This document shows positions 1-49,526 of a DNA stretch of 49,526 nucleotides, piece by piece; within the stretch, counting starts at the first letter, position 1, and each line of letters starts with the position of its first letter. Source of the DNA: a virus; the IMG/VR virus record IMGVR_UViG_3300031371_000005, positions 1 to 49,526 of that record; one strand, given 5' to 3'. Both the position numbers and the translations under genes were made by a program. Below the pieces are notes generated by a model. That model searched no databases. It saw only the letters and a program-made list of their open reading frames with translations, and was not told the origin of the DNA.

Positions 1-229
1 ACATAGGAACCGGTCAGCAGCTTGCTGATGAAGTCTCTCGACTGCCCTACATCCAACCCATCGTAGGTGTAGGAGCCGGTCAGCAGCTTGCTGATGAAGT
101 CTCTCGACTGCCCAACGTCCAGCCCATCATAGACGTAGGACCCGGTCAACAGCTTGCTGAGATAGTCTCTCAGCTGCCCGACGTCCAGACCGTCGTAGAC
201 GTATGAGCCGGCCAAAGGTTTGATCGATG
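1..229. repeat. Terminal duplication, left copy (contig closure)
   Basis: These bases recur at 49298-49526 with one difference: C at 128 versus T at 49425. The copy contains just over three 66-bp coding repeats plus about 25 bases of unique sequence beyond the repeat array, which anchors the match. The simplest reading is an assembled circular or permuted genome of about 49,297 bp, not a packaged terminal repeat, because the duplication lies inside one open reading frame that stays in frame across the join. Confidence 0.93.
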
Positions 230-1133
230 GGCTGAAGGCTGTACCACCCCACGAGACAGGGACAAAATTGTAGTTGATCGCGGTGCTGGCGCTATGCCCG
301 TTAATCCAATTCGTATGATTAGCGGATCCAGTTCCGAAGTCACACGTCCACAAATCCGGGATTTCGTTATCCGACAGCGATGTCCCTGTGTTCTGAAATA
401 TATTACGAATGTCTATGGATTTGTTTAAGAATCTAGTACCTTGCTCCCCGTCGTAATAAAATATATTTTTTGTCACCCGCAGGTCGTTGGAATTTATAAA
501 TGCTTGTAAGGCGGAATCAAGATCAACTTGGTTTCTAAGCAGCCCGTCCGGCATATCTCCATACAAATCGGTACCGTAGAACGCGTAGTTGATGTTAGTG
601 ATATCAGGGCAGTAATCTAAAAAACCCTCGGGGATCTCGCCTGTCACTCCGCTCCCAAGAAAAATACCGCCTATGGTCGTTAAGTCAGCGCAGCTATCTA
701 GCCAGCCCGCCGGGATAGATGACGCTAAATTCGGAGTGCTTCTGAACGCCCCGCCTAAACTTGTCAAACCATCGCTGATTATGTAGCCTGAGCCGAGCGA
801 CGCCAAATTTGTGCAGCCGTACCACCCACCGTCTAGATACTGCCAACCATCAAAATCGAGAGCATCCCCCCAGTACACGATACCCGTCCATTGGAGCCTG
901 CTCGAATGCGTGTTGTTGACGGACCATGCGGGAAAGCTGCCCATGATCTCTACTACATGGTCCCCCGTCGAAGCGTAAAGGTGAGTTATATCTGGGTCGT
1001 CATAGGCGGTTATCGTGCTCTGGTTACCGTCACCCCAGTATACGATGGCGTCGTAAGTGTACCCGGAGACTGTCGGAAGGGTGACGGTCTCGCCCGGCGT
1101 CGTTGTCGTGCACTGTATGCGAAACCCCGCCAT
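1..1133 (-). CDS. N-terminal part of a display/neck-terminator fusion protein (continues across the join)
   Basis: The frame is open from ATG 1133 to the left edge and continues in frame at 49297, ending at 48574, for 618 aa in total. Residues 1-65 look like a PKD/Ig-type beta domain (YWGDGNQST, then HLYASTGDHVVEI). Residues about 85-240 resemble BspA-type leucine-rich repeats, with spaced units such as LTSLGGAF, LTTIGGIF and ITNINYAF. From about residue 310 a 22-residue tandem repeat starts (YDGLDVGQSRDF core). AGGGG 6 bases before the ATG is a ribosome site. Such adhesive domains normally occur on surface or fibre proteins. Their fusion to a neck protein is unusual and suggests a virion-displayed appendage. 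Confidence 0.85.
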   Translation of the reverse strand, partial: MAGFRIQCTTTTPGETVTLPTVSGYTYDAIVYWGDGNQSTITAYDDPDITHLYASTGDHVVEIMGSFPAWSVNNTHSSRLQWTGIVYWGDALDFDGWQYLDGGWYGCTNLASLGSGYIISDGLTSLGGAFRSTPNLASSIPAGWLDSCADLTTIGGIFLGSGVTGEIPEGFLDYCPDITNINYAFYGTDLYGDMPDGLLRNQVDLDSALQAFINSNDLRVTKNIFYYDGEQGTRFLNKSIDIRNIFQNTGTSLSDNEIPDLWTCDFGTGSANHTNWINGHSASTAINYNFVPVSWGGTAFSPSIKPLAGSYVYDGLDVGQLRDYLSKLLTGSYVYDGLDVGQSRDFISKLLTGSYTYDGLDVGQSRDFISKLLTGSY

Positions 1134-1141
1134 TGATGCCC

Positions 1142-1537
1142 CTAGGCGGCGTCCGTATCTATGTCGGTATAGGTCTCCTGAGTGTCCCCAGGAGACATTG
1201 ATTCGTTATGTTCCCGGACCCTGTCCTTGAAAAATGTCCGGATTCCGGCCATCAGGTTTCCGGCGCCTCTGAGCCTGGCGTCAACGACCGCTCGCTGTGA
1301 TGTGCTGGCGTAGAATATTTTTTCCATCTCCCAGAAGCCCCACACCTCTGAGCCGTCATCCGGAACCCCGTCTTGATTGGAATCCGCTTGCACGCGTACC
1401 CGAAGTTGGAACACGTCGCACGGCGACCCGGTCGTCGGGGGCCCGGCAAACTGCGCCAGGACATCGTCAACCGAGACCACTACGGGCGCCAGTCTGCTCT
1501 TTTCCGTCGTCCGTCGTATTTGGGTGCAAAATATCAT
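1142..1537 (-). CDS. Hypothetical structural-operon protein, 131 aa
   Basis: AGGAGG lies 7 bases before the ATG and the gene ends 8 bases before the next start, so it is firmly in the late operon. It sits among head-tail connector and neck genes. The middle has a calcium-loop-like stretch (ADSNQDGVPDDGSEVW), and the C-terminus is charged and Thr/Asp-rich. By position it may be a neck or tail-completion protein. I do not recognise the family. Confidence 0.85.
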   Translation of the reverse strand: MIFCTQIRRTTEKSRLAPVVVSVDDVLAQFAGPPTTGSPCDVFQLRVRVQADSNQDGVPDDGSEVWGFWEMEKIFYASTSQRAVVDARLRGAGNLMAGIRTFFKDRVREHNESMSPGDTQETYTDIDTDAA

Positions 1538-1556
1538 ATCGCGACCTCCTTGGGAC

Positions 1557-1997
1557 TTACGGCGTCTGAGCCAGGGATATCAACGTCTCCCCAGCGAGTT
1601 CGAGCGTGTTATGCTCCCCGTCTTCCAGGGTGACCGCGGTACCGATGTCCCAGTACCCAATGAGGTTCTTGCTCGCAGCGGTATCGTTGTAGGCCACCGG
1701 GTAACGGAAGGGTCCGATGCTCCCGCCGGACGCCGTTTGAACGATGTCCGATGTAATCACCATGGTGAAAACACCGCCTGTCTGGGTAGCCGACGTAACC
1801 GTGACAGCATCCCCGCCAGCCGTGTACCCATTACCGGCAGCTATCTCCGTGATGTCCGTGAGTACGGCATCCGTCGCCGCATTCGGCGCGACGTTGCTCA
1901 ACGCAATCTTGACCGTGTCGGTGCTGAGGGCGTGGAGACCTTTTCCGAAGGAATCCTCGACGAAACAATGAAACCCAACATATGTCCTGTCAGCCAT
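1557..1997 (-). CDS. Beta-rich phage structural protein (NGYTAGG family)
   Basis: 146 aa, ATG preceded by GAAAGGACAG. The sequence FVEDSFGKGLHAL, VKIALSNVAPN, LTDITEIAAGNGYTAGG matches a widespread group of phage structural proteins that keep the same spacing. These are usually annotated as hypothetical, head-fibre or decoration proteins found near head-tail joining genes. It is rich in Thr, Val and Ala, with no membrane segment. I infer a virion surface or neck role from position only. Confidence 0.85.
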   Translation of the reverse strand: MADRTYVGFHCFVEDSFGKGLHALSTDTVKIALSNVAPNAATDAVLTDITEIAAGNGYTAGGDAVTVTSATQTGGVFTMVITSDIVQTASGGSIGPFRYPVAYNDTAASKNLIGYWDIGTAVTLEDGEHNTLELAGETLISLAQTP

Positions 1998-2024
1998 GTG
2001 ACTGTCCTTTCAAAGCCGTATCCT

Positions 2025-2348
2025 TCACGGCTGAATCTCCCTGATGAAAACTTCCCCGAACCCGGCCTGTGTATACCAGGAGCCGAGCTTAACGACTCGA
2101 TAGTCGATGCCGCCATACGACAAGACATCGTTGACCCGGAGCCTGGTAGATGTCCAAGTTTTCAGATGCGTGTAGACCCGGTCCCCTTCAACCGGGTACT
2201 GCCCTTCTTCTCCTGGGCCCCGCTGCGGCTCGACAATCGAAATCGTAACCGGGGTGACGGTCGCCGGAACCCACAAGCCATCCACATAGGCACCGGTTGG
2301 CCGCGTGTAAGACGCCGCCACCGTGGGTATCCAGGATAGCATGCTCAT
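2025..2348 (-). CDS. Head-closure/head-tail connector protein, 107 aa
   Basis: A small beta-rich protein in the connector cluster. VEGDRVYTHLKTW, LRVNDVLSYGGIDYRVV and GSWYTQAGFGEVFI resemble head-closure or stopper proteins that seal the portal after packaging. Its start overlaps the preceding gene by 4 bases, indicating translational coupling. The call rests on size, strand pattern and order. Confidence 0.75.
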   Translation of the reverse strand: MSMLSWIPTVAASYTRPTGAYVDGLWVPATVTPVTISIVEPQRGPGEEGQYPVEGDRVYTHLKTWTSTRLRVNDVLSYGGIDYRVVKLGSWYTQAGFGEVFIREIQP

Positions 2349-2833
2349 GTGGAGCGCTCCAACTCACTCTGGATTGATTGCCGAAGGAGACCGGTGTCAA
2401 TCAGCGGCTTGTCCTTGTTGCCCTTGTCCGCGTCTGTCGATTTCTGTCGGATTGTCGCCGGGGCGTTCGGCGGGAAGTCGTTTGTGTCAATCGTGTTCCG
2501 GATGTCGGAGGCCGCCCGGATGCCGACCAGCTGTAAAGCCCTACCCATGTTCGCTTGATGCACGAGGCCCGCTTTCAGCGCATCAAGCAATGCCTGCCTG
2601 TAGTACCCATTCTCGCGGAGCGTGGTCCTCAAAAACGGCCGCGCCGGGATGGTCTCCGTACCGAACTCATTCCACGCTGCAATCGCCGCCACAGTCTGGC
2701 CGCCGTCTGCACTCGGATGCTCCCCGGTGCCGCGAAGGACGCCAACTTTGACGTGGGAGCCCTTCATACGCCTCAAAAGGTCATCGACCTTCTTGAAGTC
2801 GTGCTTTGTTGAAACATCAAGTGAAAAGGTCAT
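2345..2833 (-). CDS. Neck/tail-completion protein (HK97 gp10 / Mu gpG-like), 162 aa
   Basis: I chose ATG 2833 because the protein then begins MTFSLDVS and overlaps the previous gene by only 17 bases. The frame is open further upstream, to 2959, but that part antiparallels nothing conserved and lies inside the DUF4054-like gene. VKVGVLRGTGEHP, AAWNEFGTETIPARPFLRTT and DTGLLRQSI are the hallmarks of HK97 gp10-type and virion-morphogenesis proteins. These bind at the head-tail junction and help complete the neck. Confidence 0.85.
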   Translation of the reverse strand: MTFSLDVSTKHDFKKVDDLLRRMKGSHVKVGVLRGTGEHPSADGGQTVAAIAAWNEFGTETIPARPFLRTTLRENGYYRQALLDALKAGLVHQANMGRALQLVGIRAASDIRNTIDTNDFPPNAPATIRQKSTDADKGNKDKPLIDTGLLRQSIQSELERST

Positions 2834-3206
2834 GTGGCACCCGCGGTCCGCCTTGGTGGATTCTGCGAAGTTCCAGATATCGGCAGCCGTATGCCGTCGA
2901 CCGGTAATCAGATTCCAACCCCGAGCCGCCGGTTGCGTACTGGGCGAACTCAACCTCAAGGTCCCCGGCCTTCCATCGCTTAAGTTGACCGGATACCGCG
3001 GCCGGGCCGAGAGGGCTCCCGGACTTTGGCACAGTTCGCTCCAAGAGGTGGGCGGTCAGATACAGGAGGCCAGTATCGTAGTCAGAGCCCCACGTGGCCT
3101 CGAGTATCGTAGCCGCAGCCTCGGCGATGCACGCATTAGCCACAGCGTCAGAAAGAGAGTCAAAAGCGCCCGGGAACCGGGCCTTGAGCTGGGCGGCCGT
3201 AATCAC
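2817..3206 (-). CDS. Head-tail adaptor, DUF4054-like, 129 aa
   Basis: ITAAQLKARFPGAF at the N-terminus, a helical middle (LLYLTAHLLE) and a position just after the capsid gene fit the DUF4054 adaptor family. Members are all-helical proteins that dock below the portal. It ends inside the next gene (17-base overlap), typical of coupled morphogenesis genes. Confidence 0.8.
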   Translation of the reverse strand: MITAAQLKARFPGAFDSLSDAVANACIAEAAATILEATWGSDYDTGLLYLTAHLLERTVPKSGSPLGPAAVSGQLKRWKAGDLEVEFAQYATGGSGLESDYRSTAYGCRYLELRRIHQGGPRVPHDLFT

Positions 3207-3209
3207 GGT

Positions 3210-3428
3210 CTACAGTTCGACACCGGTTTCGGTGTCCGGGGTCGCGTGGTCCTGGCCTTCGGTCAGAACGGAGCCAAGTCGCTTCTTGACGAAGCGGGTT
3301 TTCTTCGCAGCCGACCAAAGTTTCTTGTCGACGCGATTCGGCTCGTTAGGGAACAGGACGATAGCGTGGTCCAGCCCTTGCCTGACTTCAAGGATGCGAT
3401 TTGAGTTGTTATTCACCAAGATGTCCAT
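3210..3428 (-). CDS. Small protein after the major capsid, 72 aa
   Basis: A basic C-terminal half (KKLWSAAKKTRFVKKRL) follows a short N-terminal region. It lies between capsid and adaptor, with 28 bases to the capsid stop and 3 bases to the next start. Small proteins here are often capsid-associated. No family recognised. Confidence 0.75.
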   Translation of the reverse strand: MDILVNNNSNRILEVRQGLDHAIVLFPNEPNRVDKKLWSAAKKTRFVKKRLGSVLTEGQDHATPDTETGVEL

Positions 3429-3456
3429 CTTTCAAAAACCTTTCTCAACAGCCGAT

Positions 3457-4506
3457 TTAGCTGTGCGCGGCCTCCGCCTGGTAGAAGTGCAGCGGCTCTT
3501 TGACGTGCAACGGCGCAAAGGTCGTCGCGAAGGGTTGCTCGACCGACATGCCGCGGTTGTCCGGAGCCTGGCGCTCGGCGTCCATCGACAGCGGGACACA
3601 GATGCTGTCGCGGTCCTGGAAAGCCCCGAACGTGATGTAGTCGCCGGCGCCGCCGTCCGTCTCGCCATGAATCGGGCTCTCGATAAAGCCGCCGAACCGC
3701 GGGTCAGTCTGTTGAAGCACCTGCTCGACGGTTTGATTGGTGACCGTGTTGGCGATGGTCGTCGTCCCGAGCCTGTAGATCTCCGGCGAGCACATCGCAT
3801 AAATCATCAGGCCGCGGAACTTTTGGCTCGACTTGTTTGCGGTAATCATCGCAGTGATGATCCCCTTGACGTCGTCGACCATGTTTTGTCCGGTGGTCGT
3901 GGGATAAGAATCCCAGTCCCCGGTCGTCAGGTCGCCTTGAGTGATGTTTGGATGGTCGATGAGACCCGCGTACCCGGAGGCCGTCTCGCCGATGAAGAAC
4001 AGGTCCTCAAGGTCATTATCGAACGCCTGGAAAACCCGAGCGGCCTTCATCGCCTCGACAGAAACACCTGCGTAATCGGCGGCCAGCATCTCGAGCGCAT
4101 CGAGGGTGAACGAAATCGTCCGTGTTTTAAAGGTGATCGAAACCTGTTTGGCCCCGATCGCCACGTTGGGGTGCTTCCCGTCGTACCGATACCACGCCGA
4201 CATACCGGCACCCGAGTATATCGTGTAGACCTTCGTCCGGGCTCCGCGCGGCATATCCCGGTCGATCGGAAACACTTCGCGCCAGATAACCCTGGTCGTC
4301 GCCTCGATGATGCCCTGGGAGACCGCGTACTCGAGCGATTTTTCCATCAGCCCCGCGGGGATGGCGTCCGCAAACACGGCATCCGTAATCCCGGCGCTCG
4401 CCACGCGGAGATCTCTGTCGATAGACTGCCTTTGGTCCTCGAGCCAAGCTTTTGCGTCCTCGAGCTCTTGCCACTGGGCGTCCGTGAGTTTTTTCTTGAA
4501 AATCAT
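3457..4506 (-). CDS. Major capsid protein (HK97 fold, DUF2184-like), 349 aa
   Basis: ATG 4506 is chosen because AAGGAGAAGGG sits 2-10 bases upstream. The longer frame to 4539 lacks a site. Features include an alpha-rich N-terminus (LTDAQWQELEDAKAWLED), VIWREVFPIDRDMPRGA, FIGETASGYAGLIDHPNI and QRDSICVPLSMD, the pattern of the DUF2184 capsid group. It assembles into the procapsid on the protease/scaffold encoded at 5053-6087 and is decorated by the product of 4518-5042. The length is normal for the family. Confidence 0.9.
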   Translation of the reverse strand: MIFKKKLTDAQWQELEDAKAWLEDQRQSIDRDLRVASAGITDAVFADAIPAGLMEKSLEYAVSQGIIEATTRVIWREVFPIDRDMPRGARTKVYTIYSGAGMSAWYRYDGKHPNVAIGAKQVSITFKTRTISFTLDALEMLAADYAGVSVEAMKAARVFQAFDNDLEDLFFIGETASGYAGLIDHPNITQGDLTTGDWDSYPTTTGQNMVDDVKGIITAMITANKSSQKFRGLMIYAMCSPEIYRLGTTTIANTVTNQTVEQVLQQTDPRFGGFIESPIHGETDGGAGDYITFGAFQDRDSICVPLSMDAERQAPDNRGMSVEQPFATTFAPLHVKEPLHFYQAEAAHS

Positions 4507-4517
4507 TGCCCTTCTCC

Positions 4518-5042
4518 TTACGCCGAGTAGGCCGTGCAACCGAACGAGTCGGCGTCAACGGTCACCAAGGCAATCCCGGCCCCCGTCATTGTGGTTTCCA
4601 GAGTGACCCCTGTCACATCGGATTCGCCCGCCTGGGAGGCCGCGCCCAGTTGCAGGACACCGGTTGCATCCGTCACACTGATGGCCGTGCTTCCTGCGGA
4701 CCCGCTTCCGGTACCCGCTGCCAGGTAAACCGGCATCTGCCCGCTGCGAAGGACCGGACACGCTTCCGTGACCTTGTAAACCGGCAGGTTGGTCGCTTCG
4801 CTGCCAATAGCGCCGGACACGTCGCCCGAGCGGCATGTAATCCCGAGGGGGACCGTGCTCACGCCGACAACAACCTGTGTTTGGGGATTGGTTCCCCGGG
4901 ATACGATGACACCGACACCGATACCGGCCGTCGTTTCAACGACCTTCTTGTCGTCGATGAACGCGGACTGCGGCTCGAGTACGGCGCCTACCGCCATGGT
5001 CGCCATGCGTGCGACCGAAGTCTGAAATGCTCCATAAGCCAT
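4518..5042 (-). CDS. Capsid decoration / structural cement protein, 174 aa
   Basis: Low in charge, rich in Gly, Thr, Val and Ala, beta-structured, and placed between scaffold/protease and capsid, as in phages with a DUF2190-like cement protein. GVGVIVSRGTNPQTQVVVG and VYLAAGTGSGSAGSTA are typical. It probably binds capsomer surfaces. The family is inferred from composition and order. Confidence 0.8.
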   Translation of the reverse strand: MAYGAFQTSVARMATMAVGAVLEPQSAFIDDKKVVETTAGIGVGVIVSRGTNPQTQVVVGVSTVPLGITCRSGDVSGAIGSEATNLPVYKVTEACPVLRSGQMPVYLAAGTGSGSAGSTAISVTDATGVLQLGAASQAGESDVTGVTLETTMTGAGIALVTVDADSFGCTAYSA

Positions 5043-5052
5043 CTGTAGCCTC

Positions 5053-6087
5053 CTATCGGACCAACGTCTTCAGACGGTTGAACGTCGGCGCCTGGTCTTG
5101 GGCGTGCGCTTGGAGCGTTCTGCGTGCTCCGATACGGACGCTGGAAATGCTGGAAACACGAGGGGTCTCACGAACCTGGATACCGTCGAAGATTCCGGCG
5201 ACCCGGTCGTCGCTCATCGAATCGTTGATTTCGAGGTCCGGCCGCTGGGCGCTGATACCGGCAACCATGATGCTGCGCACGGTATCGGCATCCTGGACCT
5301 TGAATCCCGGGGCCATCTTGAGGGTTCTCTCGAGGACGGTCTCCCGGGTTTTCATGTCTTCGAGCGCCTGCTTGACGCCCTCGTCGACCCGCTTCTGGAT
5401 GTCTTCGTCACTGAGCTGAGACCCCTTAAGCCCCTCGACTTCGCCAGCCAGCCGGTCATTTTCTTTCTTGAGCCGGTCGTTTTCGGCCCGTGCATCCTCA
5501 AGCTGTTGCTTGACTTTGCCGTGCTCGACCGCATCAACGACGTCTGTGCTTTTATCCGCCATTTGTATGTCTCCTAGGGTTGCGGTCCCCGCGCGCCCGG
5601 CCGGAACCATAGCCGCGTGGTTACCTACGTTTTTGGTTTGTCTGATGTCGTACGGCTCCCCGGATGGCGTCCGCCCGGGTCGAAGGTCCAAGACCGATGT
5701 GTAACCCATGGACAGCTGCCGCATCCCGGCTTTATAAGCCGCGATGCCATCCTTGTGCATGATCCTGACATTAGTCCGGGCATTATGGCCAGCTTGGACG
5801 ACCGGGGCCTCGACGATACCGCGGAAATCCCTGTGGATGGTCTCCGCAGATACCCCGCCTTTCGGATGCCTGACCGTAAGAGGTATCAACTCAAACGTCT
5901 TGAGCGATTCCTCGTCAAAGATGTCTTTCGGGTCCCGGTACACGCGATAGATAGCATTATCCGGCACCCGGTCCTCGATGGGCACGCCCATCCGCCGCAA
6001 CTCATAAGCCCCGTAGTTGTAGATTCCGTCGCGAAACAGCGTCGCGCCAACAATCAAATATCCTTCGGGTGTCGTTACGACGGTCAT
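5053..6087 (-). CDS. Prohead protease-scaffold fusion, DUF2213-like, 344 aa
   Basis: Residues 1-170 form the protease: LTVRHPKGGVS carries the conserved His, QLSMGYTSVLD the likely Ser, and NHAAMVPAGRAG a family motif. Residues about 180-250 are a heptad-rich coiled coil (EDARAENDRLKKEND), the expected scaffold. The C-terminus probably binds capsid protein. DUF2213 proteins mature the procapsid. It lies directly upstream of cement and capsid genes. Confidence 0.87.
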   Translation of the reverse strand: MTVVTTPEGYLIVGATLFRDGIYNYGAYELRRMGVPIEDRVPDNAIYRVYRDPKDIFDEESLKTFELIPLTVRHPKGGVSAETIHRDFRGIVEAPVVQAGHNARTNVRIMHKDGIAAYKAGMRQLSMGYTSVLDLRPGRTPSGEPYDIRQTKNVGNHAAMVPAGRAGTATLGDIQMADKSTDVVDAVEHGKVKQQLEDARAENDRLKKENDRLAGEVEGLKGSQLSDEDIQKRVDEGVKQALEDMKTRETVLERTLKMAPGFKVQDADTVRSIMVAGISAQRPDLEINDSMSDDRVAGIFDGIQVRETPRVSSISSVRIGARRTLQAHAQDQAPTFNRLKTLVR

Positions 6088-6141
6088 AGTTCCACTATTT
6101 ACGGACTGGGTATAAAAATCAAGGTGAGACCCGGTTAAATT

Positions 6142-6948
6142 TCAGGCGGCAAACAGCCGGGCAGTCTCGAGGACCGGGTCCGCAACACAACGACATTGGA
6201 TGTCTTCCCCCGGGTGCCCGACGTCCGGCGGGCTCGACCACTCTTGTAACGTGTTTGACAGCGCGGCGTGCGTCGGTCTTACCGCTCCGTCGCCGACGGT
6301 CCGCCATCTGTATTGGGTGATACCGACGTCCTGCTGCCGGACTTTCGACAGCCCGGAAAACAACTTCCCTGTCTGGTCGCGGGCGATGAGCTTTGCCCGC
6401 CACTCCGGGTACCCGGAAGCCTCCTCAAGGATGTACTTCCGGAGAGAGAAGTCGTCCCGGCCCTCGGAGATACCCTTCATGATTTCTTTACCAAGTCTGG
6501 CCGACATTTCTTGGGAAAGCGTTGTAATCAGGCCAACGGACCGGTCGACCCCAAGCTGAACCTCGGCCGCCGATTGACCGTCCGACAGAAGATCGGCGAC
6601 CGATGTCCCGATAGCTTGATTCATCGCACGGAGGAAAAGACGCTTGTGGCTCTCGTTATTTTTATCGTAGTTGGCTTTCAGCCGCTCAGACAGCGCCGTC
6701 AACCCGGAGTACCGGTTGTACATCCGGGCACACAGCGACTGGATGTCTCGCTGCGCGAAATCCATAAACCCGGAGTCCGTCACCTGAATCTCGCGAAACA
6801 CGGCCTCCGCCGCCCGCCGCCACAGGTCAAGTTGGTGGCCGACAAGCAGGGCTTCCACGCGCATGTCGGCCACCGCGGGCACGGATACGCCCCTCGGCCG
6901 CTTATTCCGTCGGAACGCCGCTTCCAGTTTTTCGTAGTTCAGCGCCAT
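6142..6948 (-). CDS. Phage head morphogenesis protein (SPP1 gp7 / Mu gpF-like), 268 aa
   Basis: ATG 6948 follows AAGGTGA. An alternative frame extends to 7023 but overlaps the portal more. The C-terminal domain has the family signature: YRWRTVGDGAVRPTHAAL, then a HPGEDIQCRC Cys-His motif, the zinc-binding-like core of minor head proteins. The N-terminal two thirds is helical. Such proteins associate with the portal and may be injected with DNA. The start overlaps the portal gene end by 47 bases. Confidence 0.87.
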   Translation of the reverse strand: MALNYEKLEAAFRRNKRPRGVSVPAVADMRVEALLVGHQLDLWRRAAEAVFREIQVTDSGFMDFAQRDIQSLCARMYNRYSGLTALSERLKANYDKNNESHKRLFLRAMNQAIGTSVADLLSDGQSAAEVQLGVDRSVGLITTLSQEMSARLGKEIMKGISEGRDDFSLRKYILEEASGYPEWRAKLIARDQTGKLFSGLSKVRQQDVGITQYRWRTVGDGAVRPTHAALSNTLQEWSSPPDVGHPGEDIQCRCVADPVLETARLFAA

Positions 6949-8284
6949 CGGGATCACCTTGGTTTCCTGGGTCCTGGTTTCCGGTTTCCGGCAGCGGAAC
7001 CCGAGGGCCTGAGCCGTCGGCACCGTCGCGCTTGAGCAAATAGTCGGCGAAGGCCTGATCGACGGTCAGCGGGCTGTTACCCTGCCCCGCGAGATAGTCG
7101 GCCGCATGCCCAGCAATAATAGCCCCCTGGCCCATAAGCAAGTCGACGGCCTCCGCGAAAAGTTTGAAGGTCTCCATCTTCTCCTTTTGGGACACCTCGC
7201 CCAAGGCAACCCAGTTCGACCGGAACCCATCCGGCACGCGCCCGTAAACCGAGCGGCAAAGGAGCTTGTCGAAGTACCTCAGCGGCTTGTCAAAGCGGCT
7301 CCGTTGCTCCCCGGCGACCATCGCCTCGTAATCCAGGGCATTGACCTGCGATGAGGTATTGAGCCCGGATGCCAGGGCGCCGTAAAGCCGGGTCATCGGG
7401 ATGTCGACGATGGACGCGATTCTGTTTGCGTGGCGCTCGAGTACCGGGGCAAGATTTGCAATGGCTGTCGAGGACCCGGAATTGTAGTACTCTTCGTTGT
7501 CTTGGTCGTGCAGTGCAACATTATTTGTGGCCTTGAGCAGCTTATACAACTGGTACCGGCGCTCAAAAGCGGCCTGTTTCTCACCACCATCGAGATACAT
7601 ATCCAAGCTCTTGACGCCAATGTGGTCGACGTAAGCCTCATGGACGAGTGACGCTATCTCCGCTGCAATCGTCTCCTCGTTCAGCAAAGCCCGGTAGACG
7701 CGCTCAAAGATGGAAGCCCCCCAACCCTGCTCTCGGATTCGCTCGTGGTACGGCAGTTTTCGGCCGAAGAATACAAGCACCCGTGACGGATGCCAGCGCT
7801 GACCATCAGTCAAGTCGGTGTAATCTTGATGGCCGCCGGACCGGCAGTCAACATCAACAGCCAACGTATGTCGGTCGCGAATTATGAGGCCGGATACCGG
7901 CTTGTTCGGGCTCACGGAATCCGGGTTCAGCTCCAACGATGGATCATCACCCTCGATTTCGATCAACCCCGCGGCCCCACCGTAGAGCCTGGCCCACCGC
8001 ATCCCGTCGACAAAGGCCTCGTTGGTATCGAGGTCGTCTTCAAGGTCGTTGAACGGCTGCGTGTCCTCGCCCGGGATTACGACCTCCCGCCATTTGCGCC
8101 CAGCATCCTCGGCCACGCAGTCGACAATCTTCCCGCCGATGCCGCCGAACCGGTAAATCGTCGACAAGGATTCTTGGCTCAGCAGCAGGCGAGCGAAAAA
8201 CGAGTGCATCGCCTTGTCGCGGTCCGTCCCGAGGTTTGACACAAAGTTGGTCAACGAATCATTGAGGTATCCGGGACCCGGCAT
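6902..8284 (-). CDS. Portal protein (DUF1073-like), 460 aa
   Basis: IYRFGGIGGKIVDCVAEDAG, MRWARLYGGAAGLIEI, WHPSRVLVFFG, NEETIAAEIASLVHEA and GLNTSSQVNALDYE fit DUF1073-type portals. The portal is the dodecameric DNA gate that nucleates head assembly and docks the terminase. ATG 8284 lies just after the upstream stop (TGATATG) with GGGGG as ribosome site. The tail past residue 420 is Gly/Pro/Asp-rich and likely disordered. Confidence 0.88.
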   Translation of the reverse strand: MPGPGYLNDSLTNFVSNLGTDRDKAMHSFFARLLLSQESLSTIYRFGGIGGKIVDCVAEDAGRKWREVVIPGEDTQPFNDLEDDLDTNEAFVDGMRWARLYGGAAGLIEIEGDDPSLELNPDSVSPNKPVSGLIIRDRHTLAVDVDCRSGGHQDYTDLTDGQRWHPSRVLVFFGRKLPYHERIREQGWGASIFERVYRALLNEETIAAEIASLVHEAYVDHIGVKSLDMYLDGGEKQAAFERRYQLYKLLKATNNVALHDQDNEEYYNSGSSTAIANLAPVLERHANRIASIVDIPMTRLYGALASGLNTSSQVNALDYEAMVAGEQRSRFDKPLRYFDKLLCRSVYGRVPDGFRSNWVALGEVSQKEKMETFKLFAEAVDLLMGQGAIIAGHAADYLAGQGNSPLTVDQAFADYLLKRDGADGSGPRVPLPETGNQDPGNQGDPDGAELRKTGSGVPTE

Positions 8285-8285
8285 A

Positions 8286-8696
8286 TCAGCCCCCAATCTG
8301 CCCGATCATAATGAGCATCTGGGTAAACAGTGCGTCAAGCCTCGGCTCCCCGGGAGCCGGGGGACTCGTCATCAGGGTGTCCGGAATCCGGGCCATATCG
8401 TATTTGCGAGCCTGGAACGGCACCCGCTGTTCGAGCAAAGCTTTCCACTTCTTCTCACCGGCCTCCCGGGCTTCTGCGTTGAAGTCTGGATCGTCTTTGT
8501 CCGGCGGGCTCAAGAAAACTTTCACGTCAGGGTCCTCTTGTAGCTCGGCGACCGGCTTCAGCGCCCGCTCAACCCGGAACAGATTCTCAGCCGTGCCCGC
8601 GTTTACCGGGAGATTACCTTTCCCGGCGCATTTTTTCCAGATCTCGCGAAGCATCAGCAGGGTGCCGATGGTCATCGTCGGTATTTCTTTTTTCAC
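8286..8696 (-). CDS. Hypothetical protein upstream of portal, 136 aa, GTG start
   Basis: GAGGAGG stands 4 bases before GTG 8696. The nearby ATG at 8698 is followed at once by a stop. MLREIWKKCAGKGNLPV, LFRVERALKPVAELQ and WKALLEQRVPFQARKYDM suggest a helical soluble protein. Short conserved proteins at this place in related phages are unassigned. Coupled to the portal by its position. Confidence 0.8.
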   Translation of the reverse strand: MKKEIPTMTIGTLLMLREIWKKCAGKGNLPVNAGTAENLFRVERALKPVAELQEDPDVKVFLSPPDKDDPDFNAEAREAGEKKWKALLEQRVPFQARKYDMARIPDTLMTSPPAPGEPRLDALFTQMLIMIGQIGG

Positions 8697-8706
8697 ATGG
8701 CCTCCT

Positions 8707-9426
8707 CTAAACGATATTCATACAATCCGGGAGCCAAGGTTTCCGGCCGTCCCGGGTAAAGGTTGACACTTTAGCGTGCTCGCTATGCTGTACGATGGAT
8801 TCCGGCTGTCCGTAGGCCTTTACGCGGTATGGCAGCTCAGGCCAATTGGGACGCTCCCAGCTGCCACGCGCCGCCGACTCAAAGCACCTGAGCGGAACTT
8901 GATGGTCCGCTTGGTAGTACTGCGTCGGCATCATCGCCTGCAAGGCCAACAACGCCGCTGACCGTGATAGGACATAGGCAGCCAGCGTCCGGAACCCGCG
9001 AACTTGCCCGTCGGGGTACAACGACAACCGGCTCCCAGGATGCTGCGCCCCGATCAAGTAATAAAAGTCGCAATCGTCCGGGACTTCGATCTCCGATAGG
9101 TCGCCTACTGGCTCTGTATCATCTTCGACGATAATGCCCCACGGGTCGCTAGTATCCAAAAAATCAAGCCACACGGACATGTGAGATAAATTGCAAGCAT
9201 ACGTGGTCGGAAACATTTCAAAATAGCGGGATGTCGGGTCAATGTCTTCCGGAATCCTGCCCCAGTTTGGCCTGCCATCAGCGTCGTAGGTCCCGTCCGA
9301 CCACGCCAGTCCGTCGACAGCTGGAACCCGTATGACATCCGGACCGAACGTCTTTTGCACGTGTGCCCAGCGGTCCTTTGACCGGTCGAGATTTATACAC
9401 CATATCTTTGGGTTCCGGATTATCAT
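8707..9426 (-). CDS. Glycosyltransferase, GT25-like (LPS/collagen type), 239 aa
   Basis: IWCINLDRSKDRW (residues 8-20), ACNLSHMSVW (77-86) and IIVEDD (98-103) are the classic GT25 landmarks: the N-terminal strand with LDR, the SH helix, and the metal-binding EDD. GT25 enzymes transfer hexose, often galactose, from a nucleotide sugar. The gene starts 1 base after the tail-fibre stop and precedes the head genes. It may modify a virion protein such as the fibre, or host surface sugar to block superinfection. The sequence does not decide which. Confidence 0.83.
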   Translation of the reverse strand: MIIRNPKIWCINLDRSKDRWAHVQKTFGPDVIRVPAVDGLAWSDGTYDADGRPNWGRIPEDIDPTSRYFEMFPTTYACNLSHMSVWLDFLDTSDPWGIIVEDDTEPVGDLSEIEVPDDCDFYYLIGAQHPGSRLSLYPDGQVRGFRTLAAYVLSRSAALLALQAMMPTQYYQADHQVPLRCFESAARGSWERPNWPELPYRVKAYGQPESIVQHSEHAKVSTFTRDGRKPWLPDCMNIV

Positions 9427-9427
9427 C

Positions 9428-11164
9428 TTAACTCGATTTGTAATACGCTGTTTGCATTACGATTGCCGATTTGATGACCATTTCATGAATCAAATCCGTG
9501 GTACAGGTTCCGGTGACGGTCACCGTAACCCGAACAGCACCGTCCGGGTCAGCCGGGTTATGCGTGAATGCTACCGAAGTTGTCCAAGAATCGCCGTCTG
9601 AGCCCCCGCGATTTACAACTACCGTCGAATTATTCTCCCAGCCGAAAAAGCCCCCGTTGCGCCAAAGGAGCGCAGTACCCGTACGAGCATACAGCCCGTT
9701 TTTACTGGCGTCCGTGCCGACAGAAGACGTCATGACGTCAAACTCAATCAAAACAGCCCGGCTATCGGGTATCGAAAACGAGTAGTCCGCGGTATCCGAA
9801 AATGTGGTGTGCAAAACGCACGGGCCACCACCGGATTGGTCCCCGACGAGCACAAGGCCATCCACACCCATCGCGGACCCTGGGTCCGAATCGTATTGGT
9901 CCAGGGCGTAATGCCTGGCGCCCTCCCAGATAGTAGACACATAGTTTCCGCGAGCCGTGGCATAGTCATGGGCAATGTCGATATGTTGGCCAAGTGCCGA
10001 GACAAAGTTGCTCGAATCGATGTCTATAACAGTACCGATTGCGGACCCGAAGTCAGCATCGACCGTGAGGTTCGTACCCAAGCAAAGCAACGCATCCGCC
10101 TGGGCGCCGGTGTGCCCGGTACCCTGCCCTATATCGAGCACGCTTCCTGCGATAAGGGACCTATCGGCATCTACAGTCCCGGATCCCAGGACAGCCAAAT
10201 AGTTTGGCGATCCATTCAGCTCCAGATTGGCACCGAGGGCGAATATTTTGTCTACCTCGCCATCAAGCGTCACGTTATCACCGCCAAAAATCTGGTACCA
10301 ATTTATCGTCATGACGTGCGTCGGGTCGACGTCCGGGTCCTCGGATATGGTCAAATCAACGTCGTCGAACTGCAAGCTGCTCGATTGCTCGATGCCGCCC
10401 GAGAATCCGCCCAAAAGAACCTGGTCTTCCTCGAGACCGGCCACCGCACCCGATGCAGCCGCTGCCGCGATGAGCGCGAACAGGGAGACCTCCCCGCCGC
10501 CCAGCGTCTCCATGGCATCCCATTCGCCCGAGTCATCCGCGAGCTTGACCCCGGAGGCCGCCCACGTACTCCCGGACCTTGTCGGGCTGTCAATCCTGGC
10601 GTTTGTGTGCAGATAAAACCCCTGGCCTACTCCTATAGTCGGTGCAATAACACCGGCACCCAGCGCCGTAGCCCCCGGGAAGGCGACATTGAGCGTGAGT
10701 TGAGTTGTAGATGGATCGTATTTCAAGCTGCTCGACTGCGCGACAGTCCCGTCGGTGTCCCCAAACAGGACTTGGTCTTCCTCGAGACCAAACAGGCCGC
10801 TGCTGAGCGTATTCAGGGCGCCGATTATCGAAACATGGCCACCGAAGGCCGCGTATAGCGCGGACCATTCAGAGGCGCCCGCGGACACGTCGATGCCGTC
10901 CTGGGTCCAGGTACCCTGGCCCGCGCGAAAGCTGTCATCCAGCCGCAGGCGGCCGGTGCCCCGGAGATCCTGCTGAAAATAGACGTCGCCCGTGAACTGC
11001 CTGGCGATGCCCGCCGAATTGAGCATGTACTGCGTGTGGTCGTCCTCCGATAGCCCGGAGTGCGAGCTGTGCGCATGCGTCGGCCAAACTCGGCCTCCGA
11101 TTAACGTCTCGAGTCGCGGAATCCCGTTGATATTTACGCTAATAAACTGTTTGATATTCGACAT
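9428..11164 (-). CDS. Tail fibre / receptor-binding structural protein, 578 aa
   Basis: HSSHSGLSEDDHTQY near the N-terminus is a common phage fibre motif. Two homologous segments (GLEEDQVLFG...QSSSL and GLEEDQVLLG...QSSSL) show an internal duplication. The middle has short beta repeats (FALGANLEL, YLAVLGSGTV, LLCLGTNLTV, VSALGQHIDI) like a trimeric beta-helix. The last 130 residues form a distinct beta domain (ADYSFSIPDSRAVLIEF), a likely receptor or head-binding tip. ATG 11164 is favoured over TTG 11203 because a promoter lies just upstream and leaves almost no leader. A fibre gene beside the terminase, not after the baseplate, is unusual. Confidence 0.83.
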   Translation of the reverse strand: MSNIKQFISVNINGIPRLETLIGGRVWPTHAHSSHSGLSEDDHTQYMLNSAGIARQFTGDVYFQQDLRGTGRLRLDDSFRAGQGTWTQDGIDVSAGASEWSALYAAFGGHVSIIGALNTLSSGLFGLEEDQVLFGDTDGTVAQSSSLKYDPSTTQLTLNVAFPGATALGAGVIAPTIGVGQGFYLHTNARIDSPTRSGSTWAASGVKLADDSGEWDAMETLGGGEVSLFALIAAAAASGAVAGLEEDQVLLGGFSGGIEQSSSLQFDDVDLTISEDPDVDPTHVMTINWYQIFGGDNVTLDGEVDKIFALGANLELNGSPNYLAVLGSGTVDADRSLIAGSVLDIGQGTGHTGAQADALLCLGTNLTVDADFGSAIGTVIDIDSSNFVSALGQHIDIAHDYATARGNYVSTIWEGARHYALDQYDSDPGSAMGVDGLVLVGDQSGGGPCVLHTTFSDTADYSFSIPDSRAVLIEFDVMTSSVGTDASKNGLYARTGTALLWRNGGFFGWENNSTVVVNRGGSDGDSWTTSVAFTHNPADPDGAVRVTVTVTGTCTTDLIHEMVIKSAIVMQTAYYKSS

Positions 11165-11173
11165 GCCATTTGG

Positions 11174-11203
11174 ATTGTCGCAGGTCAGCCCGAAAAAAGT
11201 CAA
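11174..11203 (-). promoter_or_regulatory. Late promoter for the fibre/head operon, near-leaderless
   Basis: On the minus strand, TTGACT (11203-11198), an 18-base spacer and GACAAT (11179-11174) precede ATG 11164 by 9 bases. Transcription would start about 2 bases before the ATG, and no Shine-Dalgarno site is visible. The -10 is imperfect at its first base. Confidence 0.55.
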
Positions 11204-11231
11204 GTTTGGCCCGCAGAATGTCGTTTCCCGG

Positions 11232-11260
11232 TTGACGTCACCACCTATGGGTGTTAACTT
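11232..11260 (+). promoter_or_regulatory. Operator-promoter 1 (HNH operon)
   Basis: TTGACG, 17-base spacer, TAACTT. The spacer holds CACCTATGGGTG at 11242-11253, one base from the palindrome CACCTATAGGTG shared by five other promoters. It sits 29 bases before the HNH start and is back-to-back with the fibre promoter. Confidence 0.75.
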
Positions 11261-11288
11261 AGTATTAGGAGCTGACAGGAGGCCAAGG

Positions 11289-11645
11289 ATGAAAAAACGG
11301 ACGCAAGGAATGCATTGGATTCGGGACGAGAAACGCCTGGCTATCTACCTCCGCGACGGCGTGGCCTGTATCTACTGCCAGGCGTCCGTCGAGCAAGAGA
11401 CCAAACTGACCTTGGACCACATCAAGCCGTACAGCAAGGGCGGGACCAACGAGGCCGGAAACCTGGTAACCTGCTGCCTGAAATGCAACAGCTCTCGCGG
11501 AACGCGGCCTGTGTCGGCCTTTATCGAAGCAGTAGCCGAGTACACCGAACAGGACCCAAAGGAGATAAAGGCCAGAATCCGGCGCCACAGGGGCCGGACA
11601 ATCAACGTCGCCGAGGCCAAAGAGCTGATGACGGCGAGGAATTAA
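11289..11645 (+). CDS. HNH endonuclease, 118 aa
   Basis: CIYC (27-30), LDHIKPYSKGGTNEAGN with the DH pair at 43-44, and CLKCNSSRG (63-71) form a complete HNH fold with a structural zinc. The ATG follows AGGAGGCCAAGG. HNH proteins near terminase genes often assist packaging or nick DNA, and others are homing or anti-host nucleases. Here the gene is on the opposite strand from the terminase and under an operator-controlled promoter, which suggests early or regulated expression. Confidence 0.88.
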   Translation: MKKRTQGMHWIRDEKRLAIYLRDGVACIYCQASVEQETKLTLDHIKPYSKGGTNEAGNLVTCCLKCNSSRGTRPVSAFIEAVAEYTEQDPKEIKARIRRHRGRTINVAEAKELMTARN

Positions 11646-11657
11646 AAGGAGACTGAC

Positions 11658-11885
11658 ATGCAAAAGAAGAAGTCCGCGTGGAAAGAGTACGACGTGACGG
11701 TCCGAGCTACCGGATGCACTGTCGTCCGAGTAAAGGCCAGGAACCCGTACGAAGCGATGGAGAAGGCCGAAGACCAGGTGCCGGACATCGACATAGAGCT
11801 TGAGGCCGAGCACCCACGCCAAGTTGACGGAAAGAAGTCTTTAACTGTCAGTGACATCTATTGGCTTTACGATTTAGGAGAATGA
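11658..11885 (+). CDS. Small protein, 75 aa (paralogue of the next gene)
   Basis: YDVTVRATGCTVVRVKARNPYEAMEKAE shares its pattern with the next gene product (YEVKVRLTGTRTVRVKARSAIDAVEAAQ): a short beta hairpin followed by a helix. This is a frequent form in small phage proteins of unknown role. AAAGGAG precedes the ATG. Confidence 0.75.
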   Translation: MQKKKSAWKEYDVTVRATGCTVVRVKARNPYEAMEKAEDQVPDIDIELEAEHPRQVDGKKSLTVSDIYWLYDLGE

Positions 11886-11887
11886 TA

Positions 11888-12082
11888 ATGAACGAGAAAC
11901 CAAACGAAGTACGGGCCGAATACGAGGTCAAAGTCCGGCTGACCGGAACCCGAACCGTCAGAGTCAAGGCGCGAAGCGCGATAGACGCGGTGGAAGCCGC
12001 CCAAAAACCCATCAGAATGGACGACGGCACCATTTTGTTTTGCGAGGCCGAGAGCGGCCGCCGGGTATCGGAAGGAAACTGA
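11888..12082 (+). CDS. Small protein, 64 aa (paralogue of the previous gene)
   Basis: ATG 11888 is 7 bases after AGGAG. The ATG at 11882 is too close to serve. Residues 10-40 resemble those of the gene at 11658-11885, so the two arose by tandem duplication. No known function. Confidence 0.75.
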   Translation: MNEKPNEVRAEYEVKVRLTGTRTVRVKARSAIDAVEAAQKPIRMDDGTILFCEAESGRRVSEGN

Positions 12083-12083
12083 C

Positions 12084-12452
12084 ATGTGGAAACTCGTGAA
12101 AAGAGGAACCTGGGAGCCGGTCTTATCGACCGCAGAAACCCTGACAGGTATCGAGGCCGAGCGGCACCATATGGTCGAAATGCTGAACGAGGCCTTCCCG
12201 GGTATCGTCTGCTCGGATGACTTCGAGGTCATCCAAACCGACAAACCAAGCCTCGAGGAACAAAAATCCGTCGTGCTGTCAAAAATGCACGAAGTTGCCT
12301 TGGCGATGGACTCCGGAGACCAGGACACCGTACGCGCAATGAGAACTGAGCTGCACTCCGCTTTGGCTGGGTACCGGGAGCTGGGAGCCAGCGACGAAGA
12401 CATCGTCAATCTTTGCTCGGGGTACATCGACCGGTATGGATGGCGCCGTTAA
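12084..12452 (+). CDS. Hypothetical protein, 122 aa
   Basis: Starts 1 base after the previous stop, with GGAAACTGAC upstream. It is helical and acidic, with IEAERHHMVEMLNEAFPG and LHSALAGYRELGASDEDI. No recognised family. Part of the HNH-led operon. Confidence 0.72.
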   Translation: MWKLVKRGTWEPVLSTAETLTGIEAERHHMVEMLNEAFPGIVCSDDFEVIQTDKPSLEEQKSVVLSKMHEVALAMDSGDQDTVRAMRTELHSALAGYRELGASDEDIVNLCSGYIDRYGWRR

Positions 12453-12472
12453 ACGAAGAAAGGAAAACCAAT

Positions 12473-12703
12473 ATGCACGCCTACAACAAATCAAAAACTG
12501 AAGAGTCTCTCAGCCAACAAATCCAGAGAGCTGCTCTCTACAAAATCTTACGGCGTAGATACGACGAAAAAACGGTGGCCGAAAAGTTAGGCGTTACGCT
12601 TATCGACGCAAAAGCCCTGCTAAAACTCGAAGATTGGCCGCTCCGCACAGCTATACGAGTCGCCGAAGCGCTGGGCCTAAGGATACAAATCAAATTCTTC
12701 TGA
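12473..12703 (+). CDS. Small HTH (XRE-like) protein, 76 aa
   Basis: KTVAEKLGVTLIDAKALL and WPLRTAIRVAEALGLRI fit a compact XRE-type helix-turn-helix like small phage regulators. GAAAGGAAAACC precedes the ATG. As the last gene of the first operator-controlled operon it is a candidate for the protein that binds the CACCTATAGGTG sites, though nothing in the sequence proves this. Its end lies 8 bases from the convergent terminase stop. Confidence 0.7.
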   Translation: MHAYNKSKTEESLSQQIQRAALYKILRRRYDEKTVAEKLGVTLIDAKALLKLEDWPLRTAIRVAEALGLRIQIKFF

Positions 12704-12711
12704 CGGCAATG

Positions 12712-14310
12712 TTAAACCAAGTCAAATATACTCTTCCCACCCCCGCCGTCCAACAGCACAGAGACCGCGTCAAACATCGGGTCAAGCTGGTCGTCATGGT
12801 CGTGCGAATCGTCGCCGGTGAACTCGTTCATCTCATCGATAAACTTCGGAACCCAATGGGCGTTTTCCGGGATCCAGATTCTGCCTGTCGATAGCGGGAT
12901 GACCGCATCGAAGGCCCTAGAGACCTTGTCCCGCGACCGCTTGACGCCGTCTATCCGGTGCGCCCCCCAAATCCGTCGAAGAAACTGAACGAGGCCCGTG
13001 CCGCTCGAAGCGTCCTCCACATGCACCGTCCGCCAGCCGTAGTGTCGCGGCTTCCGATCCGCGTACCGGTTGAGAAACCCCTCAGACAGGCGGATGAGCT
13101 CCGGCATCTCCCAGCGCCCGCGAAGCTGGTCGAGAAGGTAGATGTTGCCATCTTCCCCGAGGCCCCACAGCTGCAGCACCGTGTAGTCGTGCTGAGTCTG
13201 GGTCTTGCTCGCCGTGTCAGCGAAGATGTCGAGACGCTTGATCTTGATGATCTCCCCGTCTCTCTTTACCCGAGGATGGGGCCAGCTATCCACATCAAAA
13301 GATTCAAACCGCTTGAGCCAGAATGTCTGCAGTATCTTCCCGCCGGTATCCGATGGATTTTGCATTTGCTGGGCTGCCCGGATTTCGGGAGCCGCTTCCA
13401 AGAGTTCGAGGTCCCGGGTCTCGTCGTACTTCTCAGGCCAAATGTATCCGTCCGGCAGATTTAACTTCACTGGCCGGCCGAACCGCCAGTCTTTTGTGTA
13501 CCGACGGTCAGCCTTTTCCTGGTCGTCCGGGTCTATCTTCGCCGGAATCCGGACGTGTAACCATTTGCACCCGCCGCCGCCGCTCAGCAAGAACCCCGAC
13601 AAATCCGAGTTTGAGATACGCTGGGCCTCAACGATAATCGGAGTCCGGGGGCTGTTGACCCGGTTCGAGATGGTATGGACATAGCGCTCATTAAACGCCG
13701 ACATAGTTACCGCCGATTTATAATCGTCCGGCTTTACGGGGTCACTAATGATGATGCCACCGGAAAACGTGTACCGACCTTTATCGTCCAAATCGTCCAG
13801 GTCCCCGGCTTCAAAGCCCGTAATCTGGCCCCCGGATGACGCAACCCGGAGGGAACCGCCTTCAGTCGTCCACCAAAGCCCTTTGGCCTCCTGGTCAGGT
13901 GAAAACTCGACCGCCGGGAACAGATACCTGAACTCCGGGAGCTTGAGCGTTTGGCGGATGGCAAGCGACTGGGACGCGATGAGCGTATCCGAATACGAAA
14001 TCTCCAGCCACCGGCACGCCGGGCGCCGGATGAAGTGCCACGCTACCCATAGAATCGTGATAGACTCCGATTTGCCCATCCTCGGCGGCGCGTTGAGGAT
14101 AACCCGGTTCTCGAGGCCAAGGTCGACAAGATGCAAGGTCGCCGCGATTATCTTATGTATCGGCGTCCATCGGTACCGAGCCCGTCGCCGGAGCCAGAAG
14201 GCATACGAGACGAACAGCGTAAACGATTGTCTAAGAAGCTCCGCGAAAACCGCGACGTCCTCGGGAGGCATCTCTTTGAGGTCTGCTATCCCGGGAAATC
14301 GGCTGGACAT
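12712..14310 (-). CDS. terL: Terminase large subunit, 532 aa
   Basis: ATPase: NAPPRMGKSES (Walker A, 73-83) and GGIIISDP (Walker B region, about 184-191). Nuclease: DIFADTASKTQTQHDYTV (361-378), HVEDASSGTG (430-439) and HDHDDQLD (503-510), which supply the acidic metal ligands. The protein powers DNA translocation through the portal and cuts the concatemer. Length is normal. It overlaps the gene upstream by 25 bases. Confidence 0.93.
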   Translation of the reverse strand: MSSRFPGIADLKEMPPEDVAVFAELLRQSFTLFVSYAFWLRRRARYRWTPIHKIIAATLHLVDLGLENRVILNAPPRMGKSESITILWVAWHFIRRPACRWLEISYSDTLIASQSLAIRQTLKLPEFRYLFPAVEFSPDQEAKGLWWTTEGGSLRVASSGGQITGFEAGDLDDLDDKGRYTFSGGIIISDPVKPDDYKSAVTMSAFNERYVHTISNRVNSPRTPIIVEAQRISNSDLSGFLLSGGGGCKWLHVRIPAKIDPDDQEKADRRYTKDWRFGRPVKLNLPDGYIWPEKYDETRDLELLEAAPEIRAAQQMQNPSDTGGKILQTFWLKRFESFDVDSWPHPRVKRDGEIIKIKRLDIFADTASKTQTQHDYTVLQLWGLGEDGNIYLLDQLRGRWEMPELIRLSEGFLNRYADRKPRHYGWRTVHVEDASSGTGLVQFLRRIWGAHRIDGVKRSRDKVSRAFDAVIPLSTGRIWIPENAHWVPKFIDEMNEFTGDDSHDHDDQLDPMFDAVSVLLDGGGGKSIFDLV

Positions 14311-14699
14311 GACCCTAAATATCGGGCTGCGAAAGATTCAGCGTCCTCGAGAGACATGAAAACAAACGGCCGGGCGATAGCGTCCCCCGAGTTCAGGACG
14401 CCCTGCAACCCGAATATCAACCTTTGGACTTTCTCCAACGAAGACACGCACTTCGACCAGCTGCCGCCGGTAGCAGCCGCTTGCAGGGCCTCCAACACCC
14501 GGCCTCGCTCGCGCCTCAGGATTTCAAGGGCCTCCGAATCCGAGATGGCGTCGGGCGGCTTATCGAGTGCCGGATACGCGGAGTTATTCTCGTGCCGCAG
14601 CTTCTCGATTTCAGCTTGTAACTTCCCCTTCTCAAGGTCCTCTTTGGTAGAATACTCAAGGTCAGCTGAGCCTGGGAGTTGTATACCGTCGTACGACAT
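14286..14699 (-). CDS. Putative terminase small subunit, 137 aa
   Basis: A helical, charged protein (KEDLEKGKLQAEIEKLRHEN, SEALEILRRERGRVLEALQ) immediately upstream of and overlapping terL, the standard place for the DNA-recognition subunit. No clear HTH is visible, so the call is positional. ATG 14699 is preferred because a strong promoter ends 7 bases upstream. No Shine-Dalgarno site, so the mRNA is probably leaderless. Confidence 0.65.
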   Translation of the reverse strand: MSYDGIQLPGSADLEYSTKEDLEKGKLQAEIEKLRHENNSAYPALDKPPDAISDSEALEILRRERGRVLEALQAAATGGSWSKCVSSLEKVQRLIFGLQGVLNSGDAIARPFVFMSLEDAESFAARYLGSCPADFPG

Positions 14700-14706
14700 C
14701 AGTATT

Positions 14707-14735
14707 ATTGTAAAACTCAGGGCCGAAACCGTCAA
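14707..14735 (-). promoter_or_regulatory. Terminase operon promoter, leaderless
   Basis: On the minus strand TTGACG (14735-14730), a 17-base spacer and TACAAT (14712-14707) lie 7 bases before ATG 14699, putting the expected start at or beside the A of the ATG. No palindromic operator in the spacer. Divergent to operator-promoter 2. Confidence 0.7.
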
Positions 14736-14762
14736 TAAAAGCAAATCGATGTCGTTTTCCGG

Positions 14763-14791
14763 TTGCAGTCACCACCTATAGGTGTTAATTT
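14763..14791 (+). promoter_or_regulatory. Operator-promoter 2
   Basis: TTGCAG, 17 bases, TAATTT, with the perfect palindrome CACCTATAGGTG at 14773-14784. The leader that follows contains ATCAGGAGATGACGAAAGGA, shared with other promoters. It drives 14822-16610 or part of it. Confidence 0.78.
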
Positions 14792-14821
14792 AATATCAGG
14801 AGATGACGAAAGGAAGACAAA

Positions 14822-14983
14822 ATGAAATTTTACATCTACGAAATAGGGACAAAAGAAGTAGTAGAAATCGTGGAGGTCGAAGACGGCAGCGAGTGCCCGA
14901 CAGACGGCCTTGAGTACGACTGGGACGAATACGCCGGTACTTACACCCCGGCGTTCGGGACCGTAGACGGATTGATCCTGTAG
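14822..14983 (+). CDS. Small acidic protein, 53 aa
   Basis: MKFYIYEIGTKEVVEIVEVE then ECPTDGLEYDWDEYAG. GAAAGGAAGACAA precedes the ATG and operator-promoter 2 is directly upstream, making this the first gene of its transcript. Very acidic. First-transcribed small acidic proteins in phages are often host-takeover or anti-defence factors, which is conjecture here. Confidence 0.75.
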   Translation: MKFYIYEIGTKEVVEIVEVEDGSECPTDGLEYDWDEYAGTYTPAFGTVDGLIL

Positions 14984-15003
14984 CCTGAAGAAAGGAAACC
15001 AAA

Positions 15004-15384
15004 ATGATAAGGCACAAAACCGTAGAGATAAGGGCAAAGGCCTTCGAGGACAAAGGGGTCCAAAAACACGAGGTATCCGTGGTGGAAAGCGTTGTCGACA
15101 ACCCAAATTGGGATGGCCGGAGAAGAAGCCAGCAAAAAATGCTGAAAGTAACTGTCGGGGTCCGGGACCCGAAGACCGGGGACTACACCTACAACCACGA
15201 CCTTTGCCCGGCAGCCATCCGCCGAGCAGTAAAGCTCGCGATGCCGTGGAGAGTACACATCGAGCCAGAAGGAGTAATCAAGCGACGCTTCTTCGCGGAG
15301 AGAGATGCCCAGGCTTACGCGTCCAGGTTCGGGGAGGCTGGGTCCTGGTACAAAGAAGGAGGCAGAAATGACAAAGATGAATAG
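15004..15384 (+). CDS. Hypothetical protein, 126 aa (paralogue of 19008-19313)
   Basis: Residues 55-95 (VRDPKTGDYTYNHDL, RRAVKLAMPWRVHIE) match the product of 19008-19313 (IKNPETGEYTFNHNL, RRARKIALPWRVEVA). The C-terminus ends with an A-x-A-x-A helix and Trp-Tyr-Lys. GAAAGGAAACC precedes the ATG. Function unknown. Confidence 0.77.
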   Translation: MIRHKTVEIRAKAFEDKGVQKHEVSVVESVVDNPNWDGRRRSQQKMLKVTVGVRDPKTGDYTYNHDLCPAAIRRAVKLAMPWRVHIEPEGVIKRRFFAERDAQAYASRFGEAGSWYKEGGRNDKDE

Positions 15385-15541
15385 CATCAAAAAAAAGATG
15401 GACAACGAAGACAGCCGCCGTTTTTGGGATTCATTCCCGCGTCCGGAAACCAACGAGATAAAGATTGCGCTACCTTCAATAGGTGAATCATGGTGGGAAG
15501 CTGAGAAGGAGTTATCTCCAAGTCTTTTATCTCTTAAATAA
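15368..15541 (+). CDS. Small protein, 57 aa
   Basis: ATG 15368 has AAGGAGGCAGA directly upstream and overlaps the previous gene by 17 bases. Basic N-terminus (MNSIKKKMDNEDSRRFW), acidic and hydrophobic C-terminus. No family recognised. Confidence 0.68.
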   Translation: MTKMNSIKKKMDNEDSRRFWDSFPRPETNEIKIALPSIGESWWEAEKELSPSLLSLK

Positions 15542-15646
15542 CCGGTGACCAAGCGTGGATGCATCATCGGAGTGGCACAATCTGTGTCAAACGACGGCAC
15601 AACGGTTGCCAGAATCCGGTAGCCCAGCAGCCAAAAGGGGGACCAA

Positions 15647-15991
15647 ATGCCAAGAACAAAAGAATCGCCGACACAATACTCGATGTACTATGAAGACCAA
15701 CTCGTGGAAGGTAGCGTTCAACTCGGAGGTGACGAACCGTCGCTTTTCGCGCCAACCCACGTAATGAGCCGTGAAGAAATACAGAGCTGGGAGGCCGGGC
15801 ACACGAAAGCCAAGGCCAAAGTCAAGCTCCAAAGGGAGCTGTGCGCCATCGTCCTCAACGCCCACGATGCCGGGATACTCCCGATGACCGACAGCGAGAT
15901 AGCCGTCGTCCGGGCCATGGAGAAGTCGAACAAGCCGCTCAAGGACACCCACCTCGCCGTGCTCCGGGCGCTGGTCGAACGAGCCAAATGA
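15647..15991 (+). CDS. Hypothetical protein, 114 aa
   Basis: Helical C-terminal half (AKAKVKLQRELCAIVLNAH, DSEIAVVRAMEKSNKPLK). AAAGGGGGACC precedes the ATG. The 105-base gap upstream contains a GTGGCACAATCTGTGTC element like the palindrome at 16905-16919. Confidence 0.75.
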   Translation: MPRTKESPTQYSMYYEDQLVEGSVQLGGDEPSLFAPTHVMSREEIQSWEAGHTKAKAKVKLQRELCAIVLNAHDAGILPMTDSEIAVVRAMEKSNKPLKDTHLAVLRALVERAK

Positions 15992-16035
15992 AGTGCTGCG
16001 CCTGGTGAAAGAACGCCTAAAAAAAGGAATAAAAA

Positions 16036-16353
16036 ATGAAAATATACCAGACAAAAAAAACACGCGAAGTATTGAGCCGGATCGAAGCGATTTCTGAGGT
16101 GGGATGGAACGAAGGGCAGCGGCCGACGGAATATTTGGATGACGATTATGAATATTTAGGAATATCAGAGGATCCATATATTGATAGTGATTGGGAATTG
16201 AATGCCAAGTCTTTGTTTTCAGCTAACTTGGAAGAAGAGTGGATCCAGTGTACCGCTGAGGAATTCGTCGGTCACTGCGCTAGGCTTCTTCCAATATGTC
16301 TTGCCCAGGAAGGAGGTGTACTGCACCGGTTAGATTTCGAGGTAGAGGCTTAA
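16036..16353 (+). CDS. Hypothetical acidic protein, 105 aa, AT-rich
   Basis: Clearly more AT-rich than its neighbours (codons such as AAT, ATA, TTG), which suggests recent acquisition. Acidic Tyr/Asp-rich stretch (YLDDDYEYLGISEDPYID), then CARLLPICLAQEGGVLHRL. Preceded by AAAAAGGAAT. No family recognised. Confidence 0.7.
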   Translation: MKIYQTKKTREVLSRIEAISEVGWNEGQRPTEYLDDDYEYLGISEDPYIDSDWELNAKSLFSANLEEEWIQCTAEEFVGHCARLLPICLAQEGGVLHRLDFEVEA

Positions 16354-16397
16354 GGCAGATGTTATCTTATTAATAGGAGATGACGAAAGGAAGACAG

Positions 16398-16610
16398 ATG
16401 GAAAAAGATATTTTTAAAAGAGCAACTGGTAAAGAAATTGAGTACTCGAAGACCGGTGACGGGTTCAAACTCGGGAATTATATGCTTACGGCCGGGGATG
16501 CCCGTAGAATCGAGGCCGGATTCAGATCGAACGGAGTGTGCGCCAGGGTCCGACCTGGTAGGTTTTCCACCGTATGGGTTAAACCCGAAGACAGATGCAA
16601 GCTCAACTGA
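16398..16610 (+). CDS. Small protein, 70 aa
   Basis: ATG 16398 follows GACGAAAGGAAGACAG, a copy of the conserved leader found after the operator-promoters, but here without an operator or a recognisable -35. KLGNYMLTAGDARRIEAGF suggests a small alpha/beta fold. Function unknown. Confidence 0.68.
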   Translation: MEKDIFKRATGKEIEYSKTGDGFKLGNYMLTAGDARRIEAGFRSNGVCARVRPGRFSTVWVKPEDRCKLN

Positions 16611-17363
16611 ACCCACCGTCATCTGGCAGCCGCAACCCTACATCCAGAGCCCGGAATCCAAAATAAAATCAGCAACCTCCCCTAAAGTGTCTCGAAAACT
16701 AGACACCTAGATATATCAAAGTCTGATGTAATTTTTTCTGGAATACCGTCATATGTGTGCTTTTTACAAGACAGCCGGATTTTTCAGGGTCGGTATTACC
16801 TTTTTGCGTAGAAATATCGGAATCCGATATGTGACAAAATGTCAAAGTTTGACAAAATGTCACTATTTCGTCACCCGATAAGTCGCGTTTTTGCGATTTT
16901 CGGCGGCACAACTTGTGCCATTCTGTGCCCGGCATTGTGCCACTTGTATCGGGTACCCGATTGGACCGACCATGGACCGACCCCAGCCCGAGGGGGGGTC
17001 GGTCATGACGATGCCTTTGATTCCGGGAACTTGCACGATATGGACCGACGGACCGACCTAAAGTCGTGTTGGACTGAATATTTTTTACTGTTTTTCGCTA
17101 GTTCTATAAATACTGTAATAATTCCGTTATTTGTGTAATAGGGGTCTAGAATAAACTTTTAGGGTTTTAGTCGGTCCGTTAAAATAAGTACAGAATAAGT
17201 ACCCGGAATCCCAAGTAAATCTCTGACCGACGGGGGGTCGGTCCAGGGGTCGGTCCGGGGTCGGTCCATAGCCTACGTCTGCGACAATTTTGTACTTTTC
17301 ACCCAGGATTCCGGCCTCCAAGTGCACGGGGTGAAAAAGCACCGGGGAGGTGTGATTTTAGGG
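16611..17363. other. Noncoding region, candidate replication origin
   Basis: No gene is supported here. Left part: ATATCGGAATCCGATAT (16814-16830), two TGACAAAATGTCA units 18 bp apart (16832-16844, 16850-16862) and GGCACAACTTGTGCC (16905-16919), all palindromic, plus ATCGGGTACCCGAT (16948-16961). Then about ten GGACCGACC-type elements: forward at 16963, 16974, 17042, 17050 and 17225 (partial); reverse at 16997, 17170, 17236, 17248 and 17259. Between 17070 and 17165 is an AT-rich block (ATATTTTTTACTG, TTATTTGTGTAATA). Iterons flanking an AT-rich unwinding element is the usual layout of a protein-initiated origin. Confidence 0.6.
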
Positions 17364-17392
17364 TTGCGGGCACCACCTATAGGTGTTATCCT
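17364..17392 (+). promoter_or_regulatory. Operator-promoter 3
   Basis: TTGCGG, 17 bases, TATCCT, with the perfect palindrome CACCTATAGGTG at 17374-17385. It is followed by the shared leader ATCAGGAGCTGACGAAAGGG and gene 17425. Confidence 0.78.
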
Positions 17393-17424
17393 GTTATCAG
17401 GAGCTGACGAAAGGGAAACACGAG

Positions 17425-17712
17425 ATGACACTTGAAAGACGTTGGATGTACTCGGCGGGCGACTATCGTGTTGAATACGCCGTGGGCAAGTACCACCTCC
17501 TTTGGTTCCCGATGGGGCCGGCGAGACCGCACCTACGCCCGTGGTTTGTCGTAGGGTCCTACAAAACCCTCGGGTACGCTATTCGAACCGTGTGGAGGCG
17601 TATGGAAATCGATATGCGAAATCCAGACTTTTACCCAAGCTTGTCCGAACAGGAGAAAAAAGCGATAGATTACCTTCGGTGGTACTTCAAAGACTTCCAC
17701 TCGGATGCGTGA
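17425..17712 (+). CDS. Hypothetical protein, 95 aa
   Basis: ATG 17425 lies after GACGAAAGGGAAACACGAG. Aromatic-rich: RRWMYSAGDYRVEYAVGKYH, LLWFPMGPARPHLRPW, LRWYFKDFH. No family recognised. First gene of operator-promoter 3. Confidence 0.75.
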   Translation: MTLERRWMYSAGDYRVEYAVGKYHLLWFPMGPARPHLRPWFVVGSYKTLGYAIRTVWRRMEIDMRNPDFYPSLSEQEKKAIDYLRWYFKDFHSDA

Positions 17713-17723
17713 AAGGAAACCCG

Positions 17724-18392
17724 ATGGCCTATTTAAAACGAAAGCCCGGGTCCTATGCGACGGGTGGGATCGTTAATCCTTGGAGTCCGGAAGGGGCTGC
17801 CCAGCGTCTGCGAGAACGTGACGCAAAAGCCGGCATGGCTAAGGTAAGTCCTTTTACCGGCCGCGTAGTGCATTGCTGCCGGGCGTCTTCGCTTCAAGCA
17901 GCCGATTGTAGCGGGCCTGATTTAATACCCCCGGATTTCCGCGGATGCGACTTAGGATTTGTAAACTTCCAGGGTGCCGATCTACGCGGTGTCGGATTCC
18001 GGCACACCGATTTCCAGCGGGCCTGTTTTCAGGCAGCTAACGCTAAGTATTCTACCTTCTGGGACTGCGATTTCCGGCATGCCGACTTTTCACGCGCCGA
18101 CTTTCGGGCAGCCATTCTTAGTGCGTCCAGGTTTGAAGGGGCTGAATTCTGCGAGTCTAATTTTAAGGCGTCTGATTTGATGTGCTCGGACTTCCGCGAG
18201 GCTATCATTCGCAACTCTGATTTCCGGGAGTCCCAGCTGTGGGGGGCTGATTTTCGAGGTTCGGATATTCGGAGATCCGATTTCCGGGGAGCTGACCTGA
18301 GGTACGCCAAGTTTAATGGGTCTTCGATAGCGCAGGTAAGCTTTCAGGGCGCTCTACTCGCTGGCACCGACATTAATTTCGGCGAAGCGTAA
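17724..18392 (+). CDS. Pentapeptide-repeat protein 1 (Phe type), 222 aa
   Basis: About 30 pentapeptides of A(D/N)F-x-x form from residue 62 on (CDFRHADFSRADFRAA) should form a right-handed quadrilateral beta-helix with Phe inside. Before them stands a cap, SPFTGRVVHCCRASSLQAAD, nearly the same as in the second repeat protein at 20374. ATG 17724 follows GAAAGGAAACCCG, and ATG 17835 (MAKVSPFTGR) is an alternative start. Some pentapeptide proteins (Qnr, MfpA) mimic DNA and bind gyrase. That role is possible but unproven. Confidence 0.85.
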   Translation: MAYLKRKPGSYATGGIVNPWSPEGAAQRLRERDAKAGMAKVSPFTGRVVHCCRASSLQAADCSGPDLIPPDFRGCDLGFVNFQGADLRGVGFRHTDFQRACFQAANAKYSTFWDCDFRHADFSRADFRAAILSASRFEGAEFCESNFKASDLMCSDFREAIIRNSDFRESQLWGADFRGSDIRRSDFRGADLRYAKFNGSSIAQVSFQGALLAGTDINFGEA

Positions 18393-18401
18393 AATAAGAC
18401 C

Positions 18402-18430
18402 TTGACCCCACCACCCGTAGGTGTTAACTT
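18402..18430 (+). promoter_or_regulatory. Operator-promoter 4
   Basis: TTGACC, 17 bases, TAACTT. The spacer has CACCCGTAGGTG at 18412-18423, a one- or two-base variant of the palindrome. The shared leader (TATCAGGAGCTGACGAAAGG) follows, then gene 18461. Confidence 0.75.
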
Positions 18431-18460
18431 AGTATCAGGAGCTGACGAAAGGGAAACACA

Positions 18461-18727
18461 ATGACGACATTTAGACCGAGACACGGCGGCGCGCTTCACA
18501 AAGCACTCAACGATACGCACCTGATGACGGGCACCCAGAAGCTTGAGGCTGAGCGGGAAATGGCCCGGCTCGAATGCGACCGGAAACAGGCGGCCGTGGA
18601 CAGATTGCAGATGCTTTCCGACGCCGAGAGAACATCTCTCAGGCTGTCCGTGGAAATCCTGCGGCTACGGACCATCGAGGCCGTCGAACGCGGGGAATTC
18701 TCCTACTTCCAGAATTCGAGGTGGTAA
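18461..18727 (+). CDS. Helical protein, 88 aa
   Basis: Long amphipathic helices (KLEAEREMARLECDRKQAAV, RTSLRLSVEILRLRTIEAVE) suggest a coiled-coil dimer. First gene of operator-promoter 4, with GAAAGGGAAACACA before the ATG. Function unknown. Confidence 0.75.
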   Translation: MTTFRPRHGGALHKALNDTHLMTGTQKLEAEREMARLECDRKQAAVDRLQMLSDAERTSLRLSVEILRLRTIEAVERGEFSYFQNSRW

Positions 18728-18729
18728 CC

Positions 18730-18996
18730 ATGTCACGAACAGAGGAGATTCGAGACCGGATCCTGAATCCCTTCATCACAAACGTTGCGCGGGCGGCTTT
18801 GCTCAGGCAGTACGCTTGCATGACGTACCCCCGGATGATTTGCCAGAGTTGGAACAAGGCGCACGACACCATGGTTCTCTACGAGAAAGTCGCCCAAGAG
18901 CTTGAAGATGACATGCGGGGTTATCCGCCGGGGTATGGGAGCCTTTATGTGACGAGGATTTCAGGTGACGAAGAATGGTTTCTGGCATTCAAGTAG
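18730..18996 (+). CDS. Hypothetical protein, 88 aa
   Basis: Starts 2 bases after the preceding stop, so translation is probably coupled. ARAALLRQYACMTYPRMICQ and YEKVAQELEDDMRGYPPGYG are the visible segments. Helical, no family recognised. Confidence 0.7.
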   Translation: MSRTEEIRDRILNPFITNVARAALLRQYACMTYPRMICQSWNKAHDTMVLYEKVAQELEDDMRGYPPGYGSLYVTRISGDEEWFLAFK

Positions 18997-19007
18997 GAGG
19001 TCTTGGG

Positions 19008-19313
19008 ATGGGATACATCGACATAAAAATGCTGGCCCCGGCTTTCACGTTGCCAAGGCAGACTATTCCGCGGGAGTATGACATGCGTTACTACGTGGAC
19101 AAGGGCATCGTATCGATCAAAAACCCGGAGACCGGCGAATATACCTTCAATCACAATCTACCACAGCGCTCCGTCAGACGGGCGCGGAAGATTGCACTCC
19201 CTTGGCGGGTGGAGGTTGCAATTTGGTCAAGACTGCGAGAAAGGTACGCCTCGAGAGAAGAGGCCAAGGAGGTCGCGGAAGCGCGCGGCGGTTGCTACTA
19301 CAAGGAGGACTGA
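19008..19313 (+). CDS. Hypothetical protein, 101 aa (paralogue of 15004-15384)
   Basis: TAGGAGGTCTTGGG precedes ATG 19008. IKNPETGEYTFNHNL and ARKIALPWRVEVA match the gene at 15004-15384. Residues 75-100 form a helix ending GGCYYKED, like SWYKEGG in the paralogue. Function unknown. Confidence 0.77.
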   Translation: MGYIDIKMLAPAFTLPRQTIPREYDMRYYVDKGIVSIKNPETGEYTFNHNLPQRSVRRARKIALPWRVEVAIWSRLRERYASREEAKEVAEARGGCYYKED

Positions 19314-19316
19314 ACC

Positions 19317-19553
19317 ATGGGATGCTCGAGAAAAGAAGCCGAGGAGTTGGTCGCCAAGATCAACCGCAAATCTCTCCAACACCGGCTGATTATGGCCAAG
19401 ATTTTGCTGGATGAAGGTCGGTACGGTCTCGCCAGGGCTTTCATCGACGCGGTATCCTCCGAGATACTGGTCTACGAGACCTCCGGTGAGATCATGTCCG
19501 AGGGCGGCCGGGAGACGTTTTCTGCGTGCGGGACGAAGGAGGGCAATCCGTGA
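19317..19553 (+). CDS. Small helical protein, 78 aa
   Basis: KKEAEELVAKIN-like N-terminus, then LIMAKILLDEGRYGLARAFI, a helix-turn-helix-like pair. Overlaps the next gene by 4 bases (GTGA). AAGGAGGACTGAACC precedes the ATG. Function unknown. Confidence 0.7.
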   Translation: MGCSRKEAEELVAKINRKSLQHRLIMAKILLDEGRYGLARAFIDAVSSEILVYETSGEIMSEGGRETFSACGTKEGNP

Positions 19554-19864
19554 AAATCACAACAAAACTACTCCGGGAGCTCATTGAGCAACTCGGCGGT
19601 GAGGTTGAGCTGACGGTATCCCGTGAGATGAAGTTAAAAGATGGCGCATGGTCATGCGCCGAAAAGTCTCTCTTATGGACCATAAGAGACGTGTCTTCTG
19701 ACCGCCCCTTGTGGCACAAGTACAACGCCATTTCGCTATCTCTGCTGCATGGGCCCTACGTCGGCAGAGAGGAGAAACTTGAAGAAGCGCTTCGCTCTCG
19801 CGGGCACAAAAGCATGCACTGGAACCCGCCAACCGGTCTCCGAGTGTGGAATGATCCAGTATAA
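19550..19864 (+). CDS. Hypothetical protein, 104 aa, GTG start
   Basis: GTG 19550 overlaps the previous stop and has GAAGGAGGG 6 bases upstream, a much better start than the ATG at 19526. KITTKLLRELIEQLGGEVEL and WNPPTGLRVWNDP are visible. No family recognised. Confidence 0.68.
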   Translation: MKITTKLLRELIEQLGGEVELTVSREMKLKDGAWSCAEKSLLWTIRDVSSDRPLWHKYNAISLSLLHGPYVGREEKLEEALRSRGHKSMHWNPPTGLRVWNDPV

Positions 19865-19876
19865 GGAGGCCTGGAT

Positions 19877-20065
19877 TTGGACTTTCAAAAAGTTTTCGCC
19901 GAAGTTCTAAAACTGGCTCCCGAGATCCGGATTCAGATTGCCGAAAAGCTTATAGCCGAAGGAGCCTATGAGTCTGCCGCTGCTATCCTTGGGCTGCCGC
20001 CGATAGACCACGTCTTGATGGACGACGGCAAAGGAAACACGAAAATACTCAACCTTGACGATTGA
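19877..20065 (+). CDS. Small helical protein, 62 aa, TTG start
   Basis: AAGGAGG sits 7 bases before TTG 19877, and no ATG fits. VFAEVLKLAPEIRIQIAEKL and IAEGAYESAAAILGLPPID make a helical pair similar to that of gene 19317. The stop codon overlaps the -35 region of operator-promoter 5. Confidence 0.65.
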   Translation: MDFQKVFAEVLKLAPEIRIQIAEKLIAEGAYESAAAILGLPPIDHVLMDDGKGNTKILNLDD

Positions 20066-20090
20066 CACCACCACCTGTGGGTGTTAGGTT
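20062..20090 (+). promoter_or_regulatory. Operator-promoter 5 (pentapeptide 2 operon)
   Basis: TTGACA, 17 bases, TAGGTT (weak -10), with CACCTGTGGGTG at 20072-20083 as operator variant. The shared leader is mostly lost, with only GAGAAAGGA remaining. Confidence 0.65.
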
Positions 20091-20110
20091 ACTACGAGAA
20101 AGGAAAAAAT

Positions 20111-20377
20111 ATGAGACTGACACTGACAAACAACTTTCACGGCACCGAGTGCCAAATTACGGTCGACCCGAACGGCCCAAACGCCCTCGGGAAACGCCGT
20201 ATCGCTCGGATCCAGGACGAATTGTGCGGGGTCGCCGGGTGCACGTGCTCCAACGTCCTGGGTCTCCGGGGACCCCAGAACATAACAGACCAGCCACCGT
20301 TTGACTATTATGTCACCGCGGACAGGGATGGGGAGACTATGGTCGTACTATATGTCTACGAGGACGCAAAACGATGA
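20111..20377 (+). CDS. Hypothetical protein, 88 aa
   Basis: GAGAAAGGAAAAAAT precedes the ATG. RLTLTNNFHGTECQITV, then a helix with RRIARIQDELCGVAGCTCSN and a C-terminal beta strand (DGETMVVLYVYED). The pattern is typical of small phage proteins. It overlaps the pentapeptide gene by 4 bases. Confidence 0.72.
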   Translation: MRLTLTNNFHGTECQITVDPNGPNALGKRRIARIQDELCGVAGCTCSNVLGLRGPQNITDQPPFDYYVTADRDGETMVVLYVYEDAKR

Positions 20378-21141
20378 ATATAACGGTAAAGATCAACCCG
20401 TTTACTGGGCGTGTGGTCTACTGCCAACGCGCCCAGTCGTTGCGAAAGGCCGACCTTAGGGGGGCCGACCTCGTGGGGGCCGACCTCACGGATGCCAAGC
20501 TCACGAGGGCCGATCTCACGAGGGCCGACCTCACGGACGCCAAGCTCACGGATGCCAAGCTCACGAGGGCCGACCTCACGAGGGCCGACCTCACGGATGC
20601 CGACCTCACGGATGCCGACCTCACGGATGCCAAGCTCACGGATGCCAAGCTCACGGATGCCAAGCTCACGTGGGCTGATCTCACGAGGGCCGATCTCACG
20701 AGGGCCGACCTCACGGATGCCAAGCTCACGGATGCCAAGCTCACGTGGGCTGGTCTCACGGATGCCGACCTCACGGATGCCGACCTCACGAGGGCCGACC
20801 TCACGGATGCCAAGCTCACGGGGGCTGGTCTCACGGATGCCAATCTCACGGATGCCAATCTCACGTGGGCTGATCTCACGAGGGCCAAGCTCACGGACGC
20901 CAAGCTCACGGACGCCAATCTCACGTGGGCTGACCTCACGGATGCCGACCTCACGAGGGCCGACCTCACGGATGCCAAGCTCACGAGGGCCGATCTCACG
21001 AGGGCCGACCTCACGGACGCCAAGCTCACGGACGCCGATCTCACGAGGGCCGACCTCACGAGGGCCGACCTCACGTGGGCTGATCTCACGGGGGCTGATC
21101 TCACGGATGCCGACCTCACGAGGGCCGAAGGGAATCACTGA
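20374..21141 (+). CDS. Pentapeptide-repeat protein 2 (Leu type), 255 aa
   Basis: About 46 near-perfect pentapeptides, A(D/K/N)LT(D/R/W/G), from residue 22 to 251: roughly 11 coils of a regular beta-helix with Leu at the centre and Ala two residues before it. The N-terminal cap INPFTGRVVYCQRAQSL matches pentapeptide protein 1. The surface is rich in Asp, Lys and Arg. At DNA level the repeat is a 15-bp unit, which keeps other frames open artificially. DNA mimicry (gyrase inhibition) is one known role of the fold, but the uniform repeats also suit a passive rod. Confidence 0.87.
   Translation: MNITVKINPFTGRVVYCQRAQSLRKADLRGADLVGADLTDAKLTRADLTRADLTDAKLTDAKLTRADLTRADLTDADLTDADLTDAKLTDAKLTDAKLTWADLTRADLTRADLTDAKLTDAKLTWAGLTDADLTDADLTRADLTDAKLTGAGLTDANLTDANLTWADLTRAKLTDAKLTDANLTWADLTDADLTRADLTDAKLTRADLTRADLTDAKLTDADLTRADLTRADLTWADLTGADLTDADLTRAEGNH
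20450..21127 (+). repeat. 15-bp tandem repeat array in pentapeptide gene 2
   Basis: About 45 copies of a 15-bp unit near GCCGACCTCACGGAT, differing mainly at the fifth codon and at the GAC/AAG codon. Interspersed longer blocks repeat exactly, which shows expansion by unequal exchange or slippage. Confidence 0.93.
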
Positions 21142-21144
21142 AAA

Positions 21145-21420
21145 ATGACCGACGAACACTACGCCGCATCCGACGAGATGCGAAGGCTGGGCATTGAGCC
21201 CCCAACGTGGCATCAGGTTGCCAAACTCGCGGAACTGTGGGGGTCACATCCAGATGTCGACGTCCGGGTCATCCGCATCCCGCACCAGGGAGGCCAGAAC
21301 TGGGGGGCGCGCTGCGGCCGAGAAGGACTGTGCCATCTTATCGGCCGCAGTAGCCTGAAGAATTACGAGATTTGGGCGCTGTTGCCCGGGTGCCCGGGAT
21401 ACGAGGAGGCCGGACGATGA
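21145..21420 (+). CDS. Hypothetical protein, 91 aa
   Basis: EPPTWHQVAKLAELWGSHPD and RIPHQGGQNWGARCG are the clear segments. Starts 3 bases after the pentapeptide gene and overlaps the next by 4 bases (ATGA). No family recognised. Confidence 0.7.
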   Translation: MTDEHYAASDEMRRLGIEPPTWHQVAKLAELWGSHPDVDVRVIRIPHQGGQNWGARCGREGLCHLIGRSSLKNYEIWALLPGCPGYEEAGR

Positions 21421-22037
21421 AAACCGTGACATTGAAGCTGCTGAATGAGACCGACGACCCGAAGTCATTCGGCGGAATCTTTATAGACAGAAATGGCGGC
21501 AGCCAACTTTGGCAGTTCGGCAGCAAATACGCAAACCGGCAGCGTTTTTTAGAGGTTGTAGACGGCCAGCCAAAACTGTCGATAGAATGGAACGCTGATT
21601 TAGGGGGTTGGAGCTCTGCATACGATTACCAGACCTTTGTACCTGTTGACGCGGGTGAAACCCTCGACACGGCGGAGACTGCGGACGGGTTGGAGGAGGA
21701 TGAGTTCCTTGACGCCTACAGACGTGGCTTCGCCAAGGCGGACGACCTGCAGAGCAGAGAGGCCCCGCTGAAGCGGCTGCTTGACGAGGTTAAAGAGGCT
21801 CTCGGAAGCCGTATCTACATTGACCGGAACAAGGGTCCGTTAGGTGTTTACTACGGATTGGCACTTGACGCGCCGCATTCCGATAGACGGGCCAAAATTG
21901 ACACATCCCCGAACGGATACACTCTGACTTATATGCAATCGATAAGAATCTGCACGACGGCGGCCGACCTCCGGGTGGCTATTTTGGAGATGCTTGAAGA
22001 CCCGGAGATGCATCGGCAGCCCGCGACAAAAACTTGA
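21417..22037 (+). CDS. Hypothetical protein, 206 aa
   Basis: ATG 21417 overlaps the previous stop. N-terminal beta region (TVTLKLLNETDDPK, FIDRNGGSQLWQFG), acidic linker (GLEEDEFLDAYRRGF), C-terminal TLTYMQSIRICTTAADLRVA. It is the last gene of the plus-strand cluster. Its stop overlaps the -35 of the ncRNA promoter. Function unknown. Confidence 0.75.
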   Translation: MKTVTLKLLNETDDPKSFGGIFIDRNGGSQLWQFGSKYANRQRFLEVVDGQPKLSIEWNADLGGWSSAYDYQTFVPVDAGETLDTAETADGLEEDEFLDAYRRGFAKADDLQSREAPLKRLLDEVKEALGSRIYIDRNKGPLGVYYGLALDAPHSDRRAKIDTSPNGYTLTYMQSIRICTTAADLRVAILEMLEDPEMHRQPATKT

Positions 22038-22062
22038 CACCCGGAACCCGGCAGCCTATACT
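22034..22062 (+). promoter_or_regulatory. Strong promoter of the 175-nt ncRNA
   Basis: TTGACA, 17-base spacer, TATACT: 11 of 12 consensus bases, the best sigma70 match in the window. No operator palindrome in the spacer. No gene follows. The next feature is the terminator at 22199-22242. Confidence 0.75.
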
Positions 22063-22067
22063 CAAGT

Positions 22068-22243
22068 AGTCAGACCTTCCTTTTCGTCGGACCTCTTAGC
22101 CGCCCTTGGGACATTTGTTATTCTGGGGGCGGCAACCTTTACCTTGACAGATACTCAAAAGCCGATTAAAAAGAAAGTGCTTGTGTTTCACGGTTTTCGG
22201 CCCCTGGGGATGTATTACCGGCATCCCCAGGGGCCATTTTTTG
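22068..22243 (+). ncRNA. Candidate phage small RNA, about 175 nt
   Basis: Bounded by a near-consensus promoter and a textbook terminator, with no convincing reading frame. The predicted fold has a 7-bp GC stem (22099-22105 with 22127-22133, 21-nt loop), enclosed by CUUUU-CG-UCGG (22080-22090) pairing with CCGA-UU-AAAAG (22162-22173), then the terminator hairpin. The 5' segment CUUCCUUUUCGUC (22076-22088) is complementary to the GACGAAAGGAAG leaders at 14805-14816 and 16382-16393 (12 pairs, one bulged U). A function in blocking translation is inferred. Confidence 0.62.
22199..22242 (+). terminator. Rho-independent terminator
   Basis: GGCCCCTGGGGATG (22199-22212) pairs perfectly with CATCCCCAGGGGCC (22222-22235) around a 9-base loop, followed by ATTTTTTG. 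It ends the ncRNA and insulates the convergent primase gene, whose stop is at 22244. Confidence 0.92.
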
Positions 22244-24337
22244 TTAGTAGTCCAGCGCTATGCCGCGCTCTTCCGCGCTGACCGGCTCTAATTTTTCGTA
22301 GAATTCTTTTGGTGGTTTGTACGCCGAAATCCGGCGGCCGTAGGAGTAAACCCGCTCGCGTTCCCAGCCCAATTCTTTCATCATCGCGCCGAAGTGCTGC
22401 TGTGGGGTGCCGAGCAAGCCATTGCGTGGGATGAAGTTTGCGACGTCGTCGAACGTCAAGTATTCCGGGCGCTGGTCTCGGACATACCGGAGTATGGACT
22501 CCATGCCCACGAGCTCGATTTCAAACTCAGAGGCATTCCGTGCCCGGGTCTCATCCATCTTTTCCTCGAGCCACCAAGCTTCTCCGCGCTCGTACCGATA
22601 TTTCGCTTCCGCCCACAGCTGGTCACGGATTCTGCGAACCTCGAGGTAGTAGATGTCTTTGACCATGACAGGCCAGTACCGGCGGCTGCCGGTCGGGTCC
22701 CGGAGGATGGAGGCCACGTTTGTCGTCGCTATAAAAATCGAGCGGCGCGGAAGGTCGACGATAAAACGGCCGTACTTCGGGATGAATGAGTCAATCCGGG
22801 TGTCGAGGATGTCCTTGAAATACCCCTGGCTGACCTTTGAAAACTGGTCAATCTCTTTGATTTCATGCAACCATTGGCCGTTGTGAATCGCTTTCCGGAG
22901 CCGGACGTCATCTTTGAAATCTAGCCCGGCGTCGTGGTACCCTTCGTGCGCGCCGCCGGCGAGCTCGGCGACGACGGACGATTTCCGGGCCCCCTGCCTT
23001 CCACACATGACGAGGCAGGTATCCATCTTGCAACCGGGGTCCATCGCCCGGGCTACGGCTCCGATGAGCGTCTTGGCCGCGTATTGCCGGTTGAGCTCGA
23101 TCGGCTCAGCACCGCAGTAGTCTACCAGCCAATTGTCGATTCGCGCGGTGTTGTCCCACGCTGGTAGGCTCTCGAGGTATTCGACGACGTGGTCGACCTT
23201 ATTGCTCTTGGATTCCGCGGCCGCGGCCGCCCCGCAGATAGCTTGCCGGGCGCCGGCGCACCCGAGTCTATTCAGCCATTTTGCCAGCTCCCAGGCATCT
23301 GTGTCCTCAAAGCTGCGGGGGTACTTGTCCTCTTGATCGGTCGACCATGGCGGAGCTGCCAGTATTTCGGTGGTCGCTTTCCGGACGTTGTAACCCAGCA
23401 CACCATGCATTTCCGCGCCGTGTAGCATCCTTCCGATGTTTTCCGGGGTCGCCGGGATCTTGTCTTCGGAGTCCAGCGAGATTTGGGAGATCGGTCTATC
23501 GGCTCCCGATTTGAGTGCCGATGCGATGGTTGCGGCGACTTCCCCCTTGGCAAGGCCCATCTCTTCACCGACCGACTGAAACTCGTCACGAAGCTCCTCG
23601 ATGTCTCGGCCGCCGCCCGCCCACTTCCGGGCGAGTACAAACAGCTGCCGGTTGAGGGTCTCATTGCGGTCTCCCTCGGACGCGCCCTTGAGGGCCTTTA
23701 TCGTGCTGTTTTTCGCTTGGACAAGTGATGCTGCCGGCAGCGATGGAACGATCAGCTTGCCTGTGATGAGTTTAAATAGGATTCCAGGTATCTTCGGTAC
23801 GGTCTCCCGTGGCCGCAGCTCGCGACCCGGCAGCCATTCATAGTACTTTCCAGTGTCGGGATGTATGGACGGCGGGGCGATGAGGTACCCAAGGCCGCCG
23901 CCCCGGACGTCTATCCCAGGCGGCAGGTTCCCCCGCTGGTTTCCATGCGTCTTTGTTGAGGGCAGCCGGAACCACAGATGCCGGCCGCCGCCGCCGGTCC
24001 GCGCACACGGAATGTCTTTGCCAATTTTGAACTTCAGCTCATCTTTGACGGTCTTCCATACGGCTTCGTCATCGATGTCAATGACGACCATATCTTCGGG
24101 GACGACGATTGCTATATTGCTTTTCGCCTTTTTACCTTGGAATTCTTGGGATACGACCGCGGTATCCGCAGACGCGTAACTTTTCCACTTGAGCCCGCGG
24201 GACGGTTTTTTGCCGACGCACCGAAAAACCCGGTAGCCCATTGACGCGTAGTTGTAAGCGTCCCCATCGGCCGCTTTCGGCAGTGAGGCGTCGACGGCCG
24301 GGTCGAACGGATTTGAGGGAGTCAGTATGTCAGACAT
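22244..24337 (-). CDS. Primase-polymerase / VirE-type helicase fusion, 697 aa
   Basis: Residues 30-190 are a bifunctional primase-polymerase domain: VVIDIDD (84-90, metal ligands), GGGGRHLWF (115-123) and GIDVRGGGLGYLIAPPS (141-157). Residues about 380-600 are a VirE/D5-like ATPase: CGRQGARKSS (445-454, Walker A), WLHEIKEID (489-497, Walker B) and TTNVASILRDPTGSRRYWPV (538-557, arginine motif). It should make primers and unwind DNA at the origin. ATG 24337 comes right after the HTH gene's TAA. It is on the opposite strand from the other replication genes. Confidence 0.9.
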   Translation of the reverse strand: MSDILTPSNPFDPAVDASLPKAADGDAYNYASMGYRVFRCVGKKPSRGLKWKSYASADTAVVSQEFQGKKAKSNIAIVVPEDMVVIDIDDEAVWKTVKDELKFKIGKDIPCARTGGGGRHLWFRLPSTKTHGNQRGNLPPGIDVRGGGLGYLIAPPSIHPDTGKYYEWLPGRELRPRETVPKIPGILFKLITGKLIVPSLPAASLVQAKNSTIKALKGASEGDRNETLNRQLFVLARKWAGGGRDIEELRDEFQSVGEEMGLAKGEVAATIASALKSGADRPISQISLDSEDKIPATPENIGRMLHGAEMHGVLGYNVRKATTEILAAPPWSTDQEDKYPRSFEDTDAWELAKWLNRLGCAGARQAICGAAAAAESKSNKVDHVVEYLESLPAWDNTARIDNWLVDYCGAEPIELNRQYAAKTLIGAVARAMDPGCKMDTCLVMCGRQGARKSSVVAELAGGAHEGYHDAGLDFKDDVRLRKAIHNGQWLHEIKEIDQFSKVSQGYFKDILDTRIDSFIPKYGRFIVDLPRRSIFIATTNVASILRDPTGSRRYWPVMVKDIYYLEVRRIRDQLWAEAKYRYERGEAWWLEEKMDETRARNASEFEIELVGMESILRYVRDQRPEYLTFDDVANFIPRNGLLGTPQQHFGAMMKELGWERERVYSYGRRISAYKPPKEFYEKLEPVSAEERGIALDY

Positions 24338-24338
24338 A

Positions 24339-24548
24339 TTACGCCCCCGTTCGCGCTCTCTCGACATCCTTCCTATCGGCCGCCAGCCGGTCGACCTCGG
24401 TTTTCGGCCACAGCAGATCCCACTGTGGCTTGATAGGTTTCAGCCCGCCGGGCCCCCCGCCGAAACGACTCCACTGATATAAGGTATGCTTTGACACTTC
24501 CAGGACGATAGCGGCTTCGTCAGTCGTGTAATATGATGTCTCCGTCAT
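24339..24548 (-). CDS. Small HTH protein (MerR/excisionase-like), 69 aa
   Basis: YYTTDEAAIVLEVSKHTLYQW is a winged-helix/MerR-type DNA-binding segment as in excisionases and AlpA-like regulators. It ends with PKTEVDRLAADRKDVERAR. ATG 24548 has AAAGG 8 bases upstream. It leads the primase operon and may autoregulate it through the palindrome overlapping its own promoter. Confidence 0.8.
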   Translation of the reverse strand: MTETSYYTTDEAAIVLEVSKHTLYQWSRFGGGPGGLKPIKPQWDLLWPKTEVDRLAADRKDVERARTGA

Positions 24549-24589
24549 GATCTGACCTTTCCGACTCCGACAATTCGGCGCCATTGATT

Positions 24590-24618
24590 TGTATAAATCA
24601 TTTCGGCGGACGCTGCAA
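24590..24618 (-). promoter_or_regulatory. Primase operon promoter
   Basis: On the minus strand TTGCAG (24618-24613), 17 bases, TATACA (24595-24590). A palindrome TGATTTGTATAAATCA (24585-24600) covers the -10, as an operator would. Predicted leader about 35 bases. Confidence 0.68.
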
Positions 24619-24665
24619 TAACAAACGCCGACAAAGATTATTTTCGCCGCAGAGTTGATTTTTGC

Positions 24666-24694
24666 TTGCGTGTTTAGTACAAATCGCTTAGACT
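24666..24694 (+). promoter_or_regulatory. Replication operon promoter (divergent)
   Basis: TTGCGT, 17 bases, TAGACT. The spacer includes GTACAAATC, the reverse complement of the GATTTGTA half-site in the divergent operator at 24585-24600. It leads to gene 24734, with GCGAAAGGAACTGAC upstream of the ATG. Confidence 0.62.
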
Positions 24695-24733
24695 CAATTT
24701 GAGGGCTGAGAAAAAGCGAAAGGAACTGACTTT

Positions 24734-25153
24734 ATGGGTTGCGGTATTCATTTATACATTGAAGTTTTAACGGAAAACGGCTGGGAGCTTTATAGTCATC
24801 CTTTTATAAGGCAGGACTACGAGCTGTTCGCAAAGATGGCCGGAGTCCGAAACGACGGCGGGATTGAACCGATCTCTTTGCCGAAAGGGCTCCCAGAAGA
24901 CATCTCTTACATCGTAGGGAAGTCTTCTGTGGATTGGGGGGCCGACGGCCATTCTCACAGCTGGCTCAACTCCGCTGAAATCAAAGAGCTCAGAGAGTGG
25001 AACGATGGCGGGCGCGGGGATCCCTATGAAAATCCATTCTCAAAAGACCTACACCACTACATTTTGAGGTGTTATTGCGAAGGTAGCTATTTCGACAGGC
25101 CCCAGAACCCCTGGATAAAAGACACCAGATTTGTATTCTGGTTTGACAATTGA
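24734..25153 (+). CDS. MGC-x-IH family phage protein, 139 aa
   Basis: It starts MGCGIHLYIEV, a variant of the common phage family beginning MGCDIH. That family's Asp is Gly here. YELFAKMAGVRNDGGIEP and HSHSWLNSAEIKELREW follow the family pattern. Function of the family unknown. First gene of the replication operon. Confidence 0.78.
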   Translation: MGCGIHLYIEVLTENGWELYSHPFIRQDYELFAKMAGVRNDGGIEPISLPKGLPEDISYIVGKSSVDWGADGHSHSWLNSAEIKELREWNDGGRGDPYENPFSKDLHHYILRCYCEGSYFDRPQNPWIKDTRFVFWFDN

Positions 25154-25168
25154 GAAGGAGATATATAG

Positions 25169-26122
25169 ATGGCGACAATTGAAATCCGGATAACGGCCGA
25201 CACGGAGTCGGACAAAGAATTAATCACGGCAGTCGGGGCTGCTTTGACCGGTAACTTGGTTGACGAGGAGTTGTTTGGAAAAATCTACGAGCAACCGGCA
25301 CCCGAGCAACCGGCACCCGAGCAACCGGCACCCGAGCAGCTGACACCCGAGCAACCGGAACCCGAGCAACCGGCACCCGAGCAACCGGCACCCGAGCAAC
25401 CGGCACCCGAGCAACCGGCACCCGAGCAACCGGCACCCGAGCAACCGGAACCCGAGCAACCGGCACCCGAGCAACCGGCACCCGAGCAACCGGCGCCCGA
25501 GCAACCGGCGCCCGAGCAACCGGCACCCGAGCAACCGGCACCCGAGCAACCGGCACCCGAGCAACCCGAAATAAAGGAGTGCCGGAAGCCGCGCGGGAAG
25601 CCGCGGCCGCCGAGGGCAGGCCTTGACGAAAAGCCCGGGGAGTGCGCTCAGTGTCTGTCGGCGGCCGTCAATGATGAAGGCTGGTACTGTGAAGCTCATA
25701 TGCGAGCGTTGTCCGCAGATAGCACAAAATGCGCTGCTTTCCGCGCCGTTGGCGGCCCAAAATACCCGGTCGCCGAGGAGCCGGTCGCCGAGGAGCCGGT
25801 CGCCGAGGAGCCGGTCGCCGAGGAGCCGACACCGACGGAAGACCCGTTCACGCAGCGTCTGCTCCCCCTCGAGGAGGAAGTCAAAGAGGAACAACCCTTC
25901 GGCGCTTTCATCCCGGAGCCGGAGACAGTCAAGCCGGTGCCCGCGGACCCGGCGAAAGTCAGGCAGCAATTCGAGCGGGCCATCCTGGCGCTGAAAAACC
26001 GGTCGCCGGAGCAACTTGCTTCATTCGCGAAGAAGCACGGGTTGCGGAACTCGCGGGACGTGAAAGATGAAGACCTGACGGCTTTGCTCGAGGAAGTTGA
26101 AATTATGCTGGTAGGTGAATGA
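25169..26122 (+). CDS. Proline-rich repeat protein with Cys motif, 317 aa
   Basis: Residues 1-40: small domain. 42-134: PAPEQ repeats, about 18 copies. 150-190: possible zinc site (ECAQC...WYCEAHM...KC). Then four VAEEP repeats (about 196-215), an acidic stretch, and a helical C-terminal domain ([29 protein letters not shown]). The repeats should be an extended polyproline spacer between binding modules. GAAGGAGATATATAG is a very strong ribosome site. It is coupled to the DUF2800 nuclease gene, so it may tether replication proteins. Confidence 0.82.
25288..25566 (+). repeat. 15-bp tandem repeat (PAPEQ codons)
   Basis: About 18 copies of a 15-bp unit near GAGCAACCGGCACCC, almost identical, with occasional GAA-for-GCA or CTG changes. 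Prone to copy-number change. A second shorter array, GTCGCCGAGGAGCCG x4, lies at about 25768-25827. Confidence 0.92.
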
Positions 26123-27327
26123 TGGCATTCCAACTCCATTTCTCGCCGTCCGGGTCGTCACAGTGGCTCAACTGCCCGATGGCCGCCTGGCTACAAACGC
26201 TGACGGACGAGCGCCGGCCGCCGGAGACCAGGCTTCGATACTCGCAGAAGCTCGTCGGACCGACTCCGCAGTACACGATTGACGGCACGACGGCGCACTC
26301 GTACCTCGAGGCGTTGCTGAACGCGCCGTCGAGTTGGGCCGAAGAGATCTCAGACAAGATGAGGGAGTTTGTCTCGTGGGATTTTCCGACCATCCCGGAT
26401 GAAGAGAAGAAGCTTTTGAACATGGTCGCCGATGACGTTTGGTTCACGAAATCTTTCGGAGGCTACGAGCTGAAGACAGAGCAGAAGGTTGAAATCTCAT
26501 ACGACGGGTACAAGACCGATGGCGGTACAATTGACGTCCTTCTTCTGCGTGGGGATGCCGCGTACATCATCGACTTGAAATGGGGGGAAGGGCAGCCGGT
26601 TGAAGTGCGTGAAAACACCCAACTCAGCTGCTATGCTCTTGGCGTCCGGCAGGCATACCCCGAGTTAGAGTGCATCACTTTCGGCATCTACCAGCCGCGC
26701 GGGAACGGAGCCGGGCTTACATTCTGGGAGCCGGATTTCGGGTACCTCGACGACTTTGAAGAACGGGCAGCTACTGCCATAGACGAGGCCGCGTGTAGCG
26801 TAACTGCAAACGGCTTTGAGAACTCATCGAAAGAGTACAACCCCGGAAAGCATTGCTTTTGGTGCCCGGGTCGCCGAAAGGGTTTGTGCCCGGAGCTGTT
26901 GCACCACACGATTATGGCGTCGGTGTCGGACACAGACCCATCGCTCCCGGTATCCGAATACCCGCTTTGGGTGCTTGATTTTGCCGACAACATCCGCGGC
27001 ACAATAAAAAAGGTGGAAGAGGACGTTGACGCGATGCTGACGAGAGGAATCCGGGTGCCGGGCTGGCGGCTTGAGACCGTCGAGGGGAACTCGTCATGGG
27101 AGCATGACGAGGAAGTTGCCCGGGGGCTCGCGGACGCGCTCGGCGGGGAGCCTGGTGACTATATTCGACAGAATCCAAAGCCGATTACACTCACCGACGC
27201 CCGGAAGCTTGCGAATAGGAAATCGGTGTCCGTCGAGCATTTGATAACGCACAAGAAGAAAACTGTCAGAGTCCGGAGTTCGGACGATGACTTTGAAGTC
27301 CCGGCCTTAGTTGAGCCGGTAGAGTAG
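26119..27327 (+). CDS. Cas4-like exonuclease, DUF2800 family, 402 aa
   Basis: A PD-(D/E)XK nuclease core: GTTAHSYLE (His60), TDGGTIDVLLLRG (Asp139) and YIIDLKWGEG (Asp152, Lys154). An iron-sulfur staple is likely: Cys19 (LNCP) with Cys246, Cys249 and Cys257 (HCFWCPGRRKGLC). This is the standard phage DUF2800 protein, a RecB/Cas4-type nuclease for recombination. The start overlaps the preceding gene, and the DUF2815 gene follows, the usual pair. Confidence 0.9.
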   Translation: MMAFQLHFSPSGSSQWLNCPMAAWLQTLTDERRPPETRLRYSQKLVGPTPQYTIDGTTAHSYLEALLNAPSSWAEEISDKMREFVSWDFPTIPDEEKKLLNMVADDVWFTKSFGGYELKTEQKVEISYDGYKTDGGTIDVLLLRGDAAYIIDLKWGEGQPVEVRENTQLSCYALGVRQAYPELECITFGIYQPRGNGAGLTFWEPDFGYLDDFEERAATAIDEAACSVTANGFENSSKEYNPGKHCFWCPGRRKGLCPELLHHTIMASVSDTDPSLPVSEYPLWVLDFADNIRGTIKKVEEDVDAMLTRGIRVPGWRLETVEGNSSWEHDEEVARGLADALGGEPGDYIRQNPKPITLTDARKLANRKSVSVEHLITHKKKTVRVRSSDDDFEVPALVEPVE

Positions 27328-27336
27328 GAGATTGAA

Positions 27337-28026
27337 ATGGTAGACATCATGAAATTGGAAGGGATGACGAAAACCGGAAGGGCTGAGGAGGTCAGCGGGA
27401 AGAAAGCGACAATCATCACGCCGGTGTTCCGGCTCCGGTTCCCCGTTTTGGTTGAGCCGACGGACTACCAAGACGATGGGAAGTACCGGTACCGGGTCAA
27501 GATGCTTTTCAACGGCGAGAAACCTGACGCCCCGGCTTTTGTCGACATGCGGAGTGTTATCGGCGATGCGCTCGCAAAGGTTGCCGCGGCAAATTCCATC
27601 AACCTGAAAGCGAGGGGCGGGGAGGCCAATCCTTTCGCGCGAGGCGTGATCGAGGACAAAGATGGCGAGCCCTACGACGGGTTTGAAGAATGGACCCAAA
27701 GTGCGACGGCATCCAAGCACCCGTCGAAGGGTCAATCGCACACCGACTCCCGGTTTCGCGTGCAGTGCGTTTCAGGCACCGGGCAGCCGGCCGACCCGTC
27801 GATATTCTACGATGGGTGCTACTGCCGGGCCCTCGTAGACATCTACAAAAACCGAAAGAACGCGCTGTCGATCGGCCTCAAGTGGATTCAATTCGTAGCC
27901 GACGGCCCGCGACTCGGGGCCAACGACAACACCGCGTATGACGTGCCCGCCGTCCCGGGCGCCGAGGACATGCCTGTCCCGGATTCCGGGGCCGATGCCG
28001 ACGACCCGAACGGCATCCCGTTCTAG
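27337..28026 (+). CDS. ssDNA-binding protein, DUF2815 family, 229 aa
   Basis: FRLRFPVLVEPTDYQDDG, KNRKNALSIGLKWIQFVADG and the acidic C-terminal tail (DADDPNGIPF) fit DUF2815, gp2.5-like phage single-strand binding proteins. The acidic tail recruits partner enzymes in the family. It sits between DUF2800 and the polymerase as in many phage replication modules. Confidence 0.88.
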   Translation: MVDIMKLEGMTKTGRAEEVSGKKATIITPVFRLRFPVLVEPTDYQDDGKYRYRVKMLFNGEKPDAPAFVDMRSVIGDALAKVAAANSINLKARGGEANPFARGVIEDKDGEPYDGFEEWTQSATASKHPSKGQSHTDSRFRVQCVSGTGQPADPSIFYDGCYCRALVDIYKNRKNALSIGLKWIQFVADGPRLGANDNTAYDVPAVPGAEDMPVPDSGADADDPNGIPF

Positions 28027-28101
28027 CGTTTCCCGCCTTCAACGCGTCCGTCTCTCTCTCTCTCTCGGGAGGCGGGCGTCCTTGAGGGAAGGAGGCCTGG
28101 T
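28027..28101 (+). promoter_or_regulatory. Intergenic stem-loop with (TC)n loop
   Basis: CCCGCCT (28032-28038) pairs with AGGCGGG (28070-28076) around a 31-base loop holding about eight TC units. No U-tract follows, so it is not a canonical terminator. It may protect mRNA ends or attenuate. AAGGAGG for the next gene lies downstream. Confidence 0.35.
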
Positions 28102-28368
28102 ATGGCAATGACGGTAAAAGAACTACGAGAGGCGTTGAAGCAATACCCAGATGACATGGAGGTCATTGTTCAAAGTGACTCTGAGGGCAATAGCTATTCG
28201 CCGCTGTATTGCGTCGATGGCAACGCGGTGTACATAGCCCGGGAGACCTGGTACGGGGATGTGTTTTCGACGGAATGGACCTTTGAGGAGGCTGAATGCA
28301 TGGACGAAGAGGAGTGGGACGAAATTCTCAGGATGCCGAGGTCTTTGATTTTGGTTCCGGTGAACTGA
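28102..28368 (+). CDS. VKELREAL family phage protein, 88 aa
   Basis: MTVKELREALKQYPDDMEVI is a widespread small phage/bacterial protein with this N-terminus. A shortened copy of the first 20 codons appears at 28662. Acidic helix near the end (CMDEEEWDEIL). Unknown function. GGAAGGAGGCCTGGT precedes the ATG. Confidence 0.8.
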   Translation: MAMTVKELREALKQYPDDMEVIVQSDSEGNSYSPLYCVDGNAVYIARETWYGDVFSTEWTFEEAECMDEEEWDEILRMPRSLILVPVN

Positions 28369-28386
28369 CTTAAGGGAGGCACAGTC

Positions 28387-28671
28387 ATGAAAGAATTTAT
28401 CCTGCAGCCAGTAGTCCGATTTGAAAGCGTAACAGATTTTCACGGATACCTGTACCAGCGGACTGTTTACGGCCCGACAGAAGAAAGCATCTGGTTCTCA
28501 CAATTCCGAAAAGAACGTAATATCGGGCTCCGTAAGGCCGCGAAGATAATCGGGCTGCCGGTATCTGTGCTGTCCAGGCTTGAAGTAGGCGCTGTTATTT
28601 TTACGCATGCGACCAGTTTCGAGAACGCAAAAAATGCGCTGAGGTCTCACATCGGAGTGGTATGGCCGTAA
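28387..28671 (+). CDS. HTH (XRE-like) protein, 94 aa
   Basis: FRKERNIGLRKAAKIIGLPV, then SVLSRLEVGAV, is a clear XRE helix-turn-helix at residues 41-72. The first 40 residues form another small domain. Candidate regulator of replication-region promoters. Confidence 0.8.
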   Translation: MKEFILQPVVRFESVTDFHGYLYQRTVYGPTEESIWFSQFRKERNIGLRKAAKIIGLPVSVLSRLEVGAVIFTHATSFENAKNALRSHIGVVWP

Positions 28672-28736
28672 CGGTAAAAGAATTGCGAGAAGTGTTGATG
28701 TACGACCCAGGCAATATTAAACCCGGAGGTACGGAC
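28662..28736 (+). pseudogene. Truncated copy of the VKELREAL gene start
   Basis: ATGGCCGTAACGGTAAAAGA codes MAVTVKELREVLMYDP, like the start of 28102-28368. After about 20 codons it runs in frame into the next gene's start without a stop. It is probably a relic of a partial duplication. If its ATG is used, the next protein gains 25 residues. Confidence 0.55.
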
Positions 28737-29003
28737 ATGCAGAAATACAACGTCAACGAATCGATCCAAAACCAAAAGGAATACTGCGCGACCAAGGGAT
28801 ACTCGCAAGTCGCCCCCCGAGATGGCATCTGTGGTAACTGCGGCCTGCAAATCTACAGCGTGGTGTACCATGAGCCGAATAACTTCCAAAAGTCCTTCGG
28901 CATGCAAGGATGGGTCACCGGTGTTTCGACCGAGGAATCCAAAATGTTGGTGATTGGGTGCCCGCACTGCCGACACAGTTTTATACGGTTGGCACCGGCA
29001 TGA
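28737..29003 (+). CDS. Zinc-ribbon-like protein, 88 aa
   Basis: ATG 28737 follows CGGAGGTACGGAC. CGNC (about 34-37) and CPHC (about 76-79) form a likely four-Cys zinc site. Overlaps the polymerase start by 4 bases (ATGA), so expression is coupled. Function unknown. Confidence 0.76.
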   Translation: MQKYNVNESIQNQKEYCATKGYSQVAPRDGICGNCGLQIYSVVYHEPNNFQKSFGMQGWVTGVSTEESKMLVIGCPHCRHSFIRLAPA

Positions 29004-31033
29004 TTTTCATTGACTTTGAGGCCCGCTCTTTCGCAAAGCTGTCGCCAAATCAAGTGAGCGTCGGCACGGTCAACTACGTGAGCCACGAGAGCACGCAGCC
29101 ACTAAGCGCCTGCTATGCCTTTGACGACGGCGGTATCCACCGCTGGGCACCGTGGACCGGGCATGAGTGCTTGGCCGCCCGGGTCGCCCTGCGGAAGGAC
29201 ATCGGTGGCCGGGTTGACTTCTCATGCCCGCCGGACCTCGCGGAGCGGGTGCTTGAGGGTGAGCCGATTTGCGCGCACAACGCAACCTTCGACCGGACTT
29301 TCTGGCTTGACTTGCTGACGAAGTGGTACGGCTGGCCGAAGACACCAATCGAACAGTGGGTGTGTTCGTCAGCGACAGCACGATACAACTGCCTGTCGGC
29401 CGGCCTGGACGACGTGTGCACGTTTCTCGGGCTCCCGGGCAAGGCGGACAATGCTGCACTGAAAAAGCTGTACGCCCCCAGGCCGCAGTGGATGAATTCC
29501 CGGAAGGGAACCCCTTGGAACTTTGACGCCGAGACCTACCAAAATATGGTCGGTTACAATGTCGGCGACGTCCGGGCCATGCGTGCCGCCATGCGGTTGA
29601 TGTTTCCATTGACGCCATCGGAAAGAGCGTTGTGGCTCGCCGACCAGGAAATCAATCTGACCGGCGTCCCGGTAGACAGGGAGCTGGTTGACGAGGCATC
29701 CCGGCGGTCAGACACGTTTAAAGCTGAAATTGCGAAAGAAGTTCAGCGGCTGACCAACGGCGAAATATCGACGCCGAATCAACGCGACAAACTCCTCGCT
29801 TGGCTCCGTCGGCATATTGTCATCAAAGACCTCACTGCCGGTGAGATCAAATACTACCTGAGGCACAACGAGCGCGCCCCGAAGCACGTGTTGCGGGTGC
29901 TTGAGCTCCGGCAGCTGGGTGGCGGTAACGCCCAGGCCAAATACAAAGCGATTCCGCGGCTGGCGACCGGAGACCGGGTTTACAACTCATTTTACTACTA
30001 TGGCGGGCATACCGGCCGAGCATCGGCCAAAGGTGTCCAGTACCAGAATGCCGTCCGCCCGAAGCTTGATGCGGACACAGTCGGCCCGCTGATAGATCCT
30101 TTTAAGCGTGGGGAGGATATCGACGGGCACGAGCTGAAAGACGTTCTGGACAGCATGGTTCGGTGCTCGGTTGCCGCACTCCCGGGACACGTGCTCGTAT
30201 CGAACGACTTGTCACAGATAGAGGCCCGCGGGACCATGTGGTTGGCGGGCGAGACTACTGCGCTCGAGCGATTTGCGGCCGGCGTAGACCAGTACAAGAT
30301 AATGGCGTCCGAAATTTTTATCAAGCCGGTGCCTAAAATAATCAGTTTTGAACGCGGTATTGGAAAGGCGACTTTCTTGGGCTGTGGATTCGGGATGCAA
30401 GCGCCCCGATTCCAGGAATCGTTGTATGAGAGGGGCATCGAAGTCCCGCTAGAACTCGCTGAGAAGTCGGTTGCCGCTTTCCGGAAGCTGTTTCCAAAAG
30501 TGCCGAAGATGTGGTGGAAGATCGACCAGCTCGTAAAGGACTTATTGAGGACGCGAAAAGACCAGAATTTTAAGGGCAAGGTCTTTTTCAGCCTTATAAA
30601 ACTTGGACCCCACGATACGATGGCCGTCACCCTTCCGTCCGGGCGGACGTTGTACTACCCAAACATCCGGCTTGAAGAAGCCTACGGGCGAAATGGAACA
30701 TACGAGCGCATTGCGTACTCCGGGTACCGGAAACAAGTCTGGGTCGATGAAATATTTACGAAGGGCAGCGCCGTCACGGAAAACGTCGTCCAGGCTTTCA
30801 GCCGCGACATCCTGATGACCGCGCTTCTTCGGATCCACAGGTGGCTCAAGGAGACAAAGTACGGCGAGCTTGTGATGCATGTCCACGACGAACTGGTAGC
30901 TCATGTGCTCGAGCGTTATGCCGAAGTTGTATTGCAACGGATGGCCTGGGAGATGGAGAAGGTATTGCCCTGGGCGAAAGGAATCCCGCTGGCCTCCGAG
31001 GGCTGGATTGGAAAATTTTACCGGAAGGAATAG
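29000..31033 (+). CDS. polA: Family A DNA polymerase with 3'-5' exonuclease, 677 aa
   Basis: Exonuclease: IFIDFEARS (Asp5, Glu7), CAHNATFDRTFW and YNVGDVRAM. Polymerase motif A NDLSQIEARG (Asp403), motif B ERGIGKATFLGCGFG (Arg452, Lys456, Leu460, Phe464), motif C MHVHDELV (His629, Asp630). Leu460 stands at the E. coli Pol I Phe762 position, the Leu762 class known from phage surveys. No 5'-3' exonuclease domain. Replicative polymerase of this phage. ATG 29000 overlaps the zinc-ribbon gene. Confidence 0.93.
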   Translation: MIFIDFEARSFAKLSPNQVSVGTVNYVSHESTQPLSACYAFDDGGIHRWAPWTGHECLAARVALRKDIGGRVDFSCPPDLAERVLEGEPICAHNATFDRTFWLDLLTKWYGWPKTPIEQWVCSSATARYNCLSAGLDDVCTFLGLPGKADNAALKKLYAPRPQWMNSRKGTPWNFDAETYQNMVGYNVGDVRAMRAAMRLMFPLTPSERALWLADQEINLTGVPVDRELVDEASRRSDTFKAEIAKEVQRLTNGEISTPNQRDKLLAWLRRHIVIKDLTAGEIKYYLRHNERAPKHVLRVLELRQLGGGNAQAKYKAIPRLATGDRVYNSFYYYGGHTGRASAKGVQYQNAVRPKLDADTVGPLIDPFKRGEDIDGHELKDVLDSMVRCSVAALPGHVLVSNDLSQIEARGTMWLAGETTALERFAAGVDQYKIMASEIFIKPVPKIISFERGIGKATFLGCGFGMQAPRFQESLYERGIEVPLELAEKSVAAFRKLFPKVPKMWWKIDQLVKDLLRTRKDQNFKGKVFFSLIKLGPHDTMAVTLPSGRTLYYPNIRLEEAYGRNGTYERIAYSGYRKQVWVDEIFTKGSAVTENVVQAFSRDILMTALLRIHRWLKETKYGELVMHVHDELVAHVLERYAEVVLQRMAWEMEKVLPWAKGIPLASEGWIGKFYRKE

Positions 31034-31477
31034 TCGGTACAGAAAGGCTTAATATGGAAGATCTAAAAACAGTGAAGTGTAGCGATTGCAAGCACCTGAG
31101 GTTCGATGCTTTCACGGGGGTGGTGCATAGATGCGCCGCAAGAAGGTTCACGGTGTACGGCCAGCCGAGCCCGCTTATCATCTTCATCCCGTCGAAGCCA
31201 AGAGTCTGCGACAGCTTTGAGGAGAAGCAACCGGCGATACGATAAAAATTTTACCGGAAGGAATAGCCGGTACAGAAAGGTTTAAAATGGAAGATCTAAA
31301 AACAGTGAAGTGTAGCGATTGCAAGCACCTGAGGTTCGACGCTTTCACGGGGGCGCTGTTGCCCGGGTGCGCCGTGAAAAAGGTTAGTGGTCTTTACGGT
31401 GATCCACCGAGCCCGCTTATCATCTTAAACCCGTCGAAGCCAAGAGTCTGCAGTGAATTTGAGGAGGAGCAGCCGGT
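31012..31477 (+). repeat. 233-bp tandem duplication
   Basis: 31012-31244 and 31245-31477 are two copies at a 233-bp offset. Each begins with AAAATTTTACCGGAAGGAAT, the end of the polymerase gene, and continues with a small Cys gene. The first 95 bases are almost identical, later parts differ by small indels. Confidence 0.9.
31054..31245 (+). CDS. Small Cys protein, copy A, 63 aa
   Basis: KCSDCKHLRFDAFTGV, then HRCAARR, PSKPRVCDSFEE: four Cys as CxxC...C...C, a probable zinc site. Starts 20 bases after the polymerase stop with AGAAAGG upstream. The next gene is its duplicate. Confidence 0.8.
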   Translation: MEDLKTVKCSDCKHLRFDAFTGVVHRCAARRFTVYGQPSPLIIFIPSKPRVCDSFEEKQPAIR

Positions 31478-31493
31478 AGCACAAGAAAAATAA
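31287..31493 (+). CDS. Small Cys protein, copy B, 68 aa
   Basis: The same first 21 residues as copy A, then diverged by insertions (ALLPGCAVKKVSGLYGDPPS) with the four Cys kept. It has its own AGAAAGG ribosome site, copied with the gene. Conservation of Cys after divergence argues that both copies are functional. Confidence 0.8.
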   Translation: MEDLKTVKCSDCKHLRFDAFTGALLPGCAVKKVSGLYGDPPSPLIILNPSKPRVCSEFEEEQPVAQEK

Positions 31494-31513
31494 CGACCGT
31501 GAATAAAATATGT

Positions 31514-31541
31514 TTGCGTCGACACCTATAGGTGGTACACT
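31514..31541 (+). promoter_or_regulatory. Operator-promoter 6 (replication region)
   Basis: TTGCGT, 16 bases, TACACT, with the perfect palindrome CACCTATAGGTG at 31523-31534. Unlike the others, the downstream leader is different (GGAAGGAAGGTGAAGTC), so only the control element is shared. Confidence 0.72.
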
Positions 31542-31563
31542 AAATTGGAAGGAAGGTGAAGTC

Positions 31564-32217
31564 ATGCGTGAAACTTTTGAGCAGCTGATAAATCGTCTGT
31601 CCAGGTATGAGGGTCTCTATTGGATGAATAGCGAGACGTGCCCGGACAAAGAAACAGCGACCAAAGCTGTCCGTGATTATATTCGGACTTCTGAAAGCTG
31701 CATCCCGGACTTTTGGCGCAGTAATTCCGCGAATTGTGCGCTGAAAGAAATTCTGGACTTTGACTGTGGAGTTACTCCCGTCGACGAGGCCGAGGATTTC
31801 CACGGTGTGCCTGAGGGTGTGTGGTATGGGCAGAAAGCCCCAGGTGTGGACATCCAGTGCCGATGTTCGGTGGATTATCTCTTTGACGTCGACTGGGGAG
31901 ATGCCAAAGAGATAACCTCAGACTTTGCGAGGGCTAAAGAGATATTTTCACGGCCGGATGAAACTCCAAGTCTGCGTTGGCAGCCGACCGAGCAAGACTA
32001 CCGGGAGTGCTGTGGGGTGTGGGTTGGTTGTGATGGTATACCATGGAAGTGTATTCCGGATGACCTTCGCAACTTACAAAGCCGAGATCATTTCGACCGT
32101 ATTTATGAGGACGGTGTCAGGATCGAGCCGATGCCCGAGCAATGCGTCCCAAAGGCGGAGCCGAAGAAAGAGTCATACCAAATCAAATATCCTTTGTTGA
32201 CCGGGATACTTGAATGA
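31564..32217 (+). CDS. Hypothetical protein, 217 aa
   Basis: ATG 31564 has GGAAGGTGA upstream. The first gene under operator-promoter 6. Trp- and Cys-rich: YEGLYWMNSETCPDKE, GVDIQCRCSVDYLFD, YRECCGVWVGCDGIPWKC. The frame is AT-richer than neighbours. No family recognised. Confidence 0.75.
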   Translation: MRETFEQLINRLSRYEGLYWMNSETCPDKETATKAVRDYIRTSESCIPDFWRSNSANCALKEILDFDCGVTPVDEAEDFHGVPEGVWYGQKAPGVDIQCRCSVDYLFDVDWGDAKEITSDFARAKEIFSRPDETPSLRWQPTEQDYRECCGVWVGCDGIPWKCIPDDLRNLQSRDHFDRIYEDGVRIEPMPEQCVPKAEPKKESYQIKYPLLTGILE

Positions 32218-32291
32218 TTGAAATGGCACTCATTCTACTGGCCGCCGTGCTTGCGGTTGAATGGACGCTTTGGAAGTTGAAAGGAAGGTGA
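32214..32291 (+). CDS. Membrane microprotein, 25 aa
   Basis: MIEMALILLAAVLAVEWTLW then KLKGR: one hydrophobic helix with a basic end. The ATG overlaps the previous stop (ATGA). Possibly real because of coupling and composition, but too short to be certain. Confidence 0.45.
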   Translation: MIEMALILLAAVLAVEWTLWKLKGR

Positions 32292-32295
32292 CATT

Positions 32296-32532
32296 ATGAC
32301 AAAGCCAAAGTGGGTTGATTTAAAAAACTGCCCATTCTGCGGCAGCGCGGCACAGCAGCCGAAGGACCTGAATTACTCATACGGAGGCTTTCGGCATGGG
32401 AGACCGGACTGGGTTATTAGATGTCCATCTTGGTGCTGTGTTACCCACGGGCGGACAAAGAAAGAATGCGTGGACCTTTGGAATACTCGGTCAGATAAAC
32501 CGGATGACATCAAAGTGTCGGGGAGACCTTAA
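32296..32532 (+). CDS. Lar-like zinc-ribbon protein, 78 aa
   Basis: LKNCPFCGSAAQQ, IRCPSWCCVTHG and CVDLWNTR follow the Lar/restriction-alleviation pattern (CPFCG, C-x-x-C, W-N-x-R). Members of this family are common in phages. Some modulate type I restriction, most are untested. AAAGGAAGGTGACATT precedes the ATG. Confidence 0.75.
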   Translation: MTKPKWVDLKNCPFCGSAAQQPKDLNYSYGGFRHGRPDWVIRCPSWCCVTHGRTKKECVDLWNTRSDKPDDIKVSGRP

Positions 32533-32533
32533 A

Positions 32534-32959
32534 ATGACACTCAGAATCGTTCTGTTTCTGCTATCTGGATGGCTCGCAAACCCGGCGACCAAGCACGCCG
32601 TAGACATCGCCAGGGACTTCGACCGCTACGGCGCCCAGTACGGTGTCGACCCGGTATTGCTCGCAGTCATGGCCTATCAAGAGTCTTCGATGCGGACGGA
32701 TCGCGTCGGGAAGCTCGGGGAGGTTGGTATGTTCCAGGTTCACGGGCGCTCGAAGATGGCATGCAAGGCCGCCGGTATCCAGCCGCTCGGCGTCGAGTGC
32801 GGCGCGTTTCTCATCGATATGAGCCGCCGATATTGCGGGTCGATGAAGCGCGGGCTGCATCGGTACATGTCCGGCGACTGCCGGGGTACGCCAAGAGCTC
32901 GCCGGAAGACGGCGGCCAGGCTCCGGAAGGTCGAGAGACTGAAAGCGAGGTTCAGATGA
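32534..32959 (+). CDS. SLT-like lysozyme/transglycosylase with signal peptide, 141 aa
   Basis: Residues 1-16 are hydrophobic (TLRIVLFLLSGWLA), a likely signal. DRYGAQYGVDPVLLAVMAYQ, then ESS, carries the catalytic Glu50. Then GKLGEVGMFQVHGRSK, the SLT family's Gly-x-x-Gln motif. It should cleave glycan strands in the periplasm. An enzyme here, away from the late lysis genes and in the early region, suggests early or separate control. Confidence 0.8.
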   Translation: MTLRIVLFLLSGWLANPATKHAVDIARDFDRYGAQYGVDPVLLAVMAYQESSMRTDRVGKLGEVGMFQVHGRSKMACKAAGIQPLGVECGAFLIDMSRRYCGSMKRGLHRYMSGDCRGTPRARRKTAARLRKVERLKARFR

Positions 32960-33063
32960 GAGTCCTTTGGATTTCGCCTGTCATGCGGATTTCGGAAACC
33001 GATGTCAATGGCGCGATAAAACCGGATTTAGAATCGCTAAAACGCGGAAAGGAAGTCGGATTC

Positions 33064-33309
33064 ATGGACTCGACAGCAAAAGTTAGAACGGAAACGGACA
33101 GAGAAAAAGCCCTGCGTCTCGGCAGCGCCATACGGACGGCACGCCGGGAATTCGGTTGGAGCCTGGGGGCCGTCGCCCGTGCGGTCGGTATATCGGTGCC
33201 CCACATGTCAAAATTCGAGCGTGGGCAGCTCCCGCGGGCCGAGGCTGAGCTCTGGTTTCGCCCCATCATGCGGGAAATCATCGACATGTCATGGTTTCGG
33301 GGCGTATGA
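33064..33309 (+). CDS. XRE-family HTH regulator, 81 aa
   Basis: LGSAIRTARREFGWSLGAVA, then RAVGISVPHMSKFERGQ, is a full XRE domain. ATG 33064 has AAAGGAAG 8 bases upstream and gives a compact protein. ATG 32956, which overlaps the SLT stop, would add 36 residues. A good candidate for the repressor of the CACCTATAGGTG promoters. Confidence 0.8.
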   Translation: MDSTAKVRTETDREKALRLGSAIRTARREFGWSLGAVARAVGISVPHMSKFERGQLPRAEAELWFRPIMREIIDMSWFRGV

Positions 33310-33319
33310 GGGGCGAAGG

Positions 33320-33508
33320 ATGATAGAGTTGCACCAAAAAGTTGAAACCGTGTTTGGTCCGGGGACCGTCATAGCGACGGCCGGAGACCAGGTTAAAGTG
33401 AAATACGAAACCGGTATTGCCAGCTGGGAATACCGGTACGATGTACGAGCCGCTAAAGGGGGCGAGCAATGGGCATGTCAAGACAACACGACTACGAAGC
33501 CGCGATAG
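33320..33508 (+). CDS. Small beta protein, SH3/KOW-like, 62 aa
   Basis: VFGPGTVIATAGDQVKVKYE then WEYRYDVR: the G-x-V/I, V-x-V-x-Y pattern of small SH3-like barrels. GAGGGGCGAAGG precedes the ATG. It overlaps the next gene by 40 bases. Confidence 0.68.
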   Translation: MIELHQKVETVFGPGTVIATAGDQVKVKYETGIASWEYRYDVRAAKGGEQWACQDNTTTKPR

Positions 33509-33843
33509 ACTACTTGAAAGAAAAAGGCAAAGCGACGGCGAAGGACCTCGCGGTAGATGTATTCGGTATCAAGCCGAGAGTCGCCGCATCTTGGGGGTGC
33601 CACATCCTACATCGATTGGAAGGCGAAGGGCGGGTCCGCAGGATTACTAAAGGACGCCCGGGGTCTGGACACGCGGCACTGTGGGCTTTGACGTCTATCG
33701 AGGAGTACCGGCCGACGGAGCCGCTGTTTAAGCCCGCATACCCACAAAACGACAAGCCGTGCTACACGCAGTACGGCGTCGAAGTGCACGTGTATGGTCG
33801 CGGCCTCCGGGTTTGCAATTGCGGAAAGATGAGGAAAATGTAA
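33469..33843 (+). CDS. Winged-helix-like protein, 124 aa
   Basis: YEAAIDYLKEKGKATAKDLA, HILHRLEGEGRVRRITKGRP: a winged-helix DNA-binding fold. The C-terminus has CNCGKM, a half zinc site. GGGGGCGAG precedes the ATG. Confidence 0.75.
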   Translation: MGMSRQHDYEAAIDYLKEKGKATAKDLAVDVFGIKPRVAASWGCHILHRLEGEGRVRRITKGRPGSGHAALWALTSIEEYRPTEPLFKPAYPQNDKPCYTQYGVEVHVYGRGLRVCNCGKMRKM

Positions 33844-33959
33844 TGGCACTCGGACTTTTCTTAGCACTGTGCGCGTTGATTCTTTTCGGCCCTTTGGGAT
33901 TGGTACTTGTTCTATTTGTCGCGTCGATTGTAGGCTTCGCGGCGTGGATGTTTAAGTGA
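33843..33959 (+). CDS. Small membrane protein, 38 aa
   Basis: MALGLFLALCALILFGPLGL and VLVLFVASIVGFAAWMFK: almost fully hydrophobic, one or two transmembrane helices. Overlaps both neighbours. Could be a holin-like or inner-membrane factor. Confidence 0.7.
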   Translation: MALGLFLALCALILFGPLGLVLVLFVASIVGFAAWMFK

Positions 33960-34165
33960 AACGCTGCGAGCTACCACCCGATTTCTGCGGATTTCACCCG
34001 GGTGCCGGTGTCCGGTGGCAGAAGAATCCTGCCTGCGAAGGCATAGTTGTCGCTACGGCTGCGAGGCATTGCAGGGTGCTGTGGGCCGGGCTGTACGAGA
34101 CATACACCCGGACAGAGGATTTAATCCTGGAATACGAAAAGGAAAACAAACGGTGGAAAAAGTAA
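33956..34165 (+). CDS. Small protein, 69 aa, GTG start
   Basis: GTG 33956 overlaps the membrane protein's stop (GTGA). CELPPDFCGFHPGAGVRWQK and YTRTEDLILEYEKENKRW suggest a small SH3-like fold. No family recognised. Confidence 0.65.
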   Translation: MKRCELPPDFCGFHPGAGVRWQKNPACEGIVVATAARHCRVLWAGLYETYTRTEDLILEYEKENKRWKK

Positions 34166-34377
34166 CAAGCTACAGGGCTAAAAATGGGCTGCTATACGAG
34201 ACAGCAAAAGAAGCACTGATGAATGACTTTTCTTACGACCCTCGCACGAAAAAAGTGGCCGCGGTCATGGGTTGCGCGTCGTCAAGACTATTATGGTCGC
34301 TATGGACAAATCGTAAGGACATCAAGGCGCTGTTGGAAGATATGGAAAGCATTCTTGATGAACAAGAAAACAAATAA
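34153..34377 (+). CDS. Small protein, 74 aa, GTG start
   Basis: GTG 34153 is preceded by AAAAGGAAAAC. YRAKNGLLYETAKEALMND and DIKALLEDMESILDEQE are visible. It resembles other short phage proteins that begin with a Y-x-x-x-x-G motif. Function unknown. Confidence 0.65.
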   Translation: MEKVTSYRAKNGLLYETAKEALMNDFSYDPRTKKVAAVMGCASSRLLWSLWTNRKDIKALLEDMESILDEQENK

Positions 34378-34594
34378 ACTGATGTGCGGGGCCTGCGCCT
34401 GGTACGATTGGACGTACGTCCGCTGTGGTCTGCATGACAGTATGCCCCTGTATTTTTTTATGTGTGCCTTCGGAGAGCAGACGCGGTCTAGCACATCTCC
34501 ATTCCCATGCATGCGTCCGTTTGACACCGATGCGTCAACGTGTCCGGATCGCATAATACCGGCATCCAAAGATAGTTCTCGCCATGACGCCTGA
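34358..34594 (+). CDS. Cys-rich small protein, 78 aa
   Basis: MCGACAWYDWTYVRCGLHD followed by FMCAFGE, PFPCMRPF and STCPDR: seven Cys, probably metal-binding. ATG 34358 overlaps the previous gene. ATG 34382 (MCGAC) is an alternative start. Confidence 0.65.
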   Translation: MNKKTNKLMCGACAWYDWTYVRCGLHDSMPLYFFMCAFGEQTRSSTSPFPCMRPFDTDASTCPDRIIPASKDSSRHDA

Positions 34595-34898
34595 GGGGAA
34601 ACGAAAAGAAAGGCTCCGCAAACGATGCCATAGGAACGGCTGGGGGTGCCATCCAATCCAGCACCCAACGTCGCGAGGGTGGCCGGATGTCGGTGTCATG
34701 ATTCCGCTCGGCTTTGAAGTCCGCGTCGAGACAAAGGCTCCCGGGGTCCGGCACTCAAAAAAGCATCTACGTGAGCAGGCGGCAACCCGGGCAATGCTTC
34801 GGGCTAACGGGTTTCACGCGGTGTTGCTGCAAAGTGACGAAGAGATAGACGAGTTTATGGACGCATTGGAAGTCGTGTTTATAAAATACGCGAAGTGA
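34584..34898 (+). CDS. VRR-NUC nuclease, 104 aa
   Basis: SRGWPDVGVMIPLGFEVRVE has the active-site Asp35 and Glu49, then TKAPG with Lys51, and Gln65 in LREQAATRAMLRANGF: the VRR-NUC pattern. Stand-alone phage VRR-NUC proteins act as structure-specific nucleases in replication or repair. Its place before the SNF2 helicase is usual. Confidence 0.9.
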   Translation: MTPEGKRKERLRKRCHRNGWGCHPIQHPTSRGWPDVGVMIPLGFEVRVETKAPGVRHSKKHLREQAATRAMLRANGFHAVLLQSDEEIDEFMDALEVVFIKYAK

Positions 34899-34911
34899 GG
34901 GGGTAAAACCA

Positions 34912-35103
34912 ATGAAGGCATACCTTGTGACTGTGACCAGCTTCCCAAACGAGCCGATAGTCATATTTTCGGAAAGCAAAGGCAAAGCAACTTGGCGTGC
35001 AGTTGTAAGTTTGATGAATGCCTTCGGGGTAACGCCGAGGGAAGCACTCATGAAATTAATAGTACGACGCGCTAAGGAGTACGAAAAAAGGGGGCGAAGC
35101 TGA
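34912..35103 (+). CDS. Hypothetical protein, 63 aa
   Basis: KAYLVTVTSFPNEPIVIFSE then SKGKATWRAVVSLMNAFG: a beta hairpin plus helix. Ends at the next gene's ATG. AGGGGGTAAAACC upstream. No family recognised. Confidence 0.7.
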   Translation: MKAYLVTVTSFPNEPIVIFSESKGKATWRAVVSLMNAFGVTPREALMKLIVRRAKEYEKRGRS

Positions 35104-35396
35104 TGAAAGTTTATCGAGGCGCAATGCAAGATGATCGGCCGGTTGAACGCGAGTGCTACGAATTTAAACCGCTGGCTAAAACGCACTGCGGGGAGATTAT
35201 GTACCCAGACACCTATTTCCGGACAGAATCCGAAGCGTGGGATACAATATTGGCCACGAAGCTGAACCTGGTCAACGCTATAAGGGTAGAGATGGCCGGG
35301 ATGGAACGCGACATGCTAAAGCTTCGGTTTCAGCTCGACGATGCCACGGCTATTTACTACCAAGTGCGTGAGGAGCGCAGAAAGCTGAAGAAGTAA
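35103..35396 (+). CDS. Hypothetical coiled-coil protein, 97 aa
   Basis: The C-terminal half is a long helix with heptads (RVEMAGMERDMLKLRFQL, DDATAIYYQVREERRKLKK). The N-terminus has ECYEFKPLAKTHCGE. The first base overlaps the previous stop. Possibly an accessory factor of the helicase that follows. Confidence 0.7.
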   Translation: MKVYRGAMQDDRPVERECYEFKPLAKTHCGEIMYPDTYFRTESEAWDTILATKLNLVNAIRVEMAGMERDMLKLRFQLDDATAIYYQVREERRKLKK

Positions 35397-35405
35397 AACC
35401 CGACC

Positions 35406-36737
35406 ATGTTGTTCCGCCCCCACGCATACCAACTCCAAAGCGCCCGCCGAATGCTCGACCATCCGTTTATGGCACTGCTTGCGGACCCTGGCCTCGGGAA
35501 GACGGCCATCATGCTCATGCTCATACACGAGCTCAAGCGTATCGGGTGCCTTCCGCCAACGCTTATCACGGCCACAAAACAAATCGCTACGCAGGTATGG
35601 CCTGAGGAGATTGAGGGTTGGGACCAATTCAACGGGATTTCATACTCCGTCATTCAGGGGGCACATAAGGAGCGGGCATACCGGAAGCCGGCCGACATCT
35701 ATGTTACAAACAACGAATCTTTACCGTGGATGGAGGCCCGCGGGTACATCGATAAGTTTGCAATGCTCATCATCGACGAATCTTCGAAGTTTAAATCGTG
35801 GGGCAGTCAGCGGACGAAGCTCATCAAAAAGCATTTACATCACTTTCAAAGGCGGTACCTGCTTACCGGGTCCCCGACGCCGTTGACACTCCTCGACTTG
35901 TTCCCGCAGATGTACATCGTCGACCGGGGCGAAACATTCGGGCGGTACTTAAACCGGTTCAAGTTTCATTTTTTCCAACCGGTATACGGAACCAATAAAT
36001 GGGTCCCGCGGTACAACGCCGAAAAAATAATTTATGAGAAAGCCGCCCCGTTTTGCATTCGTCTTGATGCGAAGATACACCTTAGGCTGCCGCCGTTGGA
36101 AGTCCATGATATTCGAGTATCGCTTCCCGAGGCCGCGAAAGAAGACGCGAAGAACGCAGTGCTCAAAATAGATTTGACGTCCCGTATCAACTCGAGCACC
36201 GACCGAATGCAAGCGCGACGCCTGGCCAGCGGTATCGACGCGAACGGGAAGGTAGTGCACGACGCGAAGCTCGTCGCGCTCCGGAAGCTGTTGGACGACC
36301 TCAAGGGCCGACCGGCTCTCGTGTTTTGCTATTTTCGGTCTGAGGGTGACTACCTGTCCGCTATGCTCGATGCACCGATTGTTCGAGGCGGGACATCCTC
36401 TAAAAAGTCGTCGGAACTGTTTGCATTGTGGAACGCGGGGAAGCTCCCGGTACTCATCCTTCAACCAGCGGCGGCCGGGCATGGACTGAATCTTCAACGC
36501 GGCGGGACAGACATCATTTGGTTCTCGCTGACCGACAACCAGGACGACTACTACCAGGCAATTCGTCGCGTGTGGCGGCAGGGGGTTGTCGGCGACAAAG
36601 TCACCGTTCACCGGCTGCTGGCTAAAGCGTCCATTGATGTTGCTATGGCCCGGTCGCTGGAAGACAAAACGAACACACAGCAAGCATTTCTGGACGCGAT
36701 GCTTGCTTTGCAAGAGGAGCTGCGAGATGTCGCTTAA
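35406..36737 (+). CDS. SNF2-family DEAD-like helicase, 443 aa
   Basis: DPGLGKTAIM (27-36, Walker A), MLIIDESSKFKSW (120-132, Walker B), LLTGSPTPLTLLDL (152-165, motif III), FCYFRSEGDYLSAML (C-terminal RecA domain) and YQAIRRVWRQG (motif VI arginines). A phage SNF2 ATPase, usually paired with VRR-NUC and polymerase. It remodels or translocates on DNA during replication. The first seven residues carry the Q-like motif (HAYQLQSARRM). Confidence 0.92.
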   Translation: MLFRPHAYQLQSARRMLDHPFMALLADPGLGKTAIMLMLIHELKRIGCLPPTLITATKQIATQVWPEEIEGWDQFNGISYSVIQGAHKERAYRKPADIYVTNNESLPWMEARGYIDKFAMLIIDESSKFKSWGSQRTKLIKKHLHHFQRRYLLTGSPTPLTLLDLFPQMYIVDRGETFGRYLNRFKFHFFQPVYGTNKWVPRYNAEKIIYEKAAPFCIRLDAKIHLRLPPLEVHDIRVSLPEAAKEDAKNAVLKIDLTSRINSSTDRMQARRLASGIDANGKVVHDAKLVALRKLLDDLKGRPALVFCYFRSEGDYLSAMLDAPIVRGGTSSKKSSELFALWNAGKLPVLILQPAAAGHGLNLQRGGTDIIWFSLTDNQDDYYQAIRRVWRQGVVGDKVTVHRLLAKASIDVAMARSLEDKTNTQQAFLDAMLALQEELRDVA

Positions 36738-37038
36738 AGAGCGTGAGCAGAAGTGGTACGAGGCCCAAGAGGTTCCGTACATCGTAATCCCGGCCGTCGA
36801 CGGCAATGACGACAGAACAAAAGATTCAAAAAAAGAAATCCAGCGTTTTGAATGCTCGTACTACCGCTGCAAGTCTTACAAGCTCCGATGGACTCCCTCC
36901 GGCATTTGGTGCCGGGAGCACTACATCGGGCAGCCATCATGCTCGGTTTGCGGTGTTGAGCCCGCTTTACATCCGAAAGATGACTCGCAGGGTCGGTGTC
37001 GACTTTGCTGGTGTAAAGCCTATGATGGGCTAATGTAG
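36727..37038 (+). CDS. Cys-rich zinc protein, 103 aa
   Basis: CSYYRC, WCREH, CSVCG and CRLCWC: at least eight Cys and two His, two probable zinc sites. ATG 36727 overlaps the helicase end. Its 3' end overlaps the convergent minus-strand gene by 9 bases, with no terminator visible. Confidence 0.75.
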   Translation: MSLKEREQKWYEAQEVPYIVIPAVDGNDDRTKDSKKEIQRFECSYYRCKSYKLRWTPSGIWCREHYIGQPSCSVCGVEPALHPKDDSQGRCRLCWCKAYDGLM

Positions 37039-37320
37039 CCACATGATCAGGAAAGTTCCGAACGAGATGCCGAGGGCGATAAGCGACATGAGAGTCTGGA
37101 TGCCCCACCGAGTCCGCTTGGCGGCCGCAAGACTGTGCGACTTGTGCTCCGCCCGGCACTTCTCGACCTCTCGGGCGATGGCCGCCGGGAAGTTTTGCTG
37201 TATCTCCCGCCTCAATTCATTCAGGGATTTCTCCATCCGGAGCTCGAGTTTTGCCGTCGTCAATTCGACGATCGTTTCGACTTGGTCGCGAGTCGTTCTG
37301 TCTTTGTCAGTGCTGAACAT
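37030..37320 (-). CDS. Coiled-coil protein with C-terminal membrane anchor, 96 aa
   Basis: Residues 10-60 are a heptad-rich helix (ELTTAKLELRMEKSLNELRR). Residues 74-94 are a transmembrane helix (TLMSLIALGISFGTFLIMWL). The type fits XhlA-like lysis accessory or spanin-like proteins. The last gene of the late operon, next to the holin candidate. Confidence 0.78.
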   Translation of the reverse strand: MFSTDKDRTTRDQVETIVELTTAKLELRMEKSLNELRREIQQNFPAAIAREVEKCRAEHKSHSLAAAKRTRWGIQTLMSLIALGISFGTFLIMWLH

Positions 37321-37331
37321 GCCAAAGCTCT

Positions 37332-37514
37332 CTATTTCGTGAGCTGCTTTGTCGTCACGAGCCGCAAAACAATCACAGAGACGCCCTCGACGGCCTGCAA
37401 CAAAGCGTCCGTATCAAGGGAATCATTGCCACCAGTGAGGGCTCTATAGACGCCGGCGACGGCCATTGCTACACCGCCCCAAATCAGTTTTGACGTATAC
37501 CATTTTTTATTCAT
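37332..37514 (-). CDS. Holin-like small membrane protein, 60 aa
   Basis: NKKWYTSKLIWGGVAMAVAG, then GVSVIVLRLVTT, matches a common phage family of 60-80 aa with K-W-Y-x-S-K and two hydrophobic stretches, annotated as holin or hypothetical. ATG 37514 has GGAG 7 bases upstream. Overlaps the small gene before it by 8 bases. Confidence 0.72.
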   Translation of the reverse strand: MNKKWYTSKLIWGGVAMAVAGVYRALTGGNDSLDTDALLQAVEGVSVIVLRLVTTKQLTK

Positions 37515-37668
37515 CATCCAACTCCATAGGCTCTTGCATATCGACAACGCATGTTGTCACGGTCTCATCTGAGACCGGTATCGAGGCCGTCTTGAGTGCT
37601 TCCTCTTGCGAGTCACATACCGGTCCGTTATCCCAGGACCATTTTCCGTCACCGTGCGGAATCAACAT
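37507..37668 (-). CDS. Small acidic protein, 53 aa
   Basis: GGGAGGTAAGCT precedes ATG 37668, a very strong site. MLIPHGDGKWSWDNGPVCDS then EEALKTASIPVSDET and an acidic tail. Between the receptor-binding candidate and the holin-like gene. Similar short proteins with W-x-W accompany tail fibres, but function is unknown. Confidence 0.72.
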   Translation of the reverse strand: MLIPHGDGKWSWDNGPVCDSQEEALKTASIPVSDETVTTCVVDMQEPMELDDE

Positions 37669-37671
37669 AGC

Positions 37672-39084
37672 TTACCTCCCTTGCGGGTTTGCGATTCGAA
37701 GCACGAACCCACCCCGCGAAACAAAGAACATCGACCGGCCGTCTGAAAGAAACTTCCCGGACGAGTACCCAGCGGTCATGTTCGGGACTCCGACATCAAT
37801 CCGGCTGCCGTAAATCGTCGCGAAATCCGTCGGGTTACTGCTATACAGCCCGAGCACGCCAAGTGGGATCTTGTGCAGTGACATGGACTCAGTAGGACCT
37901 GCCGCAGACTCCGGCTTTTGGAGCCATAAAGACGTGCCGTCCGTCCCGAGAGCCGTCCCGTAGTAATCGGATACCGTATACGGCCACGTGCCGCGGTTGT
38001 CGATTGTCAACAAGCTGTCGACAGCGTCGGTGCTCGGGATGTACTGCCAAATGCGCCCTGTGTTATCGGTCAGCGCAAGGGCCCCCGGGAGCACCAGGAT
38101 AGACCTTGGCGCGAGGTTGGGCGACGTGGCCGCGGTTGTCGCTATCAACTTGCGCGTGAGGTCGGACGTTGTTGGATCGGAGATAAGAGCCGAGTTGAGA
38201 TATGTAAGATCATCGGACCCGGGCCTCTCTCTGTTCAGCCAGTACACCCGTGTCTCATCCGTGTAGAGCGACAACAGCTCATAGTTTCCACCGCCGCCCA
38301 GGCCGCCCATGTTACCGATGCCGTAGTCTTGCGCGGTCCCGTCTTTCGCCATGATCGAAACAGCGGGCCCGTTAGTATACTCCAGCATGATTCCGAGATT
38401 GTCGTCGTCAGCGCAAATAATGCGTGATCCGCTGTCTTCCAATGACGTCCAAACACCGACACTGTTATCGACGGCAGTCGATAGGTCGGGAGTCAGAACG
38501 AGCCCGAGCGAGCTGGTCAACGAGTACCGGGACACATACGGTTGCCCGGTCGAACTGCGCTCCCACAGCACGTAGAGATAGGACGCATCGCTGCAAATGT
38601 CGAAAATGTGCGAAGAGGTGTACGGAAACGTCAACCCGAGCGCAGAGGATACCGTCATGGTCTCCCCGGCGTTCCACAAGTTCGAAATCTTACGAACCTG
38701 GCTGTTGCTGTCGACGATGAATATCACGGGCTTATCATAGATGGTTTCCGACGTCTGCCATTCCCATCCTAAACAGCTTCCGACAATTGCGGCCGCGTGC
38801 TCGTAAAATTGGTGCCCGTAATCCGGACGATACCAATGATCGCTGGCATCCATCAGCCCGGCGCACAGCCGTTGTCGCGTTACGTTGGGCGGCATCGGGC
38901 CTTTCAGGTCTGCCCTGAGTGCATTGTCGTTTATTAGCCGGTCCCGGTTGTATTCGACTTCGTTCCATTCGGTGTAAAGAGGGGCCTCTCCTTCCACCCA
39001 ACCGGCCAGTTTTTCCGCGTCGATGCGAGCCGGACTCCGGTCCCCGCTGAACGCCCATTTGATCAATCTTGAAAATCTTTTCAT
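37672..39084 (-). CDS. Putative receptor-binding/adhesin tail protein, 470 aa
   Basis: N-terminus basic helix, then GEAPLYTEWNEVEYNRDRL. From residue 120 a series of beta blade-like repeats (VIFIVDSNSQVRKISNLW, YLYVLWERSSTGQPYV, RVYWLNRERPG, GRIWQYIPSTDAVDSLL, RSMFFVSRGGFVLRI) suggests a beta-propeller. It is the last large tail gene, after the DUF2612 protein, where receptor-binding proteins usually stand. Confidence 0.72.
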   Translation of the reverse strand: MKRFSRLIKWAFSGDRSPARIDAEKLAGWVEGEAPLYTEWNEVEYNRDRLINDNALRADLKGPMPPNVTRQRLCAGLMDASDHWYRPDYGHQFYEHAAAIVGSCLGWEWQTSETIYDKPVIFIVDSNSQVRKISNLWNAGETMTVSSALGLTFPYTSSHIFDICSDASYLYVLWERSSTGQPYVSRYSLTSSLGLVLTPDLSTAVDNSVGVWTSLEDSGSRIICADDDNLGIMLEYTNGPAVSIMAKDGTAQDYGIGNMGGLGGGGNYELLSLYTDETRVYWLNRERPGSDDLTYLNSALISDPTTSDLTRKLIATTAATSPNLAPRSILVLPGALALTDNTGRIWQYIPSTDAVDSLLTIDNRGTWPYTVSDYYGTALGTDGTSLWLQKPESAAGPTESMSLHKIPLGVLGLYSSNPTDFATIYGSRIDVGVPNMTAGYSSGKFLSDGRSMFFVSRGGFVLRIANPQGR

Positions 39085-39692
39085 TCGGAAACTCCCGGCC
39101 AGTTTGTTATTCTGAATTCCACTCCCGCGACCACAGGGGCGAAATACTCAACGTATCGGCGGACTTGATAGTCGAATGGGTCGTCTATCGTAACGGATAC
39201 AACTCTGTTTGGCGCCGATACCGTGCAATCAAGCCCAAAGGCATTCTGTAGATACCGAGCAATCCCCGGCACGCTGGCGTCCGCGTTCGTTGCGGCTATT
39301 TTCGCATCGATGAAATCGAGGTACAAGGCATCCCCGGCCAGACCGTCAGCAGGCACACCCCAAATACCTGACAGAAAGCCGCCGATATTCGGGTTCGATG
39401 GTGTCCCAAACCCATGGAGGTTGTCAATTTTTGGGTCTGAAGCGCCGCGCACCCGGAAGACCCGATAGAGCTCTTCGTTCGGCGGCCTGTCTGCCCCTAC
39501 CAGTCTGCCTATCCGGCCCAACCAGACACCTTCTGAGATGTCTTTATTCGTTCCGACAAGCAGCCAGTACACGATGGCTTCGATCACTTCTTCAAACTCA
39601 TCAGAAATCCACGTTACAAAGGCCTGCCAATTCGGTCCGTCGCTGGACGCCTCCAAGATGCGTGTGAGCAAATCTTCTTTCAGCTTGCCCAT
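39081..39692 (-). CDS. Tail/baseplate protein, DUF2612-like (P2 gpI role), 203 aa
   Basis: YWLLVGTNKDISEGVWLGRI, GRLVGADRPPNEELYRVFRV and LYLDFIDAKIAATNADASVP match DUF2612, the counterpart of gpI that links the baseplate wedge to fibres. Overlaps the amidase by 13 bases and the next gene by 4. Confidence 0.85.
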   Translation of the reverse strand: MGKLKEDLLTRILEASSDGPNWQAFVTWISDEFEEVIEAIVYWLLVGTNKDISEGVWLGRIGRLVGADRPPNEELYRVFRVRGASDPKIDNLHGFGTPSNPNIGGFLSGIWGVPADGLAGDALYLDFIDAKIAATNADASVPGIARYLQNAFGLDCTVSAPNRVVSVTIDDPFDYQVRRYVEYFAPVVAGVEFRITNWPGVSE

Positions 39693-40270
39693 GAGTACAC
39701 CCCGGACACAATGGCTTGCGCTATCTGTTTCTGTCCGACTTCAGACGCCATATACTCGGCATCGTTACGATTTGTCATAAAGCCACATTCAACCAGCACC
39801 GCCGGTCGCTTGTCGCGTTGTTTTCTGATAACGTAAAATGCCTTCGGGCTCGCAACTACACCGGCCCCGCGTCGCAAGCGTATCGACGTAAACGTTTGGA
39901 AGCCGTCTGCGATGCCACGGGCCAGCGGGTCCCGGGTGTGACTGCCGGTGAATATCACAGCGCCGTTCGCACGGCTCCACCCGGGCACGTCGGACGCGTT
40001 CGCGTGGATGGAGATGAAAGCATCAGCTTCCAGGTCATCGGCCATAGCGACTCGGTCCGCAAGCGTTACATTCTCCTGGGCGTCTTGTGGCACCGTCAAG
40101 AAAACCGAGTACCCGGATTGCTGCAGCATCCGGTATACTTGCACGGCCACCCGCCGGTTGAACTCACCCTCGTAGATGCCAGGTGGCACCTTCGGCGACC
40201 GCTTGCCAGGGATCAAATATTCGCCGTTGACAAGGTGTAGATGTCCGGGGTCCAGAACAATTCGCATCAT
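39680..40270 (-). CDS. N-acetylmuramoyl-L-alanine amidase (Amidase_3), 196 aa
   Basis: Zinc ligands His10 (VLDPGH), Glu34 or Glu36 (YEGEFNRR) and His89 (ISIHANA), catalytic Glu161 (VECGFMTN). It cuts the amide between MurNAc and the stem peptide. No signal peptide. ATG 40270 overlaps the baseplate J stop. Its place between baseplate J and the gpI-like gene suggests either a virion-associated lysin or an endolysin moved into the tail module. Confidence 0.88.
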   Translation of the reverse strand: MMRIVLDPGHLHLVNGEYLIPGKRSPKVPPGIYEGEFNRRVAVQVYRMLQQSGYSVFLTVPQDAQENVTLADRVAMADDLEADAFISIHANASDVPGWSRANGAVIFTGSHTRDPLARGIADGFQTFTSIRLRRGAGVVASPKAFYVIRKQRDKRPAVLVECGFMTNRNDAEYMASEVGQKQIAQAIVSGVYSWAS

Positions 40271-41478
40271 ACACCTATCACCGTGATTAGGCCCTCGGTG
40301 CAAACGGCTCTTTCATCCACGTCCATAACGATGTCGCCAGTCGACGACGGATTGGCCGTCCGGCTGATGTAGATTGCTTGTATCGTGTGCCCTGGCACCA
40401 CGTTTGCCGGGGTGTAAATCCGGGCAGCGGAAACCGTCTCCCCCGGGCCGAATTTTTCGATTGTTTCTCCTTCGATTTCCAGGTCACCGTCAAAAAATTC
40501 CAGGATGTAGCTCTTGATGAGCGCGTCCCCGTTGCTCGGGTACCGGCCTACCGTTTTCCGCGTGAGCACATTGATGTAAATCGGGATGTCGGTTCCAACG
40601 TCGTAGTAAATGGTACTCGACTGCCCTTCTGCGGACACCGCAACCGATTGTGCCCCGAACGTGCCAATGCCCGCGGCCACGGCGCCGATGCCACTGTAGG
40701 TCCCAAACAGAGAGTCCGCGATGGCCTGGGCTGTGCCGCCCCACACAACGGCTCGTATCGACCCGGGAGGCGTCCCGTCAGCTGCGTAGGTTGTGCCGCT
40801 GTTGACAAAAACATATGCATCTGTAACCCCGTCAAGGTCTTCCAACGCTGACCGGATTTTGGAAGGGTGGTGCATCCCGACGCCCTTTGCCGTCCGCCAC
40901 CGTCGAGACCTGGCTGCCGGGTCCGACTCGGTCGCTCGGCCGGGGGTCACTGCCACAAGATTGGTGACCGAGGCCACGCCGTATTTCGGCTCGACTATCC
41001 GGGTGATGTCGCCGGCATCCGCTTCGAAGGCCCCTTTGTCGACGCTGCGGGCCGAAAAAGTGTCCGTCGCAGATGGGGCGATTACCATGTCTTCCGTGAT
41101 GACATAGTTATCCCCGGCTTCCGTTCCGACGATAAAAGTCCCAGCCGACACCAGCGGCACGCCGGAACTCTTGGCCGTGACTGTTATCGGGACGGTCGAG
41201 TACGCGCTTTCATTTCGGTCGATACCGTTCAACCGCATGAGTTCGGTCAGGTATTCCCCGTACGACCGATCCGGCATGAGCGCGCTCACGGCATCCTGCA
41301 ACGCAGCGAGCACTTCGCTTTTAGCCTCTCCAAGCATGTTCCCACAAATCCGGTGTGCGGGCCCGGTAGCGTCCTTCCGCAAGCGCCCTTCGAGCAGCTC
41401 TTGCAGCCGCTGGACAGCGGTGGCCACTATCTCGGCCTGAGTTGGTATGGATAGTCCTGTCTCGTCAATATAGGCCAT
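40267..41478 (-). CDS. Baseplate protein J (gp47-like wedge), 403 aa
   Basis: AYIDETGLSIPTQAEIVATA, MPDRSYGEYLTELMRLNG, GVPLVSAGTFIVGTEAGDNY, AGDITRIVEPKYGVASVTN, SRRWRTAKGVG and LEDLDGVTDAYVFVN follow the baseplate J family from end to end. It forms the wedge ring that triggers sheath contraction. ATG 41478 follows the previous stop directly (TGATATG). Confidence 0.92.
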   Translation of the reverse strand: MAYIDETGLSIPTQAEIVATAVQRLQELLEGRLRKDATGPAHRICGNMLGEAKSEVLAALQDAVSALMPDRSYGEYLTELMRLNGIDRNESAYSTVPITVTAKSSGVPLVSAGTFIVGTEAGDNYVITEDMVIAPSATDTFSARSVDKGAFEADAGDITRIVEPKYGVASVTNLVAVTPGRATESDPAARSRRWRTAKGVGMHHPSKIRSALEDLDGVTDAYVFVNSGTTYAADGTPPGSIRAVVWGGTAQAIADSLFGTYSGIGAVAAGIGTFGAQSVAVSAEGQSSTIYYDVGTDIPIYINVLTRKTVGRYPSNGDALIKSYILEFFDGDLEIEGETIEKFGPGETVSAARIYTPANVVPGHTIQAIYISRTANPSSTGDIVMDVDERAVCTEGLITVIGV

Positions 41479-41479
41479 A

Positions 41480-41836
41480 TCAGCTGTTTCCAATCACGGG
41501 TTCGTTGTAAATCGTGTTCGCGTAGAACTCTATGGACACCTTCCCGGTCTCATCACGACTCAAAGTCAGCAGCGGGATGGATGTCACCTCCGGGATATCG
41601 GTGTACGCCTTGCGGACCTGCATTTCTCGGTACTTGTCATCTTGGAGAAAGTCGTACATGGACGGAAAGCCGAACCATTTGATCCCGGTCTCCGGCTTGT
41701 AAACGTCCTCGTCATAGTTTTTCAGCGTCTCTTGTGCCATCAGCTGTGCCACCTCTTCGACGTCCTCGACAAACGACAAGTCCCCGGCGCTCAGGTCGAG
41801 GTCAAGATAATTGTCCAGTTTGAAATCGATAGGCAT
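41480..41836 (-). CDS. Baseplate wedge protein (gp25/gpW-like lysozyme fold), 118 aa
   Basis: LDLSAGDLSFVEDVEEVAQL, TLKNYDEDVYKPETGIKW and REMQVRKAYTDIPEVTSIPL fit the gp25-like wedge family. It links sheath and baseplate. ATG 41836 has GGAAG upstream. Confidence 0.87.
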   Translation of the reverse strand: MPIDFKLDNYLDLDLSAGDLSFVEDVEEVAQLMAQETLKNYDEDVYKPETGIKWFGFPSMYDFLQDDKYREMQVRKAYTDIPEVTSIPLLTLSRDETGKVSIEFYANTIYNEPVIGNS

Positions 41837-41840
41837 GGTA

Positions 41841-42455
41841 TCAGCTTCCGGGTGTCGGGGGCCCAGAAGTGCCGGACCCGACGGTGACACCGGTGTGAGT
41901 GTGGGTCAAAACGGAAACAGACGTCGCCGGGCCACCGAGTGTCCCCGCTGTTATATCCCCCGTCGCTTCTATGTTGCCCGTCACGTCTAAGTCTCCTGTC
42001 GCATGCAACCCTTGGTCGTCCAAGGTCAATGATACGCTGTTATCGTGTTTTCGTAAAGTTATGCCACTTTCTGTGCCAGATGTGACCGACGATTTCCGCG
42101 CGATTTTGCCCAAGATGACCGCACTCACCGTCGACGGCGCCGTTGTTTCAGCGGCCGAATCGACGCCCTCCGACCATAGTTGGATGTCGCGCCCGACAAA
42201 AGCAACGAGCACCCGGTCCCCGGCGGCCGGCTTTATGACGATGTCCCAGTCTCCCCAGCTCAACCAAGTCAACGGCACGCGTCGAAGAAGAGCCGGCCTG
42301 ACACCACGCACGGAGACCTCAAGCTGGATGTCGGCGCTGTCAACCTGGGAGCCGGATCCCTCGTGGAAAGTGTCGATGGTCGCGGGTAGCGGCCACATGC
42401 CAACGGCCGACAGCTGGGCGTCAAATAGGTCGAGTAGAACGTCCTCAGGTCTCAT
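41841..42455 (-). CDS. Baseplate spike / puncturing protein (gpV/gp138-like), 204 aa
   Basis: N-terminal OB-like domain (LRRVPLTWLSWGDWDIVI, PAAGDRVLVAFVGRD), a beta-helix region with G-D-L-D-V-T-G repeats, and a C-terminal HTHTGVTVGSGTSGPPTPGS tip containing the H-x-H iron site of phage spikes. It is the membrane-piercing tip of the tail. Confidence 0.87.
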   Translation of the reverse strand: MRPEDVLLDLFDAQLSAVGMWPLPATIDTFHEGSGSQVDSADIQLEVSVRGVRPALLRRVPLTWLSWGDWDIVIKPAAGDRVLVAFVGRDIQLWSEGVDSAAETTAPSTVSAVILGKIARKSSVTSGTESGITLRKHDNSVSLTLDDQGLHATGDLDVTGNIEATGDITAGTLGGPATSVSVLTHTHTGVTVGSGTSGPPTPGS

Positions 42456-43290
42456 AGGGCACCCCTGTCACTGTTGTCCGAAAGGTATTCGGGTCACAAA
42501 CGAAGTCAGCTGACTCTATCAGGTAGATGCCTTTTGGAGGTATCGGAGCTTTCCTCCCGCCGATCGTCGCCGTAGTCTCAATAGAGCACAAGGACCCAGC
42601 GCGCAAGTTCGAATTGAGCCGAGACACCGCGGTCACCTTCACCTTCCTGCGTTCCAAACGTGACGTCGGCACCCCCTTCATACCCGTCTCGCCGGATATG
42701 ACCGGGATGCTGACCGTCGAAATCGGGTCGTTTTCTCCGACCACGATTGCCGTGCCGTTTTTAATCTGGTACCGGTACCCGTAGAGCTTTGTGGCGGCCC
42801 TCAGCATCTTCGCCGGGGGGCCGGTCAGCGGAAGCGGGTGGGTAAGCCTCCCGGTAACCTCAGCGACATCGGAGCCGAGCCCGCCGGCCGCCGCGAGGTC
42901 TTTAAAAACCTGGGTCAGCAGCGTGCCGGAGTCATAGGACCGGGTGATAACCTCCGTCTGAGCAGAACTCTTGGTGTCCTCCGCAAAAACCTCGACTATC
43001 CACCCGGTAAAAGCTTCGTCCCGGTATGTCGGCGTGTCCGTGATGATGCCGTGGAACAACAACGGCGGCGGGTCGATGTACCCCGCGTACAAGTTCACCT
43101 CGATAGCATCCCGGCCGATTTTGGCGCGGGACTCCGGTTTCAGATTGTAGACCGTAAGATGTGCCGTGTCTTTCCGATGGCTTGATACCGTTTGCACCTC
43201 AAAGTCAATCCGTGCACCCGTGGGTACAACAACTGCGACTTCATCGTCTGCGATAAACTCCACAAAGACATATCTCTCAGAAGGTTTCAA
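42445..43290 (-). CDS. Tail D-like protein (baseplate hub, gp27-type), 281 aa
   Basis: YVFVEFIADDEVAVVVPTGA, DTAHLTVYNLKPESRAKI, LYAGYIDPPPLLFHGIITD and GIYLIESADFVCDPN match hub proteins that cap the tube and hold the spike. TTG 43290, with GAGGGCGG upstream, fits the start of the conserved fold. ATG 43356 lies further into the previous gene and is less likely. Confidence 0.82.
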   Translation of the reverse strand: MKPSERYVFVEFIADDEVAVVVPTGARIDFEVQTVSSHRKDTAHLTVYNLKPESRAKIGRDAIEVNLYAGYIDPPPLLFHGIITDTPTYRDEAFTGWIVEVFAEDTKSSAQTEVITRSYDSGTLLTQVFKDLAAAGGLGSDVAEVTGRLTHPLPLTGPPAKMLRAATKLYGYRYQIKNGTAIVVGENDPISTVSIPVISGETGMKGVPTSRLERRKVKVTAVSRLNSNLRAGSLCSIETTATIGGRKAPIPPKGIYLIESADFVCDPNTFRTTVTGVPYET

Positions 43291-43603
43291 CGTCCGCCCT
43301 CGGTGCGTAGGCCAGCTTCCACCTGACCCCGAGCCCATCGAAGTCCGGGTCTTCATCCCCTTGGAGGTCTAAGAGCATGAGGATGCCAAGCTGTTCCTGG
43401 GTCCGGTTTGCCAGGAGGTCCATGCCAGTCACAAGCCCCAACCCCTTGGAATGCAAGCCGACGGCATCGCAATCCAGACTGATAAACCACCTTCCGGATG
43501 TTTGCTGCCACCGGACATGGTACTCAAGTTTGTGACCGTCAACCGTAATCCTCTTCCGCTGGGACGGCTTCTGGGCGTCTATCGGTAGGAATCCAATGCT
43601 CAT
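43277..43603 (-). CDS. Baseplate plug protein (Pam3 gp18-like), 108 aa
   Basis: FLPIDAQKPSQRKRITVDG, LEYHVRWQQTSGRWFISLD, LGLVTGMDLLANRTQEQLG and ILMLLDLQGDEDPDFD match the cyanophage Pam3 baseplate plug group. It closes the baseplate centre before contraction. The ATG overlaps the previous stop (ATGA). Confidence 0.8.
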   Translation of the reverse strand: MSIGFLPIDAQKPSQRKRITVDGHKLEYHVRWQQTSGRWFISLDCDAVGLHSKGLGLVTGMDLLANRTQEQLGILMLLDLQGDEDPDFDGLGVRWKLAYAPRADVETF

Positions 43604-44196
43604 AAGAAACCCCTCAACGCATCGACGGCCCCCGCCAAAGTGCTTTTTGTTTCAGCATCCGATGCCGGTTTTTCGATAGCTACTTCCCCGCCGTCCTCAG
43701 TTTCCTCTTGCTTGATCGCGGGCTCCGTCTTCGCTTGGACTTTCTTTTTCCGGATCTTGGAAAGCGGGACCTTGCGATTCAGGGTTTCGTACGTCACGGC
43801 TTTCTGGCAGATGAGAGTTGCATCATAAGTGTAAAAATTCTCGGCGGTTTCGTCCGCCAAAATATCCAGCAGTACGAAGTTGAAAAAAACCTCGTCGTCA
43901 AAAATGATGTCGATAATCTCTCTTTTGCCCTTCATCGACTTCAGGTACTGCTTTTTATCATTTTTGGATGTGACTTTATTGGCGGCCTTTATCGCCGCGT
44001 CGTCTGGCCCGTAGTACGCGAAAGCGTCATCGGTGAGCGATACGTCTAGCGTCAAGGTCTCGATTTGTGGCGCGACATGCTCAGCGATCAGAGACCCGTC
44101 TTCTATCGGGTCGGATGTCATCGCCAGCGGATCGGAATGGTTCCGGCGGGTGACTGTATCCAGGTACATATCGCTAAAGAGGCAAGGCCTTGCCAT
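43600..44196 (-). CDS. Dit-like tail protein, 198 aa
   Basis: YLDTVTRRNHSDPLAMTSDP, IEDGSLIAEHVAPQIETLTL is the N-terminal pattern of Dit-like proteins of contractile phages. The rest is Lys/Glu-rich. Immediately follows the tape measure, as expected of the tail tip. ATG 44196 overlaps the tape-measure stop. GTG 44199 would add one residue. Confidence 0.82.
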   Translation of the reverse strand: MARPCLFSDMYLDTVTRRNHSDPLAMTSDPIEDGSLIAEHVAPQIETLTLDVSLTDDAFAYYGPDDAAIKAANKVTSKNDKKQYLKSMKGKREIIDIIFDDEVFFNFVLLDILADETAENFYTYDATLICQKAVTYETLNRKVPLSKIRKKKVQAKTEPAIKQEETEDGGEVAIEKPASDAETKSTLAGAVDALRGFL

Positions 44197-45932
44197 CACT
44201 CACCCCCAGAACTTCGGAGGGCTCGCTCGAGCATCTGCCGGCTGGCCTTCGAAGACTGCTCTGCAATCCTTGAAGGGTCTGCGTTAGTGACCGCGTTGAC
44301 CGTCGTTGTCAATGTCATGCCAGGTAGCCATGGGGCTTCTCTGCGTCGGGCTGCCTCGGACATCGGCCTCGGCTTGAGTACATTGGCTGCCGGGCGCTGT
44401 CTCCGAATATTCCGGCGGATGTCGACGGACTCCGGCGCCCCGAGCTGAGCACTCAGCGGGCTCATGTCTATCTTCGGCGCCGAAATACCTACGGATGCCA
44501 GTAGCTTTCGGACTATCTGGTACACGTGCTGAAAACCTTTGTATAGGGTGTCTGGGACCGCGAAGGCCACTTTATAAAGCGGTACCACGATGTAGTTGTG
44601 TATCAAATCGCCGAGAGTCCGCAGCGGTGTCAAGAACATCTCCGTCCAATCACCACCCGTTATCCCGACAACCGACTGCATCATCTTGTCAAAATCAAAA
44701 CCGAGAAACTCTGCCTGAAATTTCGCGAGTTTATTCATGGCATCGCTAATGCCAAGGTACTCGTCCAGTCGGAAGCCAGCAGAGTCGCCGCCTTTAAGCG
44801 TCGTCCGGATGTCGTCTATAGCAAGGGCGAGCACGCCCACGGCCAACCCAACGCCCAGCAACGGCGCCGCGGACGCCGCCAAAGCTTTCAGTGCGATACC
44901 GGCTGAGGGGGCTACTTTTATGATGTCGCTCAGTGACGCGATAAACGGGGCCAGCTTGACAGCAGCCACGGCTATGGCGAGCAGCTTGAAGACATTCGTA
45001 AGGCCGCCCATACGTTCGATGGTTTGATAGATCCGGCGCCCGAAATCCCGGATGTCCTTCATCAGGTCGCGGACACTTTTCAAAAACGATTCAAACTTTG
45101 ACCTTATAAGGCCTTCGTTGGCTTTCGCCCATTTTGCGGCCGACTTAGACAGGTCGGTCATTTCAATGACAACGGCTTTCAACGCCGGGGCGAAAGCTTT
45201 CCCCAGACCAGCTGCCGTAATTTTGATGACGTCCCAAAATGTTGAAATGCGGCCGCTGAGCGTTTTACTGGCTATGTCCATCCCCTTATAGAACATGCCA
45301 CCTTCAGACGTCAAACGCTTGAAGGACGCCGTCAAGTCCTCTACCTTGAGGCCCCCTTTCGACACCATAGCTATGATTTGTTTTGTCGTCTTCCCCATGG
45401 CTTCCGCCATCTCATTTATTACGGGGACGCCATTCTCGACGATGATGTTCAACGACTCCATGTCGACGCGCTGCTTGAGTAACGCCTTGTTGTATCCAAG
45501 AGTTATTCTTCGCAGTTTGTCAGACTGACCGCGCGCCGTGTCGCCGAGCATGAGCATCCGGTCGATCGTCTTGTCGATGTCCCCACCCATCGTAACGAGC
45601 AACTGCGAGGCGACGTCCGATAGCTGGCCAAACTGATAAGGGGTTGTGGCCGCAGCTTGGTTAAGGCGTTCGACCATCATCGCCGCCCGCTCAGCGCCGC
45701 CGACCATCGGGGTGAACGCCGCCTCGGCGTCTTCGAACATCCGGAAGGATCCCATAAGACGGTTAAATCCGTAGGCCAGGCCACCGGCCCCAAACAGCAC
45801 GTTCCGGACGTGACGGCCGACGTTTGAAAATGTCTGCTTGAGCCCGCCGACGCTCTTCTTAAAGCGCCTCAGGTCCCGGTCGTCGACATCCCAGCCGAGC
45901 CGAGCGACGAATTCCTCAATAACCGTCGCCAT
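44196..45932 (-). CDS. Tape measure protein, 578 aa
   Basis: FVARLGWDVDDRDLRRFKKS, helices through residue 270, TPYQFGQLSDVASQLLVTMG, GVPVINEMAEAMGKTTKQII, then hydrophobic segments (AAPLLGVGLAVGVLALAIDD). The general tape-measure rule of about 1.5 angstrom per residue gives a tail near 87 nm. It is ejected and may help cross the membrane. Confidence 0.9.
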   Translation of the reverse strand: MATVIEEFVARLGWDVDDRDLRRFKKSVGGLKQTFSNVGRHVRNVLFGAGGLAYGFNRLMGSFRMFEDAEAAFTPMVGGAERAAMMVERLNQAAATTPYQFGQLSDVASQLLVTMGGDIDKTIDRMLMLGDTARGQSDKLRRITLGYNKALLKQRVDMESLNIIVENGVPVINEMAEAMGKTTKQIIAMVSKGGLKVEDLTASFKRLTSEGGMFYKGMDIASKTLSGRISTFWDVIKITAAGLGKAFAPALKAVVIEMTDLSKSAAKWAKANEGLIRSKFESFLKSVRDLMKDIRDFGRRIYQTIERMGGLTNVFKLLAIAVAAVKLAPFIASLSDIIKVAPSAGIALKALAASAAPLLGVGLAVGVLALAIDDIRTTLKGGDSAGFRLDEYLGISDAMNKLAKFQAEFLGFDFDKMMQSVVGITGGDWTEMFLTPLRTLGDLIHNYIVVPLYKVAFAVPDTLYKGFQHVYQIVRKLLASVGISAPKIDMSPLSAQLGAPESVDIRRNIRRQRPAANVLKPRPMSEAARRREAPWLPGMTLTTTVNAVTNADPSRIAEQSSKASRQMLERALRSSGGE

Positions 45933-46089
45933 TGGATTCCCTCTGCCGGACCCAAGCTTCTCGCCGTTCCTCGGCCTCGCCGGTCATCTCCATCACTTCT
46001 TGGACGTCCAGGAATACGGGGTTCGGCCATCGGAGCACGGCAACCGGATCCGTGTTGCAGAATCGTGCCACGGTGACCACCCGAATCAT
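45916..46089 (-). CDS. Tail assembly chaperone, second product, 57 aa
   Basis: Overlaps the gene before it (ATGA) and the tape measure after it by 17 bases. VARFCNTDPVAVLRWPNPVF, then LDVQEVMEMTGEAEERR: like the C-terminal part of the G/GT-type tail chaperone pair in phages. It is in the -1 frame of 46086-46601, so coupled re-initiation or frameshifting are both possible. I see no canonical slippery heptamer in frame. Confidence 0.72.
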   Translation of the reverse strand: MIRVVTVARFCNTDPVAVLRWPNPVFLDVQEVMEMTGEAEERREAWVRQRESNGDGY

Positions 46090-46601
46090 TCCGTTCGAGA
46101 CTCGGTGGTCTTCGCCTTCGAGAAAATTTGGCTCAGACGACTTTTGACGAAATCTTTTACGAACGTCTGAGCCTTGGAAAAATACCCGGGGAACGATACG
46201 TCAATCGCCTCGACCAACGCGCTTATACGCTCCGGCCATCGGCCGACCATGTACTCGTCCGACCAACCGTCGCTGAGCGTAAACAGGCTGCCGTCCGGCG
46301 CGTTTATCTGGCACCCGGCGAGCAGCTTCTTGGACATCTGGCGGAGTCTGTCCTTGGGGAGCGCACGGAAGACGGCTGCCGGGACGCTCGAGAGCGCGGA
46401 CATGCCCGCCCGAAGCGAGTCGCTATCCGAAGCGTCGCCAAACACGGACGCGGCTTCAGGTCCCGTGGCGCTGATGAACTCGGCGACCGTACGCCACAGC
46501 TCGTCTTCAAGGTCGATGGACGCCTCGACGTCGAGCGGTTTGAACGTGTAAGTCCGCTCGATTCCGTCAATGCCTTTTATCGTTCGGGAATAGGATCCCA
46601 T
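46086..46601 (-). CDS. Tail assembly chaperone, first product, 171 aa
   Basis: TYTFKPLDVEASIDLEDELW, RALPKDRLRQMSKKLLAGCQ and YFSKAQTFVKDFVKSRL: the helical protein between tube and tape measure that holds the tape measure during tail assembly. It ends inside the start of the smaller chaperone gene. Confidence 0.8.
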   Translation of the reverse strand: MGSYSRTIKGIDGIERTYTFKPLDVEASIDLEDELWRTVAEFISATGPEAASVFGDASDSDSLRAGMSALSSVPAAVFRALPKDRLRQMSKKLLAGCQINAPDGSLFTLSDGWSDEYMVGRWPERISALVEAIDVSFPGYFSKAQTFVKDFVKSRLSQIFSKAKTTESRTE

Positions 46602-46610
46602 TGACCACCC

Positions 46611-47054
46611 CTAAATATCCCGCTGTCCGCCGTACGTGACCGTACCGCGGATTGCAGAAAGCGTGAATTGGATTTGAGAAGGATTCTTGCCGCCGCCCCA
46701 GGGACCAGAATCCTCAACCACAACGTTTTCGGCCACGACACGCATGAAATTCGATCCCTGGTTCTGGGCAGTGAATGTCCTTGCTTGGATTTTCTGCAGC
46801 AGCATGTTATTCAGGATGGCAATTGACGTTGTCGCTCCAACTTCAAATCGAATTTGTATTGAAAGGTTTGTCTCTTCGTTGACGACATGTACGCCGCCCA
46901 CCCCGTTCAGGTCGTTTTTAGGCTCCATCGCTCGCGGGTTTTTGAACGTCACCACCAAGGCGTCGTCAACGTCCGCTATGTTTCGGAGCGGGGCCGGGCC
47001 CGTGGTAAACAGCAGCTGCGCTGTAAGGTCGGAGCCACGCCATTTCTGTTTCAT
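46611..47054 (-). CDS. Tail tube protein, 147 aa
   Basis: KWRGSDLTAQLLFTTGPAPL, LNGVGGVHVVNEETNLSIQI, ARTFTAQNQGSNFMRVVAEN and PSQIQFTLSAIRGTVTYGG: small beta-barrel tube protein directly after the sheath gene. GGAGGCTGAAAG precedes the ATG. Confidence 0.83.
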   Translation of the reverse strand: MKQKWRGSDLTAQLLFTTGPAPLRNIADVDDALVVTFKNPRAMEPKNDLNGVGGVHVVNEETNLSIQIRFEVGATTSIAILNNMLLQKIQARTFTAQNQGSNFMRVVAENVVVEDSGPWGGGKNPSQIQFTLSAIRGTVTYGGQRDI

Positions 47055-47065
47055 CTTTCAGCCTC

Positions 47066-48517
47066 CTATTTCAGGCCAATATTTCCGACCAGGCGGAACG
47101 TTTGGGCTTCAATCCGGCCAACGGCGCGGAATGCTTTCGAAATCGACATATCGCCGGAAGCGATGTCGGATGCCGTGAAATCATCTACCGTCGGCAGGGT
47201 GATTTCGTAGCTGATGAGCGCCTTGCGGTCTTCGACGCCCTCTTTCAGCCGGGTTTCCAGGATTCCGTTGATCGCGCCCAAGGTCGGCGCGTCAAACCCA
47301 AGGATGTCTTCGCTCATATCCAGTGCCTCGAGGTCGGCCTGGATGGCTGCCTCGAACCAATGGACAAACCGAATCAAGCGCTTGTTGATGCCGGTTACCG
47401 TGTTCCCGCGATGGACGAACAGGTTGCCGGCTGTGGTGAGCACAACGTAGTTGCAGCCCTTGTCCTCAAGCGCCGTTCGGTCGCTCGTGGAGAGGTCATT
47501 CTCGGTTCCCTCGTCTCCGGAGGCCAGGCACCCGGCGAGCTTTGTGTGCCCGAAGGACCTGGACCCCGCGTCAGCCGGGAGCCAGGCGCCGTCGGCGCAG
47601 AGGTCCGGATAATCGCTCTGCGTGGTGTATATGACCGTAGACTGGTCGTACCCGAGAGCCTTGAGACGGCTGTGCAGGTCCGTCGCAACGGCCGGGTTGA
47701 CGGCATCCGAGGATTGGTCGACGAAAGTAGTTTGCGCGCGCTCGGCCTGAACCTGGGCGGCCAGTGCGATCATCTCGTTGTCGATGTCATCGTCCGTCCC
47801 ACCTCGGAGCTCGGTGCTCAGGTTGTATCCGCGATACAGCAGCTTTGCCGCCGTGTAAGACTCGAGTAGAGTCTCTACCGCATTGCCCAGTACCGAAGTC
47901 CCGTCGCCGGCAGCCTGGACTCCCATGTGGTATGCAGGGGTCGTGTTGACGGCACTCGGGGTGATAGCGATTGTCGGGTCCGTGTCGTCTTGTCCAGCGG
48001 GCATCGACAGAACGAGGTCGCCATTGATGTCAAGGGCGAAAGTGGCGCTGTCAAGACCGACGACATCCGGGGTCACGAGAGCCGAAAGACCGGCATTCAA
48101 GACGGTGAGCACCTGAGAAAACGCAGTCACGCCGGAAAGGTCGCCGAGTGTAACGACGGTGCTATTCGAGTCGCTATCGGTCACGGTGAACGTCGTCCCG
48201 CTGCCGAGGGCCGCCCACGTCGCGGGCGTGGTCGTGTAAGTGCCACAAACAAATGCCGGCGGGATCTCGGTTCGCGGGTTCCGAACGAGGTAGAGTCGGT
48301 CGGCCTTCTCGAACTGCGCATAGAACGCGGTTGCCATGGTATGGGCGGCACCCCCTGCGGTCAGGTCGCTGACGCCGTCGAAATCAACCACCCGCACCCG
48401 GTCGTAAATCGGGATGTCCGCGTGGTCGACAAACGACATTTCGGTTCCGTACGACGGCACCGCCGGATACGTCACATTCAAGTTGACGTTTACGCTGTAA
48501 AAAATATCGGGAATCAT
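47066..48517 (-). CDS. Tail sheath protein (DUF3383-like), 483 aa
   Basis: The N-terminus begins NVNLNVTYPAVPSYGTEMSF. Thr/Asp/Gly-rich insertion at about 105-200 (an extra domain of the sheath surface). Conserved C-terminal domain IRFVHWFEAAIQADLEALDM, NGILETRLKEGVEDRKALIS, FRAVGRIEAQTFRLVGNIG. Contracts to drive the tube through the cell wall. GAAGGGAGAATGT precedes the ATG. Confidence 0.9.
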   Translation of the reverse strand: MIPDIFYSVNVNLNVTYPAVPSYGTEMSFVDHADIPIYDRVRVVDFDGVSDLTAGGAAHTMATAFYAQFEKADRLYLVRNPRTEIPPAFVCGTYTTTPATWAALGSGTTFTVTDSDSNSTVVTLGDLSGVTAFSQVLTVLNAGLSALVTPDVVGLDSATFALDINGDLVLSMPAGQDDTDPTIAITPSAVNTTPAYHMGVQAAGDGTSVLGNAVETLLESYTAAKLLYRGYNLSTELRGGTDDDIDNEMIALAAQVQAERAQTTFVDQSSDAVNPAVATDLHSRLKALGYDQSTVIYTTQSDYPDLCADGAWLPADAGSRSFGHTKLAGCLASGDEGTENDLSTSDRTALEDKGCNYVVLTTAGNLFVHRGNTVTGINKRLIRFVHWFEAAIQADLEALDMSEDILGFDAPTLGAINGILETRLKEGVEDRKALISYEITLPTVDDFTASDIASGDMSISKAFRAVGRIEAQTFRLVGNIGLK

Positions 48518-48573
48518 ACATTCTCCCTTCTGCTAAAACGGTATCATGTTTCCATGCGTACTGTCATGTTTCG

Positions 48574-49526
48574 TCACTCAAAAGTTTCCTCGACCGCCGG
48601 TTCCAGGCTGTCGACATCCCCACCCAGCCCGAGTGTCTGTACTCGAGAGCCGACGGTGTCCAAGGATGCCGGCACCCGGAATCGGAACTCGCAGTGGTAC
48701 ATCGGCCGGTAGTGCGTGTCGTTGAAAAATGACGGGCCGTAAATCGGTCCGCAGTCAATCAGCGCCGGGACACCCCGAGAGTGCGGGTCCCGGGCTCCCA
48801 GCTCTATCTGCCGGAGTAAAGTTGCCCCGGAGGCTACAAACGCTTTAACGTCAACACCCAAAATGTCCGTGCTCTCCATATGGTATCGAATAACGGACCC
48901 AGACCGCCTACGATCGGCAATTTTGTCCAGGGTGCTGGTCTGCGTCACAAATCTCACCGACAGATAGGCTCCCGTCGGCACCGGCGCATTTTGGTCCGCG
49001 AGGATTACCGGGATGCCGGAGCCCACAATCCCTTGAATCCAGGACATAATAGCCGTCAAAGGATGGTAGGGCGACGTGACTCCGAGAGCCAATCCGGAGT
49101 ACAAGTAGTTTCCTGGCCCGAGACCCCGGTTTGGCACCACGATGTTGGCATCCAGGCCGTCGTAAACGTAGGAGCCGGTCAGCAGTTTGCTGAGGAAGTC
49201 TCTCGACTGCCCGACATCCAACCCATCGTAAGTGTAGTTGCCGGTCAGCAACCTGCTGAGGAAGTCTCTCGACTGCCCGACATCCAGGCCGTCGTAGACA
49301 TAGGAACCGGTCAGCAGCTTGCTGATGAAGTCTCTCGACTGCCCTACATCCAACCCATCGTAGGTGTAGGAGCCGGTCAGCAGCTTGCTGATGAAGTCTC
49401 TCGACTGCCCAACGTCCAGCCCATTATAGACGTAGGACCCGGTCAACAGCTTGCTGAGATAGTCTCTCAGCTGCCCGACGTCCAGACCGTCGTAGACGTA
49501 TGAGCCGGCCAAAGGTTTGATCGATG
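48574..49526 (-). CDS. C-terminal part of the fusion: 22-aa repeats plus neck-terminator-like domain
   Basis: This is the downstream half of the 618-aa gene that begins at 1133. It encodes about six 22-residue repeats (GSYVYDGLDVGQ type), a degenerate last unit (GNYLYSGLALG), and then about 165 residues with the look of a phage neck/tail terminator (gp12-like): AIMSWIQGIVGSGIPV, ILADQNAPVPTGAY, and a C-terminal FRFRVPAS strand. The sheath gene lies immediately downstream, where a neck or tail-terminator gene is expected. An internal ATG at 49512 could give a 312-aa product but has no good ribosome site and lies inside a repeat. Family assignment is by pattern. Confidence 0.8.
   Translation of the reverse strand, partial: SIKPLAGSYVYDGLDVGQLRDYLSKLLTGSYVYNGLDVGQSRDFISKLLTGSYTYDGLDVGQSRDFISKLLTGSYVYDGLDVGQSRDFLSRLLTGNYTYDGLDVGQSRDFLSKLLTGSYVYDGLDANIVVPNRGLGPGNYLYSGLALGVTSPYHPLTAIMSWIQGIVGSGIPVILADQNAPVPTGAYLSVRFVTQTSTLDKIADRRRSGSVIRYHMESTDILGVDVKAFVASGATLLRQIELGARDPHSRGVPALIDCGPIYGPSFFNDTHYRPMYHCEFRFRVPASLDTVGSRVQTLGLGGDVDSLEPAVEETFE
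49140..49512 (-). repeat. 66-bp coding tandem repeats
   Basis: About six units of 66 bp encode the 22-residue repeat of the neck fusion protein. They overlap the terminal duplication and continue at 1-210. Units are 85-100% identical at DNA level, so copy number can change by recombination and short-read assemblies may miscount it. Confidence 0.9.
49298..49526. repeat. Terminal duplication, right copy
   Basis: This is the second copy of bases 1-229. The single mismatch (T at 49425) turns an Asp codon of the minus-strand repeat protein into Asn. It may be a strain variant, exchange between repeat units, or an assembly error at the contig end. Confidence 0.93.

Follow-up and report, generated by a model that had tools for sequence, protein, structure and literature searches.

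Operators that overlap the spacers of early promoters are well known from phages lambda and 434, and the operators of 434 consist of 5-bp arms around an uncontacted 4-bp center. Activation from within the spacer is known from MerR-type promoters, which need a spacer of 19–20 bp. In cluster K mycobacteriophages such as Adephagia, seven intergenic copies of a 46–47 bp element, ESAS, combine SigA-like hexamers 17–18 bp apart with an inverted repeat, and repression has been suggested for these elements, although their function is unproven (PMC11373665; PMC3203893). The stoperators of cluster A mycobacteriophages are asymmetric sites that are bound by a monomeric repressor and that also block elongation (PMC9283540), and the MqsA-type antitoxin operator has the form AACCT-N3-AGGTT (PMC4894380).

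We analyzed a 49,526-bp viral record (IMGVR_UViG_3300031371_000005, positions 1 to 49,526; hereafter the window) that carries a repeated promoter-like element with a palindrome inside its spacer. Like ESAS, this element is present in several intergenic copies, pairs sigma70-type -35 and -10 boxes (spaced by 17 bp) with an inverted repeat, and stands upstream of a conserved leader close to the start codons of non-structural genes. However, ESAS inverted repeats are imperfect and 15–17 bp long, with spacers of 4–14 bp, whereas the palindrome described here is a compact 12-bp dyad within the 17-bp spacer; this dyad and the leader, AGGAGNTGACGAAAGG, depart from the ESAS/SAS definition (PMC3203893). 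ESAS-bearing phages are also temperate actinobacterial phages with a repressor, whereas the window derives from a myovirus in which no tyrosine integrase was found. We regard ESAS as the nearest known arrangement – an analogue rather than a member of the same class, with no sequence similarity claimed.

The layout ACACC-TATA-GGTGT resembles that of the 434 operators, though here there is a single site per promoter, 6–8 promoters are involved, and none of the HTH proteins examined is CI-like. We propose a single phage protein for the sites scattered over this genome, as in the stoperator system (PMC9283540), but the sites seen here are symmetric and lie in promoters only. We rate the system as belonging to a known kind, the dispersed phage operator-promoter regulon: the same palindrome recurs at a fixed phase in many promoters, is absent from genes and is conserved in a relative. 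In a phage group not yet characterised, it provides a small regulon open to testing; it is also an example, from outside the cluster K mycobacteriophages, of repeated promoter cassettes with an inverted repeat.

A palindrome within the spacers of six putative promoters

Six promoter-like sites in the window contain CACC-N4-GGTG, all on the plus strand. The initial annotation had placed a palindrome between -35 and -10 at these six promoters, and this is borne out: the sequence is exactly CACCTATAGGTG at 14773, 17374 and 31523, with 1 mismatch at 11242 and 2 each at 18412 and 20072. Spacing between the -35 TT(G/T) and the -10 TA-N3-T is 17 bp at 6/6 sites, rather than 16–17 bp, and a start codon with a ribosome-binding site follows each site at 19–44 bp. 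Matches to the hexamer consensus are weak: in a strict scan five of the sites went unlisted, and the sixth was picked up only in a different register.

Five of these sites belong to a ~70-bp promoter-plus-leader repeat, which begins upstream of the -35, contains the leader and the ribosome-binding site and ends close to the start codon. Cassette 1 (11219..11288, +) comprises -35 TTGACG at 11232, operator CACCTATGGGTG at 11242–11253, -10 TAACTT and the leader, and precedes genes for an HNH nuclease, small proteins and the HTH protein 12473. Cassette 2 (14750..14819, +; -35 TTGCAG, operator CACCTATAGGTG at 14773–14784, -10 TAATTT) heads the small genes of 14822–16353. It is followed by a truncated cassette (16357..16396, +) that retains the -10 and leader (TTATCTTATTAATAGGAGATGACGAAAGG) and from which the palindrome and -35 are gone. 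Cassette 3 (17351..17420, +; -35 TTGCGG, operator CACCTATAGGTG at 17374–17385, -10 TATCCT) precedes 17425 and a pentapeptide-repeat protein gene, and cassette 4 (18389..18458, +; -35 TTGACC, operator CACCCGTAGGTG at 18412–18423, -10 TAACTT) precedes the small genes of 18461–20065. Downstream of cassette 5 (20059..20110, +; -35 TTGACA, operator CACCTGTGGGTG at 20072–20083, -10 TAGGTT) lie 20111, a second pentapeptide-repeat protein gene, 21145 and 21417. Site 6 (31513..31541, +; -35 TTTGCG, operator CACCTATAGGTG at 31523–31534, -10 TACACT) heads the genes from 31564 onward, and its flanks are unlike those of cassettes 1–5. The earlier suggestion that part of the replication region would be switched holds loosely at best: the core replication operon (24734–31033) contains no operator, and the palindrome at 31523 lies 3′ of the DNA polymerase gene, as the first element of an accessory/recombination stretch.

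The HNH nuclease gene (11289–11645) is the first of operon 1, and its HNH stretch matches the IscB model (E 1.6e-15, well below the cut-off). The genes at 15004–15384 and 19008–19313 are a paralogous accessory pair, and a second paralogous pair, at 31054–31245 and 31287–31493, is a tandem duplicate adjoining the site at 31523.

The bare 12-mer, at up to 3 mismatches, occurs 11 times in the window against 11.4 expected, so mismatch counting alone would give the finding no support. For CACC-N4-GGTG the observed count is six, whereas 300 first-order Markov simulations averaged 0.86 and never exceeded 5; the full architecture, TT[GT]-N7-CACC-N4-GGTG-N-TA-N3-T, occurs six times against a simulated mean of 0.003. 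Because this last pattern was composed after the sites were known, the close relative described below, G001, serves as the independent test. The CACC-N4-GGTG core is confined to the promoter sites in both genomes; no copy falls within a gene, and equal frequency inside genes was what the initial annotation had named as grounds for rejection.

The right arm of the palindrome ends in TG at the extended -10 position at all 14 sites of the two phages, so operator and promoter overlap. This double use of the right arm, like the ~70-bp repeat and its truncated copy at 16357, had been missed initially. Around the 12-bp dyad, a 16-bp extended operator can be written as A-N-CACC-YRYR-GGTG-N-T. Its center is YRYR at 14/14 sites, as would be expected of a center that is bent rather than read (indirect readout) – weak evidence, because transitions make up 67% of all differences genome-wide.

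This footprint, the phase fixed across 14 sites and the lack of genic copies give good support to joint regulation of these promoters through a dimer operator lying within each. The initial annotation had left open whether the dimer represses or activates. An activator that sits on the palindrome and aids RNA polymerase at weak promoters, through MerR-like distortion from the spacer, would suit the weak -35 and -10 matches and the weak similarity of one HTH protein, 24339, to MerR-like and excisionase families. We nevertheless consider an activator improbable, as the TG extended -10 already compensates for weak hexamers and a 17-bp spacer should suffice for unaided activity. With the spacer always 17 bp (14/14 sites), not 19–20 bp, a repressor suits the sites better than a MerR-type activator does.

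Conservation and cargo differences in a close relative

A terminase search found a single close relative, IMGVR_UViG_3300031354_000003 (G001; 50,106 bp), which is colinear with the window, circularly permuted and, across 44 kb of aligned DNA, ~89% identical. The breaks of both records fall within repeats, and the two together suggest near-complete genomes. The eight sites of G001 all share the frame and strand of those in the window; five are exact, two have 2 mismatches and one has 3. The constant phase claimed for the palindrome thus holds throughout the window and at 8/8 sites of the relative, the comparison that the initial annotation had named as a check, with the 17-bp phase and the strand both kept.

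Conservation was counted over six orthologous site pairs. Within the CACC/GGTG arms 2/48 positions have changed (1/24 in the left arm), and neither the first three -35 bases (0/18) nor the T, A and T of the -10 (0/18) have changed at all. The palindrome center has changed at 6/24 positions, and all remaining cassette positions (center included, promoter elements and arms excluded) at 95/336 (28%). Fisher tests gave p = 1e-4 for the arms against the rest and p = 0.004 for the left arm alone, with the caveat that the sites of a single phage are not independent of one another.

Cassette duplication accounts for part of the scatter of the sites. One alternative reading is that the repeat is a duplicated promoter and ribosome-binding cassette and nothing else, its palindrome lacking a protein partner and being kept by recent copying and, in the right arm, by selection for the extended -10. 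The five window copies do form one ~70-bp repeat family, and the G001 copies look homogenised around TTATCTTATTA. However, orthologous copies have diverged by 28% outside the promoter elements and arms while the left arm has barely changed, and the site at 31523 has an exact palindrome, at the same phase, on a non-homologous backbone. Simple duplication does not explain the latter, which indicates that the palindrome is selected, not merely copied. We regard duplication alone as the least probable of the explanations weighed here.

Accessory genes downstream of the repeat copies differ between the two phages, with non-homologous cargo between the cassettes. From 16650 to 17412, through cassette 3 inclusive, the window is ~90% identical to G001. 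Past this cassette the window continues with 17425 and the pentapeptide-repeat gene; in G001 a D12 adenine methyltransferase gene is followed by a further cassette and an unrelated gene, and the two genomes rejoin at cassette 4. This pattern would fit an exchange of cargo at the cassettes. The repeated promoter-leader may serve as a shared landing slot for the gain, loss and exchange of accessory genes, which would remain part of the regulon. We tentatively propose – against the odds, in our own estimate – that this is a virulent myovirus whose portable promoter-operator-leader cassette acts as a plug-in slot, with accessory genes swapped by recombination between cassettes and then controlled by a single shut-off switch for the whole phage. 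A cassette that combined the two functions, switch and exchange site, would explain how phages acquire accessory (and possibly counter-defence) genes yet keep control over when these are expressed.

The two pentapeptide-repeat genes lie at 17724–18392 (cassette 3) and 20374–21141 (cassette 5). The latter is a near-perfect array of a 15-bp DNA repeat, and the G001 assembly breaks in this array.

The DNA of the cassette has no credible match among 50,697 phage records, and the motif was not found in distant relatives identified by DNA polymerase or primase-helicase. A pattern scan of IMG/VR returned G001 and five single-site contigs, three of which look like chance coding matches. The other two are near-identical marine contigs that share one promoter-like site and lack a repeat family; in these (L014, 9089–9113 on the minus strand, and L015), a peroxiredoxin-like gene is preceded by a promoter-like site with a 17-bp spacer, containing a single exact CACCTATAGGTG.

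A putative shut-off switch and its candidate regulators

The best explanation of the sites, to which we assign a probability of roughly 60%, is a sigma70-type promoter cassette with a dyad operator in its spacer, through which a dimeric repressor would co-regulate the accessory operons. One DNA-binding protein probably controls all cassette-headed genes together. In the mechanism we propose, the repeated cassette would be read by the host polymerase, with the 12-bp dyad filling the 17-bp spacer, and a small dimeric HTH protein would occupy the two CACC/GGTG half-sites between -35 and -10. The bound dimer would cover the extended -10 TG and exclude RNA polymerase, and all accessory operons would be turned off together.

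Its likeliest role would be to turn early accessory genes off in the course of infection, as Cro does, and not to maintain lysogeny. The phage looks virulent, and early shut-off appears likelier than lysogenic immunity because no tyrosine integrase was found and none of the examined HTH proteins resembles CI. The tyrosine-recombinase family (PF00589) has no match in either genome, with the proviso that both records lack end repeats and may contain gaps. A role for the palindrome as an RNA hairpin was rejected, as it lies upstream of the predicted start and its stem is only 4 bp; no virion RNA polymerase, of the kind that uses N4-type hairpin promoters, was recognized among the proteins examined.

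Four HTH proteins had been nominated as regulators, and two remain candidates. The XRE-like protein encoded at 28387..28671 (+) is absent from G001, and the XRE protein at 33064..33309 (+; HTH_31) has had its HTH deleted there; since G001 has eight operators, both are unlikely as the shared regulator. No HTH_3 or HTH_31 match occurs anywhere in G001. The 33064 protein weakly matches the MqsA family, whose operator is likewise a short XRE-dimer palindrome with ACCT/AGGT half-sites, but the arms and center length are different, and the operators were kept where this HTH was lost.

The best-placed candidate is the product of 12473..12703 (+), an HTH_37-like (XRE-type) protein by a weak match that is kept in G001. 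Its gene is the last of operon 1, so it would be autoregulated. It is 92% conserved in G001, though 5/6 differences, including K47E and A48E, cluster at residues 43–54, on or beside the predicted recognition helix (43–50). Its AlphaFold model is moderately confident (pLDDT 71) and is consistent with, but no proof of, an XRE-type helical domain: Foldseek returned no match at E<=0.001, and VIA-align scores had Z <= 6.0. No relatives were found in phage records, in IMG/VR beyond G001 or in species genomes. The second candidate, encoded at 24339..24548 (-), has weak similarity to HTH_17 (excisionase/MerR-like). It is ~95% conserved in G001, its own promoter region contains no operator, and no relatives were found among phage records.

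The palindrome could possibly be bound by a host regulator or by an unrecognized phage protein. If the phage exploits a host-encoded regulator, its cargo operons would answer to the state of the host. This would accommodate the loss in G001 of two of the four named HTH proteins while the operators were kept, the other two being unproven. However, when 84,980 species genomes were scanned, one site matched TTG-N7-CACCTATAGGTG-TTA, apparently within a gene of a Chitinophagaceae MAG. The scan thus gives no hint that a host regulon uses this exact promoter, though it would miss divergent operators, and we consider a host regulator unlikely.

A candidate small RNA

A further element, at 22034–22243 (+), is a candidate small structured phage RNA. 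It has no convincing ORF and no Rfam match, and has a sigma70 promoter that matches at 11/12 positions. The predicted RNA contains an internal hairpin and a 15-bp terminator (fold z -4.7). In G001 the promoter and terminator are near-identical, and the internal hairpin, though changed in sequence, still forms.
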